Virus record (IMG/VR): IMGVR_UViG_3300028558_000016
Span: 150,014-214,013 of that record
DNA from: a virus
Length of the DNA: 64,000 bases
Direction: 5' to 3' (one strand)
In this document: positions 1 through 64,000 of the stretch, in pieces
How the letters are laid out: the number at the start of each line of letters is the position of its first letter
How positions within the stretch are numbered: the stretch's first letter is position 1
Notes under the pieces: model-generated
What the model was told of the DNA's origin: nothing
Databases searched by the model: none
Seen by the model: only the letters and a program-made list of their open reading frames with translations
Made by a program: the position numbers and the translations under genes

Positions 1-2
1 AA

Positions 3-617
3 TATAAGGCCAAGAGAACCGGTGAAACGGTCTTAAGCATGGGATCAACTAAGTCTTTTCCAAAAGAAGCCGTTGGCAAAACGTTCTTTGTAGAGAATGG
101 AATTGGTTACGAATTTGAGGTAAAAGTTCTCGACGCTGAGGGCAATGCGAAGTATAGAATGATATATCCGTTTCGCGAACCTCCTTTGAAAGAATCAGTT
201 GAATACACAAAAGAGAATCCGGTAAACGTGAATTACCCAAGAGTAATTCCTCGTGACCTATTCAATGAGGCAAAGCTTTTAAAATGCATTGGAAAAGTAG
301 TTCTTTATATACATGACAACGACATTCCCGAAGGTTTTGGAATGTCCTTGGATGCAAGCGGAAAAAGAAGTATAGAATCACGCGACCATGGATTCAGCAG
401 CAAGCCGTTCAAGATCGGACTGATGAATGATGGAAGTTTGACCATCACAAATTTAGAAATATTCATAAATGGTGTTTCTTGTGTTTTTAAGACAACATAT
501 AACAGCAAGTCTAACTGGCCCTTGTTTTTGGAATATGAATTAACCGATTACCCAGTGTTCACAGAAGAAGGAAAGTTCGATGAAGAGTTTATAGAAATAG
601 CAAAAACGATAAAATGA
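3..617 (+). CDS. Hypothetical protein, 5'-truncated by the window edge
   Basis: The frame is open from base 3 through an internal ATG at 39 to the stop at 615-617, so the gene probably begins before the window and the ATG at 39 is internal. The visible part is a soluble, mixed alpha/beta protein of about 200 residues with no motif I recognise. It ends four bases inside the next gene (ATGA overlap), so it belongs to the same transcription unit as the leader-tagged genes that follow. Its own N-terminus is outside the window, so a leader peptide cannot be checked. Confidence 0.7.
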   Translation, partial: YKAKRTGETVLSMGSTKSFPKEAVGKTFFVENGIGYEFEVKVLDAEGNAKYRMIYPFREPPLKESVEYTKENPVNVNYPRVIPRDLFNEAKLLKCIGKVVLYIHDNDIPEGFGMSLDASGKRSIESRDHGFSSKPFKIGLMNDGSLTITNLEIFINGVSCVFKTTYNSKSNWPLFLEYELTDYPVFTEEGKFDEEFIEIAKTIK

Positions 618-883
618 ACCACATAAAACTATTTGAGGAATTCACTCTAAATGAGGTGAAGCTTAAGAAGCCAAAAGAAGCTTGGTTCAAAGAAACCAGC
701 GATTATTGGAAGACCGTGAAGGATGCAAAGGTGATTGTCACTGACGAATATTTTTCAAACGGAGAAGGCCATTACAAGGGATATTGGAAGGACGATCCAA
801 CAAAAAAGTTTGACCTTCCAGATGTATTCTTCATGGATGCAGAACTTCAAGCATGGTTAGATAAAAATTCAAAAAAGAAATAA
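614..883 (+). CDS. Small leader-tagged putative internal head protein
   Basis: 89 residues starting MNHIKLFEEFTLNEV. The leader offers two (L/I)xE-type processing sites, LFE at residues 6-8 and LNE at 12-14; cutting after residue 14 would leave a 75-residue, Lys-rich product. The rest (WFKETSDYWKTVKDAKVIV and onward) is not recognised. The start overlaps the stop of the gene before it, which suggests translational coupling. Packaging in the head is inferred from the leader only. Confidence 0.75.
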   Translation: MNHIKLFEEFTLNEVKLKKPKEAWFKETSDYWKTVKDAKVIVTDEYFSNGEGHYKGYWKDDPTKKFDLPDVFFMDAELQAWLDKNSKKK

Positions 884-884
884 C

Positions 885-1160
885 ATGGACCACATTATCA
901 AAAATTTCTTCGATTTCCTAAACGAAGCAGAACACAAAGCTCCGTTGGATTATACGACAATGAAGATCGGAGACACTCTCGTCAATCCAGATGGAACACC
1001 TTGGACAGAACAAGATAAATCAAAGATAGTCGTTCTCAACAAGGGAATAGCCTTAATTGAAGAAAATTTCGTTGACATAATAATTAAGACCGTTCTTGGT
1101 AAAGAAGAAAGATTCACAATCTCAAAAACGAACTTAAAAGAAATAGCAAAGAATCTGTAA
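885..1160 (+). CDS. Small leader-tagged protein, variant leader
   Basis: 91 residues beginning MDHIIKNFFDFLNEAEH. The KLFE core has diverged to KNFF, but the FLNE-A end is intact, with the putative cut between Glu14 and Ala15. The mature part would be a roughly 77-residue, lysine-rich domain (PLDYTTMKIGDTLVNPDG and onward) whose spaced beta strands suggest a small barrel. I do not recognise the family. It sits one base after the previous stop and one base before the next start. Confidence 0.7.
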   Translation: MDHIIKNFFDFLNEAEHKAPLDYTTMKIGDTLVNPDGTPWTEQDKSKIVVLNKGIALIEENFVDIIIKTVLGKEERFTISKTNLKEIAKNL

Positions 1161-2051
1161 ATGAAATTTGTAAAATTGTTTGAAAATTTTCTTAATGAAG
1201 CTGAGATGTCATTTGATGATCTTCATTCCAAATTTAAAAATGCTGGAATGGAAGTAACAAAACCAATAGGCTCTCCAGAAAGAGGAAGCGGCAGAATGTT
1301 TGTTGCAATGCCTCCTGTTAATGGCATGCAATATGTTGCTGACGTTTATGACTTCAACAACGTAAAACAATTTATAGACAAATACAAAAGAATACAAAGG
1401 CACAATGACATAATAGAAAAAGTCTATAAATTCATTGAGTCTAAATACGGAAAAGAAATATGGATCATGTCAGGCGGTGGAGCTCAGCTCCAAGCATTTT
1501 ATGGAAACAAGGACGGTTATTTAGCAACCCTTTATCTTGACATGGAGGATCCAAAGGATAACGACGACTTATTAGCAGCAGGAAGAGGAGATGGAAGTAC
1601 ATTCACTTTAACAGTTAACGGAAGCAAGAACGATAAAAATTTCAAAGATTGCCACATACCAAACGTTGAGGTTTTATATTCAAGAGATTTATATGGTAGA
1701 AGCGACGATGACATGGAAGGATTAGAGGAATATTATGATGCTGACAACGTATTGAAATTGTTAAAGAAGAAATATCCTAAAGCAAAATTCAAAAAACGAA
1801 AATATTACGATAAAGCCGAATGTGTGTTTCTATCGGAAGAACACGACGGAGGTTTGTTAAATTCATGGAACAGAGATTCTAATAGCTATAATGATGGATT
1901 AGAAATAGAATTTGCTAAATTTTTAAAAGAACATGGATTAAAATGGTATTGGCATTCAGAAGAAGGACGAACTCATTGGGATGGAATAGAGATAATTCCT
2001 ACAGATTATAAAGGATACACAGAATATTATAAAAATAAATCCAAGGCATAA
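1161..2051 (+). CDS. Leader-tagged protein of unknown function, 296 aa
   Basis: It begins MKFVKLFENFLNEAEM, a near-consensus leader with LNE at 11-13 followed by Ala. It is one of the largest tagged proteins here, with about 283 residues after the putative cut. The body has acidic stretches around residues 130-145 and 180-195 and a C-terminal half rich in Tyr, Trp and Lys (for example HGLKWYWHSEEGRTHWDGIE). No catalytic motif is recognisable. Its size suggests a folded effector rather than a filler protein, which is inference. The stop overlaps the next start (TAATG). Confidence 0.72.
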   Translation: MKFVKLFENFLNEAEMSFDDLHSKFKNAGMEVTKPIGSPERGSGRMFVAMPPVNGMQYVADVYDFNNVKQFIDKYKRIQRHNDIIEKVYKFIESKYGKEIWIMSGGGAQLQAFYGNKDGYLATLYLDMEDPKDNDDLLAAGRGDGSTFTLTVNGSKNDKNFKDCHIPNVEVLYSRDLYGRSDDDMEGLEEYYDADNVLKLLKKKYPKAKFKKRKYYDKAECVFLSEEHDGGLLNSWNRDSNSYNDGLEIEFAKFLKEHGLKWYWHSEEGRTHWDGIEIIPTDYKGYTEYYKNKSKA

Positions 2052-2308
2052 TGAAACACGTAAAATTATTTGAAGAATTCGATAACGAGGAACTGCTCGT
2101 TAAAGATCTCGAGAACCTTGGATGGGAATTAGCAAGCTTAGCTCCTAACACTGATCCACGTTTCACTAAGGGCGAACTCCAATTGGTGACCAATGAGCCT
2201 GACATGAAATATGAGGTTCAGGACATCAAAGGAAAACACACCGACAAGGACGTTGATGCTGAAACGAAATCAGTCCTACACAAACATAAATTAGAGAGAT
2301 TCAAATAA
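2051..2308 (+). CDS. Small acidic leader-tagged protein
   Basis: 85 residues starting MKHVKLFEEFDNEELL. LFE at 6-8 or DNE at 11-13 could be the processing site. The rest is short and strongly charged, with a segment reading LENLGWELASLAPNTDPRF and a C-terminus rich in Lys, Asp and His. It is unrelated to its neighbours outside the leader. Both ends form TAATG stop/start overlaps, so it is embedded in a continuous translational chain. Confidence 0.72.
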   Translation: MKHVKLFEEFDNEELLVKDLENLGWELASLAPNTDPRFTKGELQLVTNEPDMKYEVQDIKGKHTDKDVDAETKSVLHKHKLERFK

Positions 2309-2571
2309 TGAAACACTTAAAGATTTTTGAAAACTTTAATGGACCTGTTTACAGCGGCGGAAACGTAACTAAGATGCCAGTGATCGGAACCATAACAACT
2401 CTTCCTATGGAGTTCGGAGATTTTAAAATAGCTGCTGGCACGGAAGAAGTAGTTGAGATCATAGATGCTCCTAACGGGAAAAAATGTTATGTATGCAACA
2501 GATGGAACAAGCCAGGAATTCCTCAGTTAGTTCACGAGGACATGGTAGAAAAATATGAGCCAAAGAAATGA
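2308..2571 (+). CDS. Small leader-tagged protein with a CxxC pair
   Basis: 87 residues starting MKHLKIFENFNGPVY; IFE at 6-8 is the only good (L/I)xE site. The body looks like a compact beta domain (TKMPVIGTITTLPMEFGDF) and has one CYVC pair (residues 68-71) that could bind metal or form a disulfide. Family unknown. It overlaps the following gene by four bases (ATGA). Confidence 0.7.
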   Translation: MKHLKIFENFNGPVYSGGNVTKMPVIGTITTLPMEFGDFKIAAGTEEVVEIIDAPNGKKCYVCNRWNKPGIPQLVHEDMVEKYEPKK

Positions 2572-2933
2572 GAATAAAATTATTTGAGCAGTTTATAAAT
2601 GAGGGAAGCCAAATAGAAAAGGTCCAGGATCTTTTTGAAACTGATTTCTTAGAACAGCAATTCGTAAAAGATTCGTTTGGAGAAAACCCAGACTACGATA
2701 TTGATAACGACACTACTCCATCTCCGGAAGGAGGGCTTGATAAAATAGTTTGGATTGAAATAAAAAATCCAACAGATGAAGCGAAGCAAGCCATCGATAA
2801 AGATTACAAAACTTTCGCAAAGCCGTTTGAAGAATGGGCAGCCAAACATGATTTATACAATCCGGAAATTACTACGTCTGACGACGAAGATACAGCTTCC
2901 AGCATGAGTTTCAAAATAACAATATTGAAATGA
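2568..2933 (+). CDS. Leader-tagged acidic protein, 121 aa
   Basis: It begins MRIKLFEQFINEGSQ, a leader one residue shorter than the MKHIKLFEEF form, with INE at 10-12 followed by Gly. The remaining 109 residues are very acidic (DYDIDNDTTPSPEGG; TTSDDEDTASS). Acidic internal proteins could balance packaged DNA or act as DNA mimics, but nothing specific supports either. ATGA overlaps exist at both ends. Confidence 0.72.
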   Translation: MRIKLFEQFINEGSQIEKVQDLFETDFLEQQFVKDSFGENPDYDIDNDTTPSPEGGLDKIVWIEIKNPTDEAKQAIDKDYKTFAKPFEEWAAKHDLYNPEITTSDDEDTASSMSFKITILK

Positions 2934-3292
2934 AACTAAAACTATTTGAGCAGTTCGTAAATGAGGAAAACGTGGATTTCTTTGACATAGATCCTAAAAA
3001 TCCTCCATCAACTGATGACAGCGTGAACTATGTTGCAAAACATGCAATAGGAGAACTCGTCAACTTCACGTTCAATGGCGTTAAGATTCCTGCAATTGTC
3101 AGAGTGATCTACCACACAAACGGAAAGGTGAGATATGCAATAAGATTGATAGGAACTGACGAGAATGGAAAAGAATATTACAGCACTATACACAACGTTG
3201 ACTCCATATTCGTTGAGGACAACCTCGACCAAGACGGAAAGAGAACGATATATGACGCAGACTCGGTTGAAGATTTTGACAACTATTCATAA
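2930..3292 (+). CDS. Leader-tagged protein, 120 aa
   Basis: It starts MKLKLFEQFVNEENV, almost the same leader as the gene before it, with VNE at 10-12, although the two bodies are unrelated. The body contains a likely beta-barrel stretch (GELVNFTFNGVKIPAIVRV, then VRYAIRLIGTDENGKEYY) of the SH3/KOW general type; this is only a pattern impression. The C-terminus is acidic. Confidence 0.7.
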   Translation: MKLKLFEQFVNEENVDFFDIDPKNPPSTDDSVNYVAKHAIGELVNFTFNGVKIPAIVRVIYHTNGKVRYAIRLIGTDENGKEYYSTIHNVDSIFVEDNLDQDGKRTIYDADSVEDFDNYS

Positions 3293-3777
3293 TGAAACAC
3301 ATTAGTTTATTTGAAGCATACAAGCACGAAGAGATATTCCCATCCGAAATATTTGGAAAGGATACCGGCATGGATTGGATCTATAAGAATTGGAAGCTTC
3401 CATGCAGTCCAGAAGAAGCTGCAAATAAAGTAGACAAGTGGTCTGACGATCTTGATGTAAAATCGAAAGCAGAAAAAGCTGGAGGAGAATTGATAAAGTT
3501 CTTTCAGAAATTGGTGCACGATAATCCAGATTTGAAGGATCTTGGAGAACCCAAATCATGGTTGAACATAATTGATTTCTGTTATGGAGCAATAAGTAAG
3601 TTCAATGTTGATGACATTAAGTTCTATGCAAACCTTGATTGGAACGACAAGTTAAAATACAACATGAGCAACAGAGCATTGCAGGACAAGATCGAATCAA
3701 AAACTAAAAGCTCCATAGGATGGGTGATGAGCCCAACTACTATCGAGAGAGTCAAAAAAGAACTAAAAATGAAATAA
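3292..3777 (+). CDS. Leader-tagged helical protein, 161 aa
   Basis: It begins MKHISLFEAYKHEEIF; LFE at 6-8 is the probable processing motif. The remainder is mostly helical, with a central Lys-rich amphipathic region (residues 45-75), one Cys in the segment LNIIDFCYGAISKF, and a basic C-terminus. No family recognised. The stop codon shares its last A with the next ATG. Confidence 0.7.
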   Translation: MKHISLFEAYKHEEIFPSEIFGKDTGMDWIYKNWKLPCSPEEAANKVDKWSDDLDVKSKAEKAGGELIKFFQKLVHDNPDLKDLGEPKSWLNIIDFCYGAISKFNVDDIKFYANLDWNDKLKYNMSNRALQDKIESKTKSSIGWVMSPTTIERVKKELKMK

Positions 3778-4544
3778 TGAAATACATAAAGCTATTCGAA
3801 AACTGGATGAACGAAGCGTTTTACCTTGAAGGTTTCAAACAAAACATGAAATCTAAAGTAGAAGGAAACATCGACCAATACATAGACTTTGATGAGCCGG
3901 CAAACCTTTATTATGTGAAGATTCCGTATGATAAAATAAAGGGAGATGCTGCTGAAGTCATTTCGCCTTATGTTGACGGAAAATATCCTAAGTGTAAATC
4001 AGCAAGACTCGATGCAGACAAGCAAGAAGTTTCTATGGTTTTCACAAACGAGTCAAAGAATAACGATGACATTAAAGTTAATGATGTGGTTCGTTTAAAA
4101 ACTGATCAATCTTACGAAGGTAAAAAAGGAGTTGTTGAATCGATTGATGGTGATACTGCAATGGTAAATTGGGGTGACCGTCTTGGAGATTGGGAGTCTA
4201 AAAACAAAAAAGTCACACCTCATAAATTAAATACTTTGATCAGCAATGGTCAACGTGTAACTGAAGCAGAAGAAAAGATCGACCTCAAAGCAAAGTTCCC
4301 AGAATTAGTCGCTGCTTTAGAAAAAGCAAAGGTTCCATGCAAGGTTAAATTATTGGATGCTCCTCACAGCGAGATTGTTGTGGAATGTGGCTGGGATTAT
4401 CCAGACAGCATATTCGACAAAGTCGACAAGGCAGCAAATTCTGTAGGATTAAATACAAGCAATAACGTTAATGTGTGCGCTGATCAATCCGGCGGAACTG
4501 TTGTAGATTCTAAAAGAATAGCAGGCGGACCAAAAAGATATTAA
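3777..4544 (+). CDS. Leader-tagged protein with a KOW/SH3-like middle domain
   Basis: The real start is the ATG at 3777, not the upstream in-frame ATG at 3720, because it restores the leader MKYIKLFENWMNEAFY (MNE at 11-13, then Ala) and the TAATG junction. At about residues 98-150 a KOW/SH3-like module is visible (VNDVVRLKTDQSYEGKKGVV), a fold common in RNA polymerase and ribosome-binding proteins. The C-terminal 90 residues form a second domain (FPELVAALEKAKVPCKVKLL). A host transcription or translation target is possible but unproven. Confidence 0.72.
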   Translation: MKYIKLFENWMNEAFYLEGFKQNMKSKVEGNIDQYIDFDEPANLYYVKIPYDKIKGDAAEVISPYVDGKYPKCKSARLDADKQEVSMVFTNESKNNDDIKVNDVVRLKTDQSYEGKKGVVESIDGDTAMVNWGDRLGDWESKNKKVTPHKLNTLISNGQRVTEAEEKIDLKAKFPELVAALEKAKVPCKVKLLDAPHSEIVVECGWDYPDSIFDKVDKAANSVGLNTSNNVNVCADQSGGTVVDSKRIAGGPKRY

Positions 4545-4546
4545 AC

Positions 4547-5254
4547 ATGAAATCTCTCCAACAATTCTGGTTTGCTTCTGCACCCATTGATTTGGAACAT
4601 AAGCAATACGTCTTAATGGATTTTCTACAAAGCGTGAAGGATGACTTCACGCTTGACGTTTTGTATCCTTGGCTCTCTGAGGTCCAGAAACAATACGCAG
4701 ACCTCACAAAGTTCAAGTTTGAAAGAGATGAGATGCTTGAAAGATTCAAGAAGATAAAGAGGATAAACCTCGAAAAGATGAAGCTGGAATACGAATACGA
4801 CACATCTTGGATAACAAAAGATTTTGAGGAAGTTCACAACATCATAGAATTCTCAATACCTCATCTGGAAACCTGGATGAAGAAAGGACAACATTTCTAC
4901 GATAATATTTCCAACCAGATGAAGTGGGAGACAATAGGATTGATACCAGAATATAAAGACGAGGGTTATTTCATTCTGCACATCGATTCAAGAGACATAT
5001 TCATCTACAGGTTTAAAATAGAGAACATCATTCTTGAGTCAGATAACTACTTTGGAATAACAACAGAACTCATAGATTTTTTCAATTCAAGGTTTAAAAC
5101 CTATGAGGACCTTAAACGAGATTTGATAAAAAAGCATAAGGATCTTCCAGTTCCATACACCGTTTCCGTTCAGACTAAGTTCTATCCTATGAAGGAAACA
5201 CTCATGCCGATAGTGAAGAGAAACGGCCTGGTATGGGTCAAAAACGGATACTAA
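4547..5254 (+). CDS. Hypothetical protein, 235 aa, no leader
   Basis: It starts MKSLQQFWFASAPIDLEHK, which is not the shared leader. The protein is soluble, rich in aromatic and charged residues, with a long Lys/Glu-rich amphipathic helix at about residues 55-85. I do not recognise it. It follows the preceding leader gene by two bases and ends in front of a late-promoter-like motif, so it appears to close the first transcription unit. Confidence 0.7.
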   Translation: MKSLQQFWFASAPIDLEHKQYVLMDFLQSVKDDFTLDVLYPWLSEVQKQYADLTKFKFERDEMLERFKKIKRINLEKMKLEYEYDTSWITKDFEEVHNIIEFSIPHLETWMKKGQHFYDNISNQMKWETIGLIPEYKDEGYFILHIDSRDIFIYRFKIENIILESDNYFGITTELIDFFNSRFKTYEDLKRDLIKKHKDLPVPYTVSVQTKFYPMKETLMPIVKRNGLVWVKNGY

Positions 5255-5260
5255 TATATA
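5253..5260 (+). promoter_or_regulatory. AATATATA late-promoter-like motif
   Basis: The octamer AATATATA lies 20 bases before the ATG of the secreted protein at 5281. The same octamer with the same spacing precedes the genes at 6081 and 51599, and it resembles the T4 late promoter TATAAATA. Assignment is by recurrence only. Confidence 0.5.
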
Positions 5261-5280
5261 CAAAAAGAACTGATCAATCC

Positions 5281-5700
5281 ATGAAGAAAATCTTAGCATT
5301 TTTAATAGCATTCCTGTTGTCTTTTGCGACAATTTCAGAAGCACAGACTCAAACTTATTACAAGAAGTTTCAAACCGATACTTACATTCCTTGGAAAATA
5401 ACCAACGAGGGTTGTTACGGTTGCGCCTCTTTTTATTGGCTGGTGAACAGGACTTTTCTTCCATCAAACAACACATACAAGTTCGAGATATGGTTCTACA
5501 GCAACAGCTACTATCCTAACGGAGCTTGGGCTTCCACCTATGTTCAAGGATTATACTTCAACGTCGACGGATACAATCTTTATGCTGAACCATCGTGGGT
5601 TTTATTTAAAGACAAATACACATCGAGTCTTTCCACATTCTTCACACCAAACCCAACGCCCGTCGTCAAGATGACTTGGGCATCAATGAAAGTTTACTAA
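5281..5700 (+). CDS. Small secreted protein
   Basis: The start is placed at 5281, where MKKILAFLIAFLLSFATISEAQ forms a signal peptide; an upstream in-frame ATG at 5233 would bury it. Cleavage before Gln22 gives about 118 residues rich in Tyr, Phe, Ser and Asn, with a CYGC pair soon after the mature N-terminus. That composition suits a small periplasmic or extracellular beta-sheet protein. The family is not recognised. It is the first gene after a late-promoter-like motif. Confidence 0.72.
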   Translation: MKKILAFLIAFLLSFATISEAQTQTYYKKFQTDTYIPWKITNEGCYGCASFYWLVNRTFLPSNNTYKFEIWFYSNSYYPNGAWASTYVQGLYFNVDGYNLYAEPSWVLFKDKYTSSLSTFFTPNPTPVVKMTWASMKVY

Positions 5701-5701
5701 T

Positions 5702-6052
5702 ATGAACATAGATTTTTCAAAACTTAAATTCCAGACAAACTGGGCCAGCGCAACAACGATTGTCACTCTATTGATTGGAGTCATAACATTGTACATGACA
5801 AACAGCGGATTGAAGAACCAAATAGATGGTCTTCAAAAGAGCAATGATGCTTTAACCAAATCGGTTGGAACTCTTGGCGAATCTGTTTCAGCATTGAAAG
5901 GTTCACAGGAAGTTACATCGAAAGCCATAGAGATATTCATGCAGAATCCTCCAGGAGAACTGAAGTACAGGATAGAGAGAATGGAACAAAGGTTTGGCAT
6001 GTCAGCCGCTGACACAACTTCCAAACCTTTCAACAATAACCATCCACATTAA
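5702..6052 (+). CDS. Single-TM coiled-coil protein
   Basis: 116 residues. A hydrophobic segment (residues 17-34, TTIVTLLIGVITLYMT) is followed by a heptad-rich stretch (NQIDGLQKSNDALTKSVGTL) and a basic helix. One transmembrane segment plus a coiled coil fits an inner-membrane spanin-like protein or a membrane-bound adaptor; no partner gene overlaps it, so the role stays open. It starts one base after the previous stop. Confidence 0.6.
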   Translation: MNIDFSKLKFQTNWASATTIVTLLIGVITLYMTNSGLKNQIDGLQKSNDALTKSVGTLGESVSALKGSQEVTSKAIEIFMQNPPGELKYRIERMEQRFGMSAADTTSKPFNNNHPH

Positions 6053-6060
6053 AATATATA
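6053..6060 (+). promoter_or_regulatory. AATATATA late-promoter-like motif
   Basis: AATATATA ends 20 bases before the ATG at 6081, the same spacing as at 5253-5260. It overlaps the end of the coiled-coil gene before it. Confidence 0.5.
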
Positions 6061-6080
6061 CAGAAACCAACAAATATACC

Positions 6081-6467
6081 ATGGACAAAAGAGACATTGA
6101 GAAGTTAAGATTGAAGACGCAGATGAACGAGACATTACACCTCGTTGAGACATCTCCATACCAATCAATAAGACAGAATGCTGAATTGAAGCTCAAGTTT
6201 CTTCAGGAACAATACAAGGGAGCTTTTGGAGAATATTCAAAGGAACACGAGATTGCAGAAAAGGGAATGTATGAAGGAAAACCTTTTTGGGAAGTAACCG
6301 AAGCAAGAAGAAAAGACGGTGAGGTCTTCAGAACCGGAGATAAGTACATGGATGGAAATAATAAAACTTTTACCATCAAGATCATGACCATCTCTCCTAA
6401 TGGGAAGTTGATGGCAACAGCTGAAGAAGGCGGACAAATAGATCTTGGCAACGTAAAGAAAGCATAA
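6081..6467 (+). CDS. Hypothetical soluble protein, 128 aa
   Basis: The ATG at 6081 (MDKRDIEKLRLKTQMNETL) is chosen over the in-frame ATG at 5994 because it lies 20 bases downstream of a promoter-like motif and avoids overlap with the gene before it. The N-terminal half is a charged helix; the C-terminal half (RTGDKYMDGNNKTFTIKIM and onward) looks like a small beta domain. Family unknown. The leader genes at 6469-8471 follow it. Confidence 0.65.
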   Translation: MDKRDIEKLRLKTQMNETLHLVETSPYQSIRQNAELKLKFLQEQYKGAFGEYSKEHEIAEKGMYEGKPFWEVTEARRKDGEVFRTGDKYMDGNNKTFTIKIMTISPNGKLMATAEEGGQIDLGNVKKA

Positions 6468-6468
6468 C

Positions 6469-6654
6469 ATGAAAAACCTAAAACTTTTTGAAGCATTCTT
6501 TGAAGAACTTTCTGAAAAGAAGGAACAACTCAGATCCAAGAAAGGAAAGTGGGAGATCATTGGACCTGAAGAGAAAGTTCCTGACGGTTGGAGAGTTATG
6601 AACGTCACAGGACTTCCTGATGGATATAAAGCAATTTGTAAAACAACTGACTAA
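6469..6654 (+). CDS. Very small leader-tagged protein
   Basis: 61 residues starting MKNLKLFEAFFEELSE, with LFE at 6-8 or FEE at 11-13 as possible cut sites. Under 50 residues remain, mostly basic, including GPEEKVPDGWRVMNVTGLP. The mature product would be near the size of the smallest T4 internal head proteins. It overlaps the next start (TAATG). Confidence 0.68.
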   Translation: MKNLKLFEAFFEELSEKKEQLRSKKGKWEIIGPEEKVPDGWRVMNVTGLPDGYKAICKTTD

Positions 6655-7046
6655 TGAAATACGTAAAATTATTTGAAGAATTCACAGACGATGGTCAGGA
6701 CCCACACGGTCATAATTCCAATCAGGAAGCTTCAAAGGCATACATATATTACATCAACAATGATGACGAAAAACATTTCGACGCTGACATTAGAGACCCT
6801 GATGGCAAGATTATTTTTGAATTGACTGCTTCAGACCTTTCAAACGATGGACACATGAAAGGAAAGGATGACGTTCAAGGATTAAGAGAATTGCTTTTAA
6901 GCAAGAACAAGATTAAACAGGGAGACACGATAGTTCCAGCCAATTCAACTGCAAAAGTTGTAGGAGGACAGAACATGGATTTCGTTCCTGAGTTAAACAC
7001 GAACCTGAACCAGACTTTGATAAACCAAAAATCAGAACCGGAATAA
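6654..7046 (+). CDS. Leader-tagged acidic protein, 130 aa
   Basis: It begins MKYVKLFEEFTDDGQD; the NE end of the leader is replaced by DD, leaving LFE at 6-8 as the candidate cut. The body is rich in Asp, Asn and His (GQDPHGHNSNQEASKAYIY) and ends in a low-complexity Asn/Gln segment. Function unknown. The start and stop both overlap neighbouring genes. Confidence 0.68.
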   Translation: MKYVKLFEEFTDDGQDPHGHNSNQEASKAYIYYINNDDEKHFDADIRDPDGKIIFELTASDLSNDGHMKGKDDVQGLRELLLSKNKIKQGDTIVPANSTAKVVGGQNMDFVPELNTNLNQTLINQKSEPE

Positions 7047-7303
7047 TGAGAATAAAAGATTTTAAAAACTTCGGCCTTACAGAAAAGGAAGAAGACTTCG
7101 TGAACGGAACAAATACAGAAGAGTTCAACATTCTCGTTTCTAAATTAGTCGATCATGAATTGGAAGAATTTGAAGAGGAAGACGCAGAAGAAAAGGGAAT
7201 CACAAAGGATGATTGCCAGAAGATTAAAGACTATCTCGTTCAAAACAAATTATATGTCGCTCCTGAAAAAGAGGAAGGCGAAGAAAAAACAGACGGTGAA
7301 TAA
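7046..7303 (+). CDS. Very acidic short protein with a degenerate leader
   Basis: 85 residues starting MRIKDFKNFGLTEKEED. KLFE has become KDFK, while LTE at 11-13 keeps a usable (L/I)xE site. The rest is extremely acidic, with Glu runs (EEFEEEDAEEKGI and KEEGEEK), a composition seen in DNA-mimic proteins and also in disordered spacers; neither can be chosen from sequence. A second overlapping frame (7155-7367) is a shadow of this gene. Confidence 0.62.
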   Translation: MRIKDFKNFGLTEKEEDFVNGTNTEEFNILVSKLVDHELEEFEEEDAEEKGITKDDCQKIKDYLVQNKLYVAPEKEEGEEKTDGE

Positions 7304-7363
7304 TGAACTTGTTGCAGAAGCTAAGATGGGGACTCCTCATAACACAATTAATGGAAATAAGAA

Positions 7364-7942
7364 ATGAAATACGTAAAACTGTTTGAGGGATTCCTCAATG
7401 AAGGTAAATCCAAATTACTTGGAAAAGATCTGCCTACTCCTTTTTCATCTGAGGTGACGATGACCCAGGCAAACATTGATTGCGTAATTTCTTTTCTTGA
7501 ACAAAAAGGAATAGAAGCAACAGACGAAAATATAGCGCTTCTCGTTGCTAATATAATGCCGACTCATAAAGACTCAGTTGCTTTTGACAACGGTAAAGGA
7601 TTTGATATTGATGACAGCGACTTTGACAGTTGGGAAGACGTCAGGTCTAATTTTCCAGGATATGAAGATGTAGATGAATCTTTAAACGAAGCAGACAGAA
7701 GCATCAAGGACATTGCAGCTGACGTTAAGGCAGATTGGAAGAACGTTTCACCTTATGCCAAACCTTATCTCGATGCGATGTTTGATTTGAACACCATTGA
7801 TGACAAGTACATCGAGGACTCTGCTTCAAGCGTTCTATCTTATTTTCTTGCAAACGCAGCAACCTGGAAGGGTGAGAAAGCAAAAGCGATCAAGAAGGAA
7901 TTGAACGATATGTTGAAAGTATATTACAAGAAGAACAAATGA
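7364..7942 (+). CDS. Leader-tagged protein with a second NE-A site
   Basis: 192 residues beginning MKYVKLFEGFLNEGKS (LNE 11-13, then Gly). A second SLNEA motif at about residue 106 divides an acidic N-terminal part from a helical C-terminal domain (VKADWKNVSPYAKPYLDAM), so a prohead protease could release two products. This is an inference from the repeated motif. It follows a 60-base spacer that has no other convincing gene. Confidence 0.7.
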   Translation: MKYVKLFEGFLNEGKSKLLGKDLPTPFSSEVTMTQANIDCVISFLEQKGIEATDENIALLVANIMPTHKDSVAFDNGKGFDIDDSDFDSWEDVRSNFPGYEDVDESLNEADRSIKDIAADVKADWKNVSPYAKPYLDAMFDLNTIDDKYIEDSASSVLSYFLANAATWKGEKAKAIKKELNDMLKVYYKKNK

Positions 7943-8157
7943 AGAACATAAAATTTTTCGAGAACTATCAAGAGAATGAGCTTCCAAAGAACAAGGCGAT
8001 GGATGAAATCAAGGAAGCATTCCTTAGATTTATTTTAAACGGCGCAAAGATAAAATTGGAAGATGTTCAAGAGGTTCACGCATTCAACAAGTACACAGAG
8101 ATCAAGACCAAGTTTCAGACTTACAGGATCGACTACGACATAAAGATTATAGGATAA
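7939..8157 (+). CDS. Small leader-tagged protein, 72 aa
   Basis: It starts MKNIKFFENYQENELP; the leader core reads KFFE and the second Glu lies at residue 12. The rest is a short alpha/beta unit with the segment AFLRFILNGAKIKLEDVQ. Not recognised. ATGA overlap upstream and TAATG overlap downstream. Confidence 0.66.
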   Translation: MKNIKFFENYQENELPKNKAMDEIKEAFLRFILNGAKIKLEDVQEVHAFNKYTEIKTKFQTYRIDYDIKIIG

Positions 8158-8471
8158 TGAAACACGTAAAACTATACGAGAACTTCCTTAACGAAAAAGA
8201 ATTAAATCTAACCAAAGGAAAAAAATTCAAGGTTCTTAAGGACACTGAATTAACCTGGTTTGAAAACACCGGTGGATCTTCGTTTTCTCCAAAAAGCGTT
8301 GAAGTGAAAACAGGAGAAACGTTGACATATCTTGGAAATGGATTCGGCGCATTTGCTGGATCTGACGACGTGGCAGTTCCTCAATTCCAAAAAGAATCTG
8401 GAGAAAAAGGTGAACTAAAAGATACAGGAACTTGGGGACAACTTCCAACCGGAGTTCTAAAAAATATTTAA
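8157..8471 (+). CDS. Leader-tagged beta-rich protein, 104 aa
   Basis: It begins MKHVKLYENFLNEKEL, with Phe replaced by Tyr in the core and LNE at 11-13. The body has alternating hydrophobic and charged residues and Gly turns (GKKFKVLKDTELTWFENTG; TLTYLGNGFGAFAG), consistent with a small beta barrel. No family identified. It is the last leader gene before the baseplate wedge gene. Confidence 0.68.
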   Translation: MKHVKLYENFLNEKELNLTKGKKFKVLKDTELTWFENTGGSSFSPKSVEVKTGETLTYLGNGFGAFAGSDDVAVPQFQKESGEKGELKDTGTWGQLPTGVLKNI

Positions 8472-8472
8472 G

Positions 8473-8835
8473 ATGGCAAGAGAAATCTATATGAGGGATC
8501 CGACCGATCCGTATTTTAAGTCCGACATCATGGAAATTAATGATGAGGTTGAAATGCTCATCACTCAGATCAAGATGATTTTGTTCACAAGACCTGGAGA
8601 AGTATTAGGAGCTCCTGATTTCGGAGTTGCATTGGAAGACCAACTGTTCACGTTCAACATAAACGAATATGCTTTGAAGTCGATGTTGTTTGACCAGGTG
8701 ATAAAGTTTGTTCCTTTGTCAGAGAAGTATCACGTCAAGTTTGACATCAACTTCTCAAAGGGAACCGTTAGGGATATTTGTCTTATAGACGTTGTTATAA
8801 ACGGAAATCCGTTGTTTGGAATATTAGTTAAATAA
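8473..8835 (+). CDS. Baseplate wedge subunit, gp25-like (GPW/gp25 family)
   Basis: 120 residues, close to T4 gp25 (132). The family hallmark is visible at residues 39-51 (TRPGEVLGAPDFG), followed by a hydrophobic core (LEDQLFTFNINEYALKSML) and a C-terminal beta strand pair. gp25 is part of the conserved sheath-initiating baseplate core in contractile tails. It has no leader, as expected for a tail protein, and sits between leader genes. The gp6-like and gp7-like wedge genes lie 1.6 and 5.8 kb downstream. Confidence 0.88.
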   Translation: MAREIYMRDPTDPYFKSDIMEINDEVEMLITQIKMILFTRPGEVLGAPDFGVALEDQLFTFNINEYALKSMLFDQVIKFVPLSEKYHVKFDINFSKGTVRDICLIDVVINGNPLFGILVK

Positions 8836-8837
8836 TT

Positions 8838-9062
8838 ATGAAAAACCTAAAACATTTTGACGAGCTAAACGAAGGGCATTCAAGAATGATTCTTCCTGAC
8901 CTTGCTAACTTATCAAACAACTCTCAATTGACTAATGAATTGGCAAACATCCTTGCTGAAAAGTTGGATGAAGCTGAATTCAGAAAATTACAGGATTGGT
9001 TGAGACTCGCAAAGTCTCAAATGAATACTAAGATACAACAAGCCTCAAGAAAATTCCACTAA
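8838..9062 (+). CDS. Small protein with degenerate leader
   Basis: 74 residues starting MKNLKHFDELNEGHS; KLFE is changed to KHFD, but LNE at 10-12 followed by Gly is preserved. The rest is one or two amphipathic helices (ELANILAEKLDEAEFRKLQ) and a basic tail. It could be a helical internal protein. It is two bases from the gp25-like gene. Confidence 0.64.
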   Translation: MKNLKHFDELNEGHSRMILPDLANLSNNSQLTNELANILAEKLDEAEFRKLQDWLRLAKSQMNTKIQQASRKFH

Positions 9063-9063
9063 T

Positions 9064-9522
9064 ATGAAACACATCCAACCATTAAACGAAGCTCTGCAAC
9101 AAAGAGCATTGGAATTAATCCTAAGAGGGTTGAAGCAAACAGGCGACAACAAGGAAGCTTATTTTTATATAGAGGAAGATCTTTATGGAAATGAAGCCGA
9201 TGAGGTTGCTGCTTTTCTTGGATGGCTCGAAGAAACAGGAAAACACATAGGAAGCGGAAATGCTAAATCAACATACGACGAATTCAAAAAGACCATCAAG
9301 CCTGCTGACTTTAAAAAGCACAGCGTGATGAACATGAAAACCAAGCACGAAGAGAAAAGAAACGAGAGAATGATCGCTGATCAGCAATTAAAGAAGGGCG
9401 ACAAGGTTTACATACAAAAAGAAGTCACATCGACGTTTTATACAACACACGAAATCATCAGCACTGATCCTAAGAACAATACAATAACCATAAAATTGTC
9501 TGATCCATTTAAAACAACATAA
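9064..9522 (+). CDS. Protein with a shortened leader, 152 aa
   Basis: It starts MKHIQPLNEALQQ, a compact leader in which LNE-A comes at residues 7-10. The N-terminal domain is helical (RALELILRGLKQTGDN) and the C-terminal 50 residues look like a small beta barrel (LKKGDKVYIQKEVTST, HEIISTDPKNNTITIKL) of KOW/SH3 type. Function unknown. Confidence 0.66.
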   Translation: MKHIQPLNEALQQRALELILRGLKQTGDNKEAYFYIEEDLYGNEADEVAAFLGWLEETGKHIGSGNAKSTYDEFKKTIKPADFKKHSVMNMKTKHEEKRNERMIADQQLKKGDKVYIQKEVTSTFYTTHEIISTDPKNNTITIKLSDPFKTT

Positions 9523-9530
9523 TTTAAAAC

Positions 9531-10112
9531 ATGGCCACAAAGATAAAAAGAAAAATTCTCAATTTTGGGGATTTTAAAAAAGGAAAGAACATCCTTCAGA
9601 CCGCTGAAAAGCAGCATCCTATTAAAGATGAATCTGTAAAAGAGTCTGTGAACGAAACAGAAAAAGTTTCTAACGAAAAAGAGGCTGAAGACTGGTTTTT
9701 AAAGAACCATGAAGGAAGCGTGACTTGCGTTAAGGACGGAAAAGAACAAACTGTCGGAAGTTATCCTGAAGCAGTTGAATTCTTCAAGAGCGATGCAGTC
9801 GAAGAAGCTAAGAAAGAAAAAGCTCCAAAGGAAGCTTCCATATTCAAGAGAAACATTCTCGATTTCAAGAAATTCAAGGATGGCAAAGACTCTGTTCAAA
9901 AGGAAAAGGTTAAGCCCATAAAAGAAAATCAAACTATCGTTGATGGCAAGGAAAGAGTGTTTGACGAATTCAAAGACAAGAAAGAATTCACAACACAGGA
10001 ATTGTGTGCTGCATTGAAGAAGGAATATCCTGACTCATTAGCTGGCGACATCAGTGACATGGCAGATACTTTGTCAAGAGCTTTGGAAAATTACAAAAAC
10101 CCAGGTGAGTAA
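9531..10112 (+). CDS. Lys/Glu-rich protein with an internal duplication
   Basis: 193 residues without the standard leader. A motif near the N-terminus (KRKILNFGDFKKGKN, residues 6-20) recurs at about residues 105-119 (FKRNILDFKKFKDGKD), so the protein holds two copies of a basic ILxFxxFKxGK element, each followed by a charged region. It may be a fusion of two tagged units with another kind of signal. The remainder is low-complexity and highly charged. It overlaps the next start. Confidence 0.62.
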   Translation: MATKIKRKILNFGDFKKGKNILQTAEKQHPIKDESVKESVNETEKVSNEKEAEDWFLKNHEGSVTCVKDGKEQTVGSYPEAVEFFKSDAVEEAKKEKAPKEASIFKRNILDFKKFKDGKDSVQKEKVKPIKENQTIVDGKERVFDEFKDKKEFTTQELCAALKKEYPDSLAGDISDMADTLSRALENYKNPGE

Positions 10113-10390
10113 TGAAACATATTAAATTATTCGAAGAAATGAACGAATCAGATGCGCCAAGCGACGAATTGGTCAAGGGCAACGTATACAAGATATACGA
10201 CAGGAAGCAAAACGGCAAGCTCATTTACAGGGCTGCAAGGTTTGATGGTCCAGATGCTCAAGGAAACAAGTTCTGTTTGGTCAACTTTCCAAAGGAAAAA
10301 TTTGAATGGTTCAAGAAGGACGGCATGGACTCGTTGTATCTGGTCAAGATAGATTGGAAACCCGAGTCGGAATACAAGAAAAAGAAATAA
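10112..10390 (+). CDS. Small leader-tagged protein, 92 aa
   Basis: It begins MKHIKLFEEMNESDAP; LFE at 6-8 or MNE at 10-12. The body resembles a small beta barrel (ELVKGNVYKIYDRKQNGKL) with a C-terminal Lys-rich tail. It is the last gene before a strong terminator, so it ends this leader-gene operon. Confidence 0.7.
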   Translation: MKHIKLFEEMNESDAPSDELVKGNVYKIYDRKQNGKLIYRAARFDGPDAQGNKFCLVNFPKEKFEWFKKDGMDSLYLVKIDWKPESEYKKKK

Positions 10391-10414
10391 AGTTAACAAT
10401 TACATAATAATCTG

Positions 10415-10445
10415 AAGCCCGTTTATACGAACGGGCTTTTTCTTT
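10415..10445 (+). terminator. Rho-independent terminator
   Basis: A perfect 9-bp stem (AAGCCCGTT pairing with AACGGGCTT, 10415-10423 with 10430-10438) with a 6-base loop, followed by a T-rich run. It separates the leader-gene operon from the gp6-like gene. Confidence 0.88.
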
Positions 10446-10449
10446 TACG

Positions 10450-10457
10450 AATATATA
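10450..10457 (+). promoter_or_regulatory. AATATATA late-promoter-like motif
   Basis: It lies directly after the terminator and 22 bases before the gp6-like start at 10480, which is the clearest promoter context among the copies of this motif. Confidence 0.58.
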
Positions 10458-10479
10458 AGTAAATAGAAGTCTTTAAATA

Positions 10480-12240
10480 ATGGCAACCACCTCAACAAAT
10501 AGCACACCGTCACTCGTCATGTTCCAGAAGAGCAGACTTGCGATAGAGCTTCTCATAAAGGATACGATCGAATATACGGTAACGACTTTCAAGCAAGGAA
10601 GAACAAACTTCACCGTGGCTTCTGCCTATGGTCAGATCATATTCGTTACGCAAAACATCGCACAGCTCATACTATATTACATCGAAGATTCCATCACGGA
10701 ATTAAACATAAGAACTGCGACAAGGTCAAACTCAGTTTATGGAATTGCTACTCTTGCAGGGCACAATCCAACAAGAGCTGTTGGTGCAACCGGCGAGATA
10801 AGTCTTCTTGCAAAGAATCCAGGAACTACAGACATCCCAAGCGGAATAGTCGTAATTCCTAACTTCACAAAGATCAAGTGTAAGAACAACGGATTGGATT
10901 ACATCATAGATCTTCCAACTGACGACATAAGAGTTTCTGCAAACGGAAACAATAACGGAATATCGATGGGAATAATTCAAGGAACCATTGAGACCCAGAC
11001 GTTCACAGGAACTGGAGAGCCTCTTCAATCCGTAAGTGCAAGCATTCAACAGACCGCATTGGTAGATAACTTCTTCGTAAACGTTTATGTGAACGGAGAG
11101 AAGTGGAAGAAGTATGATTCGATTTATGACATTCCAAGAAATGGAAAAGGTTACATAATCAAAAATGGCATCACAAGCGGAATAGACGTTTTCTTTGGTA
11201 ACACAAACTTTGGATTACAACCAGTATTAGGTGCAGAAATAAACGTTGAGTATCTTGTTACATCAGGTCAAACTGGAAACATAACTCTCACCGATACTGA
11301 GGAAGCTCTTTACGAATGGACCGACACAGGCTTCACGATATTCGGAGATGACGTTGACTTGAACGAAACTTTCTTGATCAAGAACGTTAACGCACCAGAT
11401 TTTGGAACAAATCCAGAACCTCTCGCATTGACGAGACTCGTTGCTCCTAAAGTTTCGAGAAGCTTGGTTCTTGCAAATCCAGACAACTACATAATTTTCT
11501 TTGAGAAGTTTAATTTATTTTCCATCATAGACGCGTTCTCAACTCCAGGAGACAACAACATAGATGACGACAACGTGATCTACGTATTTTTAATTCCAGA
11601 TGTTAGAAAGAGAATGAAGAGCAACGAGAATTATTTCACCATCGAAGAAAGCAGATTTGTTTTAAGCACTAACCAAAAGAATAAAGTTCTTGATTACATC
11701 GAGAGAAGCGGTTCAAAGATCGTTACGACTATCGTGACTTTGATAGATCCTGTTTTCAGCAGATACGTGATTAACATTGCGTTGATCATCTTTCAAGGAC
11801 ACTCAGAAGAGAGCATCAGACAGGCAGTGTTGCAAAGGCTTTCCGATTACTTCATTCAGATAAGAAGAAGAGACAGAATACCAAGATCGGATTTAATTTC
11901 AATAATAGAAGGAATTGATGGAATTGACACAGTCAACATCAGCATAGTTTCAGAAAGAGATGAGCTTGATTTCATAAAATGGAGCGAGCTTACCGATGCA
12001 CAAAAGCTTACGATACCTCAACCGACTCCAACAGCGTTGGACGAGTTTGGAGACATCATAATCAAGCAGAGGGATCTTCCAATAATCAAAGGTGGTTGGG
12101 ACGATAGAAGAGGAATCACTTATGAGACTGGAATAAACGAGGATAAACCTTCTGCAGTTAATATAATAATAAAAGACGTTGTTCCAAAGACTTACAACAC
12201 GGATTTTAATGCCAACACAAAATCAGATCTTAGGGGATAA
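10480..12240 (+). CDS. Baseplate wedge protein, gp6/gpJ-like
   Basis: 586 residues (T4 gp6 is 660). The C-terminal part carries the gpJ-like signature: HSEESIRQAVLQRLSDYF at about residues 440-457, followed by RIPRSDLISIIEGIDGIDTV, where the helix-turn and I-x-G-V/I-D segment typical of baseplate J proteins is seen. gp6 forms the wedge ring of the baseplate with gp7 and gp53. Its downstream neighbour in T4 is gp7; here about 2.4 kb of inserted genes separate the two. It starts after its own terminator and promoter-like motif. Confidence 0.8.
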   Translation: MATTSTNSTPSLVMFQKSRLAIELLIKDTIEYTVTTFKQGRTNFTVASAYGQIIFVTQNIAQLILYYIEDSITELNIRTATRSNSVYGIATLAGHNPTRAVGATGEISLLAKNPGTTDIPSGIVVIPNFTKIKCKNNGLDYIIDLPTDDIRVSANGNNNGISMGIIQGTIETQTFTGTGEPLQSVSASIQQTALVDNFFVNVYVNGEKWKKYDSIYDIPRNGKGYIIKNGITSGIDVFFGNTNFGLQPVLGAEINVEYLVTSGQTGNITLTDTEEALYEWTDTGFTIFGDDVDLNETFLIKNVNAPDFGTNPEPLALTRLVAPKVSRSLVLANPDNYIIFFEKFNLFSIIDAFSTPGDNNIDDDNVIYVFLIPDVRKRMKSNENYFTIEESRFVLSTNQKNKVLDYIERSGSKIVTTIVTLIDPVFSRYVINIALIIFQGHSEESIRQAVLQRLSDYFIQIRRRDRIPRSDLISIIEGIDGIDTVNISIVSERDELDFIKWSELTDAQKLTIPQPTPTALDEFGDIIIKQRDLPIIKGGWDDRRGITYETGINEDKPSAVNIIIKDVVPKTYNTDFNANTKSDLRG

Positions 12241-13112
12241 TGAAATTAGAATGCGTAATAATTTGCATCAATTACAGTGACTTCTTGAGCCACACATTAC
12301 CATCCAACAAATCTCTTTGCGACAGGATTGTCGTAGTGACCGACGCAAAGGACACAAAAACAAAAACAGTCTGCGAGTTTTGGAACGTGCAATGCGTTCA
12401 AACGGATGACGTGTATCAGAACGGCTCGAAGATTCCCAACAAGGGAATTGCAATAAATAAAGGACTTGAAGTATTGTCTAAAAGCGATTGGGTCCTTCAC
12501 ATGGACGCAGACGTTTTTCTTCTTCCTCTCACTCGACAAATTCTTGAGAGAATGACTTTAGAAAAAGACAGCTTGTATGGAACCGACAGGATGATGTGCG
12601 AGTCCTATGAGGATTGGCATTACTTCCTTCACCCAACAACAGAGGCAAAATCTTTGCATGAGGGTTGGATATACCTTCACATGGACAGATTTAAAATAGG
12701 AACAAGACTCGTGCAATACCACGAGGGAGGATATTGGCCTATTGGATATTTTCAATTGTGGAATCCAAAAGGAAGCGGAGTGTTCGATTATCCAGTTGAA
12801 GGAGTTGGATTCGACAGAACAGACGTCGTTCATCTGAAGAGATGGGAATCAAGCAAAAGAAGATTCATTCCTGATTTCGTTGTTGTTCACCTATCAAACG
12901 AATCACACGGACAAGGACAGAATTGGCATGGAAGAAAAACGAGAATGTTTGAGCCAGAGTTTCAAACAAACCTGGTGAAGGGAATAAAAAACTTCTTTGG
13001 AAAAATCAAAGAGAAGATAAAGAAATTCATCAAGAAGAAAGAAACAAAGATAGAACATAAGCCGAAGAAGGAAGTAAAAAAAGAAGAGCCACCAAAAGGA
13101 TATGCCACTTAA
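12240..13112 (+). CDS. Family 2-like glycosyltransferase (GT-A)
   Basis: 290 residues. The N-terminus has the GT-A Rossmann-like start (LECVIICINYSDFL, CDRIVVVTDAKD) and a DxD-type metal motif in the segment WVLHMDADVFLLP (about residues 85-97). The C-terminal 45 residues are Lys/Glu-rich and probably disordered. It may glycosylate phage DNA, virion proteins or host surface polymers; the sequence does not decide. It lies between the gp6-like and gp7-like genes, which are adjacent in T4, and starts on the stop of the gp6-like gene (TAATG). Confidence 0.68.
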   Translation: MKLECVIICINYSDFLSHTLPSNKSLCDRIVVVTDAKDTKTKTVCEFWNVQCVQTDDVYQNGSKIPNKGIAINKGLEVLSKSDWVLHMDADVFLLPLTRQILERMTLEKDSLYGTDRMMCESYEDWHYFLHPTTEAKSLHEGWIYLHMDRFKIGTRLVQYHEGGYWPIGYFQLWNPKGSGVFDYPVEGVGFDRTDVVHLKRWESSKRRFIPDFVVVHLSNESHGQGQNWHGRKTRMFEPEFQTNLVKGIKNFFGKIKEKIKKFIKKKETKIEHKPKKEVKKEEPPKGYAT

Positions 13113-13347
13113 AAAATCATTATACGAGGTCACAGAACATTCACGTGACAACATACTCAACAAGGGATTCGATTATAAAGGAAAGATATTCGAGAAGACC
13201 ATGTCGACTTTTCTATTTAAGGAAGAAAGAAGAGCAAACATCCTCGGATTTCTCGAAGACGTTTATTATGAATTGATCCAAAGAGTCAAGACCATAAAGA
13301 CGTTTTACGATTACGCCAAGAAGAAAAATTATCGTGACTTCAACTAA
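13102..13347 (+). CDS. Small hypothetical protein, 81 aa
   Basis: It starts inside the last codons of the glycosyltransferase (11-base overlap), MPLKKSLYEVTEHSRDNIL. It is basic and mostly helical, with no recognised motif. The tight overlap and matching strand support a real gene; the function is unknown. Confidence 0.6.
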   Translation: MPLKKSLYEVTEHSRDNILNKGFDYKGKIFEKTMSTFLFKEERRANILGFLEDVYYELIQRVKTIKTFYDYAKKKNYRDFN

Positions 13348-13433
13348 TGGTCCTGATCAAATGGGGATATTGTGACGTCAATCCTATAGTTCAAGCGCTT
13401 GAACATTTTTATAAATTAAGAAAACGAAATTAG
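13347..13433 (+). CDS. Possible 28-aa micro-ORF
   Basis: An ATG overlapping the preceding stop (TAATG) opens a 28-codon frame (MVLIKWGYCDVNPIVQALEH and onward, basic tail). The junction style is that of genuine genes in this window, but the length and the overlapping palindrome at 13389-13404 make it uncertain. Confidence 0.35.
   Translation: MVLIKWGYCDVNPIVQALEHFYKLRKRN
13389..13410 (+). promoter_or_regulatory. 16-bp perfect palindrome before a host-type promoter box
   Basis: GTTCAAGCGCTTGAAC (13389-13404) is a perfect inverted repeat, followed by ATTTTT. It could be an operator for a dimeric regulator or a compact terminator with a 4-base loop. It sits 29 bases upstream of the TATATTTG box. 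Confidence 0.45.
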
Positions 13434-13441
13434 TATATTTG
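13434..13441 (+). promoter_or_regulatory. TAnnTTTG (Bacteroidota -7) promoter box
   Basis: TATATTTG within TTAGTATATTTG matches the -7 consensus TAnnTTTG of Bacteroidota primary sigma factors. It is 4 bases before the hydrolase start, which would give a leaderless or near-leaderless transcript. A -33 TTG at proper spacing is not obvious. Confidence 0.5.
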
Positions 13442-13445
13442 TAGT

Positions 13446-13970
13446 ATGAAACACATCAAACTATTTGAAGAACAAACAACCCACAGCAAGATTCTTTTCT
13501 TACATGGTCTTGATTCAAGACCTTATGAGGACAGACTTGCAATATTAAAGGAAACAGGCGCAGAAGTATTTGCTCCACACATCAACTACAGGCAAGAAGA
13601 CGAAACTTCAATTGCAGAAGACATCATCGAAAAAGAAGGAATAACTCATCTAATAGGACACTCATTGGGTGGAATACTTTCTTTCTACCTTTCAAACAAA
13701 CACAAGCTTCCTGCATTGATGTTCAACCCTGCATTTGGATCCATCAACAGAAAATATTTTGAGGAGATAAGAGAGCTTCAACAATATCCTCCATTTGAAG
13801 AACAATACGCTGTCGTAGGTTTAAAGGACACAGTCATTCCTCCGGATGTTCAATTGGCAGGATTAAAACACGCACACGTGTTTGAAGAACCAGAAATGCC
13901 TCACACTATAGAACCAAAGCTATTTAAGAAGTACGTTGAATTATTTTCGGAAAAAACCAACATCAAGTGA
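13446..13970 (+). CDS. Leader-tagged alpha/beta hydrolase (YqiA-like esterase)
   Basis: 174 residues starting MKHIKLFEEQTTHS; only LFE at 6-8 remains as a cut site. The hydrolase follows directly: HGLDS (20-24) as oxyanion region, GHSLGG (71-76) with nucleophile Ser73, likely acid Asp128 in GLKDTVIPPD, and His153 in the segment EMPHTIEP. The short form and the HG(L/F)xS-x-P start resemble the UPF0227/YqiA esterase group. The substrate is unknown; if ejected, it could act on a host ester or thioester. Its own host-type promoter box suggests separate control. Confidence 0.75.
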   Translation: MKHIKLFEEQTTHSKILFLHGLDSRPYEDRLAILKETGAEVFAPHINYRQEDETSIAEDIIEKEGITHLIGHSLGGILSFYLSNKHKLPALMFNPAFGSINRKYFEEIRELQQYPPFEEQYAVVGLKDTVIPPDVQLAGLKHAHVFEEPEMPHTIEPKLFKKYVELFSEKTNIK

Positions 13971-14668
13971 AACACATAAAAGATTATAACAAATTATTCG
14001 AGAACGAAAAGCCAATCATATCTTACGATTTTGACGGGTGTCTTCACGTTTCTGTTGTTGGACACGATCCAATTAACTTCACAGATCCTGAATCATGGGT
14101 TCCATTTACAGAGATGCACGAACAAATGAGAGAGGATGCAAAGACTCACACCATCGTCATTTGCACGGCAAGACCTCCTGAAACCGAAGTTTACGTTCAA
14201 GAATTTCTTGACATGTACAAGCTTCCGGTTGAAAAGATTTACGCAACAAACAATTTTCCAAAGACTCCTCTTCTCGTTGAGATTGGAGCCATAAAACATT
14301 ACGACGACAACACTGGGCTCATTGAACCTTTACATAAAGCAGGAATAGAATTCGTTCTCGTCAACCCGTTCAACAGAACTCAACAGGTAATGGAAGGTGA
14401 AATACCTTTAAAAAATTACTTGATAACATTCATAAACGATAAGTTTTACATATCAGACAACACCATCAAAGCGTTCTTAGACAGGCTGGTTAAGCTTGAC
14501 CCACACATGACGCATGACCCAAGAAGCGATGGAAAAGGAAAAAATTCAAGAGGAATAGTGATTAGAAGCGCAGCATTGAGTCAGCCTGACATCAAGGATT
14601 TATTTCCAGAATTCACCAAGAAGTATGATTGGTTGAAGATGGAGGTCGTAGCCACCAAATATATGTAG
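13967..14668 (+). CDS. Leader-tagged HAD-superfamily phosphatase
   Basis: 233 residues starting with GTG (13967) overlapping the hydrolase stop. The leader MKHIKDYNKLFENEKP has LFE at 10-12. HAD motif I is DFDGC at 21-25 (nucleophile Asp21, acid/base Asp23), motif II is the Thr in the segment IVICTARPPE, and an acidic motif IV appears as HYDDN at about residue 105. HAD enzymes of this form remove phosphate from nucleotides or polynucleotide ends; the C-terminal 90 residues look like an extra domain. It is paired with the tagged hydrolase before it. Confidence 0.72.
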   Translation: MKHIKDYNKLFENEKPIISYDFDGCLHVSVVGHDPINFTDPESWVPFTEMHEQMREDAKTHTIVICTARPPETEVYVQEFLDMYKLPVEKIYATNNFPKTPLLVEIGAIKHYDDNTGLIEPLHKAGIEFVLVNPFNRTQQVMEGEIPLKNYLITFINDKFYISDNTIKAFLDRLVKLDPHMTHDPRSDGKGKNSRGIVIRSAALSQPDIKDLFPEFTKKYDWLKMEVVATKYM

Positions 14669-14669
14669 G

Positions 14670-14677
14670 AATATATA
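14670..14677 (+). promoter_or_regulatory. AATATATA late-promoter-like motif
   Basis: Located 5 bases before the gp7-like ATG. With T4-like geometry, transcription would start on the A of the start codon (leaderless). Confidence 0.45.
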
Positions 14678-14682
14678 CTTAA

Positions 14683-17600
14683 ATGGCAGCTATAAGATAC
14701 TTTGAGAACTTGCGTTTTTTCGACAAGCACGGAAATCCTTGCAACTTTACATACGATCCAGACAAGGACCTTTGGACAGGCCAATTGTTTTTCCCGAGAG
14801 TCTCAACAGAACTCTACGAGAACCAACACATATTCATAGTTGAGAACGTAATCGTTGGCTCTGGCACAGATGTCACATTCCCGGTTCTTGCAAACCAATC
14901 ATCTCCAACGGCTGAAGATTGGAAAACAAGATGGGAAACCGACGATTCAATAGATCAGATATTCACATACGTCATAGTCAATGACGATCAAGGAAATCCA
15001 TTCATACAAGATTTCGAAGAAATTCTTTATGCCAACACTGCTGTGCCATACACCACAGCAAGCCCTGCAATGACAAAGGTCATTGCATCTGCGAACTCAA
15101 CACCTTTGAAGATAAACATCGCGTTAACGTCAAGCGATGAAGACATATATGAGAGAACTTTAATCATAGAAGATCTTTCCTTTGCAACTCCAAGAGTTGT
15201 TGCCAAGATAGATTTTTATGGAGAGACTGTTGCTGAAGATGAGAGATTCAGATTGGTACTTGAAAACTTCGGAAGAACTTTCAACCACCAAGACGAATTG
15301 ATGTTGTCCAACTCAGACATCAAGGAACCTCTTCCAAACTGGATAAACACAAACAACAAGAGAAAAGAATTATTACTAACTGGAGAACAGATCTATCCTT
15401 ACGTTGGAGCTTACAAGGGATTGATCAACGTTATTAAATTCTTCGGTTACCAAGATTTAAGAATAAAGGAATACTGGTTGAACATCGATCAGCACAGCGA
15501 GAATTACCAAAAGATATTACAATACCAATTGACTGGATTGTTCACGGACGAATTTGATCCGTTGATAAGAAATCCATTGATCGGAAGCACAGTGTACAAG
15601 AAGACTTCGATGTTCGGATTGTTCTATGACATCACAGTTGCCACAGGCGACGTCGATGAATTTGGAATACCTACAACAAGAAACGAATTCATGTTCACGA
15701 ACGAGGAAGTTCTCGTTAAATTATTTGCGTTAAAAGCAAAGCTGACACAGGAATTTCTTCCTTTGAATGCTAAGATAGTTGACATCGTTGGAGAAGGAAT
15801 TTATTTTGAAAGATTTGGACAAAGATCTTGGACAGATCCAATCCACAACTTCTCAGCAAACCTTGCCGACAGAATAGACATAACGAGAAACGTTCAGCTT
15901 GGTTACATAAGGGATCTAAGGAAGTTTCACATCAAGAAGTTTCCTCAAGGAATGGACCTTCCGTTCTTCAGGTTCACCAACACGGTAAACCCATATACCA
16001 CAGGACAGGTTTATCCACCAAGTTCAATACAGAGTTTCATCGACTCCATCAATACATTTTATGATGAGTTAAAAACATTTCCTTTCCCATACCATGGAGA
16101 GAAGGATAACTTTAAAGGTGACGAACCTGGAATAGTTGCAGGATGCCCTGTGATATTCCAAGCTCACGTGTTTGCATTCACCTGGGATGACATGGACATG
16201 TCGTGGGACACTCTATCGTTCAACAACACACAATCTCCACAACCCAACTTCACGTTGTACACCTGGGACACTATCGACTTCAGCAACTTCTACGAGGTTG
16301 AATGGACCATCGAGAAACCGGCTGATACTACTCTTGGATATTCGTTTAAGTTCAGAGGAAAGATTGCAGATTATTACAGGCTTCCACATTTTCTTCCTTA
16401 CTCAGGAAAATACAAAGTCACTTTAGTATTATATGACTTGTTCAACCAATTCTCTATTCAGATAAAAGAGGATTTCATCGAAGTTCTCGATAGACAACTT
16501 GAGCTTGCAGCATTCTGCAGATTCAGAAATTTTGATGATTATTCTTGGGATGGAACAGGAGACACATGGGACGATCTTGGTGGTGCATCATGGCATTTTC
16601 CTATAGAAGGAATAAGCACAAACGAGTCTCCAATACATGAGAAGCTTTTGACTTGGGCAAGATACAAGAATCAAGAAGACATGCAAGTGTTCAACGATGA
16701 ATTTGAGATCTACCAAGACCTCATTGCATCAACTGAACCTAAAGCAAAAAACATAGGAACAAGAAACATAGGAGCTTGGGCAAACATGGATCTTCCATGG
16801 GATGAATTATATCACTCAACGTGGGACATGTATGATTATCATGGAGAATTTCTCGGTGGTTTCAGAATATTCGATCCAGGATATGGAGATCAAATACAAA
16901 TAGACGATTTCGATCCGTTCACATTTGTAGAGCCTTCGCCATTTGTTCCATTAACATTACAATTGGCAGCAGATCAATTGAACTCATCAACTAATCCTGG
17001 AATAACTCACTTCACTTACGTTGTGAGATTCCAAAATCCTTTGTTGGTTGATTTTTACGTTCCTGTGAGTGATACAGAAAACGTTGCCATAACGGAAACT
17101 TTCGTTGTCACTGGAAATCTTGTGATTGACGGAACGTTCAATAACGCAGGAACTTTATATGTTGGAGGAAACATCGTCATCCAAGGAACCGGTTCATTCA
17201 ACAACACAGGATCTTACATAAACTCATTGCCTCCAAACAATCAATTCATCCATGCGTGCGCTAAGTTCCCTGGACCAGATGGTTGGAGATTCATAAATTA
17301 TTTTGATACTAATTCACCAGCAATAACTGGTGACAGATACAGCTTTAGAAAACCAACGTGGCTTGAGACTATATTAGTTGATGACCTTGCTGACGCGATA
17401 GATGATTCACAAACTCCACCAGTCACAGTGGACAGAGACTTAATGTTCTTAGACGTTCCAATAACTGATTTGATATTGGAAGACACAAGTCCAAACACTA
17501 CTCCAAGGCCTGACACATTGGCTTATTGGGAATTACATGGATACAAGAAGACGGAAGCTCCTACGTTTGATTTCCCTTACGGGCAACGCAGAGGACATCT

Positions 17601-17949
17601 TCCATCTTGGTGGGGTTCTGGTGCATTCACCAACAACGATTTAAGAGTATTCCAAAGACACTTTGAAGTGCCATTGGGTGTTCCTGTATTTTTAATACAC
17701 AACATGAGCGAGATTCCAGGAAAGATGGATACACGTTGGGTGGTGACAAACGAATTGACTGGAGCAAAAGTGATCGAGACCAAGGACAAACCTTTCTTGA
17801 TAATCAACTTCTTAGAAGAGAGCTTATACACCGTTGAGTGTTGGGTTAACGATTCTAATGGAAATCCAAGCTACAAGAAGATAACAAGCTTTGTTAGGGC
17901 TGCAAGCAGAAAGACCATTGGAAAACCTGTGAACGTTGTCCTGGCTTAA
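14683..17949 (+). CDS. Large baseplate wedge protein, gp7/gpI-like
   Basis: 1088 residues, similar in length to T4 gp7 (1032). At about residues 240-268 the segment GAYKGLINVIKFFGYQDLRI followed by KEYW matches the tail-protein-I type motif (a helix leading into an FGY...I-K-E-W strand) found in gpI/gp7-like wedge proteins. The rest alternates beta-rich domains with many aromatic residues. Order after gp25 and gp6 supports the call. It is the last gene of the wedge block and is followed by a promoter-like motif. Confidence 0.65.
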   Translation: MAAIRYFENLRFFDKHGNPCNFTYDPDKDLWTGQLFFPRVSTELYENQHIFIVENVIVGSGTDVTFPVLANQSSPTAEDWKTRWETDDSIDQIFTYVIVNDDQGNPFIQDFEEILYANTAVPYTTASPAMTKVIASANSTPLKINIALTSSDEDIYERTLIIEDLSFATPRVVAKIDFYGETVAEDERFRLVLENFGRTFNHQDELMLSNSDIKEPLPNWINTNNKRKELLLTGEQIYPYVGAYKGLINVIKFFGYQDLRIKEYWLNIDQHSENYQKILQYQLTGLFTDEFDPLIRNPLIGSTVYKKTSMFGLFYDITVATGDVDEFGIPTTRNEFMFTNEEVLVKLFALKAKLTQEFLPLNAKIVDIVGEGIYFERFGQRSWTDPIHNFSANLADRIDITRNVQLGYIRDLRKFHIKKFPQGMDLPFFRFTNTVNPYTTGQVYPPSSIQSFIDSINTFYDELKTFPFPYHGEKDNFKGDEPGIVAGCPVIFQAHVFAFTWDDMDMSWDTLSFNNTQSPQPNFTLYTWDTIDFSNFYEVEWTIEKPADTTLGYSFKFRGKIADYYRLPHFLPYSGKYKVTLVLYDLFNQFSIQIKEDFIEVLDRQLELAAFCRFRNFDDYSWDGTGDTWDDLGGASWHFPIEGISTNESPIHEKLLTWARYKNQEDMQVFNDEFEIYQDLIASTEPKAKNIGTRNIGAWANMDLPWDELYHSTWDMYDYHGEFLGGFRIFDPGYGDQIQIDDFDPFTFVEPSPFVPLTLQLAADQLNSSTNPGITHFTYVVRFQNPLLVDFYVPVSDTENVAITETFVVTGNLVIDGTFNNAGTLYVGGNIVIQGTGSFNNTGSYINSLPPNNQFIHACAKFPGPDGWRFINYFDTNSPAITGDRYSFRKPTWLETILVDDLADAIDDSQTPPVTVDRDLMFLDVPITDLILEDTSPNTTPRPDTLAYWELHGYKKTEAPTFDFPYGQRRGHLPSWWGSGAFTNNDLRVFQRHFEVPLGVPVFLIHNMSEIPGKMDTRWVVTNELTGAKVIETKDKPFLIINFLEESLYTVECWVNDSNGNPSYKKITSFVRAASRKTIGKPVNVVLA

Positions 17950-17952
17950 TTT

Positions 17953-17960
17953 GATATATA
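17953..17960 (+). promoter_or_regulatory. GATATATA late-promoter-like motif
   Basis: Four bases before the secure start of the leader gene at 17965, in the only spacer between the gp7-like gene and that gene. Confidence 0.45.
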
Positions 17961-17964
17961 AATT

Positions 17965-18246
17965 ATGAGACACATAAAGCTTTTTGAAGCATATAATGCT
18001 GACAAGGTCCAAAGCGAATACGATGACATCATGGACGGTGCCGGTTGGGCAACTGATGGATACATCGATAATTTTTCCCCATTAAACAAAGAAGAAAAGT
18101 ATCAGCTTATGCTTAAGTTAGCAAAGAGTGGAAAACTTTTTGACGAAGATATTATTGGAGACGATGATAGTGGCGAAATGCCGAAGAAGGGTAAGATGTC
18201 TGTCAAAGACGTTGAAGAGAATTGGTCGTACTCCAAGAAAAAATAA
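17965..18246 (+). CDS. Small leader-tagged acidic protein
   Basis: 93 residues starting MRHIKLFEAYNADK, LFE at 6-8. The middle is acidic (DEDIIGDDDSGEMP) and the end basic. Unrecognised. It precedes PhoH by six bases, so the two are probably cotranscribed. Confidence 0.68.
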   Translation: MRHIKLFEAYNADKVQSEYDDIMDGAGWATDGYIDNFSPLNKEEKYQLMLKLAKSGKLFDEDIIGDDDSGEMPKKGKMSVKDVEENWSYSKKK

Positions 18247-18252
18247 TATAGC

Positions 18253-19023
18253 ATGGCAAACAAAAGAAAAGGTAAGAAGTTTTCCAAAGAGGAAGAGGAA
18301 GAAATTCTGAACACCATGGAAGATAGAAACGCATCTAAGAATCCACTTAGTGCTAAGATAGATTTAAAGTGCAAAACAAACAATCAGAAGAAATTCATTA
18401 ATCTCATAGCTGAGAAGGAGATAGTAATAGGTGCCGGTTTCGCTGGTACTGGAAAGACTTTTCTCTCCTGTGCAAAAGCGCTTCTTCTTTTGAAAGCAGA
18501 TTCAAGATACAGAAAGATAATGCTCGTTAAATCCGTAACAGGATTAAAAGGAGAAGACATAGGTTTCCTTAAAGGCGAATTATCTGACAAGATGGCACCT
18601 TACATGGAATCATTTAAGGACAACTTCAAAAAGATAATTGGAAAACCTGCCACTGACATGTTAGAAAACATGGGAATGATAGAGATTCAGCCTCTCTCAT
18701 TTGTAAGAGGAAGAACCATCGACAACACAATCATGATCATTGACGAGGCTCAGAACATAAGCTTCGACAACATGAAAACGATCCTAACGAGAATAGGTGA
18801 GAACAGCAAGATCATCGTCATAGGTGATACTAAGCAGATCGATTTAAAGAACAAGAGAGAATCTTCTTTAATGCAGTTGATGGAAAAATTCAGCAAGAAC
18901 GATTTGTTTGGAGTCATGCAATTTGAGAAGAGCGATCAGGTGAGAAATCCTATCATCAACATCATAGAAGAAATATTTGATGAATTAGAAACTGAAAACA
19001 AAGAGAATAAAAAAACCCGCTAA
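18253..19023 (+). CDS. phoH: PhoH-like ATPase
   Basis: 256 residues. Walker A GFAGTGKT at 62-69, Walker B in the segment IMIIDEAQN (160-168), and the SF1-like GDTKQID motif at 191-197 are all present and in the PhoH order. PhoH proteins are RNA-associated SF1-type ATPases that are widespread in large phages; their role in infection is not settled. The N-terminal 35 residues are a charged extension and the C-terminus is acidic. Its last codons form the upstream arm of a bidirectional terminator. Confidence 0.88.
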   Translation: MANKRKGKKFSKEEEEEILNTMEDRNASKNPLSAKIDLKCKTNNQKKFINLIAEKEIVIGAGFAGTGKTFLSCAKALLLLKADSRYRKIMLVKSVTGLKGEDIGFLKGELSDKMAPYMESFKDNFKKIIGKPATDMLENMGMIEIQPLSFVRGRTIDNTIMIIDEAQNISFDNMKTILTRIGENSKIIVIGDTKQIDLKNKRESSLMQLMEKFSKNDLFGVMQFEKSDQVRNPIINIIEEIFDELETENKENKKTR

Positions 19024-19037
19024 ATTGCGGGTTTTTT
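19010..19037. terminator. Bidirectional terminator
   Basis: A perfect 11-bp inverted repeat (AAAAAACCCGC, loop TAAATT, GCGGGTTTTTT). It overlaps both convergent stop codons, so the phoH gene and the reverse-strand operon end on one hairpin that has a T-run on each strand. Confidence 0.92.
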
Positions 19038-19580
19038 CTTTTTGTTTATTTTCTTATCTAAAGCTTTTTTAGCTTCTTCCACCGTTGGCGGTTTGAAATT
19101 TTGTGTTATTTCTTTTTCTATTTCTGCAAGTGTTGTTCGTATCAAGTAATGAATTGGAACCTCTCTGAAGTCTGTTCTCTTTTCATCTTTAGCAAATTCT
19201 GTTCCGGCATTCAAATCAACTACTTCTATCAATGCTCTTAGATCATTATAATCTGCCATTGGGTAATAAGCAACCTTACATGCAACGATTGAACCATCTC
19301 TGCTTGCCATTGAATAAACATCTCCTATTTGATGGGTCAACCAAAATTCAGTGTACTGGTACCTTGTGAATTTAATTTTTCCATCAAAGCTTTCTTTGTG
19401 TTTTGTAAAACAATGCTTGATGGTCTTAAATTTCTTCTTTGTTTTGTTTTCTGGATTCAAACACAGAAAACAGACAAAATCAATACATGCCATTCTGACA
19501 TTTCCTGTTTTAGTTTTCCCAATCACCTTCTCAAGAAGATCGAAGAACAATGCTAAGAGGTTTTTATTTTTCACGTTCAT
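19020..19580 (-). CDS. Hypothetical protein, last gene of the reverse operon
   Basis: The frame extends to 19667, but the start at 19580 (MNVKNKNLLALFFDLLEKV) limits overlap with the upstream gene to 17 bases; a GTG at 19574 is also possible. The product is about 186 residues, basic, with a Cys pair in a region reading CFLCLNPENKTK and a Lys-rich tail. Family unknown. Transcription ends in the bidirectional terminator. Confidence 0.62.
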   Translation of the reverse strand: MNVKNKNLLALFFDLLEKVIGKTKTGNVRMACIDFVCFLCLNPENKTKKKFKTIKHCFTKHKESFDGKIKFTRYQYTEFWLTHQIGDVYSMASRDGSIVACKVAYYPMADYNDLRALIEVVDLNAGTEFAKDEKRTDFREVPIHYLIRTTLAEIEKEITQNFKPPTVEEAKKALDKKINKKKKPAI

Positions 19581-19866
19581 TAAGTTTATTACGAATTTCA
19601 CCAACAGAAGTTTGCATGAAATCACTTTTCCATTGTCCTTGCCATTGAACCATAACCTCTGTATCATCTGGTATATCTTTGTGCACAGTTATAAAATCTG
19701 TTGCTTTATTTACAATCACTACCTTGACATAATTGACCTTATTGAGGCTTCTTCCTGTCACAAATACAAGAAATGGGTGTTGTGTTAATTTTAGGTCAAG
19801 TATTCCGCTTTCCCAAAAATCAGGAGTTGTTTCTCTTCCTTCTGTTATTACTGCTATTTTTTTCAT
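19564..19866 (-). CDS. Hypothetical protein, 100 aa
   Basis: MKKIAVITEGRETTPDFWE begins a soluble alpha/beta protein; the opening resembles a Rossmann-type first strand but no motif follows. The segment DTEVMVQWQGQWKSD is distinctive but unassigned. It starts on the last base before the preceding gene in the same operon. Confidence 0.62.
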   Translation of the reverse strand: MKKIAVITEGRETTPDFWESGILDLKLTQHPFLVFVTGRSLNKVNYVKVVIVNKATDFITVHKDIPDDTEVMVQWQGQWKSDFMQTSVGEIRNKLNEREK

Positions 19867-20268
19867 TTATTTACTGTTTGTTGAATATAACCAAGCTTCA
19901 AATAATTTTACAGCTTGGGCATCTCTATACAATTCAAATTCAAGAAATTTTCTTTTCGTATCAAATTTCTTGTTGTACAATCTTCCTATTTTTTCCATTT
20001 GGTTCTCGCTCCAGGCAGGAATGATCGTAACGCTTTCATCTTCTTCGATTTTCTTTTGTTCTACATAGTGGTGAATCTTATTAAAAAATTTTTCATTCAA
20101 GTGATACACTTCTTGATATGAATTTCCATCATCACCTTTAACGTCGAAGATGAACACAAATCTCTCATCGAGATAATCGCGTATCTCATCTGAGAGCTTC
20201 CAATCCTTCTTGTCTCTGGCTTCTCTTCTTATGTCGATCAAATGATCAATGTACAAATAATCTAACAT
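19867..20268 (-). CDS. Small protein with a cysteinyl-tRNA synthetase-like helical motif
   Basis: The start at 20268 (MLDYLYIDHLIDIRREARDK) is preferred to the longer frame from 20418, which runs into the upstream gene. Residues 11-45 (IDIRREARDKKDWKLSDEI then RDYLDERFVFIFDVKG) resemble the C-terminal anticodon-side helices of CysRS (R..AR..KD...SD.IRD.L). The HIGH and KMSKS catalytic parts are absent, so it is not a synthetase; it could bind tRNA. The rest is unrecognised. Confidence 0.58.
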   Translation of the reverse strand: MLDYLYIDHLIDIRREARDKKDWKLSDEIRDYLDERFVFIFDVKGDDGNSYQEVYHLNEKFFNKIHHYVEQKKIEEDESVTIIPAWSENQMEKIGRLYNKKFDTKRKFLEFELYRDAQAVKLFEAWLYSTNSK

Positions 20269-20269
20269 A

Positions 20270-20767
20270 CTACTTTTTATAAATGAAATATTTTTTCCTG
20301 ATGTCATCTCTGAAATCAGAGAAATTTCCGTTTCCATTGTATGCAGCATTCCAAATGCTCTCAATGAGTTCGCTGTCCTTGTCTTTGTAATCCTTGTATT
20401 GCGTCTTAAGCTGTTCAAGAGTAAAAGTTCCGCATGAATGATCGGCCTTCAAATAATATTTTCCGATTTGTTCAGATTTTTCTGTGCATTTATCTTTCCA
20501 GATCTGGAATTCATCTTCCTCGGATAACGGCGTGTTCCAAATTCTAACCACCATGAAGATTAATCCAGCAATCAATGCCGAAATCATTCCCCATTTATTA
20601 CCAACAATCACTGAGCTCCATAGAAGAGCTGTGATCATTTGTACAGGAACTATACTTGAGAATTTGCTAAGTACTTTTACGATGTATGCTTCATACATTA
20701 CTGTCACGAGATTGAAGCTCATGAATAAAGAAGCAAAAATGGTTATGAATAATAAGAAATTGTACAT
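20270..20767 (-). CDS. Three-TM membrane protein
   Basis: 165 residues. Hydrophobic segments at about 1-23, 38-57 and 60-77 are followed by a charged cytoplasmic or periplasmic domain of about 85 residues containing two Cys. Possible roles are superinfection exclusion or holin-like function; neither is supported directly. It sits between two soluble-protein genes in the operon. Confidence 0.62.
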   Translation of the reverse strand: MYNFLLFITIFASLFMSFNLVTVMYEAYIVKVLSKFSSIVPVQMITALLWSSVIVGNKWGMISALIAGLIFMVVRIWNTPLSEEDEFQIWKDKCTEKSEQIGKYYLKADHSCGTFTLEQLKTQYKDYKDKDSELIESIWNAAYNGNGNFSDFRDDIRKKYFIYKK

Positions 20768-20800
20768 GGGTTTTGTTTTTTTAGTTTTTTTAGTTTATAA

Positions 20801-21235
20801 TTAAATTATGTTTTCGTGAATAGCAGTTATTTTAAATTTGAAATTTTCATTTTCGGCATCGAACTTAAAACCTCCATCTGTGAAATATGGAAAATCATCT
20901 TCTGCTTTTTTCATTAGTTTTAATTCATACGTCTTTTCGATGTGCTTTATTAATTTATCGCGATCGTAAGAATTATAAGTCACCAGTACTTGGCTGTCAT
21001 CATGCTTGAAAATTTTGATGATGTTTGCCACTAACATTTGTTTTGGAAATACTTTGACTTGTTTATTTACTTGCATCAGATGATCCAATTTTGTGACAAC
21101 AGGATCATTTCCATAAACCAAACCGATTGCGTAGGATCCTGAAGCATAAGCCAAATCCAGATGTTGGTAATCTGTTGGTTTTGTTGTTAATTCTCCATTT
21201 TCTGGATTAAATAATAATATATTTTTCTTCATCAT
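20801..21235 (-). CDS. Hypothetical soluble protein, 144 aa
   Basis: It starts MMKKNILLFNPENGELTTK. Hydrophobic strands such as SYAIGLVYGNDPVVTKL and a region QMLVANIIKIFKHDDSQVL suggest an alpha/beta fold. Not recognised. It is six bases downstream of the previous operon gene. Confidence 0.6.
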   Translation of the reverse strand: MMKKNILLFNPENGELTTKPTDYQHLDLAYASGSYAIGLVYGNDPVVTKLDHLMQVNKQVKVFPKQMLVANIIKIFKHDDSQVLVTYNSYDRDKLIKHIEKTYELKLMKKAEDDFPYFTDGGFKFDAENENFKFKITAIHENII

Positions 21236-21241
21236 GTTATT

Positions 21242-21466
21242 TTATTTTACTGTTACATATTTGGATAGCCTTATTGCTTTGCTTACTTCCGGCCTATATC
21301 CAATTGGAAGTTTTGCATTTTGTAGTATTTCTTTTATTCCTAATCTCTGTATGTCTTCACTGTGTTTAATAGAAAATACTATTATCGCGGTGACCTTCTC
21401 CTTCTTTGGAGCTTTGCTGTAGGTGTCAGCGAGCAACTTTCCTATTTGATCAATTGATTTTTTCAT
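21242..21466 (-). CDS. Small hypothetical protein, 74 aa
   Basis: The ATG at 21466 (MKKSIDQIGKLLADTYSKA) is preferred to the in-frame ATG at 21499 because it forms an ATGA overlap with the micro-gene at 21463-21552. Basic, with one hydrophobic strand (VTAIIVFSIKHS). Function unknown. Confidence 0.58.
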   Translation of the reverse strand: MKKSIDQIGKLLADTYSKAPKKEKVTAIIVFSIKHSEDIQRLGIKEILQNAKLPIGYRPEVSKAIRLSKYVTVK

Positions 21467-21552
21467 ATCGCATGCTCTATTATTAGAGACATTATACAAA
21501 CTCCAACAAGAAGTCCTAAGTAAAATGCTGCAAAAAGATTTTTATTTTCCAT
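21463..21552 (-). CDS. 29-aa single-TM micro-protein
   Basis: The product begins MENKNLFAAFYLGLLVGVCI and ends MSLIIEHAI, so about 20 central residues form one membrane segment. The start shares a base with the stop of the SprB-repeat gene (TAATG) and its stop overlaps the next start (ATGA). This chain-like spacing on both sides is the best support for a real gene. Confidence 0.6.
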   Translation of the reverse strand: MENKNLFAAFYLGLLVGVCIMSLIIEHAI

Positions 21553-23456
21553 TATTGATTTATTAAACGTGAGTTATAAATTTTTCCATTCTTATTAATG
21601 CTGATTAAATACATTCCAGGTTTGTCCAAATTGATTGCCACTTTACTATCAACAGTTAAGTGTAAAGTATTTTGGCCAAGAGAGTTTATAACATCAATAG
21701 TTGCATTTCCCGCATCAACGGTGAACTGACCATTTGATGGATTAGGATAGATTGATATTCCAACAGGAACAGTGTAAGAAGTTATCCCAGTGGCAACTCC
21801 TGTTGTGATGGTGAAGCTCTGAGTTGTTGTACAACCTTTGCTGTCTGTGATCAAACATGTATAAGTTCCACCAGTTAATCCAGAAGCAGTTTGTGATGAA
21901 CCACCAGATGGTGACCATGAATAAGTATAGCCAGGAGTTCCGCCTGAAGGAATTACATTAGCAATTCCATCATTTGAGCTTGGTGATGTTTCATTTGTTT
22001 GCGAATTAGTTGCAGACAAAATAATTGGTTGAGTGATATTAAAGTTCTTGGTGATCGAACAATTGTTTGCATCTTTAATTACACAAGAATAAGCACCTTG
22101 CGAAAATCCAGAAGCAGTTGAAGATGTTCCACCAGTTGGAGACCATGAATAAGTGTAACCAGGAGTTCCACCTGATGCAACAACTGTTGCTGAAGCATTA
22201 CTTCCACCATTGCAAGATACATTAGTCTGAAATTGATTTGCCGTAACAGCACTTGGTTGAGTCACTATAACAGTCATTGTTTTAGTCATGGTTGAAGCAT
22301 CAATAACTTTCACAGTGTAAGTTCCTGCAATCAATCCACTAACAGAAGCAGTTGTGTAACTTCCAGGAGACCACGAATAAGTGAAACCAGGAAGACCACC
22401 TGTTGGTGTGCATGTTGCTGAACCATTATTTCCACCATTACAAGAAACACTTGATGATGTCATGTTCAATACCAATGTTGGATTTGCGTTATATTTAGCT
22501 ATGTTGTTAAATGGAGTGGTGAAATTTCCGCCTGCATATAATTCACCATTGTAAACCGCCAAGCAAGCAATCGTTGAACCAATTGCCGATGGGATGTTAG
22601 ACATTGAAACACCATTCCAAATTTTTATTCCTGGTGCAGCTGAATTTGCAGTATAAAGATTCCCACTGTAAACTTCCATTGGACCTTGAGTTCCAGCTTG
22701 ACCACCAGTAGAAGCAAATGTTGTTCCATTATATTTAATAAATCCAGCAGAAACTACACCGTTGAATCCAACCATTCCGTTTCCGAAATAAATATTTCCA
22801 GAATAAGTTTTTGCACCTTGAACAGATACAGCAGTATAAGTCGTTGGAACTGGACTCAAAGAGGTAGTAAATGTTTCAATAAATCCAGGCCATGTTCCAG
22901 TGATGTATAATTTATTATTATAAACTTCCAAATCCTGTATTTCATAACTATTAAGATTTGGACCAATTTGTGTAGGAGCATAATTATTTGATGGATCACA
23001 TTGTATGAGATAATGAATACCCGAAGAATATCCTCCAAAATAAATATAATCATTCATGCCATTTAATACACACGGAGGATAATTACAAACTGTTCTAAAA
23101 CCATATCCTGGAGAAATTCCTCCAATTCCAGTTCCCATTCCTGAAACAGTATACCAATTAGAACCATTGTATACATATATGCTGTCTGAACCTACCACAA
23201 CATCACTTCCATGAACTGTAATACATAGACCTGCAAAAGTTCCAGGATAGCCTGGGATTACTGTCCACGCAGTTCCATTCCAATATGCAACTTTTCCAGT
23301 GAAGGCGCCTGTTGCATAAAGACGATTGGTCAATGTGTCATTGTATAAACCATTGACATTTCCATTTAAGCCTGCTCCAACGTTGGACCAAACTTGTGCT
23401 GTCGAATTCATTATTGACATAAGACAGATTGCGATTATTGCTATTTGTTTTTTCAT
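21552..23456 (-). CDS. Secreted SprB-repeat protein with T9SS sorting domain
   Basis: 634 residues. Residues 1-20 are a signal peptide ending STAQ. Residues 21-325 contain repeated units of the form LYA(T/G)GxFTxxxxxWNG or KYN, like kelch/beta-propeller repeats. Three SprB-type repeats (VSCNGGNNGSATCTPTGGLP and relatives, each with GxxGYTYSWSP) span about 335-550. The C-terminal 75 residues are a type A T9SS sorting domain (ISIYPNPSNGQFTV, KPGMYLISINKNGK). SprB is the gliding adhesin of Flavobacterium. The product should be exported by the host T9SS to the cell surface. This gene is the largest of the operon. Confidence 0.85.
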   Translation of the reverse strand: MKKQIAIIAICLMSIMNSTAQVWSNVGAGLNGNVNGLYNDTLTNRLYATGAFTGKVAYWNGTAWTVIPGYPGTFAGLCITVHGSDVVVGSDSIYVYNGSNWYTVSGMGTGIGGISPGYGFRTVCNYPPCVLNGMNDYIYFGGYSSGIHYLIQCDPSNNYAPTQIGPNLNSYEIQDLEVYNNKLYITGTWPGFIETFTTSLSPVPTTYTAVSVQGAKTYSGNIYFGNGMVGFNGVVSAGFIKYNGTTFASTGGQAGTQGPMEVYSGNLYTANSAAPGIKIWNGVSMSNIPSAIGSTIACLAVYNGELYAGGNFTTPFNNIAKYNANPTLVLNMTSSSVSCNGGNNGSATCTPTGGLPGFTYSWSPGSYTTASVSGLIAGTYTVKVIDASTMTKTMTVIVTQPSAVTANQFQTNVSCNGGSNASATVVASGGTPGYTYSWSPTGGTSSTASGFSQGAYSCVIKDANNCSITKNFNITQPIILSATNSQTNETSPSSNDGIANVIPSGGTPGYTYSWSPSGGSSQTASGLTGGTYTCLITDSKGCTTTQSFTITTGVATGITSYTVPVGISIYPNPSNGQFTVDAGNATIDVINSLGQNTLHLTVDSKVAINLDKPGMYLISINKNGKIYNSRLINQ

Positions 23457-23465
23457 GTTTTATTT

Positions 23466-23657
23466 TTATTTTATTTTATCAAACGGCGAGAACGAAGTGC
23501 CGTCACCTTCTTTTTTAGGTTCTTCTTTTTTCTCAACAGGTTTTGTTTTCACTGTGTCAAGATGTGAGAATGGAGAATTAACTATTGGTTTATCGTCGCC
23601 ACAACTTAAGAGTGTAACTCCAACTGACAATATTAAAAGATTTTTGATTGTTTTCAT
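23466..23657 (-). CDS. Small lipoprotein
   Basis: The start at 23657 (MKTIKNLLILSVGVTLLSCG) gives a lipoprotein signal with lipobox LLSC (Cys19); the longer frame from 23726 would destroy it. After the Cys comes GDDKP, an acidic stretch of the kind that marks surface-exported lipoproteins in Bacteroidota. The rest is Lys/Glu/Pro-rich and probably disordered. It lies between a membrane protein and the SprB-repeat protein. Confidence 0.72.
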   Translation of the reverse strand: MKTIKNLLILSVGVTLLSCGDDKPIVNSPFSHLDTVKTKPVEKKEEPKKEGDGTSFSPFDKIK

Positions 23658-23658
23658 A

Positions 23659-24132
23659 TTACTTTTTGTTATAAGTTGAAGAACCACAGTATTCGCACAT
23701 GTTACCGTGCCATTTATTACCACCACAACTATTGCAATTGCCAGTATGTGAATATACTAAATTTTTATGACTATTTCTTACTCCGAAATCGTGCACTACG
23801 TAATCATTTTCATCTTCAAATTTAATGAAAAGGCCAAGGAATTTTTTTGGAAAGGATTTCATTAATTTTCCAATGGTTGACAGATTAGCAAGGATGAACA
23901 ATAATAAAAGTACTAATGGAAATACAAGCAACATTGTCTCGGTAGAAGAAAAAATGTCAAGCAAATTAAAGTGACTTGGAATTAGTTTATCTTCAACGTT
24001 TGATGTTGCAACGTTTACTAAAACTGCATCGCCGTCTTTCATGACGGCGGAAGCAGTGTATTCTTTTGTGCTGACTATTGATTGGCCAAACATGTTGGCC
24101 GTGATCAAAAATAAAACCGCAAACTTTTTCAT
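23659..24132 (-). CDS. Membrane protein with C-terminal zinc ribbon
   Basis: 157 residues. The signal peptide MKKFAVLFLITANMFGQ is followed by a short exported part, one strong TM segment (TMLLVFPLVLLLLFILANL, about 67-85), and a cytoplasmic tail ending in a zinc-ribbon-like CNSCGGNKWHGNMCEYCG (about 132-149). Exported head and metal-binding cytoplasmic tail suggest signalling or anchoring of a complex. No family recognised. Confidence 0.65.
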   Translation of the reverse strand: MKKFAVLFLITANMFGQSIVSTKEYTASAVMKDGDAVLVNVATSNVEDKLIPSHFNLLDIFSSTETMLLVFPLVLLLLFILANLSTIGKLMKSFPKKFLGLFIKFEDENDYVVHDFGVRNSHKNLVYSHTGNCNSCGGNKWHGNMCEYCGSSTYNKK

Positions 24133-24443
24133 TAGTTATAAATAAATTTACGGTTCATTGAAGCTGCCATATCAACAAGCATGGAAGTTTCTCCGATGGT
24201 GTTCACGAATTTTCCATGAAGCCTGCGATCCTTTTTCATGAGTTTTTCCATTTCATCCATTTGTTTGGTGTTCTCGAAAAATTCCGCCTGTTCGCGTAAC
24301 TCATGATGTTTTTTTCTGATGCTGATTTGATTCTCAACATTTTTTACTAAAGACTTCATCACGTCTTCTTTTTTTACTGGTTTTACATTCGACAGCATTT
24401 CTAACAATGCAATTATCGGATGATTTTGATTTTGTTTTCTCAT
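24132..24443 (-). CDS. Helical protein, first gene of the reverse operon
   Basis: 103 residues, MRKQNQNHPIIALLEMLSNV, highly charged and helical through the middle (residues 25-75), suggesting a coiled coil. Its 5' leader, AACCAACC directly before the ATG and a TATATTTA box 23 bases upstream, is nearly the same as that of the reverse gene at 28521. It shares a base with the next gene's start. Confidence 0.62.
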   Translation of the reverse strand: MRKQNQNHPIIALLEMLSNVKPVKKEDVMKSLVKNVENQISIRKKHHELREQAEFFENTKQMDEMEKLMKKDRRLHGKFVNTIGETSMLVDMAASMNRKFIYN

Positions 24444-24466
24444 GGTTGGTTGTTTTAATTTATATG

Positions 24467-24474
24467 TAAATATA
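24467..24474 (-). promoter_or_regulatory. Host-type promoter box for the reverse operon
   Basis: Reading the reverse strand, TTAGTATATTTA gives TATATTTA, one base off TAnnTTTG. It is 23 bases before the first operon gene and shares its flanks with the box at 28546-28553. Confidence 0.5.
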
Positions 24475-24596
24475 CTAACTTTTTTCCATATATAAAAATG
24501 ATTCTTATAACTTATTGATAATCAAGCAGTTACGTTTTCCATTATACCTCGATTTCCTAATGGATTTAAGGCTTCAATCATCATTAAATTTTGGCG

Positions 24597-24604
24597 AATA
24601 TATA
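24597..24604 (+). promoter_or_regulatory. AATATATA late-promoter-like motif
   Basis: 22 bases before the structural gene at 24627, in the divergent spacer between the reverse operon and the tail genes. The rest of the 183-base spacer holds only the reverse promoter box. Confidence 0.55.
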
Positions 24605-24626
24605 CATAAACTAAAACTAATCATAC

Positions 24627-25346
24627 ATGGCTATAGTCATCACAGAGATTCTTGGCACTGACCCGTTTAGCGGTTCGAGAATCGTAATAAACGCAAACTT
24701 CCAATCATTAAAAACTGAAGTGGAAGCGCTGGAATCTAATCTCGGGATTAGCGTTGCATCAGGAAATATTGACATTTCTGCAGCGATAGGTGGACAAATA
24801 AAAGCAAAAGTTGGAGCATTCAATAACATCCAACTTCCAGTAGCAGGAATTCCAAACATCACGCTTACCGGATCGACCGGAGCAATAGTTGGAAAAACGT
24901 TAACTCTTGCCACATCGGCAGTAATTCCAACGCTAACAGCAGACAATTTTACAGCCACCGCACTCGGACAAAGCATCTTCAATGGTGAAGCAACTTTCAA
25001 CGCGTTAGTAAAGGTTACAGACGGTCTTGCTTACAACAAAGTAAACGTTGGAACAGTGAGCACTCACACGGTAATAAATTCAGACAGAGTGATTCTTTTC
25101 ACATTGAACGTTTTATCACCAGGTGCTCTCGTCATAACTCCAGATGCTCAGTTGGTTGATGGTCACGTGGTAACCCTCGTTGACACAAGCAACGTGGCAA
25201 CAACACTTGATACAACATTCATCATGGGAACTTGGGGTTCCATTACATTCGCTGCTGATGGTTACAAATCATGCATCACTTTAATGTGGAGCGTTGTAGA
25301 TAACAAATGGATTATCATTGGTTCTTCAAATATGACAATTCTATAA
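24627..25346 (+). CDS. Tail fibre or virion surface protein, 239 aa
   Basis: The N-terminal segment (TEILGTDPFSGSRIVINANF, then a short coiled coil TEVEALESNLG) leads into repetitive Ala/Thr/Val/Gly-rich beta sequence typical of phage fibres, and ends in a small distal domain (KSCITLMWSVVDNKWIIIGS). No signal peptide. It starts the long late structural block and overlaps the next leader gene's start. Confidence 0.6.
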   Translation: MAIVITEILGTDPFSGSRIVINANFQSLKTEVEALESNLGISVASGNIDISAAIGGQIKAKVGAFNNIQLPVAGIPNITLTGSTGAIVGKTLTLATSAVIPTLTADNFTATALGQSIFNGEATFNALVKVTDGLAYNKVNVGTVSTHTVINSDRVILFTLNVLSPGALVITPDAQLVDGHVVTLVDTSNVATTLDTTFIMGTWGSITFAADGYKSCITLMWSVVDNKWIIIGSSNMTIL

Positions 25347-25711
25347 TGAAGCACATTAAGACGTATAACGAAGCTATCAACGAAGGATGGTTGACTGATT
25401 GGCTCTTTAAAAGAACTTATAAGGTCAATTATACAACTGAACTTGTTGACAAGAAAACCAATGAACCGGTTTCTTATAAATCTTACTTGACTGTGAAGGC
25501 CAAGAACGAAGATGAAGCTCTCGAGAAATTTTATACCAAATGGGACGAGGCAATAAAAGGCTTTGACGTTGAACCTAAAGTCATAGTTGGAAATATAGTT
25601 AAAACAGACAAGGCAGATAAAATCAATATAGATCTTCCAAGATCCATACAGAAGATAAGCAAGGAAAAAGAAGTTAAAAAAGAAGTCAAAGACGACGAAA
25701 AGAAGAAATGA
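25346..25711 (+). CDS. Leader-tagged protein, 121 aa
   Basis: The ATG at 25346 overlaps the fibre gene's stop and gives MKHIKTYNEAINEGWL, in which INE at 11-13 is followed by Gly; the in-frame ATG at 25307 lies inside the preceding gene. The body shows a compact alpha/beta domain (NYTTELVDKKTNEPVSYKSY) with a C-terminal Lys/Glu tail. Function unknown. Confidence 0.68.
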   Translation: MKHIKTYNEAINEGWLTDWLFKRTYKVNYTTELVDKKTNEPVSYKSYLTVKAKNEDEALEKFYTKWDEAIKGFDVEPKVIVGNIVKTDKADKINIDLPRSIQKISKEKEVKKEVKDDEKKK

Positions 25712-26040
25712 AACACTTAAAGAGTTTTGAAAATCTTAATGAGAATGTCTTGCAAAACAAGCTGATTCCCATTTTTCCAGAAAATCCAACTTGGAAGTTA
25801 AGCGACTCGTGGGAAGGAAATGACGGAGACATTAATTTTTCTTTTACCAATGGACCTTTTGAAGTAACAGCAGAATTCTGGGATCCAACAAGTACATACA
25901 CCGTAGGTTTCAGAGAAACAGGAGACAAGTATTTAGTGCCTGAAGGAAAAAGGTATCAATCAGGAAATTTAAAAGATCTCGCAGAAGTTAAAAAAGAAAT
26001 GTCCAAGATGATGGACTTCTTAGAAGAATACTCTAAATAA
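25708..26040 (+). CDS. Leader-tagged protein, 110 aa
   Basis: It starts MKHLKSFENLNENVLQ, with KLFE changed to KSFE and LNE at 10-12. The rest is beta-rich with Trp and Gly (PTWKLSDSWEGNDGDINFSF) and a final amphipathic helix. Unrecognised. It lies between two fibre-type structural genes. Confidence 0.68.
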   Translation: MKHLKSFENLNENVLQNKLIPIFPENPTWKLSDSWEGNDGDINFSFTNGPFEVTAEFWDPTSTYTVGFRETGDKYLVPEGKRYQSGNLKDLAEVKKEMSKMMDFLEEYSK

Positions 26041-26049
26041 TAATTACAC

Positions 26050-28134
26050 ATGGCAGTTGCTCCTTTCATAAAACCGTTACAAGTACAAGGAGGAACGTTT
26101 TATACGTTCTCATCTTCATCTGAAGATCTTGGCTTGACATTTAATAATTCATCTACCAAATTTAGATTTTCTAAATATGTGTTGTTGAATATTCCTAACA
26201 TCGCAACACCTGCATTTCAGGATAACAAAATTCAATTCGATACCATTGATGGAGCAATGATCGAAGGTCTTGACCCAGATCAAAACATTAACCTTGCTCA
26301 ATCGTTTCAGAACTATACATTAAACCTTGAGGCATTATTGATCTCTCAAACAAGCTATGATAGAAACCTAAAGCAAAACGTTGCTGAAAGAGTTTTCTGG
26401 AAATGGTTGAAGGAACTTGGTGCAATACATTGGAAGAAAGCAAACTCTCTTCAAACAACAACAAACGTTATAACAGACCCAAGGTTTCTTGAATTAGATG
26501 AAACATTAACAGGTCCATCAAGATATTACAGAGTTGCTCAATACATTGGAGACATAGACATCGTCAACTCGGTACAGAACAATACAAACGCATATTCTGA
26601 GGTTTATATTCACGTTCCAACTTCAGATGGAAATACTCCGCTCATTCTATTTAAAACTGTTGAAGACGTCAACTATGATGCTTCAATGATAATTCAGAAC
26701 AGACCGGTCGATCCACTTGACACAGAATTTCTTACTGGAAGACATTATTTTGACGTTCACCCAGCAGGGTTAAACATCAACGCATTTTACGATCAAGACA
26801 CGATTGGACAACCTATAAGCTTGTTCTTTAATACTGGAACCAACTTATATGACATCCCAGAACATTGGTATGATCCATTGGTTGGACCAAACGCATATTT
26901 CACAGATTCAATATTCACCGATGTAACAATAGACAAGATCCAAAAAACTTTTGGATTGAGCACAATATTTTATCAAAGGTCAAGACTTGACGGAGTTCAA
27001 GTAGATTTTGAAGCAACGAATTATAAACCAATTGTTGACAATCCGACATTGACAACCATCCAGCAATACAATGCTACGGTGGATGCTCAACCGTTTGAGT
27101 TCAACGCAGTTCTTGTTTATTACGATGTATATGATGCAAATAATCCTGATGATGTTGCAACAAACCTTTATGGAGTTTTATTCCTTGAGGATGTTGAGCA
27201 ACAATCTACGGAGTATGGAATTCCAAGATTCAAGAAGTTTAAACCGAATGTTGTCACTAAATTAAATGGTAACTCATACGGATTTAAGATCAATTTAAAA
27301 TTTGATACGTCTGTTGAGAATGCTGGAATTGTTGAGAAGGCTATAAATGACTTTAGTTCATTCTCTCTTGAAATGTTCGTTGATGCAATGAACGTTCTTC
27401 AGCAATCATCTGCCGTATTGAACGAACAATCAACTGAGATAATTGATTTGAAGAATCAAATGTTGCAGCTTGAGGATTTGATCATCAATACTTCCAACAT
27501 CAATGAAATAAATTTAAGGCTTGATAACCTTGAAGAGGACTTTGCTGCCAACCAAGCATTGTTCAATAATACAAACGATATAATGGCCTTGATCGAGAAG
27601 AATGCTGATTCCATTAATCAGGTTCTTGCCGGACAAACAAGCATAGAAGTTTCTTACAACTTGAACGCCATCAAAGGTGGTTCAGGAATATTTGTCGACA
27701 GAAGCGTTCCAAACAACGTTACTCTAAACAACACTGTTCAAGGATTTACGATAACTCAAAATGTTCCATACTTTGCAGATCTTTCTGCTGGTGGAACCAT
27801 AACACTTCAAAAGTATAACAATTACTTCAGACACTCTGTTGGAGGAGCTGTTCTTAATGCAGCAACTGACATTTATGTAAAAGTAGATGACAGCCAAGTT
27901 AAATGGCAGAGAGGACAAACCCTAAGACTTGTATTCGATGATATTCTTGACATGCAAACATTCAGCTTGATAATTCAAACTGATGCAACGAATTCATTTG
28001 GAAATGGAACTTATGGTGTATTTGTGGGTGCAGTCTCCAGCACAGAGTTTACTCCGGCCGGAGACCGTCCAATTTTTGACATCACCTGTGTTGACGACAT
28101 CAACATGGTGTTCATAATAGATCAAATAAGATAA
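26050..28134 (+). CDS. Virion structural protein with coiled coil (fibre/baseplate)
   Basis: 694 residues, Asn/Thr/Gln-rich beta sequence. A predicted coiled coil at about 455-530 (EIIDLKNQMLQLEDLIINTS, IEKNADSINQVLAGQTS) precedes a terminal beta domain of about 150 residues that is probably a fibre tip (TLRLVFDDILDMQTFSLII). This layout fits a trimeric tail fibre or baseplate appendage. No named homologue recognised. It converges on the reverse gene at 28138 with only three bases between. Confidence 0.62.
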   Translation: MAVAPFIKPLQVQGGTFYTFSSSSEDLGLTFNNSSTKFRFSKYVLLNIPNIATPAFQDNKIQFDTIDGAMIEGLDPDQNINLAQSFQNYTLNLEALLISQTSYDRNLKQNVAERVFWKWLKELGAIHWKKANSLQTTTNVITDPRFLELDETLTGPSRYYRVAQYIGDIDIVNSVQNNTNAYSEVYIHVPTSDGNTPLILFKTVEDVNYDASMIIQNRPVDPLDTEFLTGRHYFDVHPAGLNINAFYDQDTIGQPISLFFNTGTNLYDIPEHWYDPLVGPNAYFTDSIFTDVTIDKIQKTFGLSTIFYQRSRLDGVQVDFEATNYKPIVDNPTLTTIQQYNATVDAQPFEFNAVLVYYDVYDANNPDDVATNLYGVLFLEDVEQQSTEYGIPRFKKFKPNVVTKLNGNSYGFKINLKFDTSVENAGIVEKAINDFSSFSLEMFVDAMNVLQQSSAVLNEQSTEIIDLKNQMLQLEDLIINTSNINEINLRLDNLEEDFAANQALFNNTNDIMALIEKNADSINQVLAGQTSIEVSYNLNAIKGGSGIFVDRSVPNNVTLNNTVQGFTITQNVPYFADLSAGGTITLQKYNNYFRHSVGGAVLNAATDIYVKVDDSQVKWQRGQTLRLVFDDILDMQTFSLIIQTDATNSFGNGTYGVFVGAVSSTEFTPAGDRPIFDITCVDDINMVFIIDQIR

Positions 28135-28137
28135 TAA

Positions 28138-28521
28138 TTAAGCGGTAGCAGTTCTTTGCCAAGAAGAAACTATTGGACCTTTATTTGAATAATAAATGGT
28201 CGCAATTCCGTTTGCTCTTGGAACTTTCTGCACAATCACAATCAGCTCTTCTTCGGCTGATTTTTTTGTTTTGACTGGTGCAGTTTCCTTAGGTTGTTTT
28301 GCGATTGCTGGAATTTGTTTGACATCTTTTTTCTTGTCAAATCCAACTATTGAAATTTTCTGGTTCCACATGTCAGTTATGGTAAGTTTTTCTTCTTTAC
28401 CTTTTGCATTAATACAAACTGCTGTGCAGCTTCTTCCAGTTCTGATAAGCTGTTTAATTTTTAGAGTCTCCTTGCCTCTGGCAAGTTCCTGGTTCTCTTG
28501 TAACTGTCTTGATATAATCAT
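28138..28521 (-). CDS. Hypothetical protein with conserved leader region
   Basis: 127 residues, MIISRQLQENQELARGKETL, basic, with two Cys in GRSCTAVCINAKGK and a Pro/Lys linker around residues 80-95. It looks like a small regulatory or nucleic-acid-binding protein but no fold is evident. It has its own TAnnTTTG box and the AACCAACC-ATG leader shared with the gene at 24443. Confidence 0.6.
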   Translation of the reverse strand: MIISRQLQENQELARGKETLKIKQLIRTGRSCTAVCINAKGKEEKLTITDMWNQKISIVGFDKKKDVKQIPAIAKQPKETAPVKTKKSAEEELIVIVQKVPRANGIATIYYSNKGPIVSSWQRTATA

Positions 28522-28545
28522 GGTTGGTTATTAAATAATTTAGTA

Positions 28546-28553
28546 CAAATATA
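28546..28553 (-). promoter_or_regulatory. TAnnTTTG promoter box
   Basis: On the reverse strand TTAGTATATTTG contains TATATTTG, an exact match to the Bacteroidota -7 consensus, 24 bases upstream of the start at 28521. Confidence 0.55.
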
Positions 28554-28557
28554 CTAA

Positions 28558-29040
28558 TTATTTTAATAACTTGGTAATGAACTTATAAGAATCCATCAAT
28601 TTGCTTAGGTCCTTAAAGTCAGGTGTAGCAGTATTCGTGAAATAGAAAGCATAGACTAACTTATTGGTTTTCAAGTCGTAGACGAACTTATAACATTTGG
28701 ATGGAACATATACATTTTTGATCTTTTTTCCATCAAATTCGTTGTAACAAATGACAATTAAAGAGTCTGTTTTTGACAGATTTCTTATGACCGTTTCAAA
28801 GTGTTTCCAAGGACCCCTGTTCAATTCTGGTGTCTGTGGAGCGCAGTTATAATATCTGAAAGTGAGTTCTTCCAACACACAATCATTTGCAAAATCTTCT
28901 GCGTTTGCCATGTGACCCTTGTCGTAACCAGAAGCTCTATAATCGCTGTCGTATGCTGTCTTCAATCCTTTGATGTCGCATTTAAAATCCATCTTTTGTC
29001 TGGAACATTCTCCACCTCCGTGATATAAAATATACTTCAC
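28558..29040 (-). CDS. DNA/RNA non-specific endonuclease (NucA/EndoG) catalytic part
   Basis: Annotated from a GTG at 29040. The catalytic motif reads DKGH (residues 40-43; usual DRGH, His43 as general base) and the metal-ligand region APQTPELNRGPWKHFE (67-82) contains Asn74. The typical strand before it, YEVPVAVKY, continues upstream of the GTG in this frame but no ATG follows before a stop. A signal peptide lies in the neighbouring frame (29043-29171), so the gene looks split by a frameshift. If active, it degrades DNA or RNA outside the cytoplasm. Confidence 0.72.
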   Translation of the reverse strand: MKYILYHGGGECSRQKMDFKCDIKGLKTAYDSDYRASGYDKGHMANAEDFANDCVLEELTFRYYNCAPQTPELNRGPWKHFETVIRNLSKTDSLIVICYNEFDGKKIKNVYVPSKCYKFVYDLKTNKLVYAFYFTNTATPDFKDLSKLMDSYKFITKLLK

Positions 29041-29042
29041 TG

Positions 29043-29171
29043 CTACTGGAACTTCATAGGTCTTTGAGTAATAGCTTTATTTGTTATCAAGGTGTCATAC
29101 CTTAATGTGTCTTGGCCACGTAGAAGGAAAGAGGCCATAAAAATGAGGATGGATGTTAATAATGTTTTCAT
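29043..29171 (-). pseudogene. Detached signal-peptide part of the nuclease gene
   Basis: ATG at 29171 opens MKTLLTSILIFMASFLLRGQ, a signal peptide with Gln after the cut, then about 20 residues before a TAG. A -1 shift near the codons for ITQR would join it to TYEVPVAVKYILYH of the nuclease. The in-frame TAA of the nuclease frame and this TAG leave a window of roughly 20 bases for the shift. A sequencing error, a disrupted gene or programmed frameshifting are all possible. Confidence 0.6.
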
Positions 29172-29227
29172 GCTTTATATACCAAAATTTATTCATTTCT
29201 ATTGAAACGAAGCCATTCTGGAGAGCA

Positions 29228-29235
29228 GATATATA
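29228..29235 (+). promoter_or_regulatory. GATATATA late-promoter-like motif
   Basis: 26 bases before the large structural gene at 29262, in the divergent spacer next to the nuclease gene. Confidence 0.52.
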
Positions 29236-29261
29236 CTAAAACCAAAAAGGATAACTAAAAG

Positions 29262-32200
29262 ATGTCAACAACACACAATTCAATTTCTTCATTGCTTGAG
29301 CAATTCTTAAGACTACAGAAGAATTCTTTGGAAATTATATCGAAACTCTCTGAGGTTGCAACCTCAAGTGCCGACACAGTTCAGTTCAACATAACGCAAG
29401 ATGATGGAACAGTAACACCAATGCAGATTCCTTCGTTCGGTTTCATGAACAACAAAATCGACAGAGTAGATAACAACGTCCAAAATCTTGCTGGGCTCGG
29501 AGATGCGAGCACTATCATAAAGCTTCCTGATGGAACAACCAAGAAAATATTCGAGGCCTCTATAATAAGAGATCCTGATCCGATTCCAAGCTTACAGGTT
29601 CCGCAAGAATTCAAGATCAAGAACAATTGGTTCTTTGAAAGCTTCCTTAACCCGTTGCTTTATGTTTCTTTTGATGTTACTGGAAAAGTTCCAGACAGCA
29701 TGAGAAAAGCAGTGGTGAAGAGATTCATCACAAACACAGACACTCAAGAAAAGAAGGATTATTTTGACGGAACGTTCAAGGGAAAAAATGACATCGATTA
29801 CCTTGACTTCCTAAATAAGACTGCTGACAACGGAATAGCATTATTCATAGACGAAGAAATCGTTGACCTTCCTGTTTCTGTAATGAGATACAGAGGAACG
29901 TTCGACGTTTTAAAAGTTGTTGACGAACAAGTGAACATCACTTCAAATAACACAACTGTCACAGTTAAGAAGAGAAAATACAAGCTTAACAAAATAACTT
30001 ACACAGATATTCTTTCTGGAACTGTTGATTCTAAAACAGTTCAATTGAATGACAAGTTGATCACTCAAGATGGAACTTCATACGTTGTGGATTCTCTTGA
30101 TGCAGCAGAGAACACTGTTGTGTTAAGAAGAATTTCTGGAAGCCAACCAATTGGTATTGGTGTTGACGTGCTTACAATTTTTTCTCCTCCATACGCAACT
30201 AAAGAAATCCAAGTCAACATTGGGTTTGACGAGAGACAAGTAATATTCTTGAAGCCTATCGATAACAACTTCGATATTGCTGCAAGCCAATATTCTCCAG
30301 GAATTGGATTCTACTCTAACGAGATCAGCATCACTCTTCCAACTGGATCGCAAACATTAAATGATTTTTACAAATCGCAAGTAACTGACTTCGGTCAGAT
30401 ATTCATAAACGCTGCGAAGGAAAAACACGTTCCAGCAGTTCATGGTGAAACTCCAGATGCACCAAACCTCGATCCAAACAACTTCAAGGTCGTTCAGATC
30501 AACGCGCACAAGAAGGATACTAAAGAGGTCGATGACATCAAAACTAAATTGTCTTCAAAGGTTTCTCTTGAAAATGAGATCAACCAGCTTGAAGAAGCAA
30601 TCACAAGCAAGAAGAATGATTTGAATAACAATTCAAATATTTCTGATGCACAGAAGAAGAAATTAAAATCGGATCTTGACGACCTTTCAAAACAAAAGTT
30701 GAGTAAGACGAATTTATATTCATCTACAGTAAAACAGATAGCGACAAAGACACAGGAAAATCCAAGCATACTTGAACCTGCATTATACAGAGTAAGAGGT
30801 TTCTGGGCAATTCCTTCTCCGAAGGCAAGCGACAAAACGCAAGACCAAGAAGTAATTCAATTCAGAGTTTCTTATAGAAAAATAAGAAAAGACGGTAATG
30901 CTCCTGGAACTGAACAGATGGAATTTACTGACATCGACGGTTCAAAGAAAAGAGGATACTTCTCTAACTGGGTTGAGAGAAAAAGCGATATAAGAAAAAG
31001 AATATTTAACACCACGACTGGTTTTTATGAATGGGTGATTGAAGACGTTTCCGACGCCGACACAACAAACATAAACCAATTGGATGTTGACATCTCAAAG
31101 AACGAGCAAGTTCAAATAAGAGTTAAGTCCATAAGCGAGGCAGGTTACCCGTTGAATCCGCAGGAATCTGATTGGAGCAACGTCATCACGATTGATTTTC
31201 CAAACGATCTTCAATTGACAGATGAATCAGCTGCAATACTTAATGATGCTGCAAAAGAAGATTCAAGAGTTAGATTCCAAGAGGAATTAAATTCAAGAGG
31301 ACTCGATCTTCACTTGTTGAATTCATTCACAAGCGGAGACAAATATTTCGCCCACACAGGCGATGACATAGCATCAGGATTTTTTGATTCTGCTGGAAAA
31401 ATTGTAACACTGTTTGAAAAGCTTACTGATTTACAAAATCAGTTGCAGTCTCTTCAAGCGATCGTTACTCAGGCAAAAGGAACTCTTGCGATATTCCTTC
31501 TCGACGAATCTGGAAACGTGACGAAGATCACTCAGAACTCAACGACGAAAATATTTGCAGGATTCTACAAAGACCTGATCGCATCTGGAACTGGAACTTC
31601 GATAACATACAACCACGGACAGATCATTACGAAGTCTTACATATTGAGAATAGAAAACTCTGCAGCAACAACATTGGAGCTTGCGAGTTTAATTCCTGGA
31701 GGATTGGCAGAGTCAATGCCATTATCAAATCCAGCAGGACCTACTTACACTGTGTCGTTGGATTATGATAAGAACAGAAGATATGACGTTGTTCCAATGT
31801 CTCTTTCTGGAGTTGCACAAGTCAGCTCAGGAAGCGTGAAGCAAGTTGCTCCGTTCCAATCACAACAGGTTAAAGCTCTTTGGTTATACTCGAGAGAGAA
31901 ATCAGTTGGATTAGATGAGGATTTATATTTGAATGATGCACCATTTTACGCGCAAGCAATAACGCCTGCGACCATACTTGGTGTTCCGATAAATCCAACT
32001 CCTGGATACATTTATCAAGGAACTACAATTTTCGGAAATTTATATCCTTTGGATGGACATCATCTTGTTCCGTTTGATCCAGGATTCGTTGGAACTTTCA
32101 ACGTGGATCCAAACGTTTGGAATGGTGCAGTCATTACAGGAGTTGCTCAAGGAGCTGGAAGACTTTCTGAATTCTGTATTCACAAGAGCCATCCAGATTT

Positions 32201-32843
32201 AGTTGCATTCGGTCCAACTTGGAGCACGACAGAATATCTTACTCCAAACCTTGTACTTGATGGTAGCGGTGGATATTTCATGCAGTATCCTAAATTCATG
32301 CATGCGCTTTACTTCAGCGAAGATACAACAAGCATCTTTGGCAAGAAGCAATTGCAAACTGCAGTTCCTTTGACAGTGAGCACGACATTGAACACTGGTT
32401 TGGCAACTGCTCCTGATGACAGAATTTATCCTGCAAAATTAGGATTCTACAAGAACGATGAGTTCCTTGTAGGAAAATATACTTGCGGAGCTTATTTATA
32501 CACTGCACCTATTGATTACACAGACATTGCAGTCGATGGATCAACAGATTTGGCTAAGAGACTTCTTGAATTTGGAGAAGCAAAAGGTATAAACATTCCA
32601 ATGATATTCCAATTCAGATGTTCTGATAAATTGCAATACGTTGGAGGATTCAGACAAGCTGGAAACATTACAAATATTTCTTATACAAAGAAAATGGGAA
32701 TAGATGTTCAAGTAAGAAACGAATCGTTGTTCTCTTTTGACATTGAAGTTTCTTGCAAATATCAACAAGATTCATTAGTGACTCCAGTATACGTTCCAAA
32801 CGTTGCGCTTGACAGATTAACTAACATAAGAAATCAGCAATAA
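29262..32843 (+). CDS. Large tail protein with FN3-like domain
   Basis: 1193 residues. An N-terminal helical part is followed by beta domains. A Lys/Gln-rich coiled coil occupies about 435-490 (LENEINQLEEAITSKKNDLN). Residues about 510-650 look like a fibronectin III-type domain (VIQFRVSYRKIRKDGNAPG, then EQVQIRVKSISEAGYPL before a WS pair), common in phage tail proteins. A second coiled coil (about 720-745) precedes a C-terminal beta region. Likely a fibre or baseplate appendage; exact equivalent unknown. Confidence 0.65.
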   Translation: MSTTHNSISSLLEQFLRLQKNSLEIISKLSEVATSSADTVQFNITQDDGTVTPMQIPSFGFMNNKIDRVDNNVQNLAGLGDASTIIKLPDGTTKKIFEASIIRDPDPIPSLQVPQEFKIKNNWFFESFLNPLLYVSFDVTGKVPDSMRKAVVKRFITNTDTQEKKDYFDGTFKGKNDIDYLDFLNKTADNGIALFIDEEIVDLPVSVMRYRGTFDVLKVVDEQVNITSNNTTVTVKKRKYKLNKITYTDILSGTVDSKTVQLNDKLITQDGTSYVVDSLDAAENTVVLRRISGSQPIGIGVDVLTIFSPPYATKEIQVNIGFDERQVIFLKPIDNNFDIAASQYSPGIGFYSNEISITLPTGSQTLNDFYKSQVTDFGQIFINAAKEKHVPAVHGETPDAPNLDPNNFKVVQINAHKKDTKEVDDIKTKLSSKVSLENEINQLEEAITSKKNDLNNNSNISDAQKKKLKSDLDDLSKQKLSKTNLYSSTVKQIATKTQENPSILEPALYRVRGFWAIPSPKASDKTQDQEVIQFRVSYRKIRKDGNAPGTEQMEFTDIDGSKKRGYFSNWVERKSDIRKRIFNTTTGFYEWVIEDVSDADTTNINQLDVDISKNEQVQIRVKSISEAGYPLNPQESDWSNVITIDFPNDLQLTDESAAILNDAAKEDSRVRFQEELNSRGLDLHLLNSFTSGDKYFAHTGDDIASGFFDSAGKIVTLFEKLTDLQNQLQSLQAIVTQAKGTLAIFLLDESGNVTKITQNSTTKIFAGFYKDLIASGTGTSITYNHGQIITKSYILRIENSAATTLELASLIPGGLAESMPLSNPAGPTYTVSLDYDKNRRYDVVPMSLSGVAQVSSGSVKQVAPFQSQQVKALWLYSREKSVGLDEDLYLNDAPFYAQAITPATILGVPINPTPGYIYQGTTIFGNLYPLDGHHLVPFDPGFVGTFNVDPNVWNGAVITGVAQGAGRLSEFCIHKSHPDLVAFGPTWSTTEYLTPNLVLDGSGGYFMQYPKFMHALYFSEDTTSIFGKKQLQTAVPLTVSTTLNTGLATAPDDRIYPAKLGFYKNDEFLVGKYTCGAYLYTAPIDYTDIAVDGSTDLAKRLLEFGEAKGINIPMIFQFRCSDKLQYVGGFRQAGNITNISYTKKMGIDVQVRNESLFSFDIEVSCKYQQDSLVTPVYVPNVALDRLTNIRNQQ

Positions 32844-32860
32844 GCTGAAATAACATAAGG

Positions 32861-35800
32861 ATGAACTTAAACGATAAAACATCGTCATTCGGACTCGTAA
32901 GAACGAATCCAAAAATTTCTGGAAACGTCAAGATAACTGTCGACTCAGAAGGTTTGATTTGGTTAAACACCATTGATGCAACCAAAGAATTGAGCGCGTC
33001 AGAATTCAAGAAATTCCGAATAGGAACTACATCTTCTTCTTATGAAGCAGATCTCAAGAAATTTATTGGGAAGCTTCCACCTGCGATAGTTTTTGCTGCA
33101 AAGGAAAACAAGCCTGATCCAAAGAACACGTCAACGTCGTTCCAGGATCAGTATGATTTCTTCTACAACATGGGAGCTCAAAATCTCATAAGCAAATTCT
33201 ACGATGAGGATTATTCTTATTTTGCGCCGTTGTGGTTGAGGGATGACCTCCCTGAATACTTCGTCATCATGAGAGTAGATGAGCCACTTGATTTTCCTTA
33301 CAATGAAAATGTTCCATCTGGAGAACTTGTGATAGGAAAAAAGTACATCCTTAAAGGAGATGCTGGATTCACAATTAAATACGGATTGAACACGTTTATA
33401 GCAAACGGACAAACGTTCGTTCCGGATGTTTTAAAAGGAACAACATACACCATCACAGCAGGAACAGGTAAGGTAATTGATCTCGATGAGAACAAGGACC
33501 TTCCAATTAATACGGTGGATCAATTTAAGAACATAGTAAAAAGATCTCACATCATAAAGACTTTCGATCTTGGAGAAAATACCAACATCGGTAAGTACAT
33601 AAGAAATATTGTTAACGGAAAATTATTCCCAACATCACCGATCACTGTTAGATTCGATCAAGGATTAATGACTACTTGGAATGGAGTTTCTTATGTTGAT
33701 GGAATCATAACAACCAAAGGAGAACTCCTTGATGATTTCTGGGCAAAGGGACAAACACAAATCGATTTTGAAGAATATGTAACAAAGGGCTTCGAGAGAC
33801 ACGGAGTCATTTGTCCATATCTATTAAATCTCGAATTCTTATTCGACGACAACGACACTCCGATTTATTCTATTCCAAGATATTTTGGATTCTATGTTAG
33901 CAAGATAGAGCTTGCACAAATGCAACTTGATGGTCAAACATTATACGACAAGAGAAATATTTCTGGAAACACACCGGCTCCAAAAAGAGCTAACCGTGGA
34001 TTCAGACAACAGTCTGACGTGTTCTTCCAAAACAACGACAATGGAGTGAGATTGTATTATGAAAATCCAACTCAGGCTGATCCATCAATTCCGTTGTTCA
34101 TACCGAACTCGGATACGTTCATCAACAATTTTGAATCAAGATTCTATTGGATACAAGATAGAAATGGAAATTTCTATTCATTAGACGAAACAGGAAACAC
34201 AATATACAACACAGATCCAAACATAAAGGATCTCGTCATAAGAAACAAGTCTGTCGACCTTGGATTATTCGGTGGTCCTGGAGCTGTGAAGCTTCAAGAC
34301 AAGGGAAGCTTATTAGCAGACAAGGGAAGATCATACATGGTCATCAGAATAAATTCACAATTGTTTCCCAACGACACGATTAAATTATTTTGGAATCTCG
34401 GAAATTTAGTAGACTCTCCAGACATAAATGGAAAATATCATGTACTGACCGCGAACGATTTGTCAAAGAGACCGTTCACAGTGCCAGCAAACGGAACTGT
34501 TCTAACAATTGTTGGAATGGATCTTACTGGGCAATACGCAGCAGGCGAGACGATACAAATAAATTACGGAGTAGGAAAATCCGTAGAAAGAGTTTTAGCA
34601 GCAAATCCTGTTTTTGCTTTTGGTAATACTACATTGACCATAAACAATCCTATTGATTTGACCACAACAAGTGGAACAACTCCAATAGTTCCAGGATGGG
34701 GTCCAAAAAGCGCATTGATCTCAGACGACAACGATACAATATATTATCATCCATACGGAACTTTCAACGAGGTTGCTCAATCGATAGCAAACGCATTCAA
34801 TTTAATTGAAGACAAAACATTTGATGCAGTTGCGATTGACGATCAGGTTGTCATCAGAATGAGACAAGGAGAAAGCATTTCAAATGGTTTCTTTTTAATG
34901 GCTCAATTGACATTGACGAATGAAATGTTCTTTCAGAATGTTCAATACACTCCAAACACAAAATTCTTCTTTGAAGGAGGTACTGACACAAACCACATAA
35001 GATTAAAATTCCCATTCCCTGCAACAGACATATTGAAGGATGGCGAGGTGTTCTTGAAAACAAAAAGAGGTTTATCCAAAATAGCATTTGTTGGAAGATA
35101 CGTTGACGAAGCAGTCAACGCAGTCGGAAGCAGCGAAGTTGGAGATCTTGTTGGCTTCAAAGAATTTGGTGCTTGTTACATCGAGGACAATCTCGATGAA
35201 CCAGTCGTAACAACCATTGGAGAATTCATATCCTACAGCCTGTTTAACATACCTGTTGGATTATTTTCTTTATTCAACATAAAAGAAATTGATGGAGATT
35301 TCTTCAGTTCTACTTATGCAAGAAGTCCTATAACTGAAGTTCACAGATATTTCGATATTTTAGCAGACACTCAAAGAGTTCTTGTGCCTGGAAGAAAATA
35401 TCTTCTTAAATCAGAAAATCCTACTGACACAATAAGTTATCTTGGAAACACGATAACAGCTACTCCTAACGGAACTGTGTTCACAGCAGGAATTACATTT
35501 GGAGAATTAAGTGGAACTGGCGATGGAGTAAATACAAACTTCCAATTTAATATTTTATATCCTGCTGCAGAAGCAGGTTCAGTAGTTATATTTGCAGGTT
35601 TAGAAACTTTCACAGATAATGGAAATGGATTCTTAACAAGCAACTTGACAGGAACTGGAACAATTGATTATGAAACAGGCGCTGTGAACATCACGTTCTT
35701 TTCTCCTGTTCCTAACTTCACTCCTATATTCAGCGTGTACAACAGTCTTGCCGGTTTCACGGTTACTTCTGGAAACCCAATAGTTGTTGCACAGATATTC

Positions 35801-38560
35801 CATGCAGCACACGTGCTGCCAACACCATTCATCGTAACGTTGGATCCTACTCACACTTATGTTGTGTATGGGGACTCAACTGAATCTGTGTTTGATTCAA
35901 CTCTTGCACAAATATTTGCTTCATTCTCTGGAAGTTTTGCATTAACAGCTGGTTCAACTTGGTATATGCCTGGAACTGGAAATCCATTGGTCATTGACAT
36001 AAACAAATTCATATTGGATGAAGACCTAAAAGCATTTTCAGGATTCTGGACGTTCAAGGATCTGGTTGACGTAAACGACAACACAGACACAACAACAATA
36101 GAATTCACCAATAGAGAGAAATTTATTCACCATAACATTAATCTCGAATATGATTATTTAAAAGAGAATTTCTCGAAAGAGGAAGCCGTCAAATCGAGAA
36201 TATTCCCAAGCATTTCAAAATGGGTTTATCAAGGTGGAGATGACATAAGAGACAATCCATATAGGTTGAACACACATCCTGTATTTGGAGCAATGAATTT
36301 TTCTCCAAGTTCAGTTATAAGAACTCAGGACCCGCAAGGTTTCTCACATGAGTGGCCGTATCTTGAACAACCGCCTCAACAATATCCAAGCGGATTATTG
36401 AAGGACAACTATTATTTCTTCTATGACAAGATTGATCTTGCACAGATCAAGGATGCAAATCCTTTGAACCCTGATTACTTCACAGAGTATTTCACTTTCC
36501 AACCAGCAGTCGACACTCCTGATCAAGAAAGATATGATATATTCAAATTCAATGGAGAAACTGGATTGTGTGAAACTTTCTTCAGAGGAGTTAAGATAAG
36601 AATCAAGGAAGTAATCAAAGACACAAAGATTACTCAAATACAAGGAATCAAACCTCCGTTCAAAGACAGATCAACGAGATTTGAAGGATACAAGTTTTCT
36701 GTATTGTTAAGACCAATCAAACAGGATCCTAATTCCATTCAAGCACCTGTAACTTTTAATTTGATCGAAAACAAAACTCATCAAACTTTATTGTTTGTGA
36801 TCGACCTCGTCATTGAAGATTACAGAACTTTGACTTTATTAAATCCAGATGATTTAGGAGATTACGGATCACCAGTAATAAACTACCCAGACCGTCTTGA
36901 GTCTCACATCGATTATCTTCTTCTTTATTCTATGAAGTCGAAGAAGAGCGAAAAATTATCTGACGACTCAGCATCCATATTCATACGTGGTTTGGATGGA
37001 CATGATTTCGGAGACATCAAATTGTCAATGGGAATTAATGCTTCATCACCGAGTGGATTGATTGGTGGTTTCACTGTTATAAATGTGTTCGATAATCCTG
37101 ACTATGATTGGGATTTAAGAGATGAATTCAAAAATTTCAATAAGGAAAATATTCTTACTGGAGAATTCATATTTGGTAACACTAAGTTCCCATATCCGTT
37201 ACAGGTAAATCAAACCCAAATATTCTTTGGATTAACTGGAAACTTAGGTTATCCGCAAGATCCGCTAACTGCATATCCAAATTTCGAAGCTCCTATTGCA
37301 AACAACATATTCATTCCATACGGATCCGATTTTGACTGGGAATCTTTCCCTTGGACACAGGTTCACGGAGGAAAGCTTTATCTTGAGCCAATAATGCAGA
37401 GACTTGCGTTTGGAAGAATTGCAGAGAAAATAAATCTCTACAGTCCGTTCATTAAGTACAACACATATTTCTGGGACGAAGCTTCTGCCACAACAAAAGT
37501 AAGTCCTAACGAATTTTACATTGAGATAATTGATCCAAGCAAGATAACAAAAACAGAAGCAGTTCTTCCTCAAATAGACGAAGACAAGCCAGAAGAATTC
37601 AAGAACGAATCGACAATCGGTGTTGACTTTGTAAAAGTTGCATACTTTGCAGAAATTTACAGACACTCAGGTCCGTACGAACCTAAGTTCAGAAACGTTT
37701 TATTCTTCAAGGATCAGAAGACCGATATTATCGTTGATGCCAACATTAAATTGGAATTCAAACAAGCAACATTCAATCCGGCTGTTGATGGATTTGGATT
37801 CATAAACAATCTCGGTTATTTAAAAGTTGCTGACCATGACGTTCTTACTCTTGCAAACAATCCTAAATACGATCCAAGGTATCCGTTATTAAACGAGACT
37901 CCTATCGATAAGAGAGATTTCTTTACGTTCCAATCAAGTTGGGATCCAGGATTCTGGAGAACATACACGACGAAGAAAGATTTCTTCTCACAAGCAGGAA
38001 CAAGGGAAATGTTGGAAGTTAAAAACTTCTTAGGAACCAAGATCATGAAAACACATGACTTGATAAGATTACAAGATTGGACCATTGAGCCGCAAATAGA
38101 TTCATTGGACCAAATCAATGTTGACAACTTTAACGGCGAGATAGTATATGCCATAGTTAATGGAAAATTACAGGCATTGATCAATGTAAAGAAGAGACTA
38201 TTGAGATTCCTCGTTTCAGACGGAGCAAACTCTGAATTCGTGAAAAATCTTTTACCTGAATTTGGTATAGGAGATCCTTCGACTCTTGACGATGACGTAT
38301 TGGAATATCTGACGTTGAACGTTCTTCCAACTTACGAGGTTAAACTCGTTGACTCTTATATTAAGAAGTACAAGGAAAATCTTAATCTTCCTATATTGAG
38401 AGGTGACATGACCGATGCTCAGAAGCTCCAGAATGGATACCTTCTTGACAAGAACTTCACCACTCAGAAGAAGAATGATTTCGTTTATTACTTTGAGTAT
38501 GCACTGGATAAAAGCTTTAATGTTTCTTTGGCACCATCGTTAAATGTAGGTAAGATTTAA
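32861..38560 (+). CDS. Giant virion structural protein, 1899 aa
   Basis: The largest gene in the window. The sequence is a long series of Asn/Phe/Tyr/Asp-rich beta domains with no signal peptide, no TM segment and no enzyme motif seen. Regions with Gly/Thr-rich repetitive strands (about 870-1010) resemble fibre or jelly-roll insertions. Position between two tail-type genes supports a baseplate or tail appendage role. It starts 17 bases after the previous stop. Confidence 0.62.
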   Translation: MNLNDKTSSFGLVRTNPKISGNVKITVDSEGLIWLNTIDATKELSASEFKKFRIGTTSSSYEADLKKFIGKLPPAIVFAAKENKPDPKNTSTSFQDQYDFFYNMGAQNLISKFYDEDYSYFAPLWLRDDLPEYFVIMRVDEPLDFPYNENVPSGELVIGKKYILKGDAGFTIKYGLNTFIANGQTFVPDVLKGTTYTITAGTGKVIDLDENKDLPINTVDQFKNIVKRSHIIKTFDLGENTNIGKYIRNIVNGKLFPTSPITVRFDQGLMTTWNGVSYVDGIITTKGELLDDFWAKGQTQIDFEEYVTKGFERHGVICPYLLNLEFLFDDNDTPIYSIPRYFGFYVSKIELAQMQLDGQTLYDKRNISGNTPAPKRANRGFRQQSDVFFQNNDNGVRLYYENPTQADPSIPLFIPNSDTFINNFESRFYWIQDRNGNFYSLDETGNTIYNTDPNIKDLVIRNKSVDLGLFGGPGAVKLQDKGSLLADKGRSYMVIRINSQLFPNDTIKLFWNLGNLVDSPDINGKYHVLTANDLSKRPFTVPANGTVLTIVGMDLTGQYAAGETIQINYGVGKSVERVLAANPVFAFGNTTLTINNPIDLTTTSGTTPIVPGWGPKSALISDDNDTIYYHPYGTFNEVAQSIANAFNLIEDKTFDAVAIDDQVVIRMRQGESISNGFFLMAQLTLTNEMFFQNVQYTPNTKFFFEGGTDTNHIRLKFPFPATDILKDGEVFLKTKRGLSKIAFVGRYVDEAVNAVGSSEVGDLVGFKEFGACYIEDNLDEPVVTTIGEFISYSLFNIPVGLFSLFNIKEIDGDFFSSTYARSPITEVHRYFDILADTQRVLVPGRKYLLKSENPTDTISYLGNTITATPNGTVFTAGITFGELSGTGDGVNTNFQFNILYPAAEAGSVVIFAGLETFTDNGNGFLTSNLTGTGTIDYETGAVNITFFSPVPNFTPIFSVYNSLAGFTVTSGNPIVVAQIFHAAHVLPTPFIVTLDPTHTYVVYGDSTESVFDSTLAQIFASFSGSFALTAGSTWYMPGTGNPLVIDINKFILDEDLKAFSGFWTFKDLVDVNDNTDTTTIEFTNREKFIHHNINLEYDYLKENFSKEEAVKSRIFPSISKWVYQGGDDIRDNPYRLNTHPVFGAMNFSPSSVIRTQDPQGFSHEWPYLEQPPQQYPSGLLKDNYYFFYDKIDLAQIKDANPLNPDYFTEYFTFQPAVDTPDQERYDIFKFNGETGLCETFFRGVKIRIKEVIKDTKITQIQGIKPPFKDRSTRFEGYKFSVLLRPIKQDPNSIQAPVTFNLIENKTHQTLLFVIDLVIEDYRTLTLLNPDDLGDYGSPVINYPDRLESHIDYLLLYSMKSKKSEKLSDDSASIFIRGLDGHDFGDIKLSMGINASSPSGLIGGFTVINVFDNPDYDWDLRDEFKNFNKENILTGEFIFGNTKFPYPLQVNQTQIFFGLTGNLGYPQDPLTAYPNFEAPIANNIFIPYGSDFDWESFPWTQVHGGKLYLEPIMQRLAFGRIAEKINLYSPFIKYNTYFWDEASATTKVSPNEFYIEIIDPSKITKTEAVLPQIDEDKPEEFKNESTIGVDFVKVAYFAEIYRHSGPYEPKFRNVLFFKDQKTDIIVDANIKLEFKQATFNPAVDGFGFINNLGYLKVADHDVLTLANNPKYDPRYPLLNETPIDKRDFFTFQSSWDPGFWRTYTTKKDFFSQAGTREMLEVKNFLGTKIMKTHDLIRLQDWTIEPQIDSLDQINVDNFNGEIVYAIVNGKLQALINVKKRLLRFLVSDGANSEFVKNLLPEFGIGDPSTLDDDVLEYLTLNVLPTYEVKLVDSYIKKYKENLNLPILRGDMTDAQKLQNGYLLDKNFTTQKKNDFVYYFEYALDKSFNVSLAPSLNVGKI

Positions 38561-38564
38561 AGAC

Positions 38565-38572
38565 AATATATA
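38565..38572 (+). promoter_or_regulatory. AATATATA late-promoter-like motif
   Basis: Four bases before the ATG at 38577 (seven before the second ATG at 38580). Confidence 0.42.
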
Positions 38573-38576
38573 GGAC

Positions 38577-38948
38577 ATGATGATCATACAGTTCTTTCCA
38601 CACCATACAGTTGACGCAGGAAGCTTTTTCGAGATTCTCGAATATGCTGTGAATGCTGAAGGTTTCATGGTTCAGAAAGAATCTGCAAGAGGAAACATAG
38701 CATTTGCGTTGCCAAGCGATGAAGCATTCACGCCCAATCAACCAAAGCTTGTTGGAATATCTCAGTTCGCAAACAGGACCAAAGATAGAACTGGAAAGAT
38801 GTTGTATACTTTTGCTGAGATCACTCCTGAACTTGTTGCAGGTCTTATATTTGGACCTATTTCAAATCAGCATTACACGACGATAACAGATGAATTAGGA
38901 ATAAGAAGTTGTTGGTCACGAGGAATTAAAAATATATATTTCGTATAA
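38577..38948 (+). CDS. Hypothetical protein, 123 aa, between structural genes
   Basis: It starts MMIIQFFPHHTVDAGSFFEI; the second Met may be the true start. Alternating strands and helices suggest a compact domain, perhaps a chaperone or small tail part. No motif recognised. It is flanked by the giant structural gene and the collagen-like fibre gene. Confidence 0.58.
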   Translation: MMIIQFFPHHTVDAGSFFEILEYAVNAEGFMVQKESARGNIAFALPSDEAFTPNQPKLVGISQFANRTKDRTGKMLYTFAEITPELVAGLIFGPISNQHYTTITDELGIRSCWSRGIKNIYFV

Positions 38949-38950
38949 AC

Positions 38951-38958
38951 GATAAATA
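38951..38958 (+). promoter_or_regulatory. GATAAATA, T4 late-promoter-like box
   Basis: GATAAATA differs by one base from the T4 late promoter TATAAATA and lies 7 bases before the fibre gene at 38966. Confidence 0.4.
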
Positions 38959-38965
38959 AGAAGAG

Positions 38966-41900
38966 ATGCTTTTAAATCTATTACAGCTATTACAGTCAGA
39001 CGACCAAACGACGTACACCGACAAGGTAAACTATAACTTCGATCAGATCTTAGCTATGGGTGGTGGTCCAATTGGTCCAACCGGTTTCCAAGGAATACAA
39101 GGTGTTCCAGGTGCACAAGGAATCCAGGGATTCCAAGGTCTTCCAGGAATGGACGGATCGAGATGGTATGTGTTGCCTTCAACAAGCACACCAACAACAC
39201 CAACTCCAAAAATTGGAGATCTTTGGTTGCAAACGGACACTTTAGCAATTTTAGAATATCTTGGTTCTCCTCCAATGTGGGTCAACCTTGGTTTCACTTT
39301 AGCATCAACTGGAGTTTTCACTGCAGGCGGAGCAAACAACTTGGTTTTCACAAGCCCAAGCCCATTGCGTTCTCTTGTTTTATCTCCAATAAATTATGGA
39401 ATTGGAAATGATTCTCCTGGAGCTGCCGATTACAGATTAAAGATCGTGACTTCTTCAGGAAGCCCAATGATAAGATTTGCTGTTGATGATGCTGGATCAG
39501 AAAGCACACCAACAACAACACAACCTACAATAAGCGTTCAAAAAATAAACAACGTTCTTTATCCTGGTTCTACAAACTGGAGATTAAACGTTGAAGACTT
39601 AAACGGTGACATCTTCTTGAATCTTAATGGAAACTATTTTGGAGTATATCCACAAATAGCAAGCGTATCAAGATTCGATTTCGGTGCACAAACGAGATTA
39701 CAAAATAATGCAGTTGACAGATTGTTGTCATTCGCTGTGTCAAACACAGGAACAGAGTTCTTCCACATAGGAAGACACACTGGTTTAGCAACAACTGCAG
39801 ACAGATTATTCTCTATAAAAGATAATGGACAGATTTCTATTGGTGATGCATTCAGCAATCCAATTGGAGCAACAAATTATCACATTGATTCCATCAATGA
39901 TGACCTTGCGAAAACAGGTCCGCCACCTCCAGTAGATTGGTTGAGATTAAGAGGAAGAGTTCAAAATGGTGGAACTACTTGGGATTCATTAAACATCAAC
40001 CACAACAGGTTGTTCAGTGACACAGGATCTCCTGCACAAAGATCTACGATGATAAGAATTCAACATCAGGTCAACAGCTCGTTGTATCACTTTGTTGGAT
40101 TTACTGGTGGTGCCGATAATACTTCCGCATCATTCAGACCTCAATTGAGATTGGGTTTTACAAACTCTTATTATTTTGCTGCTGACGTAAACGGAAGAAT
40201 TGGAATTGGTTCTACTTCATTCATACAAAAATACAACAGTGGTGCGAATACATTTCAACCTAAGTTAACTATCGAAGGTTCTGGAGCAACTGTCACAACA
40301 GGAAATTCAGCATGGAGCGGTATTCACTTAATACATCCAAACGTCGTTGATGCACAGGTTGGTATCACATCTGGTGGTCTTGGAGTAAATGAGAACTTAA
40401 CATTTGCTGGAATTCACTTCAAGGATAAATCAAGTCAAATCATTCAAGGTGTTGACATTGAATTTGCCACAGCAAGATATTTCGATGCTGGTGAAATCAC
40501 AAGACACACTATAACAAGAGAAGGAAATCACTATTGGTATTCAAAAAACGATCCAAACACATTCTTGTTGTTAGAGCCAGGCGGATTAGCAACTCCAAAT
40601 GATTTCATGCACATCAGTGCTTACAATCAAACAACATTAAGCTGGAAGGATATTATATTTAACAGAGGAACTGATTTCACCGGATATGGCGACGGATTTG
40701 TTGGTATTGGTGGAGACATTGGATTCGGAGATCAAGTAGCAGCTTCAGTCAACCTTGCAAACAATCCAGCACAAACTTATGTTGCATTAACTGTTTGTAC
40801 ATTTACTGTTTATCCATTCTTTGGATTCCCATTCTCTGGATTCATAAATGCAGGAGACATTTTCACGTCATCTTCTTTCCCAGACGTAATGAACTTAGAT
40901 TCAGGAACTGTTGCGAGAGCAAAACCTCAATCCAAGCTTCACGTAAATGAATCAGTAACTTTCGGAACAAGACTTGATGGTCTTTACAGTTTCGTTGGAA
41001 CTAATTCGTTCACGGTTGGTAATACACATCGTGCGAGCGGATTAAGAAGCATTATATTAGGTGGTGTTGGTCATACAGCATCAGGACAAGATGGAATAAT
41101 TATTGGTTGGAGTGGTGGAGCTGGTATCACAATGCCGGATCCAAATAAAGTATTGTTGGCAACAACAACTCACGTTAGCACAGTTGCTCCATCTACACTT
41201 GTTTCAAGCCCATTATACACAGACGGTGAACAAAATACATTCTTTGGTGTTCCAGCACAATACGTTGTTACTGGAGCTCCTATATTAAATCCGTCAATTT
41301 CAATTCCTACATCTGGATTTGGAATAAGCGGACAAATTGGAAGATACGGAAGCGTATTAACTTTAGAAGGAAGAACCGATACGGCTCAATTGGCAAATGT
41401 AGCAGTTGCGATGGAATTCCACATAAAGAACGTTTCTAACACTAAGAGAATATTAGCATCAATTAATGCACAATACACCGAAGTTACTCCTGGAACTCCA
41501 ATAGGATTCCTATCGTTTGCTGTTCTAAAAGGACCAGCGATAAACAGTGCTGGTGTTGGTGCTTCTGGTGCTTTGGCTGAAGCATTAAGATTAACAGCAA
41601 ATGGAACTTTACAATTTATTCCAACAGATCCTTCGATGAAATCGAAGTTGACAGTTGCACAAAATCAAAAAACTGGTGGCCCAGGATATTCATTATTCTT
41701 GACCGGTGGTTTTGCAAACACGACTGGTGGACCTGCTGCAGGTGGAAACTTATTCATTGACGCAGGACTTGGTGGTGCAGGTGGTGCAAACGGTGGTGTT
41801 GCAATTGGTGTAAACTTTTCAACTGCTAATATTACTGTAGGAACCACCTCGGTTTCAACAACAGCAATCGTTGGAGCCACTGCTTCATTAGCATCAACTA

Positions 41901-42421
41901 CAGCTTCAGTTGTAACACAAAGTGCTGATGTGTCTGTTACAGGAAACATGAGACATGTAAGACCAACTTGGGAAAGCTTCTCAGTAAGCAGCTTTGTTAA
42001 CGGTTCTGGTGGAGCAACTCTTACCATAATAGCAGATAACGTTAAAGTCCATCATGGTGGTGGAACAAACACAAACGCAGTAACATTATTTTCGTTCATC
42101 ATAGATCCAGCACCTTTCGATCGTATGATTTATTGGTTAGGTGGAAATGATGCTTCGATCGCACAATCTGCTGGAGCATTTAATGCTGTAGAACAAAACA
42201 AGGGACAAATATTCATGCACCTTTATAGATTTCCTTATGGTGGTGGTGACATCATCCAAAGAACTTATACAACGATGTATGGTGGTGGTAACTTTATTGT
42301 ACCAGCTAATCAATCAATGAAAGTTTTAATGGAGACTGGACCTATTGAAGGTGTAAGAAGTTTCTTTAGAACTGCAACTGGGCACGATTTCTTATTCAGA
42401 CAAGCTAAATTTGGATTATAA
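38966..42421 (+). CDS. Tail fibre protein with collagen-like repeats
   Basis: 1151 residues. After an N-terminal attachment part (LQSDDQTTYTDKVNYNFDQI) come ten G-x-y triplets at residues 34-63 (GPIGPTGFQGIQGVPG and onward), which form collagen-like triple helices in phage fibres. The remainder is a Gly/Ser/Thr/Asn-rich beta region with many short repeats, and the C-terminal 100 residues appear distinct (probable tip or receptor-binding region). It is the best candidate for a host-recognition fibre. Confidence 0.75.
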   Translation: MLLNLLQLLQSDDQTTYTDKVNYNFDQILAMGGGPIGPTGFQGIQGVPGAQGIQGFQGLPGMDGSRWYVLPSTSTPTTPTPKIGDLWLQTDTLAILEYLGSPPMWVNLGFTLASTGVFTAGGANNLVFTSPSPLRSLVLSPINYGIGNDSPGAADYRLKIVTSSGSPMIRFAVDDAGSESTPTTTQPTISVQKINNVLYPGSTNWRLNVEDLNGDIFLNLNGNYFGVYPQIASVSRFDFGAQTRLQNNAVDRLLSFAVSNTGTEFFHIGRHTGLATTADRLFSIKDNGQISIGDAFSNPIGATNYHIDSINDDLAKTGPPPPVDWLRLRGRVQNGGTTWDSLNINHNRLFSDTGSPAQRSTMIRIQHQVNSSLYHFVGFTGGADNTSASFRPQLRLGFTNSYYFAADVNGRIGIGSTSFIQKYNSGANTFQPKLTIEGSGATVTTGNSAWSGIHLIHPNVVDAQVGITSGGLGVNENLTFAGIHFKDKSSQIIQGVDIEFATARYFDAGEITRHTITREGNHYWYSKNDPNTFLLLEPGGLATPNDFMHISAYNQTTLSWKDIIFNRGTDFTGYGDGFVGIGGDIGFGDQVAASVNLANNPAQTYVALTVCTFTVYPFFGFPFSGFINAGDIFTSSSFPDVMNLDSGTVARAKPQSKLHVNESVTFGTRLDGLYSFVGTNSFTVGNTHRASGLRSIILGGVGHTASGQDGIIIGWSGGAGITMPDPNKVLLATTTHVSTVAPSTLVSSPLYTDGEQNTFFGVPAQYVVTGAPILNPSISIPTSGFGISGQIGRYGSVLTLEGRTDTAQLANVAVAMEFHIKNVSNTKRILASINAQYTEVTPGTPIGFLSFAVLKGPAINSAGVGASGALAEALRLTANGTLQFIPTDPSMKSKLTVAQNQKTGGPGYSLFLTGGFANTTGGPAAGGNLFIDAGLGGAGGANGGVAIGVNFSTANITVGTTSVSTTAIVGATASLASTTASVVTQSADVSVTGNMRHVRPTWESFSVSSFVNGSGGATLTIIADNVKVHHGGGTNTNAVTLFSFIIDPAPFDRMIYWLGGNDASIAQSAGAFNAVEQNKGQIFMHLYRFPYGGGDIIQRTYTTMYGGGNFIVPANQSMKVLMETGPIEGVRSFFRTATGHDFLFRQAKFGL

Positions 42422-42429
42422 TAATTAAT

Positions 42430-42762
42430 ATGACAACAAGAGACATAATAAACGATACTTGTAATTCTCAGCCAGAAGGAATGGAATTACTACATTCTAT
42501 CAAAGTTAATTTTAACGATGTTCAATCTCAATATTTGGGCTGCTTACTAATGCAGAAAATAGTTGAGATAAAACTCGACATGAATAAACTTAAAACAGAT
42601 GGATACACATTGCAAGAAGTTCTTGACGGATGTGCTGGAATAGTTCATGATGAAGCAGAGAGATTCGTTCTCATGAAGCTTCAGCAATTTGTTAATCCAA
42701 GAATAGCAAAAGCAAAGTCAGAAGCAGAATCACAGGAAGCTCCTAAAGCTCCACAAAACTAA
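42430..42762 (+). CDS. Hypothetical protein, 110 aa
   Basis: MTTRDIINDTCNSQPEGME starts a soluble helical protein with three Cys and a charged, Gln/Ala-rich C-terminus. Small proteins next to long fibres are often assembly chaperones, which is only positional inference. Confidence 0.58.
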   Translation: MTTRDIINDTCNSQPEGMELLHSIKVNFNDVQSQYLGCLLMQKIVEIKLDMNKLKTDGYTLQEVLDGCAGIVHDEAERFVLMKLQQFVNPRIAKAKSEAESQEAPKAPQN

Positions 42763-42768
42763 AAATAA

Positions 42769-43101
42769 ATGAGAAGAAGAATGTCGGACATGATGAACAA
42801 ATTTTCTTTCGCACAGATGACGTCAAACAGTGACGGAAAAACAAGCGGAAGCGGAACAGTGGGAATTATAGTAGCTCTCGCTGGAGTAGTTGGTTTCATA
42901 TATGGCGTAGTAGAATATGCATGCCTTTCAAAAGATGGAACTATAATGAGCCAAAGCATAATCGTCATCACTATTGGTGCTGGTCTTCTTGGATTCAGAA
43001 AATCTAAAGATGGAAATCTTGCAGCAGTGTTAAACACCGCAGACAACGATACAACTACAATAACAACCACAGAGGTTAAAGCCGATGATGTTGTTAAATA
43101 A
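42769..43101 (+). CDS. Two-TM membrane protein, holin candidate
   Basis: 110 residues. Two hydrophobic segments (about 31-51, VGIIVALAGVVGFIYGVVEY; about 62-77, SIIVITIGAGLLGF) are separated by a short loop, with a basic N-terminus and a Thr/Asp-rich tail. Size and topology suit a class II-like holin, but no endolysin gene adjoins it. A start at the second Met (MSDMM) is possible. Confidence 0.5.
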   Translation: MRRRMSDMMNKFSFAQMTSNSDGKTSGSGTVGIIVALAGVVGFIYGVVEYACLSKDGTIMSQSIIVITIGAGLLGFRKSKDGNLAAVLNTADNDTTTITTTEVKADDVVK

Positions 43102-43106
43102 TTTCT

Positions 43107-43114
43107 AATATATA
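43107..43114 (+). promoter_or_regulatory. AATATATA late-promoter-like motif
   Basis: Four bases before the secure signal-peptide start at 43119. Confidence 0.45.
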
Positions 43115-43118
43115 GAAC

Positions 43119-44153
43119 ATGAGATTTTTATTTCTTCTTATTGCTTTCGTTTTTTCATCACTTAAGGCACAAACTTTCCGTGATGATGGCTCTTTGTTAT
43201 CAATCGAACAACCTAACGCAAACAAGGTAGAAAGTATTTTAGCAGGATGTCCAGCAACAAATAATTTATTTACTTTTTACGCGCAAAACAATGCACAAAG
43301 AGGAGTAATGTTTGATCTTCAAGCAATTAATGCAGTAACAATATTATGCTTTGACGTTAATTTAGATCCAGGAACTACCAATGTAGAAATATATTCAAAG
43401 GCAGGAACTCATGTTGGATTTCAAAATCTTGCAGGTTCTTGGACACTAATTGGAACAGCTGTAAATTTAGTTTCAGCTGGAGTAAATGTTGGTACGTATG
43501 TTCCAATTGCAGTAAACACTCCTATCGGTGCTGGCGCAACAAGAGCATTTTATATCACACGTACAACATTGAATGGACCTGTTGTGGATTACACGAACGG
43601 TGTTCTCGTAGGTAATTTATTAGCTGCGGATGCTAACCTTAAAATATTTGAAGGAACCGGTAAGGAATATCCATTCTCTACAAACTTCTCTCCGCGTCAG
43701 TTTAACGGAAGAATATATTACAATCTTGGAGTTCTTCCAATAGAGATGACATTGTTCAATGTGTCTTTTGAAAATGAGACCAATGTATTAAGATGGGAAT
43801 GTGCAACAGAATTAAACAATGAATTTTTCTCTGTAGAGAAATCTTCTGATGCAGTTAATTTCAATTCAATTGGAAAGATTAATGGAGCAGGAACTTCATT
43901 GTATACCACAAGATATTCTTTTGTGGATAAGAACGTTTCTTCTGTAAACTATTACAGAATAAAACAAGTAGATTTTAACGGTAATTACAAGAACTCTGAC
44001 ATGGTCGTTATCGATAACAACAGAACAATATCAAAGAATGTTATTAAGACATTTGATCCTACAGGAAGAGAAATTTCAGATGTTTCTAATTTCCAAGGAA
44101 TTTATATCATACAATATGATAACGGCACATACGAAAGAAAAATCAAACAGTAA
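43119..44153 (+). CDS. Secreted protein with T9SS-type C-terminus
   Basis: 344 residues. Signal peptide MRFLFLLIAFVFSSLKAQ (1-18). The middle is a beta-sandwich-like domain. Residues about 200-285 (LPIEMTLFNVSFENETNVLR, then EFFSVEKSSDAVNFNSIGKI and YYRIKQVDFNGNYKNS) match the domain that commonly precedes the T9SS sorting signal in Bacteroidota, and the end (FDPTGREISDVSNFQGIYII) matches the type A sorting domain. The product should reach the host surface or medium. It lies among late structural genes, so it is probably made late. Confidence 0.8.
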   Translation: MRFLFLLIAFVFSSLKAQTFRDDGSLLSIEQPNANKVESILAGCPATNNLFTFYAQNNAQRGVMFDLQAINAVTILCFDVNLDPGTTNVEIYSKAGTHVGFQNLAGSWTLIGTAVNLVSAGVNVGTYVPIAVNTPIGAGATRAFYITRTTLNGPVVDYTNGVLVGNLLAADANLKIFEGTGKEYPFSTNFSPRQFNGRIYYNLGVLPIEMTLFNVSFENETNVLRWECATELNNEFFSVEKSSDAVNFNSIGKINGAGTSLYTTRYSFVDKNVSSVNYYRIKQVDFNGNYKNSDMVVIDNNRTISKNVIKTFDPTGREISDVSNFQGIYIIQYDNGTYERKIKQ

Positions 44154-44154
44154 C

Positions 44155-44391
44155 ATGAAAAGAGTAAAATTATTCGAGGATTTCCATAACGATCTTAATG
44201 CACTTCACGAAGGTTGGTTCAGCGAGATCGACATCATAGGAAAAGAAGCCGCAACTAAAGAAGAATTTATCACAAAGGTAAAAGAACTTTTAAAGAAGGC
44301 AGCAAATCCAGAAGAAGCAACTAAGCCGGAAGCTTTGGAATATTGGGCTTCTCCTTACTTTGATAAGGATGGCAAGAAAAAAGCTGAATAA
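44155..44391 (+). CDS. Small leader-tagged protein, 78 aa
   Basis: The start at 44155 gives MKRVKLFEDFHND; the in-frame ATG at 44038 lies inside the preceding gene. LFE at 6-8 and LHE at 17-19 followed by Gly are the cut candidates. The rest is a Lys/Glu-rich helix and a short C-terminal segment. It is followed by two hairpins. Confidence 0.66.
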   Translation: MKRVKLFEDFHNDLNALHEGWFSEIDIIGKEAATKEEFITKVKELLKKAANPEEATKPEALEYWASPYFDKDGKKKAE

Positions 44392-44412
44392 AAAAATGGT
44401 TTATAAACCCAT

Positions 44413-44431
44413 CCATGAATAGCATTCATGG
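44413..44431 (+). other. Hairpin before the terminator
   Basis: CCATGAA and TTCATGG form a perfect 7-bp stem with a 5-base loop. It is four bases before the stronger terminator stem at 44436 and may protect the 3' end or attenuate. Confidence 0.5.
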
Positions 44432-44435
44432 ACTA

Positions 44436-44465
44436 AATGCCTTTCCGAACGAAAGGCATTTTACT
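44436..44465 (+). terminator. Terminator hairpin
   Basis: A perfect 10-bp stem (AATGCCTTTC with GAAAGGCATT, 44436-44445 with 44451-44460), loop CGAAC, then TTACTTT. It ends the T9SS-type/leader gene unit. Confidence 0.85.
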
Positions 44466-44470
44466 TTAAC

Positions 44471-44767
44471 ATGAAAAAGTTTCTTCTCATATTATTTCTC
44501 ATAGCATCCTTGATTGGTGTTGCTCAAACTGGTGGAAGACATCGAGAGGGTAAAAATCAAAAGAGGCTTCACCACCGCATAACAAAGAAATGGAAATACA
44601 GATCAACTCCTGGTTGGAAAAATAAGGACAAGAGTCTGTTTCATTGGAATGTGACCAAGGGTAAAAGGTCGAGAAATAAAATGCAATTAAGAATAAACAC
44701 TGAAAGAGCCAGAAGAAGGATACATGGCAATGATGTGTTCGCTAAAAGAAAATACAAGAGAGTTTAA
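44471..44767 (+). CDS. Small exported very basic protein
   Basis: 98 residues. Signal peptide MKKFLLILFLIASLIGVAQ, then about 79 residues with a very high Arg/Lys content (HHRITKKWKYRSTPGW; TERARRRIHGND). A basic exported peptide might bind LPS, peptidoglycan or DNA. Family unknown. It starts just after the terminator hairpin and overlaps the stop of the convergent reverse gene by four bases. Confidence 0.65.
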   Translation: MKKFLLILFLIASLIGVAQTGGRHREGKNQKRLHHRITKKWKYRSTPGWKNKDKSLFHWNVTKGKRSRNKMQLRINTERARRRIHGNDVFAKRKYKRV

Positions 44768-45471
44768 TCTTCGTAACGTTCTGAGAAACCGTCCAACTCT
44801 TCTTTAAGCATCTTGTCAGTTTCTTTTTCTATCAAAAGCTTCTTGGCTATCTTCCATTCACTGTAACTGCTCCAACCCATTAATTTGCTAATCTTTGGTT
44901 CTAAGTTCTGTCTCTCAATTCTATTTGATAGCTCTTGTAATTCGCTTTCGAGCTGTGGGTTAATTACTATTCTATGAGTAATATAATGAGGTTGTGTTTT
45001 AGTAACGAACATCCAAGGCTTCTTGAATTCAAACACCCACGAACCTCCTCTACCATATTTATGCATCTTCCATCTTTTCTCAAAACAATTTTGTTGTTTT
45101 GTTGTAAGCTTACCTGCTGCAAGAAGTTTATTCCACTCCTTATGATCGATGCCAGCAACTTCTTGTAAGATCGGTTTCTTTGTTTTTGTTTTGTAGTCTT
45201 TATATTCAAACTTCTTATCTCTTGATAAAATAGTATTCTGAATCATTTTTAAAATGCCTCTATAAAAATCGGCTTCCTTGCTCTTTGCAACATCTTCACG
45301 CATGACAAAGAAACGTTTGTATCCCCAACGTTCAGGTTTAGGAAGTTCAACCCAATTAAGGCTTCTCTTTCCTTGCATGAGACGCCATTTCTTCTTCCAA
45401 AGAGAAATGAGCTCCTTCTCATTTTCAAATTTATCCATGCGCCTTTGGCGTCTTTTTCCTACCTCTTTCAT
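44764..45471 (-). CDS. Basic hypothetical protein, 235 aa
   Basis: It starts MKEVGKRRQRRMDKFENEKE. The protein is rich in Lys, Arg and Trp, suggesting nucleic acid binding, with a helical C-terminal quarter (LQELSNRIERQNLEPKISKL). No family recognised. It is the last gene of the second reverse operon, overlapping the stop of the TM micro-gene. Confidence 0.6.
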   Translation of the reverse strand: MKEVGKRRQRRMDKFENEKELISLWKKKWRLMQGKRSLNWVELPKPERWGYKRFFVMREDVAKSKEADFYRGILKMIQNTILSRDKKFEYKDYKTKTKKPILQEVAGIDHKEWNKLLAAGKLTTKQQNCFEKRWKMHKYGRGGSWVFEFKKPWMFVTKTQPHYITHRIVINPQLESELQELSNRIERQNLEPKISKLMGWSSYSEWKIAKKLLIEKETDKMLKEELDGFSERYED

Positions 45472-45647
45472 TTTAATAAAAAATAAATTGTTAGCAATAC
45501 AACTATTCCTAATGCTATTATTAGTTTGGCTCTTCTGTTTTTCTTCTTTTTCTTCTTGTTGCCACCGCCATCTCCATCACCGATGCTTCCGACAATCTCA
45601 ACCGTTGCATCTATTAATGCTTCAGCTATTTCTCCACCTTCTATCAT
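45468..45647 (-). CDS. 59-aa single-TM protein
   Basis: It begins MIEGGEIAEALIDATVEIVG; then comes a Gly/Asp stretch, six consecutive Lys, and a C-terminal membrane segment (LIIALGIVVLLTIYFLL). The tail-anchored layout with basic residues before the TM places the N-terminus in the cytoplasm. It overlaps genes on both sides with ATGA junctions, which supports a real gene despite its size. Confidence 0.66.
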   Translation of the reverse strand: MIEGGEIAEALIDATVEIVGSIGDGDGGGNKKKKKKNRRAKLIIALGIVVLLTIYFLLK

Positions 45648-46234
45648 ACTTTAATTTTTTTTATTTCCACGTCAACGAAATCAACACCAGGGAAAACATC
45701 CTTAACGTATTTTTCTATTTCTTCTTTCTTGTTATTATTAAATACCGTAATAGCTAAAAATTGTTTGTCATCATTATTCCAGTAAGCATATACATTTTCG
45801 ATTTCAGGATCATTGTGAAATTTAGCTTCAATTGATTTTGCAACTGTTTTATAAATTTCTGTTGGTTCCTTCTCCCAGCATGAAACACAAAAATGTATTT
45901 CATTATCTCCCATCAATTTCAATTGCTCAGCAGTCCATTCCATATTACACTGAGCGCAATATTCATAAAATCCCCAAAGAACAATTTTTTCTATTCCAAA
46001 CTCTCTTATTTGTTCCATCTTTCCATCAACAGCTTTCAACAAATCATCTATGTCTCCGTCGCAATCTAATAAATAGTGTACTTTTCCTGGCTGAGCTTTT
46101 GACTCAAGCATCTTACACGAAACATATTTACCGATGGTCAGTTCTATATTCTTTCTTATATCTTCAGCAGCCATTGCATTTCCAGCATCCTGCATGTTTA
46201 ATTGGTCAGAATCGAAATTTAAGTGATATTCCAT
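45644..46234 (-). CDS. Hypothetical protein with paired CxxC motifs
   Basis: 196 residues. A putative zinc site is formed by CAQCNMEW (about 113-120) and HFCVSCWEKE (about 134-143). The N-terminal half and the C-terminal end are alpha/beta and may be a small regulatory domain. No family recognised. It shares the TAATG junction with the nucleotidyltransferase upstream and ATGA with the TM micro-gene downstream. Confidence 0.6.
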   Translation of the reverse strand: MEYHLNFDSDQLNMQDAGNAMAAEDIRKNIELTIGKYVSCKMLESKAQPGKVHYLLDCDGDIDDLLKAVDGKMEQIREFGIEKIVLWGFYEYCAQCNMEWTAEQLKLMGDNEIHFCVSCWEKEPTEIYKTVAKSIEAKFHNDPEIENVYAYWNNDDKQFLAITVFNNNKKEEIEKYVKDVFPGVDFVDVEIKKIKV

Positions 46235-47283
46235 TATGTGCTTTGTTTTTGAAGTTCAAATACTGTTTTTATATACTGTTTAATCAACTCAGGATCTGTC
46301 TCTAATATGTAATCGTCAAATGAACCGTCATCGTGAATCTTAAATTTATTCATGAATGCTCCAAGCTCTTGGCCTTTCAATCCAGTGATCTCCATTACAA
46401 TCTCGCCATTGTATTTTTCTTTTATCCTGTTTTCTCTTTCCATTTCAATGTGAAACTTATTCACTTCGCCTCTCACATTAGACCCGAAAAATTCATCAAT
46501 AGTTCCTACTAACCTATTCGGAAAATATTCGTCAACAATCTTATCAAAGAAAGAAGTTTGATTTGCCTTCGGCTTTGTCTCTTCCAACCAATCCAAGAAA
46601 CGAGAGAATGTTTTTCTTTTCCTGTCTCTCTTTTCATTTATGGCAGACAATTCATCAAATAAAGCTGGATTGAAATACTTTCCAGTTGCAACCCATTCAA
46701 ATATGTCTTCAAGCGTCGTGAATCCCTTGTTCCATTTCTCCGGATTCAAACCAAGAAATTCTAATATCTTAGTTTGATCTTTTGTAACAAGAATCTCCTT
46801 ACGTATTCCTCTTTCATCCCTCAACGGATAAATCAATCCTTGGTGTCCGTACTTTAAACCAAACTTATGAAAGAATCTTCCGAGAATATTTCCAACGTCA
46901 TTGAAAGAATAATATGCTATTGACGTTTCGTAATCGGCAACGGTACAGATTAGGTCAATCTGAAAATTGTCATACAAGAAGCTAAAGCAATTATGATTGG
47001 TTGAATAGTTTGGATCTTTCTTCATTTCCTTAATTGGAGTGAACCCAAAGTGCTGTATCACAGCATCTCTAACAACATCTGTGTTGGCTTTAACCAAGAC
47101 GTCAAGATCTCCGAAATCTTCCTTGGCCGAGTAATATGGAACTGGTGTGAATTTTATCTTCTCATCTGGTAATAGGCCTTCCACTTTGGAAAGTATTATT
47201 TCCAATTCAGGGACGAACTTCTTCATAAGTTCATCAAATTGTTCCTTGGGCATTCTTGTTGCCCCCAATAGAGATCCTCCCAT
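46234..47283 (-). CDS. Pol beta-superfamily nucleotidyltransferase
   Basis: Up to 349 residues. The catalytic carboxylates appear as FGDLDVLV (Asp59, Asp61) and the third strand FQIDLI (Asp110), as in NTases that transfer nucleotides to tRNA, RNA, antibiotics or proteins. The C-terminal 200 residues are helical and probably substrate-binding. The start is uncertain: ATG at 47283, or 47253 (MPKEQFDELMKKF), which would cut the overlap with the upstream gene from 50 to 20 bases. Role in infection unknown. Confidence 0.7.
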   Translation of the reverse strand: MGGSLLGATRMPKEQFDELMKKFVPELEIILSKVEGLLPDEKIKFTPVPYYSAKEDFGDLDVLVKANTDVVRDAVIQHFGFTPIKEMKKDPNYSTNHNCFSFLYDNFQIDLICTVADYETSIAYYSFNDVGNILGRFFHKFGLKYGHQGLIYPLRDERGIRKEILVTKDQTKILEFLGLNPEKWNKGFTTLEDIFEWVATGKYFNPALFDELSAINEKRDRKRKTFSRFLDWLEETKPKANQTSFFDKIVDEYFPNRLVGTIDEFFGSNVRGEVNKFHIEMERENRIKEKYNGEIVMEITGLKGQELGAFMNKFKIHDDGSFDDYILETDPELIKQYIKTVFELQKQST

Positions 47284-47590
47284 TTATTTCCTTTATTATG
47301 TCTTTTACAAATTTTAAAACTTTATACTTCCCAGAGCTCAATTCATTATAAAATGCTTCCCATTCACCGTAAGCCAATTCGTTATTCTTACTTTCGAGAA
47401 ATTTTAAAATCTCTTCTGTATATTTGGTTTCAACAAATTTTGTTGTCACTCTTCTGGTTTCGCCGTCCACTACAACATAAGTGGCCAACCCATACTTTGG
47501 AGCTGCATATTTTGATGGAAAATCTGGTGCATTATTATTCCCCGTTCGCATCGGTAACAATTGATTTTGTATTTTATGAACCTGTCTCAT
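47234..47590 (-). CDS. Hypothetical protein, 118 aa
   Basis: It starts MRQVHKIQNQLLPMRTGNNN. A beta-strand pair (GLATYVVVDGETRRVTTKF) precedes a helical, Lys/Glu-rich C-terminal half. Unrecognised. It overlaps the gene before it by ATGA and the NTase after it by up to 50 bases, so translation of the NTase is probably coupled to it. Confidence 0.58.
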   Translation of the reverse strand: MRQVHKIQNQLLPMRTGNNNAPDFPSKYAAPKYGLATYVVVDGETRRVTTKFVETKYTEEILKFLESKNNELAYGEWEAFYNELSSGKYKVLKFVKDIIKEINGRISIGGNKNAQGTI

Positions 47591-47892
47591 GCCAAAAATA
47601 TTCTCATCTGAAAGAATTTCATCTCAAAAGTATATCCCATTCCCAGGATGTACTTAAGAAACACCTTCTTCTCTTCCTCGTTGTTAAATTGTACATCAAA
47701 GAATTCAGTACATGGCCAATCAATAAAAGCCGGTTCTGCTATTTCCAGCAACCTTTTTATCCGCCATTGACACTCTTGCATCAATTCTGGATTCCTCTTA
47801 TTCAACCATGCCCATCTGGCATCATTTATGTCGGGTATCTTTTCTATCATCTGTGGCCTTTTGATCGCTAATATATACAATAGGTATGACAT
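47587..47892 (-). CDS. Hypothetical protein, first gene of second reverse operon
   Basis: Frame of 101 codons from 47892. A start at 47850 (MIEKIPDINDARWAWLNKRN) is equally possible and would free the divergent promoter region. The visible protein has Trp and Glu-rich helices and a C-terminal hydrophobic end. Function unknown. Confidence 0.55.
   Translation of the reverse strand: MSYLLYILAIKRPQMIEKIPDINDARWAWLNKRNPELMQECQWRIKRLLEIAEPAFIDWPCTEFFDVQFNNEEEKKVFLKYILGMGYTFEMKFFQMRIFLA
47870..47877 (+). promoter_or_regulatory. AATATATA late-promoter-like motif
   Basis: In the short divergent region between the reverse operon and the coiled-coil gene. It is 8 bases before the ATG at 47886 and 41 before the one at 47919. 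Confidence 0.45.
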
Positions 47893-48182
47893 TTAACAAC
47901 CCTTTAATAGATAAAAACATGGTATTAGAACAGATAGAAAAAGAAAGCATCCTTGCACTGTTAAACAACTACAGGCAGATTCACGACGGATTATCAAAAA
48001 TTGAAGGTTCCATCAACGAGATGCAAAAAGCACTCACAGACTTGTTCAACGCTAAAGATGCGCTGATAAAGAACCTTGAAGACAACAGAGAAGGAGAGTC
48101 CACTCTCATAAAAGGATTAGTGGAAAAATATGGAGAAGGAAAATTAAACCTCGAGAACTTCGAGTGGGTTATAAACAAATGA
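47886..48182 (+). CDS. Coiled-coil protein
   Basis: 98 residues from 47886, or 87 from the ATG at 47919 (MVLEQIEKESILALLNNYRQ). It is almost all helix with heptad spacing (LSKIEGSINEMQKALTDLFN). It overlaps the TM protein that follows by ATGA, which suggests that the two work together. Confidence 0.6.
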   Translation: MTFNNPLIDKNMVLEQIEKESILALLNNYRQIHDGLSKIEGSINEMQKALTDLFNAKDALIKNLEDNREGESTLIKGLVEKYGEGKLNLENFEWVINK

Positions 48183-48979
48183 GCACAGTAACAGATATTT
48201 TAGGAAAGATCTTCAAAAAGGAAAACAGGGAATTCATTCTCGTTGTTGCCTTAGGGATCGTCATCATGCTTTGGTGGAGAGGCTGCAGCAAAACCAACGA
48301 CGAGAAAGCTGAAATGAAAAGACAGCAAGAAATAGCAGCCCAGAACAATAGAGCTTTAACCGACAGCTTGAGACTTGTCAAAAACAGAGCTGGAGAAATT
48401 GAAGCGATAAAATCGTCTTTCGTTTCCAAGCTTTCTGATCTTGAACAGCTAAACAGAGATTTATATGCTGAGTCGAAGAAAGAGATTGGAAATCTTAAAG
48501 CTTTAATCAAGGGAAGCCTTGATGCAAGCAGCGGAGACGTTGTCATATCTAATGAATTGAAAAGCTATCCTGATGGAAAAACCTACGGGCTTCTATTTGA
48601 CAAGACGAGAATAGACAGCGGAATGGTTTGGAGCATCAAAGGCGAAAGCAGATTCAAATTGGAGAACAACACCATATTTCCAGGACAGACTGAGATATTC
48701 AATAATGACATGAAGCTTAAAGTAGTTCTTGGTTTCAAAGAGAACAAAGACAACTATGAAGTATTTGCAAGGTCAGCATCTCCATTCGTAAAATTCGACG
48801 ATCTCAGCGGAGTAATGCTTATTCCGAAAAAGGCAGATCCATTGTTAACGCCTCCAGCCAAGAACAAGAGATTTGGTCTTGGAATAAACATCGGATATGG
48901 AGTTGGATTCTTAAACAAACAAGTGATGCTGACTCCATACGTCGGCTTTGGTCTTCAATATAACTTACTTAAATTCTAA
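48179..48979 (+). CDS. Envelope-spanning (spanin-like) protein candidate
   Basis: The start at 48179 forms an ATGA overlap with the coiled-coil gene; the GTG at 48164 is less likely. 266 residues: one TM segment (about 20-38, EFILVVALGIVIMLWWRG), a long coiled coil (about 42-115), a beta domain, then a C-terminal stretch like outer-membrane strands (RFGLGINIGYGVGFLN; LTPYVGFGLQYNLLKF). Inner-membrane anchor, periplasmic rod and outer-membrane end are what a unimolecular spanin would have. No known spanin is matched. Confidence 0.52.
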   Translation: MSTVTDILGKIFKKENREFILVVALGIVIMLWWRGCSKTNDEKAEMKRQQEIAAQNNRALTDSLRLVKNRAGEIEAIKSSFVSKLSDLEQLNRDLYAESKKEIGNLKALIKGSLDASSGDVVISNELKSYPDGKTYGLLFDKTRIDSGMVWSIKGESRFKLENNTIFPGQTEIFNNDMKLKVVLGFKENKDNYEVFARSASPFVKFDDLSGVMLIPKKADPLLTPPAKNKRFGLGINIGYGVGFLNKQVMLTPYVGFGLQYNLLKF

Positions 48980-51024
48980 TGAGCTTCACACAAAGATTTG
49001 TACAACTTACCGATTTCATCATGCTTGAATACAGGTACACAAGCCCTGTTACTCCTGACGAATTCAATTATAGCTTTACAAGAATAGTAAACAATCACAT
49101 GGGTGGAATAATCCAACTCATGAATCCCGATGGAGCCATCGATGACACTGGAAACGTTAGAGAAAGATCGGCAGTGCAAACTGCGTCTGGAACCTATGTT
49201 GACACAGACAAGGACCAGGTTCCTGATTTCTTGACATACGACCAAAGTCTTGGAAATATTTCAACAACAGTTATCACAGGTGCAAACACTCCTTATGATA
49301 CGTTGAGATTTCACATTGTCTCTGGTTACAACTTTGAAGACAAGGACGGAGTTATCGCTCAGATCACAGCAATGGAAAGATCTGGAAAACCAATGCAACT
49401 TGCAAATGTGGTGTTCTTGAAAGATGCGGATTTCTTCGTGTTCAACGCAAGACCGATTTGGCTTGGCGATAGATTATATGACAGATATTTTGAATGCAAA
49501 GTTCCATCGGTAAAGCTGATCAACGACATATTCTATTCTCTCGAAGGAAATCCTGGTCAGGTAAATACTCTTGTCGCAAAGATAACTTCAAACGGACTTG
49601 GTTTTTTACGAGCAGCTCCATTAAACATTTCTATAACAGACATCTCATCCACGACGGTTCAAACCGTTGGCGGTGCAAGATACAAAAACTATAAAATCGG
49701 TGGAACCAAGGTTGTTCCTCTAAATCAATCTGACGAATTTGGATTGTTGAGCGCGGTAGTTCAACCTTCTCCTGTTGGTGATTATTTTGAATACTTCGCT
49801 TCATGGGCAGGTGGATTCATAGAAGACTTTTTGTTTAACGCAAACACTCTTCCAGGAAACAATTACATCGTTCTACATGAGATAAGAGTATTTGAACAAC
49901 AAGGATCTGCTTTCACGTTGACTGACACCTTGCAAATGATCCAAGAAGACAAATTCGATCAGCCAAGGAAATTCAGACCTATATTGACCAATGCAGACAG
50001 AGACGTTTCCTTCACGTTGGAATACACAGTTAGATTATACAACAAGGCAGACTCATCTCAGATAATAAGAACAGCAAACTACACAAGCTTCAATCCAAAG
50101 GAATGGGGCTTAAAGATTCAACCTCTCAAGCTTCTAAATGAGCCTGAGCCGTTCATCATATACAACAGAGTTGTTGCAGGTCCAACATTTCAAAACGAAG
50201 CTTTTGTTAATACAATAGCAGACGTTCAACCGTTCAATACTAAATTTGTTCCATCATTCTTTGACAGGTTCAGCGTCAACATCCATCATGACACAGTTAT
50301 CGTGGATAAGAACGGACAGCTTGTTGTTGACAGAACATCCACGACCACTTTGGTTTACGGACAAGGAGATTGCAACATCATCGTGAATCCTTTCGATAAC
50401 TTTTTTAAGTTCACCATATTGAAAACTAATGGAACTGAAACACCAACTCCTTTGGATCTTGGTAGCAGCGCCATGTATTATCTCGTGTTCATTGACAACC
50501 AAAACAAGAAGCAAAGATTTCCATCATCGGTAGATCCTGTTCTTGCCGATCCTTCTAAGGGAGACGTGTTGTTTAAGGTTCCTGAAGCTGATGCGACAAA
50601 CATCGTGACATTCACGACAAAGGAATTTTATATAGTTTCCAAGTTCACTGATGGAGTTGAGACTCAAATATATCAAGGAGTTTACAACAAACCTGCAGAC
50701 ATTCAAGCTGTCAAGACTTCTAATGCAGCTCTTCAAACTTCACAGAGCACAGCAATAGAAACAAAGATAACAGAAATAACAACTAAACAGGACGACATCA
50801 TTGCACAGACTAATGCAATCAAGAATTCAGGATTGACTCAGCAAGCAAATGCAATTTCAGTTAAGGTGGAAATTCCAGGATTGGCAGCAACTGTTCCAGC
50901 AGATTCGATGAATTCAATTGTTGCGAGCATAGTTCCAGTTTCGATCTCCAAGAAATCTGCTTCTACACAAGCGACTGACGATAAGCTGAAGGCGCAAGCA
51001 GATCAAAACAAAGCAAGTAACTAA
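48979..51024 (+). CDS. Virion structural protein, 681 aa
   Basis: Starts MSFTQRFVQLTDFIMLEYRY. Mostly beta sequence rich in Asp, Asn, Thr and Phe, with a C-terminal Gln/Ala/Thr-rich helical region (about 575-680, EITTKQDDIIAQTNAIKNSG). It overlaps the tail-tube-fold gene by one base, so a tail or baseplate role is likely. T4 counterpart not identified. Confidence 0.6.
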   Translation: MSFTQRFVQLTDFIMLEYRYTSPVTPDEFNYSFTRIVNNHMGGIIQLMNPDGAIDDTGNVRERSAVQTASGTYVDTDKDQVPDFLTYDQSLGNISTTVITGANTPYDTLRFHIVSGYNFEDKDGVIAQITAMERSGKPMQLANVVFLKDADFFVFNARPIWLGDRLYDRYFECKVPSVKLINDIFYSLEGNPGQVNTLVAKITSNGLGFLRAAPLNISITDISSTTVQTVGGARYKNYKIGGTKVVPLNQSDEFGLLSAVVQPSPVGDYFEYFASWAGGFIEDFLFNANTLPGNNYIVLHEIRVFEQQGSAFTLTDTLQMIQEDKFDQPRKFRPILTNADRDVSFTLEYTVRLYNKADSSQIIRTANYTSFNPKEWGLKIQPLKLLNEPEPFIIYNRVVAGPTFQNEAFVNTIADVQPFNTKFVPSFFDRFSVNIHHDTVIVDKNGQLVVDRTSTTTLVYGQGDCNIIVNPFDNFFKFTILKTNGTETPTPLDLGSSAMYYLVFIDNQNKKQRFPSSVDPVLADPSKGDVLFKVPEADATNIVTFTTKEFYIVSKFTDGVETQIYQGVYNKPADIQAVKTSNAALQTSQSTAIETKITEITTKQDDIIAQTNAIKNSGLTQQANAISVKVEIPGLAATVPADSMNSIVASIVPVSISKKSASTQATDDKLKAQADQNKASN

Positions 51025-51572
51025 TGATTATAAATAGCAGGTCATCCAATTTTTTATTCACGTTTCCAAAGGGATTCTTTTCTAAGGCTGTCATTGACAA
51101 GTACACGCCTTATGTAAAGAGAAATCCTTTGCCGTACGATAATTTAGAAAATTTCATGGCAGCCCAAATACAAAGCGTAACGTTTCCTACTTTAAGCATG
51201 GAACCTGTTAGACAGACAAGGCTTTATGGCAAGTCACAGGAATACAAGAACTCAACTCCAATTGCAGATTTATTTACGAGAGACATCCAGGTTACGTTTA
51301 AGTCATTGGACGGTTACATCAATTATTGGATATTCATGGAAAATGCCTTGGAGTATCTCAGCTTTGAGAACAAGACCCTTTATTTCGACGATTTACAGAT
51401 GAGGTTCTTGGACCAAGAAGGCCACGTCATCACGACAACTCAGTATAAAGGAACTTATTTCAAATCATTGTCAGAGGTGACCCTTTCTTATTCAGACAAC
51501 AACCCTGACTTTAAGACATTTACTGCGACATTTGGGTTCTTTAAGATGGACATATTCGTTGACCACGATTAA
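51024..51572 (+). CDS. Tail-tube-fold protein (gp19/gp54-like)
   Basis: 182 residues, the usual size of a T4 tail tube subunit (163). The region SVTFPTLSMEPVRQTRLYGK and DLFTRDIQVTFKSLDGYINY matches the layout of gp19-type tube proteins, which in T4 also build the gp48/gp54 baseplate hub. It has no leader. It could be the tube subunit or a tube-initiator; the single copy in this window cannot decide. Confidence 0.62.
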   Translation: MIINSRSSNFLFTFPKGFFSKAVIDKYTPYVKRNPLPYDNLENFMAAQIQSVTFPTLSMEPVRQTRLYGKSQEYKNSTPIADLFTRDIQVTFKSLDGYINYWIFMENALEYLSFENKTLYFDDLQMRFLDQEGHVITTTQYKGTYFKSLSEVTLSYSDNNPDFKTFTATFGFFKMDIFVDHD

Positions 51573-51578
51573 TATATA
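51571..51578 (+). promoter_or_regulatory. AATATATA late-promoter-like motif
   Basis: 20 bases before the leader gene at 51599, the same spacing as the copies at 5253 and 6053. Confidence 0.5.
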
Positions 51579-51598
51579 GACAAAGAAATACAGTTAAC

Positions 51599-51820
51599 AT
51601 GAAGAACATCAAATTATTCGAGAATTTTAGAACCGATGATGCTAAGAAAGCATTTGATGCGGTAACAGAACTAAGCGCCCAAGAACTGGAAGAATTTCTG
51701 TTTGCACTTTCTAAATACTTTGATGACAGCAAAGAAGAATTAACCAACATGAACGCGGAAGACATAAGCAAATCTTTGCATGACGCTGCTGAAATGGTAC
51801 AAAATAGATCAGGAAATTAA
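51599..51820 (+). CDS. Small leader-tagged helical protein
   Basis: 73 residues starting MKNIKLFENFRTDD, LFE at 6-8. The rest is two helices (AKKAFDAVTELSAQELEEFL). It resembles the tagged protein at 53383 in size and helical make-up. First gene of the second leader-gene cluster. Confidence 0.68.
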   Translation: MKNIKLFENFRTDDAKKAFDAVTELSAQELEEFLFALSKYFDDSKEELTNMNAEDISKSLHDAAEMVQNRSGN

Positions 51821-51821
51821 T

Positions 51822-52661
51822 ATGAGAATAAAATTATTCGAGAACTTTAGCAAAGGCCCAGAGCTTTTGAATTCATTCCAGGATGCTGAAAGCAAGTTAT
51901 CCGATAAAGATGGAATTGTATTGCCTGGAGTAACAGGAGACATGACTCATATTGAAGATGCCATTAAAGACATCCCACACAATGAGGCTTACGTTCTAAT
52001 CACAGACCAAAGCAGTCACGTTGCTTCTTCATGGAAGAGCGATGTGTTTCTTGTTGGTGGAACTAAGGAAGGTGAAATGTCCATAAAACAATATTTCGAT
52101 GAAGAATGGACAGACCCAGCAGGTGGAACACACCGTGGAAACGAAGAAGATCCAGCCGCAGCTTATGAAGCCGAAGTCAAAGCCAAAAAAGTTCCATTGA
52201 AAGATTTATTAAAGAGTAAATCAATAGAGCCAGGTAATTTCCTTTCAATGAAAGGTTGGCCAAAAGCTCTTGTTGACGGAATAGATTATGCTAAGAAAAC
52301 AATATCTCTTCAATTCAAAGAAGATGGTCCTATAAATGATTATAAGTTCGATGATGAGTCTCTTGAAAAAGGAAATATCATGACAAAATTATGGGAGCAC
52401 GTAAACGAAGGAACCATGATCTCAAAGAGAAATATGGATCTTGACGCATTCAAACACCAAGGTTCTTTCTTCAATAGAGAACCTCATTCAAACGATTCTC
52501 CTGTTCATGGTAAATCTATAAAAGAACTCAACGAAGAAAGATCTGGCGATCTTTTAATGGAACTAACTAACGTCATAACAAGATATAAAACTAAGATGAA
52601 GCCAGAAGCTATCTTTGATGTTTTACATCTTTTAGCTGAAAGACAAAAGAACGAATTTTAA
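51822..52661 (+). CDS. Leader-tagged protein, 280 aa
   Basis: The start at 51822 gives MRIKLFENFSKGPE; the in-frame ATG at 51780 overlaps the gene before it. LFE at 5-7 is the cut candidate. After an alpha/beta N-terminal domain (NEAYVLITDQSSHVASSWKS) there is an Ala/Glu/Lys linker and a C-terminal helical part (LLMELTNVITRYKTKMKPEA). It is one of the larger tagged products. Function unknown. Confidence 0.68.
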   Translation: MRIKLFENFSKGPELLNSFQDAESKLSDKDGIVLPGVTGDMTHIEDAIKDIPHNEAYVLITDQSSHVASSWKSDVFLVGGTKEGEMSIKQYFDEEWTDPAGGTHRGNEEDPAAAYEAEVKAKKVPLKDLLKSKSIEPGNFLSMKGWPKALVDGIDYAKKTISLQFKEDGPINDYKFDDESLEKGNIMTKLWEHVNEGTMISKRNMDLDAFKHQGSFFNREPHSNDSPVHGKSIKELNEERSGDLLMELTNVITRYKTKMKPEAIFDVLHLLAERQKNEF

Positions 52662-52662
52662 T

Positions 52663-52914
52663 ATGGAAAAACTAAAACTGTTTGAAGCATTCGTCAATGA
52701 AGACGATATAAGAGCAAGAGGAGTTATTGACAGCAAAGAAGCTTTAGTTGCATTCATGACATCTCTTGTTAGAGGTGAAGTTGCACAGCTCATAGGTGGA
52801 AAGATGACACAAACAAACATCAAAATAATCTTGGCTGACATTGGCTTCGATCAAATCGAAGAAGCTTTAGATGAGATTAAGAAAGAAGTTGAAAGATTAA
52901 AAAAAGAAATGTAA
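52663..52914 (+). CDS. Small leader-tagged helical protein, 83 aa
   Basis: It begins MEKLKLFEAFVNEDD, VNE at 11-13. The helical body (SKEALVAFMTSLVRGEVAQL) shares a TSLVRGEVxxxIGGKMT-type pattern with VSSI...LRAKLTWGN of the protein at 53383, so the two may be diverged paralogues. Confidence 0.68.
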   Translation: MEKLKLFEAFVNEDDIRARGVIDSKEALVAFMTSLVRGEVAQLIGGKMTQTNIKIILADIGFDQIEEALDEIKKEVERLKKEM

Positions 52915-52916
52915 TC

Positions 52917-53285
52917 ATGACATTCGAGGAATATTACAACAAGAAGGTTTCTGAATCGCAAGACGATTTCAAACTATTCACGGACTTCAAGTCTGAAGAG
53001 AACAAAGGACTTTATTATCTGACTGAGCAAGAAAATGCTCAGATAGACGAATATGTAAAGATGTTTGAGAGCGAACATGGAAATGACCTGTCTAAACTTG
53101 ACGAGGCTTTCTTTGGAAAAATCATGGGTGGTGTTGCTGGTTTCTTAGTTGGACCGACCATCGGCAAGATCATCGCAAACGCACTTGGTATCGAAAAAGG
53201 AATTTTGTTTGACATGTTCACAAGCAGATTGGTTTCTACCGCTCTTGGATCTGCCATAGGAAAATCCATCGGCCAAAAGAAATAA
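52917..53285 (+). CDS. Glycine-zipper membrane-active protein, possible tagged protein
   Basis: 122 residues. The start MTFEEYYNKKVSES is a distant version of the leader (VSE at 11-13), and a second site LDE-A occurs near residue 63. The C-terminal half is a glycine-zipper pair (GKIMGGVAGFLVGPTIGKII; STALGSAIGKSIG), as in pore-forming and membrane-inserting proteins. It may help DNA pass the host membrane if packaged, or act on the membrane from inside. Confidence 0.58.
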   Translation: MTFEEYYNKKVSESQDDFKLFTDFKSEENKGLYYLTEQENAQIDEYVKMFESEHGNDLSKLDEAFFGKIMGGVAGFLVGPTIGKIIANALGIEKGILFDMFTSRLVSTALGSAIGKSIGQKK

Positions 53286-53386
53286 TGAAGCCGTTTCATG
53301 ATATGTGGATGGCATGGATAACATGCTACATTGCAATGCTGCAAACCCCATTCATGATATTAAAAGAATCTACAAAGAAGAAATGA
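53285..53386 (+). CDS. 33-aa micro-protein
   Basis: MKPFHDMWMAWITCYIAMLQ begins a small Met/Trp-rich, mostly hydrophobic peptide with a basic end. Its start shares a base with the stop before it and its stop overlaps the next leader gene (ATGA). A small membrane peptide is likely; the function is unknown. Confidence 0.5.
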   Translation: MKPFHDMWMAWITCYIAMLQTPFMILKESTKKK

Positions 53387-53574
53387 GAATCAATAAATAC
53401 GACGATTTTGACATGAACGAGGGATATGCAGAAACTCTTAAGCTGGTAGTTTCTTCCATTAAAAACGCTTCAGACGAAGAGATCGATAAAATCAGTCAAA
53501 TACTCAGAGCCAAATTAACGTGGGGCAACATCAAGGACATTGCCGACGTCTTACATGTAGAAATACAAAAATAA
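53383..53574 (+). CDS. Small protein with degenerate leader, 63 aa
   Basis: The start at 53383 gives MRINKYDDFDMNEGYA (MNE at 11-13, then Gly); the in-frame ATG at 53305 is out of step with the ATGA overlap. The body is helical (VSSIKNASDEEIDKISQILR) and resembles the tagged protein at 52663. Confidence 0.62.
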   Translation: MRINKYDDFDMNEGYAETLKLVVSSIKNASDEEIDKISQILRAKLTWGNIKDIADVLHVEIQK

Positions 53575-53580
53575 TCCTTC

Positions 53581-54126
53581 ATGAAACGAATAAAGGATTT
53601 TAATTCATTCAATGAATCTCTTGAAGTATGGGCACCTAAAGTAGCATACACTAATACTTTGTACATCATGCCTAAGAAAGATCCAGATTTGGATAAGGCA
53701 GACATCGAAGGAAAAGAAATAACTCCAAAGGTTCCTCAATTCGATTTAGTAAAAACCCTAACCATAATATTAGCAGATGGAAATTTGTCTGCTAAAGCAG
53801 CTCAAATATTTCCTAATACCGATCTCACCAAAGCTATAAAGAATCCAGACATGCTTGGTCCTGAAGAGAAAGACAAATTGATTCAGATATACAATAACAT
53901 AATATTAAAAGATTATGTGCTTAGACAAGAATATGACGTGCTTCCAGAATCCATAGACGAAAACATGTGCCCTGAATGTGGCGAGGAATATACGTCGCAA
54001 TGCAAATGCATGACAACTCACAAAAAGACTTTAGAAGATTTAAAAAGAGGACATGGTAAAACTTGTCCCAACGGACATACGTGGACGTACGACACTCCAG
54101 ATGGAAAAGTAATAGTAGTGAAGTAA
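53581..54126 (+). CDS. Leader-tagged protein with zinc-binding C-terminus
   Basis: 181 residues starting MKRIKDFNSFNESLEV, a degenerate leader. The C-terminal 45 residues form a rubredoxin/zinc-ribbon-like knot: CPECGEEY at about 138-145, CKC near 150, and CPNGHTW near 168. The middle is a helical domain (LTIILADGNLSAKAAQIF). A zinc knot on an ejected protein could bind DNA or protein; no family assigned. Confidence 0.66.
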   Translation: MKRIKDFNSFNESLEVWAPKVAYTNTLYIMPKKDPDLDKADIEGKEITPKVPQFDLVKTLTIILADGNLSAKAAQIFPNTDLTKAIKNPDMLGPEEKDKLIQIYNNIILKDYVLRQEYDVLPESIDENMCPECGEEYTSQCKCMTTHKKTLEDLKRGHGKTCPNGHTWTYDTPDGKVIVVK

Positions 54127-54225
54127 ATGAGTTGTTGTTTAAATTCACCAAAGAAGAAAATAGAGAAACCTAAGGTAAAAGAAAAGCCAAAGGTAAAAGT
54201 AAGCAAAGAGAAGAAGACGAAATGA
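54127..54225 (+). CDS. 32-aa lysine-rich micro-protein
   Basis: MSCCLNSPKKKIEKPKVKEK begins a peptide that is about half Lys, with PKVK repeats and a Cys pair at residues 3-4. The stop overlaps the ART-like gene's start (ATGA). It could bind DNA or RNA. Low complexity makes the call tentative. Confidence 0.42.
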   Translation: MSCCLNSPKKKIEKPKVKEKPKVKVSKEKKTK

Positions 54226-55052
54226 AACACATAAGATCATACAAGCAACATCTCGAGGAAGGACTCATAAAAACTTATGACGTCACAGAATTTGTCAAGC
54301 ATTTCAACAAGATGATTGCGGCAAAAGATTACAAGAAGCTTTTATCGAATGCAAAAGTTGATCCTGATGCGCACGTGTGGTTGATCGTAAAAATTAAACC
54401 AGACACAATTAATTTTGCAAAAGAATTAGTCAGTCTAATGAACGTTCTTGGATACTATGTGTCTGATGTAAATTTTCGTGGATATAACATTGATGACGAG
54501 GCAAACCATCCACCGAAGAGCAACGACGATTTTTTAAAAATAGTAAAACAGGCTGAAGAAGAAAATGCGAGTGCTATTCAATTGCTCATTGAACCTAAAT
54601 TTGAAGAAGAGGCCGAAGGAAAATTCACAATTCTATATCACATCACAGAAGAAAAACATTTGAAGAAAATTCAAGAGATGGGATTGGTTCCTAAGTCTAA
54701 ATCTAAAGTAACATATCATCCAGAAAGAATTTATCTTGCGACCAAAGAAGCAATGGCATTCCTTTTTACTAAATACAAAGATTACGTAAAAGATCCAGTC
54801 GTTCTCAGAGTCAACGTTAAAGGCTTGAAACTGTATCCAGACATTAATGCTGGAAAAGGAACGTATTTTACCACAACAAATATCTCTCCGGATAAAATCA
54901 AACCGTTGAAACAGGATGCGTATGACATAATGAATAAATATTTGAAAAATAAACCAGCTTCAAATCAAGGTTGGGATATTGAAAAATTATTGTCAAATTT
55001 ATTAGGACAAGCTCAAAAAGGAATAATATCAACGCAAAATGCGACACATTAA
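54222..55052 (+). CDS. Leader-tagged ADP-ribosyltransferase-like protein
   Basis: 276 residues. The leader MKHIRSYKQHLEEGLI keeps LEE at 11-13 followed by Gly. After a helical N-terminal domain, residues about 137-229 resemble an ART fold: LYHITEEKHLKKIQEMGL (138-155, His140), a strand IYLATKEAM (170-178), and VVLRVNVKGLKLYPDI with GTYFTTTNISPDKI. T4 packages the ADP-ribosyltransferase Alt with a capsid-targeting leader, so a tagged ART is expected biology. The catalytic Glu is not certain. It is followed by the leader gene at 55039 (overlap). Confidence 0.6.
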   Translation: MKHIRSYKQHLEEGLIKTYDVTEFVKHFNKMIAAKDYKKLLSNAKVDPDAHVWLIVKIKPDTINFAKELVSLMNVLGYYVSDVNFRGYNIDDEANHPPKSNDDFLKIVKQAEEENASAIQLLIEPKFEEEAEGKFTILYHITEEKHLKKIQEMGLVPKSKSKVTYHPERIYLATKEAMAFLFTKYKDYVKDPVVLRVNVKGLKLYPDINAGKGTYFTTTNISPDKIKPLKQDAYDIMNKYLKNKPASNQGWDIEKLLSNLLGQAQKGIISTQNATH

Positions 55053-55485
55053 ACTATATGAGGAATTTGTGGTTGACGAGGGATTAATGAAATCTCTTGG
55101 CAAGCTCGCAAAGTTTGCTTTAATTCTTCCTAAGGTGATGCAGTATGTTGGATTCGCTTCATCTGCATTAGGAAAACACTTCAACAACGATAAGGCCCAA
55201 GACATTGCAAAGTTTCTCGTTCAAAATGGAAAATCTCTTGACAACAAATACAAACAAACTGTTGCTTCAGCTTTAGCACCGTTCTTAAAAGACCCTTCAA
55301 AGAAAGACCAAGTCGCAAAGGATTACATTTATTATTTAACAGCCAAACACGTTGGCGGAGGTTTCTCTGACAAAAGCATGGCATTACACGATCCGCATAA
55401 ATCAGCTATGAACGTTATAGGAAGCGTTGATCCAAGCAACATATTAAACAATGCCAGAAAAATATTTCCACAATTATTGAAATGA
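55039..55485 (+). CDS. Leader-tagged protein with hydrophobic helix, 148 aa
   Basis: It begins MRHIKLYEEFVVDEGLM (VDE at 12-14, then Gly). The next region (LGKLAKFALILPKVMQYVGF) is a hydrophobic amphipathic helix, and the rest is helical and basic. A membrane-interacting internal protein is possible. Both ends overlap neighbouring genes. Confidence 0.66.
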   Translation: MRHIKLYEEFVVDEGLMKSLGKLAKFALILPKVMQYVGFASSALGKHFNNDKAQDIAKFLVQNGKSLDNKYKQTVASALAPFLKDPSKKDQVAKDYIYYLTAKHVGGGFSDKSMALHDPHKSAMNVIGSVDPSNILNNARKIFPQLLK

Positions 55486-56069
55486 AGCACTTAAAGCTAT
55501 ACGAGGAATTTGTGGATGAGGCAATACTTCTTCCAGGACAACAGAAGATTAAAAGAGCTGATGCAATGGAAATTGCTAAGACTATAATTGAAGGCATGGG
55601 TTTTAAGTATGTGGATCCTGACACTGTAACAACCAATTATGAGTTTGAGAAGAACGTTGGAATCCCAGTTGGTTCAATAAGAAGAAAGAGGCCTGAAGTT
55701 GGAGACATCGACATCATAATAACTTCACCAATAAACACGATGAAGCTTAGACAAGAACCATGGGCCAAAACCGTTTCAGGCGGAGACAAACAAGTTAATT
55801 TTATTTATGAGGATGGAACAATTAAACGAAAAGTGAATTTATTTTCATTCGTTGATCCTGCAACTTTCGGCGGAGCTCTATTACATACTACCGGTTCTCA
55901 TCAATACAATGTAAGATTAAGATTCGTTGCCAACCAAAGAGGATTTGGAAAACTCAGCCAACATGGATTATTTGATGACAATGGAAAATTAATAGCAGGT
56001 CCAACGGAAGCTTCAATACAGAAGGCGATGAAGGTCACGCAACGCGAACCTAAAGAACGAGAGAAATAA
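55482..56069 (+). CDS. Leader-tagged DNA polymerase X-like protein
   Basis: 195 residues, starting MKHLKLYEEFVDEAILL (VDE 11-13, then Ala). GSIRR at 64-68 and GDIDI with Asp75 and Asp77 match the pol beta palm motif. TTGS at 136-139 with Asn143 and Arg147 match the YFTGS...N...R thumb region, and GFGKLSQHGLF follows. The third catalytic Asp of the family is Asn119 here (RKVNLF). The minimal palm-plus-thumb size resembles viral Pol X enzymes. Activity may be altered or lost. Confidence 0.72.
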   Translation: MKHLKLYEEFVDEAILLPGQQKIKRADAMEIAKTIIEGMGFKYVDPDTVTTNYEFEKNVGIPVGSIRRKRPEVGDIDIIITSPINTMKLRQEPWAKTVSGGDKQVNFIYEDGTIKRKVNLFSFVDPATFGGALLHTTGSHQYNVRLRFVANQRGFGKLSQHGLFDDNGKLIAGPTEASIQKAMKVTQREPKEREK

Positions 56070-56071
56070 AC

Positions 56072-56079
56072 GATATATA
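56072..56079 (+). promoter_or_regulatory. GATATATA late-promoter-like motif
   Basis: Four bases before the secure leader start at 56084, directly after the Pol X-like stop. Confidence 0.45.
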
Positions 56080-56083
56080 GTCT

Positions 56084-56485
56084 ATGAAACACATTAAATT
56101 ATTCGAGAATTTCAATGAAGGCAAAGCGAAAGCCAATCCAACCGCTGACGAGAATTTCAAACCAATAGGTCCTGAGATAACTTACAAAAATGAATTCAAT
56201 GAAACTACGTTCATCGGACAAATCTATAAAGAAAAATACCAAAATGACAGAATTGCTCTTGAAATGATCGGCACAAAAGGAAAATACAAAGGAGAAACAA
56301 TTCTCGTTGCAACCATAAATGTTCCATCAGAAAAAATTGCAGATGATGAAGTCATCATTAAAAACTATTCTGAGAACGAAGGAATTCTCGATGTTTTGAT
56401 TGACGCAAAGATAATTTCCAAGCCAATCAGACAAGTTTCCACTGGTCACGTTTCAGCTCCAGTTTGCAAGCTTCTTATCAAATAA
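56084..56485 (+). CDS. Leader-tagged beta-rich protein, 133 aa
   Basis: It begins MKHIKLFENFNEGKAK (FNE at 10-12, then Gly). The rest alternates strands (TFIGQIYKEKYQNDRIALEM; GETILVATINVPSEKIAD) and looks like a compact beta domain. Function unknown. It is the last tagged gene seen and is followed by a hairpin. Confidence 0.68.
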   Translation: MKHIKLFENFNEGKAKANPTADENFKPIGPEITYKNEFNETTFIGQIYKEKYQNDRIALEMIGTKGKYKGETILVATINVPSEKIADDEVIIKNYSENEGILDVLIDAKIISKPIRQVSTGHVSAPVCKLLIK

Positions 56486-56504
56486 CCTATTGAACGTCAA
56501 TAGG
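56486..56504 (+). terminator. Hairpin, probable terminator
   Basis: CCTATTGA and TCAATAGG pair perfectly (8 bp) around the loop ACG, one base after the stop of the last tagged gene. The following ATTCGTTTA is only weakly T-rich. Confidence 0.6.
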
Positions 56505-56543
56505 ATTCGTTTACATTACTCACATACTTGGACCACATCGTTT

Positions 56544-56551
56544 GATATATA
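56544..56551 (+). promoter_or_regulatory. GATATATA motif before the resolvase gene
   Basis: 49 bases before the GTG start of the RuvC-like gene, in a 115-base spacer that otherwise holds the hairpin and a seven-codon frame. Confidence 0.4.
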
Positions 56552-56600
56552 AAATGAACGATAAAGTCAATTGAAAGTCCAAGTTTAAAACAATTTAGAG

Positions 56601-57338
56601 GTGAAAAAATTAGTAATAGGTATCGATTTCAGTCTTTTAAGTCCTGGAATCTGCATTATCAAAGACAACACACACAAATGGATCTCGGTCTACACTGTAG
56701 ACGCTGATGACCATCAAAAACTTCTCTCTAAGGAAGACGGTCCATTCAAGATCTTGAGTGAATCGAAAAACATCGGAATCAATCTTCGCGTAAAAAACGA
56801 CAAAAAAGGAATCTCTTATTCGCACACAGAGCGTAATAAGTTGGTTGCCTCAGTCGAAGAGGTCAGTGCCCTTATATCAGAAATCAAAAAGCATTTAGTA
56901 GGTTTCTCTGGTGACGTTTACGTCGCTATGGAAGGAATCTCCTTTGGCTCAAAGGGCAACACACTGATCGACATCTGCATGGCTACTGGGATTCTCAGAG
57001 ACGCAATCGTGTCAGAACTTTTAGATGGACGTTATGATAGGTTCTACGTTTTCTCGCCGGGCACAATTAAGAAGTACGCTTCAAAAGGCAACGCGAAGAA
57101 GGACGAACTCTACCATGCATTGATTTCTAAACCCGAACTTCAACATTTAGAATTCGTAAAACTGTTAGACATGTACAAGGAATCCTGGATCACTCCTGGC
57201 GGTGTAGTTAAAAAACCTCTGGATGATCTCGTCGACGCTACATGGATAGCTGAATTGCTGAAGGACGTTGTTGAGAATGGGTTGGCTGCCGAGGCTGAAA
57301 AGTCTCCTAAAAAGTCTAAGAAACAAAAAACCCTTTAA
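56601..57338 (+). CDS. RuvC-like Holliday junction resolvase
   Basis: 245 residues from a GTG start (MKKLVIGIDF). The RNase H-fold carboxylates are visible: Asp9 in IGIDFS, Glu111 in AMEGIS, and Asp208/Asp209 plus Asp212 in PLDDLVDA. Lys157/Lys158 near SPGTIKKYA match the family's basic patch. T4 uses endonuclease VII instead; RuvC-like enzymes replace it in many other phages. The C-terminus is Lys-rich. It probably processes branched DNA before packaging. Confidence 0.78.
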   Translation: MKKLVIGIDFSLLSPGICIIKDNTHKWISVYTVDADDHQKLLSKEDGPFKILSESKNIGINLRVKNDKKGISYSHTERNKLVASVEEVSALISEIKKHLVGFSGDVYVAMEGISFGSKGNTLIDICMATGILRDAIVSELLDGRYDRFYVFSPGTIKKYASKGNAKKDELYHALISKPELQHLEFVKLLDMYKESWITPGGVVKKPLDDLVDATWIAELLKDVVENGLAAEAEKSPKKSKKQKTL

Positions 57339-57404
57339 AAGATATAACAGATCTAAACTTTATAAAACTTCTCCACTTGAAAGAGTTAAAGGTTTTATGC
57401 CCCT

Positions 57405-57501
57405 CTCACATTGAAAGTTTCGTTTTGCGAAAAATAAATTGTGAGGAAACAAACAGAGCTATGCTTCTGTATAACGTAGGTGATTTACAAAGGCGAATCA
57501 C
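57405..57501 (+). promoter_or_regulatory. Structured 5' leader of the gp32-like gene
   Basis: Within the 202-base spacer, CTCACA (57405) pairs with TGTGAG (57440), enclosing TTTCG-ttttg-CGAAA (57418-57432). A bulged CAGAGC/GCTTCTG stem (57454-57469) and GTGATT/AATCAC (57480-57501) follow. T4 gp32 represses its own mRNA through a folded leader, so a similar role is plausible. Confidence 0.5.
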
Positions 57502-57540
57502 AGAGTCAAATAAAATGTCAAATTAAAAACAATTAAAAAA

Positions 57541-58506
57541 ATGGAAAATTTCGAACAAGACGGAGACATCTTTAACCTCCAACCAGATTCATTCATCAAC
57601 CCTGTTAAGCCAAAGGCACAGAGTTTCTACCAGCCACAAGCTGACGAAGGTAGAGAAGGAGTTTACAAAGCAGTGATCAGGTTTTTACCTTTTCACAAGA
57701 ACCCAAACAAGAGCAAGATTCAGAAGTATTACGTGTGGATCAACAACACCGTTGACGGAGAAGCTTTCTCAGTAGACTGTCCAAGCACAGTTGGTAAGAA
57801 GTCGATCTTAAAAGACACTTACTGGAAGTTAAAAAACAGCCAATCAGCTTCTGAGCAAGCTTTGGCAGAGAATTTCTCAAGAGCAGAGAATTTCTATTCG
57901 CTTATTCAGGTCGTAAAAGATCCGAACAAGCCAGAATTAGAAGGCAAGATCATGGTCTTCAAATTCGGAAAGAAAATCAACGACAAGATCGAAGCACAGC
58001 TTAAACCGTTGGTTGGTAACCCATGCAATCCATACGACCTTTTCGAAGGTAAGTTATTTGCTCTTCACATCACGAAGAAACAAAAATGGAACAACTACGA
58101 CTCTTGTGAGTTTGTAGGAGACAAATGTTCTTTACAATTACCTGGAGAAGCTGCTCCAATTGCAAAGAGCAAAGAAGACATGGCGAAAGTTCTTAATTGG
58201 TTAAAAGAAGGTTCACCTGAACTCGATAAATACGAGTACAAGGATTGGACTGACGAAGTGACTGAGAAAGTTTACCGCGCAATCAAGAACATAATTCCTG
58301 ATGGCAGATTGGTTGAACAGATCTTAAGCACTGCTGGTTCAGACAGACCAAGCACAGGAAAAACAACTGTGACTACTGATGCTCCTAAAAATTCTGCTCA
58401 TGAAATAAACGAAGTTGCATCTGTTGCAAAACAAGAGAATGCTGCTCCGTCTAACAAAACAGAAAAAGCAGGAACAGGAATGGATGACCTCTATTCTGAC
58501 CTCTAA
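57541..58506 (+). CDS. gp32-like single-stranded DNA-binding protein
   Basis: 321 residues (T4 gp32 has 301). The acidic C-terminal tail MDDLYSDL (314-321) resembles the gp32 protein-interaction tail. The core (KAVIRFLPFHKNPNKSKIQK, then HITKKQKWNNYDSCEFVGDK) has the gp32 OB-fold layout, with Lys and aromatic residues for ssDNA binding. The zinc ligands of T4 gp32 are not clearly conserved. It should coat ssDNA and act with the primase, UvsY and UvsW genes downstream. Confidence 0.8.
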   Translation: MENFEQDGDIFNLQPDSFINPVKPKAQSFYQPQADEGREGVYKAVIRFLPFHKNPNKSKIQKYYVWINNTVDGEAFSVDCPSTVGKKSILKDTYWKLKNSQSASEQALAENFSRAENFYSLIQVVKDPNKPELEGKIMVFKFGKKINDKIEAQLKPLVGNPCNPYDLFEGKLFALHITKKQKWNNYDSCEFVGDKCSLQLPGEAAPIAKSKEDMAKVLNWLKEGSPELDKYEYKDWTDEVTEKVYRAIKNIIPDGRLVEQILSTAGSDRPSTGKTTVTTDAPKNSAHEINEVASVAKQENAAPSNKTEKAGTGMDDLYSDL

Positions 58507-58519
58507 GAAATAATGAGTG

Positions 58520-58570
58520 TCTACGTGAGCGTAGAGTAAGTGATTACCGACTTCTATAAAAGTGAAGCGG
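58520..58570 (+). ncRNA. Two-hairpin RNA element before a terminator
   Basis: TCTACG-tgag-CGTAGA (58520-58535) is followed by CCGaCTTC pairing with GAAGCGG (58547-58570, one bulged A). With the terminator at 58600 this makes a three-hairpin 3' segment of about 110 bases that could be a stable 3' UTR or a small RNA. No known family recognised. Confidence 0.35.
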
Positions 58571-58599
58571 CGGAAACTAACAGCTCAGATTGTAATAAG

Positions 58600-58631
58600 A
58601 AGGAGAGGACCAAAAGTTCTCTCCTTTTTTA
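58600..58631 (+). terminator. Rho-independent terminator after the SSB gene
   Basis: AAGGAGAG (58600-58607) pairs with CTCTCCTT (58619-58626), followed by a T run. Confidence 0.82.
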
Positions 58632-58633
58632 TT

Positions 58634-58717
58634 ATGAATATCAACAATTTATTTTCTTTCAAAATGAAGCTTCCTAATTTTTCGAAGATAAGAAATATAA
58701 GAGCGTCGCTCAAGTGA
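58634..58717 (+). CDS. Possible 27-aa micro-ORF
   Basis: MNINNLFSFKMKLPNFSKIR begins a short basic peptide that starts three bases after the terminator and ends just before the next frame. It may be a remnant of the 5' end of the following gene, whose own start is weak. Confidence 0.3.
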   Translation: MNINNLFSFKMKLPNFSKIRNIRASLK

Positions 58718-58718
58718 G

Positions 58719-59186
58719 TTGATAAGCGTTCAACCGCAAGAACCAAAATACGTTGACACTTACATAAATCATTGGGGCCAAACAGTCAATGTAACTGAAG
58801 GAGGAACAAGAATGACGTATTCACAGAATAACGATTCAGTATTATTTGGAGATCGTGGACACGCATACATGAACGGATGGTTTGTTGTCGACAAAGATAA
58901 AAATCAAATTTATAACGGAGATCCGGGTTATGATGAGCTTGTAGAAAAATGTAAATCAATGTGGGAAGTTCTCGATGGGTTACAAAAGAATTTTCCTGAA
59001 TATAACGTAGAGAGAGGTCGTGGTGATAGATTATTTGTGAATGACAAGATGATCAAAGGAATTTTGATTTATCCAGGAATGCGAATGGTACAAGGATCTC
59101 TTGAAGAAGAAATAAAAAGCATTTCTGAGTTCATTCAAAATGACATAAACAATAAAAGAATAATTAAAGGCAAATACGGAATTTAA
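58719..59186 (+). CDS. Hypothetical protein, 155 aa, uncertain start
   Basis: The open frame begins at a TTG (58719); the first in-frame ATG is at 58812. The body (NHWGQTVNVTEGGTRMTYS; GDRGHAYMNGWFVVDKDKNQ) is alpha/beta, and the C-terminus is helical and basic. Not recognised. It stands between the SSB and primase genes, so a replication role is possible by position only. Confidence 0.55.
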   Translation: MISVQPQEPKYVDTYINHWGQTVNVTEGGTRMTYSQNNDSVLFGDRGHAYMNGWFVVDKDKNQIYNGDPGYDELVEKCKSMWEVLDGLQKNFPEYNVERGRGDRLFVNDKMIKGILIYPGMRMVQGSLEEEIKSISEFIQNDINNKRIIKGKYGI

Positions 59187-59198
59187 AAATTTAAAGTC

Positions 59199-60323
59199 AT
59201 GGTTTCATTTCAAAAAGAAAATAATTCAGCACCAATAGAAAAAATTCCAATGGACAAGATCATTGGTCCGTTGCAAGAGGTATTAAAAGCAAGATTTCCC
59301 GGAGACAGCGAAAGACAAAGAATAGTTCCAAGATTAAATTGGCAGAGACTAAACTTCTGTTGTCCTTATTGCGGTGACTCACACGAGAACGCAAGAAAGA
59401 AGAGAGGCAACTTCTATTCAAACTGGCTATACTTTAAATGTTATAACGGAGGTTGCGAACAGTATGTGGATTTCCTGACAATGTTGAAAGACTTTAAAGT
59501 CACAAACGCTGTTTCAGAGGAAGACACCCTACAGATGAAGCTCATGATTGCTTCATCAAGAGAAGCAGCAAAACAAGAGAGGATGATGAGACACGAGCTT
59601 TCTCTTGATGCACTCACAAACACAGATTTCGAAAAAGTTTTAGTTCCAAGAAAAGATTTAATGAAGGCATTGAATCTCATGGAGGTTCATCCTAAATCTC
59701 CTATGGGAATTTATTTATTCAAGAGATCACAATTGGCTGACAAGAGGTTTGCATGGGACACGAAAAGAAAAAGATTGTTCATCATGAATCTTGATCACAC
59801 CCAAGAATGGGTGTTTGCTTTACAGACAAGACAGTTCGATAATGACAGCTCAAAATCTAAATATCTCACATACAATCTTTCTGGTATATGGAGCAAGATG
59901 ATGAGAAACACCGACGAAGAATTTTTGACTAAAACAAGAGACCTTGATCATGTGTCAACTGTGTTCAATGTATTGACCTTAAACTTCAATGATACCATCA
60001 CGTTGTTTGAAGGTCCGCTCGATGCATTTCTATTTAAGAATTCAGTTGGAATGTGTTCAGTGAATAACGCTTGGCCGTTTGACGTTGACAACTACAGATA
60101 TTTCCAAGACAACGATGAAGCAGGAAGAAAGAAGGCAATGACTATGCTTGCAATGGATAAGTCAGTGTTCATGTGGAAGAAATTCACAGATGACTTTGAG
60201 CTTCATGGAAAGAAGATAAAGGATTATAACGACATAGTCACGTATCAGAGAGCCAATAACATTGATTTCGGAAACATTGAAAAATATTTTTCAACGCATA
60301 AATACGATGGAATATATTTATGA
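59199..60323 (+). CDS. DNA primase, gp61-like
   Basis: 374 residues (T4 gp61: 342). An N-terminal zinc-binding motif is seen at Cys55/Cys58 (CPYC) with Cys81 and Cys86. The TOPRIM core has EGPLDA at 271-276 and DNDEAG at 304-309, the metal-binding acidic residues of primases. It makes RNA primers at the fork with the replicative helicase, which is not in this window. The stop overlaps the next gene (ATGA). Confidence 0.84.
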   Translation: MVSFQKENNSAPIEKIPMDKIIGPLQEVLKARFPGDSERQRIVPRLNWQRLNFCCPYCGDSHENARKKRGNFYSNWLYFKCYNGGCEQYVDFLTMLKDFKVTNAVSEEDTLQMKLMIASSREAAKQERMMRHELSLDALTNTDFEKVLVPRKDLMKALNLMEVHPKSPMGIYLFKRSQLADKRFAWDTKRKRLFIMNLDHTQEWVFALQTRQFDNDSSKSKYLTYNLSGIWSKMMRNTDEEFLTKTRDLDHVSTVFNVLTLNFNDTITLFEGPLDAFLFKNSVGMCSVNNAWPFDVDNYRYFQDNDEAGRKKAMTMLAMDKSVFMWKKFTDDFELHGKKIKDYNDIVTYQRANNIDFGNIEKYFSTHKYDGIYL

Positions 60324-60568
60324 TCCAAAAGATAAATAAGAAATACATGCTACACAAAGAAGAAGAAATAAAATCGCCATCAGTAGAAATGCCATGGGAT
60401 CCCGAAGAAGCCAAGAAGGTTGGAAGCTTAAAAGGAATTGCAGAGTATAAGGTCGAAGCGGAGCACGTACCGCTTGCAATAGAGTTCACAGAGCCAAAAG
60501 TTAAAAAGAAAGTAAGAACTTCTGCTAACGTGGTGAATCTAAAGAAGAACAAAAACGGTTTATTCTGA
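60320..60568 (+). CDS. Small basic protein, 82 aa
   Basis: MIQKINKKYMLHKEEEIKSP, with a second ATG at 60347 preceded by a GATAAATA box. The protein is charged and lacks a clear fold; it ends in NLKKNKNGLF, a hydrophobic tail of the type that can bind a sliding clamp. That idea is weak. It sits between the primase and UvsY-like genes. Confidence 0.5.
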   Translation: MIQKINKKYMLHKEEEIKSPSVEMPWDPEEAKKVGSLKGIAEYKVEAEHVPLAIEFTEPKVKKKVRTSANVVNLKKNKNGLF

Positions 60569-60581
60569 TATAACTGATAAC

Positions 60582-61142
60582 ATGATAATGGCACCTGAAA
60601 AGAAAGACAAGATTCAAGAAAAAGAAAAATCACAGGATATTTTTTATCATGGTGTATTCAACTTACAAGACACTCCTCAGGAAAAAGAAAAAACAGAGGA
60701 AACAAAAAAACCCGTGGAAGAAAAATCAGATCTCCGAACAGAGTTCGAGAAAGACAGAATAAAGTGGAAGGACATAATCCTTCAAATGGCTTACAAGATT
60801 AAAGACATGAAGAGCATGACTGAGCTTCAGGTTGATCTATACAGCAACAGACAAATTGTATTGGAACATTCCCACTACTTACAAAGTCTTCTTGCAAAGA
60901 TAACAAAGATATACAGAAAATCTCTCGGTGCAAAAACCGTTGATTTCATGAATGGAGATAGAAAATTGAAGATGGGCGAGACTAACATTCTCGTTGAAGC
61001 ATCTGTTGCAGATCAAAAAGAACAAATTGATTTGATAGAGTCACAGATTGAATACATGCAGGAAACAAAGAAGAACATCGACAACATGGTGTTTGGGCTT
61101 GGACATAGAATTCAATTGGAAGAATACAGAAAAATAAATTAA
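60582..61142 (+). CDS. uvsY: UvsY-like recombination mediator
   Basis: 186 residues; T4 UvsY has 137. The first 60 residues are a charged extension. The rest follows the UvsY plan: two long helices (ELQVDLYSNRQIVLEHSHYL, ITKIYRKSLGAKT), a short loop, then QIEYMQETKKNIDNMVFGLG and a C-terminal helix. UvsY loads UvsX onto gp32-coated ssDNA. The neighbours (gp32-like upstream, UvsW-like downstream) fit T4 gene content. Sequence identity is low, so it is a pattern-based call. Confidence 0.6.
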   Translation: MIMAPEKKDKIQEKEKSQDIFYHGVFNLQDTPQEKEKTEETKKPVEEKSDLRTEFEKDRIKWKDIILQMAYKIKDMKSMTELQVDLYSNRQIVLEHSHYLQSLLAKITKIYRKSLGAKTVDFMNGDRKLKMGETNILVEASVADQKEQIDLIESQIEYMQETKKNIDNMVFGLGHRIQLEEYRKIN

Positions 61143-61147
61143 ACACC

Positions 61148-61432
61148 ATGAGCAAAACAGCAAAAAATGGAATAACAGCATCGTTAGCTTTAAAAGTTAA
61201 TATTGCAAAATTGAAATCTCAATTCAAAACAGACAATCCTTATTTGAACGATTTAATATTTGCAGGTGTTTCACAATTTCTTGGAATCAAGAGTGGCCCA
61301 ATTGAAATGTCTGCTGGCTTAATTGATACCATGCCTAATCCTGCAATGTTTCAATTCTTACAAGATGCTGAGATCTTAATTCCAGAGAGTCAAGAAGAAG
61401 AGAAAGAAAAAGTAGTTGTATTACACAGCTAA
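61148..61432 (+). CDS. Hypothetical protein, 94 aa
   Basis: MSKTAKNGITASLALKVNIA starts a small helical protein with a conserved-looking GVSQFLGIKSGPIEM and an acidic C-terminus (PESQEEEKEK). It stands between the UvsY-like and UvsW-like genes. No homologue recognised. Confidence 0.58.
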   Translation: MSKTAKNGITASLALKVNIAKLKSQFKTDNPYLNDLIFAGVSQFLGIKSGPIEMSAGLIDTMPNPAMFQFLQDAEILIPESQEEEKEKVVVLHS

Positions 61433-61438
61433 TCACAC

Positions 61439-62971
61439 ATGTTAAAGTTTGCCTTATCTGAAGACCACAAATGGTTACGACTCATAGCATACGACGATAT
61501 TTTAGAATTTCGTCAGGTGCAGATCACTTTCACCAAACAGGTGAAGAACCATTGGCTGTACAAGAAAAAAGGATGGAACGGCGACATTGCATATTTCTAT
61601 AAAGACAAATTCATTCCAGCTGGTTTATGGGGCGAGCTCATACGCATGGGCAAGGAACATAAAATAGAAATCGAGATCGAAGGTCTCGATAAATTATTTT
61701 TTCCAGTAACCGTAGAAGAGTTTAATGAATGGGTCACAGAATTCTTTAAGGGTTCAGAACGAACTCCAAGGGATTACCAAATTGATGCAGCATATAAAAT
61801 TGTTAAGTATGGTCTTTCCACACAAGAGCTTGCAACAAACTCTGGAAAGACATTGATCGTTTACATGGTTGTCGCTTACATGTTGTCAAAAGGAATAGCA
61901 GACAAATTCATGATGATCGTTCCAAACACCAACTTGATCATTCAGGCCGTTGAGGATTTCCAAGAATACGAAGAGCACAGAATGAATAAGGTTGGAATAA
62001 AAACCCAAATGGTTTACGGAGGTTCAGAAGATCGAAAGAAGGAAGGTGCCAACATGACCATAGGAACTTTCCAAAGCTTGAAGAACATGGATCCTGAATT
62101 CCTTGCACAGTTCAAGGTGGTCATGGTCGATGAAGCACACCACACAAATTGTACGAGCATAAAAACTATATTGACTAAATGCACTAATGCCGTATGGAGA
62201 TTCGGTTTGTCTGGTACATTAGGAGATCCAAAATTTGCAGACTATTTTACTATCCAACAGTTTCTCGGACCGTTGGTTAAAACTGTTTCGCCTGATTTCT
62301 TATTCCAGAACAATTACGCAACTCCAGTTGACATAAGAGTGATTAGGATGAATTACCTTCCTGAAGATGCAAGAAAGAAGTTAATTGACCTCAAGGCACA
62401 AATGAAAGAGACCGATCCAACGTTCGTCTATAACTTGGAAAGAAAGCTCGTGGTCAGAGACAGAAACAGATTGAACTTTGTTTGCAACTTCATATCAAGA
62501 ACTTCCAAGAATTCATTGGTGTTGTTCCAGAGCGTTCAGGACCAATACGGAATGGCAATTTATAACAGGCTCAAAGAAATAACAAGCGACAAGGAGATAT
62601 TCTATGTCGATGGAGATATTTCAACCGAGCTAAGAGAAGAGTACAAGACCAGAATGAAGACTGGAGCCAATAGGATATTGATAGCGAGCTTCAAGACGTT
62701 TTCCACTGGTATCAGCATTGACAACTTGCATAACATCTTCCTGGTTGAATCCTATAAGTCTGAGATAGTCATCAAGCAATCCATCGGAAGGATGATGAGA
62801 AAACATGACGACAAGGAAGTGGCCATCGTGGTGGACTTCGTGGATGACTTTTCGTATAAGACGAAGATAAACTATTTGATGAAACACAGCAATGAGAGGA
62901 TAGAGATATACAAACGAGAGAAGTTTAAGTATAAGATTTACAACGTGGACATTAATGCGGACGAGGCCTGA
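61439..62971 (+). CDS. uvsW: UvsW-like SF2 helicase
   Basis: 510 residues (T4 UvsW: 503). Walker A is ATNSGKT (132-138), DEAH at 231-234, and a motif VI QSIGRMMRK near the C-terminus, all in SF2 order. In T4, UvsW unwinds R-loops and branched DNA and switches replication from origin-dependent to recombination-dependent. The N-terminal 100 residues match the small DNA-binding domain seen in UvsW. The terminator overlaps its end. Confidence 0.85.
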   Translation: MLKFALSEDHKWLRLIAYDDILEFRQVQITFTKQVKNHWLYKKKGWNGDIAYFYKDKFIPAGLWGELIRMGKEHKIEIEIEGLDKLFFPVTVEEFNEWVTEFFKGSERTPRDYQIDAAYKIVKYGLSTQELATNSGKTLIVYMVVAYMLSKGIADKFMMIVPNTNLIIQAVEDFQEYEEHRMNKVGIKTQMVYGGSEDRKKEGANMTIGTFQSLKNMDPEFLAQFKVVMVDEAHHTNCTSIKTILTKCTNAVWRFGLSGTLGDPKFADYFTIQQFLGPLVKTVSPDFLFQNNYATPVDIRVIRMNYLPEDARKKLIDLKAQMKETDPTFVYNLERKLVVRDRNRLNFVCNFISRTSKNSLVLFQSVQDQYGMAIYNRLKEITSDKEIFYVDGDISTELREEYKTRMKTGANRILIASFKTFSTGISIDNLHNIFLVESYKSEIVIKQSIGRMMRKHDDKEVAIVVDFVDDFSYKTKINYLMKHSNERIEIYKREKFKYKIYNVDINADEA

Positions 62972-62990
62972 TGAGGGCCTCTTTCTATTT
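62963..62990 (+). terminator. Terminator after the helicase gene
   Basis: GAGGCC (62963-62968) and GGCCTC (62976-62981) form a 6-bp GC stem that contains the stop codon in its loop, followed by TTTCTATTT. Confidence 0.8.
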
Positions 62991-62997
62991 AAAATGG

Positions 62998-63005
62998 GAT
63001 ATATA
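62998..63005 (+). promoter_or_regulatory. GATATATA late-promoter-like motif
   Basis: 30 bases before the start at 63036 and directly downstream of the terminator. Confidence 0.5.
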
Positions 63006-63035
63006 CAATAACAAACCAAAATAAACTGAATAGTA

Positions 63036-63224
63036 ATGAAAAAGATCACAACTCTGATACAAGAATCCGAAAAGGAAATGATAACAGAAGCTGCGTTAGG
63101 TTCCTTCGAGAAGGACCTCGATGAACTCGTTAGCAAATACGCTGATGCAATGGTAGCAGATCTTCAGGACAAGCTGAAGGGCAAGATTGCAGTAGTTCTT
63201 AAGAAGAAAGCTGGAAAAATCTAA
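63036..63224 (+). CDS. Small helical protein, possible prohead or internal protein
   Basis: 62 residues starting MKKITTLIQESEKEMITEAA. It is not the standard leader, but ITE-A at 16-19 is a good (L/I)xE processing site, as in T4 prohead core proteins. The rest is one long amphipathic helix with a Lys-rich end. It shares a base with the start of the next gene. Confidence 0.55.
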   Translation: MKKITTLIQESEKEMITEAALGSFEKDLDELVSKYADAMVADLQDKLKGKIAVVLKKKAGKI

Positions 63225-64000
63225 TGATCGGTCGTTTCAGATACGTACAAAGCTTTGGACATTATGTTTTCGAAAGATACAATCCTTTATTTGAAGGTGG
63301 AAATGTATTTGATAACGTTAACAAGATAAACAAGGAAGATGTTGATGCCACAATAAATGACATCAAGGATCGTTTATTTCCTTCTTTAGGACTGGAGTTT
63401 GACAAGAACGTGATAAGCATAGGAAGTGCTGGTCATGCTGACGTTTCTGGCGACATCGATTTTGGAGTCATTGGGAAAGATTTACAAGAGTTGTATGCAA
63501 CTCTTCAATCTAAATTTCCACAACACAAGAGCAACTTCATTAAAGGACTTGAGGTGTTAAGCACTGAATGGCCGATAAGAGGAGATGAAAAGAATCTTGT
63601 GCAAGTTGATTTCATTCCAGTATATGACAGAGCATGGACTGAATTTGTTTATAGGTATCCAGAAGGAAGCGATTACAAGAGCGCACACAGAAATTGGGTG
63701 ATGATGGCAATTCTTTCTACGATCAAAGACAACGTGGAACAGGATGAAGACGACCAGCCTCTTTCGTACGAAGGATACACAATGAATCTTAACAAGGGGC
63801 TTTTCTCTATTAAGAAGGATTATCACGGTAAGACAAAGATATTGAAGCACGGTCAGATTGTTGAAGAGAAGTTAGTCACAACAGATCCTGATAAGTTCGT
63901 GAAGTTTGTCTTTGGAGACAGCTACGGTCCAGAGGACGTAAGAACATTTGAAGATTGCTGGCATATAATAGGCAAATCAGATTTCAAATGGCGAGACAAG
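63224..64000 (+). CDS. Pol beta-superfamily nucleotidyltransferase, truncated by the window
   Basis: Open to the window end (259 codons visible). The NTase signature is complete: GS at 67-68, GDIDFG with Asp77 and Asp79, and VQVDFI with Asp129. It belongs to the same broad superfamily as the gene at 46234. The C-terminus is missing, so the substrate domain cannot be judged. Start at 63224 by TAATG overlap. Confidence 0.7.
   Translation, partial: MIGRFRYVQSFGHYVFERYNPLFEGGNVFDNVNKINKEDVDATINDIKDRLFPSLGLEFDKNVISIGSAGHADVSGDIDFGVIGKDLQELYATLQSKFPQHKSNFIKGLEVLSTEWPIRGDEKNLVQVDFIPVYDRAWTEFVYRYPEGSDYKSAHRNWVMMAILSTIKDNVEQDEDDQPLSYEGYTMNLNKGLFSIKKDYHGKTKILKHGQIVEEKLVTTDPDKFVKFVFGDSYGPEDVRTFEDCWHIIGKSDFKWRDK

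Follow-up and report, generated by a model that had tools for sequence, protein, structure and literature searches.

A shared N-terminal leader, probably a removable capsid-targeting sequence, on many unrelated proteins of a T4-like phage

Why should dozens of unrelated phage proteins begin with the same short peptide? The question is raised by a 64,000-nt stretch, henceforth referred to as the window, of a 482-kb T4-like phage record, in which inspection of every ORF start identified 32 genes with an N-terminal leader of about 13 residues and the consensus M-K-x-x-K-L-F-E-x-F-x-N-E. The leader is likely (probability roughly 0.86) a removable T4-type capsid-targeting sequence (CTS), whose present form belongs to one T4-like lineage of Bacteroidota phages and is hugely expanded there; packaging, cutting and ejection are inferred.

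All 32 leader genes, about 24 of them strong and 8 diverged, lie on the + strand; a slash marks the predicted cut. The first part of the window (614-18246) has MNHIKLFEEFTLNE/V (614-883) and MDHIIKNFFDFLNE/A (885-1160), with cuts predicted before V and A, followed by MKFVKLFENFLNE/A (1161-2051), a 296-aa protein assigned to phrog_15575, of unknown function. MKHVKLFEEFDNEE (2051-2308) and MKHLKIFENFNGP (2308-2571), the latter without a second LxE, precede MRIKLFEQFINE/G (2568-2933) and MKLKLFEQFVNE/E (2930-3292), predicted to be cut before G and E. After MKHISLFEAYKHEE (3292-3777), the gene beginning MKYIKLFENWMNE/A (3777-4544) starts at 3777 and not at the upstream ATG at 3720. MKNLKLFEAFFEE (6469-6654) is followed by MKYVKLFEEFTDDG (6654-7046), which has a leader-bearing homolog in the relative L135, and by the diverged MRIKDFKNFGLTE/K (7046-7303), which also has an L135 homolog. 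MKYVKLFEGFLNE/G (7364-7942) begins a two-domain fusion protein with an internal LNE/ADRS junction and a predicted cut after base 7690; its C-terminal half is 75% identical to a relative's standalone leader protein, the homology begins at LNE, and the junction coincides with the leader/body boundary of that protein. Further along are MKNIKFFENYQENE (7939-8157), MKHVKLYENFLNE/K (8157-8471; cut predicted before K), the diverged MKNLKHFDELNE/G (8838-9062; before G), the weak MKHIQPLNEALQ (9064-9522) and MKHIKLFEEMNE/S (10112-10390), whose L135 homolog appears leaderless. At 13446-13970 the leader is directly fused to an esterase-like domain (MKHIKLFE/EQTTHSKILFLHG; UPF0227, 6.9e-8), and MRHIKLFEAYNADK lies at 17965-18246.

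The second part of the window (25346-56485) contains MKHIKTYNEAINE/G (25346-25711), MKHLKSFENLNE/N (25708-26040) and MKRVKLFEDFHNDLNALHE/G (44155-44391), with cuts predicted before G, N and G. MKNIKLFENFRTDD (51599-51820) and MRIKLFENFSKGP (51822-52661) are followed by MEKLKLFEAFVNE/D (52663-52914; cut predicted before D) and by the diverged MRINKYDDFDMNE/G (53383-53574) and MKRIKDFNSFNE/S (53581-54126), predicted to be cut before G and S. An ADP-ribosyltransferase-like body follows the leader MKHIRSYKQHLEE/GLIKT (54222-55052), and a DNA polymerase X (PolX)-like body follows MKHLKLYEEFVDE/A (55482-56069); MRHIKLYEEFVVDE/G (55039-55485) and MKHIKLFENFNE/G (56084-56485) are each predicted to be cut before G.

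A PSSM built solely from the leaders of other phages was run on the window ORFs. Scores of at least 6 were obtained for 22 ORFs, compared with a mean of 0.06 (maximum 1) when residues 2-25 were permuted, and scores of at least 10 for 18, compared with none in the permutations. Across the whole record the strict leader pattern gave 38 matches, against 1 in a backward control. The census, which covered stretches totalling about 180 kb and not the entire record, found 71 leader genes, a lower bound. Within the leader, KL[FY]E varies least (L and E 99% in other phages), and the E at position 13 is conserved at 93% in other phages' leaders, with a preference for a small residue after it. A hydrophobic-x-E at residues 10-19 is present in 56 of the 71 leaders; most of the remaining 15 retain KL[FY]E, a motif that also conforms to L-x-E. 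The residue after the predicted cut is Ala or Gly in 13 window proteins.

The common unit is the peptide and not the DNA. Pairwise DNA identity averaged 0.66 over the leaders, 0.29 over the bodies and 0.28-0.35 upstream, and the bodies behind the 71 leaders are unrelated, with one weak body-body match only. Identical-codon pairs in the leader were slightly in excess (0.535 compared with 0.475 expected; null 95% range 0.451-0.503), which is probably attributable to a 5' AAA/CAC bias and is far from what a copied DNA cassette would give. Between homologs the leader is 74.5% identical and the body 60.6%, with nonsynonymous/synonymous values of 1.11 and 1.71, respectively; the homolog pairs are not independent, and this test is supportive only. 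A preliminary description made from sequence alone had counted 33 leader genes between 614 and 56485, at least 14 with Ala or Gly after the final Glu; the first count held within one and the second nearly held under the present rule. Its claims that codons vary synonymously between copies and that the bodies diverge completely were upheld, the former despite the small codon excess, the latter save for the single weak match. It needs correction in that 15 of the 71 leaders have no hydrophobic-x-E at residues 10-19. Its suggested search for further copies in the rest of the genome was run, and since 71 leader genes were seen, the claim of an arsenal far larger than that of T4, with three internal proteins, holds as to scale.

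As an exchangeable module, the leader occurs on numerous small proteins with no relation to one another, and it was found on 133 body families across viral contigs. In this phage the bodies include ADP-ribosyltransferase-like, PolX-like, LPD11, GNAT and esterase-like proteins, and it is possible, as inferred from their sequences, that several are tools against host defence or for host takeover. The 54222 body gave only weak profile matches to enzymes of the ART fold, with RNA 2'-phosphotransferase at E 0.0085 and 0.01 and DarT1 at E 0.18; phmmer against the PDB returned chance actin matches only, and a structure model from one input sequence (pLDDT 41) was too poor and was not used. No relatives of this protein were found in the viral-contig search; its homologs came from phage records and carry a different leader with the same EGLIKT junction. 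The 55482 protein matched the PolX thumb (PF14791, 2.9e-15) and PolX chains in the PDB (5e-8), with the palm under its cut-off; by inspection, the catalytic GDIDI is present and the third Asp is apparently Asn (RKVNLF). Tad3 (anti-Thoeris) exceeded the curated cut-off in four contigs of relatives (69-80 bits), with the leader in three phages and without it in one, and had no profile match in this phage's genome. The Acb1 profile reached only 24.2 and 21.9 bits in relatives, under the cut-off of 27, so the leader-bearing enzyme of these relatives is Acb1/2H-like and not Acb1; the 2H family PF13563 was just at cut-off in one of them.

This genome encodes an S77 protease (PF03420, 4.4e-8, 30.8 bits with a cut-off of 27) at genome positions 68283-70328, adjoining a gp23-type capsid gene (PF07068, 6.5e-44). 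By inspection, the protease retains the catalytic His and Ser motifs, which read GELDHP and SSRA here and GELNHP and SSRG in T4 gp21. Fused to the protease is a scaffold built of LAE repeats; this part contains 14 [FY][LIV][ANST]E tetrapeptides compared with 0.45 in permutations. The candidate maturation site in the capsid protein, HSLNE/S, matches the FLNE/A of the leaders, and the candidates across leader-bearing phages are HKLYE/DA or HSLNE/S; these sites were placed by eye, and L-x-E is a loose motif. A site of the L-x-E type is common to capsid protein, scaffold and leaders. One leader gene outside the window (genome coordinates 59349-59747) adjoins the head genes. Two caveats attach to the motifs: their agreement is partly explicable by common T4-like ancestry, and 15 of the 71 leaders have no second L-x-E site.

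At least 118 viral-contig stretches contained the leader DNA pattern, whereas not one of 84,980 prokaryotic genomes did; its absence from all the prokaryotic genomes searched rules out a feature of hosts or bacteria in general. Among leader-bearing contigs, gp23 was present in 16 of 18 and the S77 protease in 14 of 18, mostly in frames of 606-747 aa. In phage PAU the leader reads MK-xxx-LYEAKLNEA and begins four of the five entries labelled 'internal capsid protein' in its record, the fifth (gp70) being without it; the record gives no basis for the label, which is only suggestive. PAU infects Sphingobacterium HER1398; in the Chryseobacterium phage MA9V-2, protein starts resembling MKTFTYFINE/A occur. 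The preliminary description had proposed a packaged arsenal of ejected proteins, to be refuted by the absence of a gp21-like protease; with an S77 protease beside a gp23-type gene, that refutation was not met. The packaging reading is supported because the protease is present, the site type is shared, and the leader is spread among many other phage contigs, of which the large ones mostly carry gp23 and the protease, and is absent from the prokaryotic genomes searched. The data show the leader with its spread and modularity, the presence of the protease and the capsid gene, and the agreement of the motifs; virion presence, cutting and ejection are inferred only. Virion proteomics is lacking for this phage and was not found for close relatives in the literature searched; likewise, no virion mass spectrometry of PAU, PTm1 or MA9V-1/2 was found there.

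Under the capsid-targeting reading, the leader would probably fold into a short amphipathic helix and bind to the prohead core; the scaffold of this core is here fused to the head protease. Once the shell closes, the S77 protease would cut the leaders after L-x-E (LNE, probably also KL[FY]E), and the capsid propeptide and scaffold would be cut alongside them, as inferred from the shared motifs and the conserved protease. Mature cargo may then remain with the DNA and pass into the host upon infection, as inferred from T4.

Three other explanations were weighed. The leader might target the head and remain uncut as a permanent docking helix, which would suit the missing second L-x-E in 15 leaders and the constancy of KL[FY]E. 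This is unlikely, given the conserved E13 with its small following residue, the internal 7364 junction that coincides with a relative's leader/body boundary, and the E/GLIKT junction kept under different leaders. Targeting to another site in the cell (host membrane, phage compartment or replication site) and not to the virion is less credible still. Many bodies do look like host-acting enzymes for which packaging is not required, and the leader is similar to amphipathic helices in general; against this stand the same site type in capsid protein and scaffold, the co-occurrence with the S77 protease, the leader gene beside the head genes, and the T4 precedent with its matching spacing.

A shared DNA or RNA element (a promoter, ribosome site or duplicated 5' cassette), with the peptide as by-product, can be almost entirely dismissed. 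Its sole support is the slight identical-codon excess, whereas codon variation is near genome expectation, the flanks are dissimilar, and across phages the residues are kept and the codons are not.

A bolder form of the capsid-targeting reading, which could as readily fail as hold, is that the leader is a DNA-readable address listing an arsenal preloaded in the virion, with exchangeable effectors numbering from dozens to scores in each phage across a large T4-like group. The arsenal would include anti-immune proteins (Tad3, Acb1/2H-like) acting at entry before phage gene expression, and most of the small unknown proteins behind the leader would be counter-defence or takeover factors. If true, the leader predicts which jumbo-phage proteins without known function are injected, and these would otherwise be revealed by proteomics only. 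A 2026 review lists injected Tad1 as the sole anti-defence protein so far described from jumbo phages and suspects a larger arsenal (PMC13282480); Tad3 and the Acb1/2H-like proteins that carry the leader are direct candidates. The leader may also be usable as a packaging tag in Bacteroidota phages.

Among known systems, the phiKZ and SPN3US inner-body and ejection proteins are similar in that many head proteins of a jumbo phage are cut after x-x-E by a prohead protease and co-injected with DNA (PMC5694885, PMC13282480). That lineage is different, however, and its propeptides, mostly >100 residues and with no single shared short leader, are not matched by a leader of about 13 residues. The phiKZ Tad1, an anti-Thoeris/CBASS protein, is delivered with the virion (PMC13282480), as predicted for leader-bearing Tad3; Tad3 belongs to another family, and its delivery is only a prediction. 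N-terminal residues of phage P1 DarB are enough to package a reporter (PMC9024508), although DarB is a single protein of unrelated sequence. T4 Alt, a packaged ADP-ribosyltransferase, parallels the ADP-ribosyltransferase-like bodies behind predicted capsid leaders (54222 and PAU gp144), but no close sequence relation is shown and the assignment here is weak. The CTS of T4 IPI, IPII and IPIII differs from the present leader in serving few genes and not about 70, in being shorter and without the extra KL[FY]E block, and in its setting, as here the protease is fused to a repeat scaffold, the host group is another and enzymes are among the cargo. In the literature searched, no paper was found whose text gives the sequence of the T4 CTS. 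Both are short N-terminal M-K leaders with an aromatic residue and Phe three apart and then F-[IL]-x-E/A, and MKTYQEFIAE/A (IPII, IPIII) and MKxxKLFENFLNE/A have the same site spacing; the T4 gp23 maturation site is FLTE/A. In both, diverse bodies follow one leader and the genome that encodes them also has an S77 protease and gp23, and the T4 CTS alone suffices to package foreign proteins (PMC3012670, PMC5694885). The few internal proteins of T4 are the textbook case of a principle that, on the capsid-targeting reading, operates here at about 70 genes and >130 body families.

Inspection of all ORF starts in the window gave 32 genes beginning with the common leader, M-K-x-x-K-L-F-E-x-F-x-N-E, nearly the 33 of the preliminary description; Ala or Gly follows the predicted cut in 13 by our rule, about the 14 or more claimed there. 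A profile built only from leaders of other phages, avoiding circularity, selects 22 window ORFs compared with a mean of 0.06 for permuted starts at the same score. The further copies that the preliminary description proposed seeking elsewhere in the genome were found: eight stretches of the record (~180 kb total) contain 71 leader genes, with blocks at window 614-10390, window 51599-56485 and record 457.8-469.9 kb. The strict pattern matches 38 times in the whole record and once in a backward control, revealing a few additional leaders beyond these stretches. The leader as first described required correction, since 15 of the 71 are without the second L-x-E, most of these retaining KL[FY]E. The bodies are unrelated (a single weak body-body match among 71), and the leader is missing from most large tail and replication genes of the window.

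The window spans 150014-214013 of a 482,156-base record and encodes a baseplate wedge protein, UvsW-like helicase, primase, RuvC-like resolvase and single-strand binding protein which, with gp23-type capsid and gp21-type protease genes, identify a T4-like myovirus. Among public records, this phage is closest to an uncultured 462-kb phage, to Prevotella Lak phages and other megaphages, and to phages of Tenacibaculum, Flavobacterium and Chryseobacterium and 'Sphingomonas' phage PAU, whose host is a Sphingobacterium (PMC3738902). From the hosts of these nearest records, the host is inferred to be a likely member of Bacteroidota. A 634-aa protein (window 21552-23456, minus strand) with a signal-peptide-like start, repeats and a tail at its C-terminus that looks like a type IX secretion sorting domain also points to such a host.

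The gp21-like protease, likewise proposed for a search, was found as a 681-residue S77 protein (G000, the phage's own record, 68283-70328, minus strand; PF03420, 4.4e-8), with the gp23-type capsid gene in the same 66-70 kb region (PF07068, 6.5e-44). Its S77 domain contains GELDHP and SSRA, the T4 gp21 counterparts being GELNHP and SSRG, and is followed by a scaffold built from about twelve LAE-rich 14-residue repeats, such as YSEYLAENVDKSI. The motif [FY][LIV][ANST]E occurs 14 times in this scaffold versus 0.45 in permutations. The protease-scaffold fusion was also observed in leader-bearing relatives. With a slash marking the predicted cut, the capsid protein reads HYHSLNE/SSST at the place corresponding to the T4 gp23 site, and those of relatives read HNHKLYE/DAN or HSLNE/SAG, all sites being placed by eye. 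The leader contains both L-[FY]-E and L-N-E, the forms seen at the capsid site, from which two possible cuts are inferred.

The back-translated leader was detected in at least 118 viral-contig stretches, whereas 84,980 bacterial and archaeal genomes gave no match. Among 18 leader-bearing contigs examined, nearly all >100 kb, gp23 was present in 16 and the S77 protease in 14; incomplete contigs could explain the absences. The S77 frames are mostly 606-747 aa, so the protease of relatives is mostly scaffold-fused. In other phages, 279 leader ORFs form 133 body families, and the leader is conserved at K5 (100%), L6 (99%), E8 (99%), F10 (95%), E13 (93%) and N12 (79%), position 14 being Ala in 32% and Ser in 16%. 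Homologs differ less in the leader than in the body, although the pairs are not independent.

Leader and body behave as separable modules at several junctions. The window 7364 protein has two domains, the C-terminal part being 75% identical to a standalone protein of a relative; homology starts at LNE in both, within an internal SLNE/ADRS here and the leader FLNE/ADRS there. Homologs of window 54222 in two megaphages carry different leaders, MIYSFPKYLQHIKE and MIYSFGKFINLLNE, before an identical GLIKT. At window 13446 the leader is fused directly to an esterase-like domain, and the counterpart of this protein in L135, a relative, retains the leader. L135 has the gene order of window 5-14 kb, but its leader genes are not the same set, which suggests that cargo is exchanged at fixed places; its homolog of window 10112 is apparently without a leader. 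At least 16 proteins of phage PAU begin with a version of its own, MK[TS]xxxLYEAKLNEA, among them four of the five annotated 'internal capsid protein' (gp142, gp154, gp199 and gp270, but not gp70); the evidence for that annotation is not stated in the record.

Most leader proteins of this phage have no known family, and no confident anti-defence match was found among them. Recognizable cargo comprises LPD11, a domain that takes its name from large polyvalent proteins (G000 469654-469851; 2e-31), the esterase-like protein, a GNAT-like protein, an ADP-ribosyltransferase-like protein whose profile matches, to RNA 2'-phosphotransferases and DarT1, are weak though consistent, and a PolX-like protein (window 55482-56069). 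The latter keeps GDIDI, and its enzymatic activity is doubtful because the third catalytic Asp is apparently replaced by Asn. Several proteins (G000 59747-60607 and 58012-59352; window 52917-53285 and 55039-55485) have glycine-rich, amphipathic or hydrophobic starts after the predicted cut, including GILGDIIGGLFGKIKEKV, GVLSSIKNFFSRMLGG and AFFGKIMGGVAGFLVG, and might be membrane-active. Relatives L182, L183 and L185 encode leader-bearing Tad3, with matches exceeding the profile cut-off; the leader is present on Tad3 in three phages and absent in a fourth. An Acb1/2H-like leader enzyme, matching under the Acb1 cut-off, lies near Tad3 in L182 and L185, one gene further on. Other cargo in relatives includes a nucleotidylyltransferase, a zeta-toxin-type kinase domain, GNAT and PAP2.

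Less likely rival readings make the leader a docking helix that remains uncut, a signal directing proteins to another site in the cell, or a nucleic-acid element. Identical-codon pairs within the leader (0.535) are near expectation (0.475) and the flanking DNA is dissimilar between copies; conservation thus lies in the peptide rather than in the DNA, as the preliminary description suggested. Cleavage at L-x-E is inferred from motif agreement and the conserved protease. Under the capsid-targeting reading, the leader would attach to the prohead core, the head protease would cleave it at L-x-E as the head matures, and the trimmed protein would, by analogy with T4, remain with the DNA and then be ejected. 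The protease, capsid and scaffold motifs agree with this reading, which the preliminary description proposed; packaging, cutting and ejection remain inferred.

In T4, the capsid-targeting sequence of the internal head proteins is sufficient to package foreign proteins, and IPI* shields DNA from a restriction enzyme (PMC3012670; PMC5694885). The T4 record shows MKTYQEFIAE/A in IPII and IPIII and SFLTE/A in gp23, and the spacing aromatic-x-x-F-[IL]-x-E is identical in the T4 sequence and in FENFLNE of the phage leader. It is likely that the leader acts like the T4 sequence, although packaging and cutting are inferred without virion data, which formal membership would need. T4-style leaders (MKTFKQFITEA) are clustered on unrelated proteins in four other T4-like contigs (L218, L262, L285 and L290), so expanded leader sets are not restricted to this phage's lineage. 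The principle is known from T4; the form found here is new and strongly expanded.

Follow-up and report, generated by a model that had tools for sequence, protein, structure and literature searches.

The gene at positions 55482..56069 (plus strand, ATG start, 195 amino acid residues plus stop) of a 64-kb window, the whole stretch of phage DNA analysed here, raises the question of what a protein might do that combines the fold of a family X DNA polymerase (Pol X), a leader of the capsid-targeting type and an asparagine at the third catalytic position. The window comprises bases 150014-214013 of a virus record of 482,156 bases. Based on capsid-protein matches to LR756500.1 (an uncultured huge phage of 462 kb, at 45.6% the best match in the phage collection), the Lak megaphages of Prevotella (~41%) and Sphingomonas phage PAU, the source is identified as a distant T4-like jumbo phage and, with these three as relatives, its host is probably a member of the Bacteroidota. 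The gene belongs to a run of same-strand genes, and its ATG overlaps the stop codon of the leader-bearing ORF upstream.

The earlier note on this DNA had read the product as Pol X-like and named an HMM search and structure prediction as checks; both bore the reading out. The protein matches Pfam DNA_pol_B_thumb at E = 2.9e-15, above the cut-off (residues 132-194; 55875..56063, +), the Pfam palm at 2e-4 and the NCBIfam PolX model at 3e-12. Sequence matches in the PDB are to Thermus thermophilus PolX (5.1e-8), African swine fever virus (ASFV) PolX (~1e-5) and Pol lambda (~1e-4). The AlphaFold model, for which the input was an alignment with 23 cellular PolX, has a mean pLDDT of 85.8 and a pTM of 0.81, with a well folded domain and a disordered leader (residues 1-12, pLDDT < 50). 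In Foldseek the predicted model hits Pol lambda ternary complexes (E = 3.3e-14, TMq ~0.7). The 8-kDa and helix-hairpin part is absent, which corresponds to the minimal plan of the ASFV enzyme. By sequence and model the product is a family X polymerase homologue; it is classed as a homologue only, and not as a functional family X polymerase, because the third catalytic carboxylate is missing.

The remaining motifs line up with those of phage and cellular PolX as the earlier note had assigned them. GSIRR (residues 64-68; 55671..55685, +) provides the equivalents of Pol beta Ser180 and Arg183, and GDIDI the catalytic Asp75 and Asp77 (55704..55712, +). G64, S65, R67, R68, D75 and D77 are invariant in alignments A1 and A5, so that a nucleotidyltransferase palm with GS...GDxD is present, and the D75 and D77 columns are Asp in every ungapped row of the cellular PolX alignment. 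The stretch TTGS...N143...R147 (residues 136-147; 55887..55922, +) contains the nucleotide and minor-groove contacts (Pol beta Asn279 and Arg283), and T137, G138, S139, N143 and R147 are invariant in all of the phage and cellular PolX compared.

The third catalytic Asp, Asp256 of Pol beta, is replaced by Asn119 (codon AAT; 55836..55838, +), as had been claimed, a state known from a single sequence in one metagenomic record. Among 80 bacterial and archaeal PolX collected with the pattern FTGSK[DE]HN, two of which have a gap at this column, the residue is Asp in 74/78, Gln in 4/78 and Asn in none; it is also Asp in 6/6 of the phage PolX in alignment A1. The four sequences with Gln are all from Poseidoniales/marine Euryarchaeota (L054, L061, L075 and L076), where the motif reads DAQV. 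Asn119 lies inside a predicted strand (residues 114-122), and the phmmer, L-INS-i and A5 alignments all pair it with the third Asp; a default MAFFT run that included sequences with long inserts (A4) shifted the strand, and the placement is thus slightly alignment-dependent. It seems unlikely that another carboxylate fills the third site, because the nearest downstream acidic residue, D125, is six residues away and beyond the strand.

The leader, MKHLKLYEEFVDE, occupies residues 1-13 (55482..55520, +), with a predicted cleavage after Glu13 and before Ala14. It is a genome-wide feature of the 482-kb phage: an N-terminus like MKHIKLFExFLNE heads at least 73 ORFs whose bodies are otherwise unrelated, a minimum count from reading the stretches that hold most of the leader-pattern matches. 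The DNA pattern ATGARRNNNNTNAARNWNTWYGAN gave 49 matches genome-wide and 1 in the reversed control, while 20 leader cores were counted in the window and none in its reversed sequence or in five triplet-shuffled controls; a chance origin of the leader was rejected on these counts. Within the window the leader ORFs lie mainly at 614-9062 and 51599-56485. Leader matches were also obtained in a 642-kb phage (16, with 0 in the control) and in a 373-kb relative (12, with 0). As a simple tag in the sequence, the leader allows dozens of candidate injected proteins to be picked out in jumbo phages of the Lak/PAU lineage. Two other leader proteins gave PHROG matches: the product of 13967-14668 (+) in the window, which has a DxDG HAD-like start, weakly matches a polynucleotide kinase (2.5e-5), and a 402-residue protein elsewhere (L028:10756-11961, +) matches an RNA 2'-phosphotransferase in its C-terminal part (1.5e-4).

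The genome also encodes a cognate S77 prohead protease (PF03420, E = 4.4e-8, 30.8 bits against a cut-off of 27), which together with the leader family sustains the earlier description of the leader as packaging-type. The protease shares its reading frame with a scaffold-like stretch (G000:C1 68283-70385, minus strand; L024, L025), and this fused part carries about twelve YLAEN... repeats, each of them potentially cleavable. For targeting in T4, the 10 N-terminal residues are enough, and gp21 cuts after L/I-x-E (PMC9026906). The site in the Pol X-like protein is V11-D12-E13, without the Leu or Ile of the strict T4 rule; [LIV]xE is present at residues 9-16 in 44/73 leader proteins, compared with 4-9 in equally sized stretches downstream, and the regular expression that selected the leaders placed no requirement on residues 11-13 of the commonest form. 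A cut near the start of the capsid protein (...YCHYHSLNE before SSS) is likewise suggested.

Comparative support for the cut site comes from the leader protein encoded at 54222-55052 (+), which has orthologues in Lak phages and in phages of 642-735 kb. In the orthologues compared (735-kb phage, 642-kb phage and Lak-B5) the leaders differ and all end in [LI]xE immediately before a conserved GLIK or GLIM: ...HLEE precedes GLIKTYD here, and ...HIKE, ...LLNE and ...SLNE precede GLIKTYD, GLIKT and GLIMSYN, respectively. The C-terminal part of this protein (LYHITEEKHLKKIQEMGLVPK...ERIYLAT) resembles, by eye, an ADP-ribosyltransferase/2'-phosphotransferase.

The reading preferred here, with a probability of about 0.5, is that the Pol X-like protein is an internal protein of the T4 type, which would be packaged, cut and injected and would bind gapped or broken DNA, with a crippled or metal-altered catalysis. 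Residues 1-13 would direct it to the core of the prohead, the S77 protease would remove the leader after Glu13, and a mature palm-plus-thumb protein of 182 residues would enter the cell with the genome; its presence in the virion is what we infer from the leader and the protease gene. The residues for binding dNTP, metal B and DNA are kept, but with Asn119 a carboxylate ligand of catalytic metal A is lost. The target could be incoming or host DNA, and the main action would be to bind gaps, nicks or ends and to hold them until ligation, nucleotidyl transfer being at best slow or Mn2+-dependent. Two homologues of ATP-dependent ligases are encoded by the phage, neither open frame having a leader start as read here, so that repair could be completed. 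It is tentatively suggested that the injected protein might be a pseudo-enzyme, its catalytic metal site lost, whose binding to gaps or ends protects the genome on entry or obstructs host enzymes.

How much catalysis Asn119 would permit bears on a different proposal, that of a co-injected and competent gap filler, in which Asn119 would work with Mn2+ or another ligand to fill short gaps before ligation. Asparagine is still able to ligate a metal and activity may therefore remain; the Gln in 4/78 cellular PolX likewise means that loss of the third Asp is by itself no proof of lost function, since an archaeal lineage tolerates it. The catalytic and substrate residues are otherwise intact, the phage encodes ligases, and ASFV offers a known case of a Pol X in the virion, the same role having been proposed for its packaged base-excision-repair enzymes (PMC12172490). 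Set against this are the Asp of 74/78 cellular PolX and of every phage PolX compared, the long branch of the protein (2.95) and the D256A substitution in Pol beta, where D256 binds the catalytic metal and the mutant is polymerase-dead (PMC5228075). A competent gap filler is considered less likely than the preferred reading, and Asn119 is better read as a sign of weak or altered catalysis, because this residue departs from the Asp of nearly all PolX and because of the effect of D256A.

The genomic setting is relevant to another proposal, in which the Pol X scaffold is reused as an injected, host-directed effector that occupies host DNA ends or gaps, or blocks a host nuclease or defence enzyme, in the manner of the T4 anti-restriction protein IPI. 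The gene is part of a cassette of mostly leader-bearing ORFs (51599..56485, +; starts at 51599, 51822, 52663, 53383, 53581, 54222, 55039, 55482 and 56084), flanked by a tail-tube gene (51024) and a RuvC-like gene (56601). The cassette is variable among relatives: the tail-tube and gp32 genes are close together, without it, in 10/11 gp32 relatives, and the 373-kb relative (L009) has another set of leader genes at the locus. One of these (L009:5403-6206, +) encodes a protein that has, besides the leader, a motif (IIDGHHR) that looks ParB-like by eye. This variability, the neighbouring leader-bearing proteins without assigned function and the host-takeover factors Alt and IPI among the T4 internal proteins (PMC9026906) would suit an effector, but the strict conservation of the dNTP-site motifs exceeds the needs of a pure decoy, and this explanation is considered unlikely.

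Across the relatives searched, the Pol X gene is sporadic. Peptide patterns scanned against viral contigs (with P0001 and alignment A2) and against genome contigs gave no close relative of the protein, no PHROGs family was found for it, and no second Pol X was found in the 482-kb genome. Pol X was absent from 9 gp32-related and 50 capsid-related records, many of which are fragments, and from LR756501, LR756502 and Lak-B5 (Lak phages use another genetic code, and stops were read through). The tree leaves the protein unplaced (support 12/86, branch length 2.95), other phage Pol X also being on long branches, and no origin is therefore claimed. Two phage records labelled 'Staphylococcus' and 'Listeria' (L006 and L154; OR845002.1 and OR848679.1) contain full-length PolX of bacterial type with a PHP-like C-terminus and may be host contigs.

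LR756500.1, of the same phage lineage, has two Pol X, at L021:1174-1686 and L002:9914-10852. The former is small (170 residues) and also shows an Asp-to-Asn change, although here it is the second Asp that is replaced (GDLN), and a leader is absent; in the latter a helix-hairpin-like part follows the palm and thumb rather than preceding them. Because of the GDLN motif, small Pol X may have been inactivated more than once in this huge-phage lineage. An error of consensus or assembly at codon 119 (AAT for a true GAT) would make the protein an ordinary active Pol X, and the difference is indeed of one base, in a single metagenomic record for which a second copy is lacking. Such an error is very improbable, given that the reading frame and all other motifs are intact and that the GDLN of a second huge phage indicates that such changes recur.

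Compared with the T4 internal proteins, the leader is the point of likeness: the IPII/IPIII propeptide is MKTYQEFIAE before Ala, the leader here is MKHLKLYEEFVDE before Ala, and an S77 prohead protease is encoded. The leader is, however, three residues longer than that of IPII/IPIII and is present on at least 73 ORFs, and no Pol X is found among IPI, IPII, IPIII and Alt. Pol X of other phages (Vibrio phage 2.275, Escherichia phages IME392/EP_H11, Acinetobacter phage Ab1-TPeters and Cobetia phage Carin-5) share the palm and thumb and, in several, a GGDK-like motif; unlike the protein described here they keep the third Asp and have, instead of a leader, an N-terminal extension that is 8-kDa/HhH-like by inspection. 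The earlier note had regarded a packaged Pol X as unfamiliar from T4-like phages, which holds as far as these were searched; it does not extend to viruses in general. The literature search turned up no description of a phage Pol X targeted to the capsid, whereas phage Pol X and, in ASFV, a virion Pol X are both known.

ASFV Pol X (O174L) is likewise a minimal Pol X, of ~174 residues and without the 8-kDa domain, and matches the phage protein at E ~1e-5. It is listed as a nucleoid virion protein, packaged alongside AP endonuclease and ligase, from which a review suggests that repair could start before replication (PMC12172490). Two differences are that ASFV Pol X is an active gap-filling polymerase (PMC5330486) and that it is not known to carry a T4-type leader. 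ASFV is the nearest working analogy for a packaged Pol X and is not evidence of membership. If the preferred reading is correct, the Asn119 form would allow a test of whether a repair-like protein that enters with the DNA works by binding and not by synthesis, and a minimal Pol X would have been packaged independently by phages and by ASFV, in each case acting on the genome at entry.
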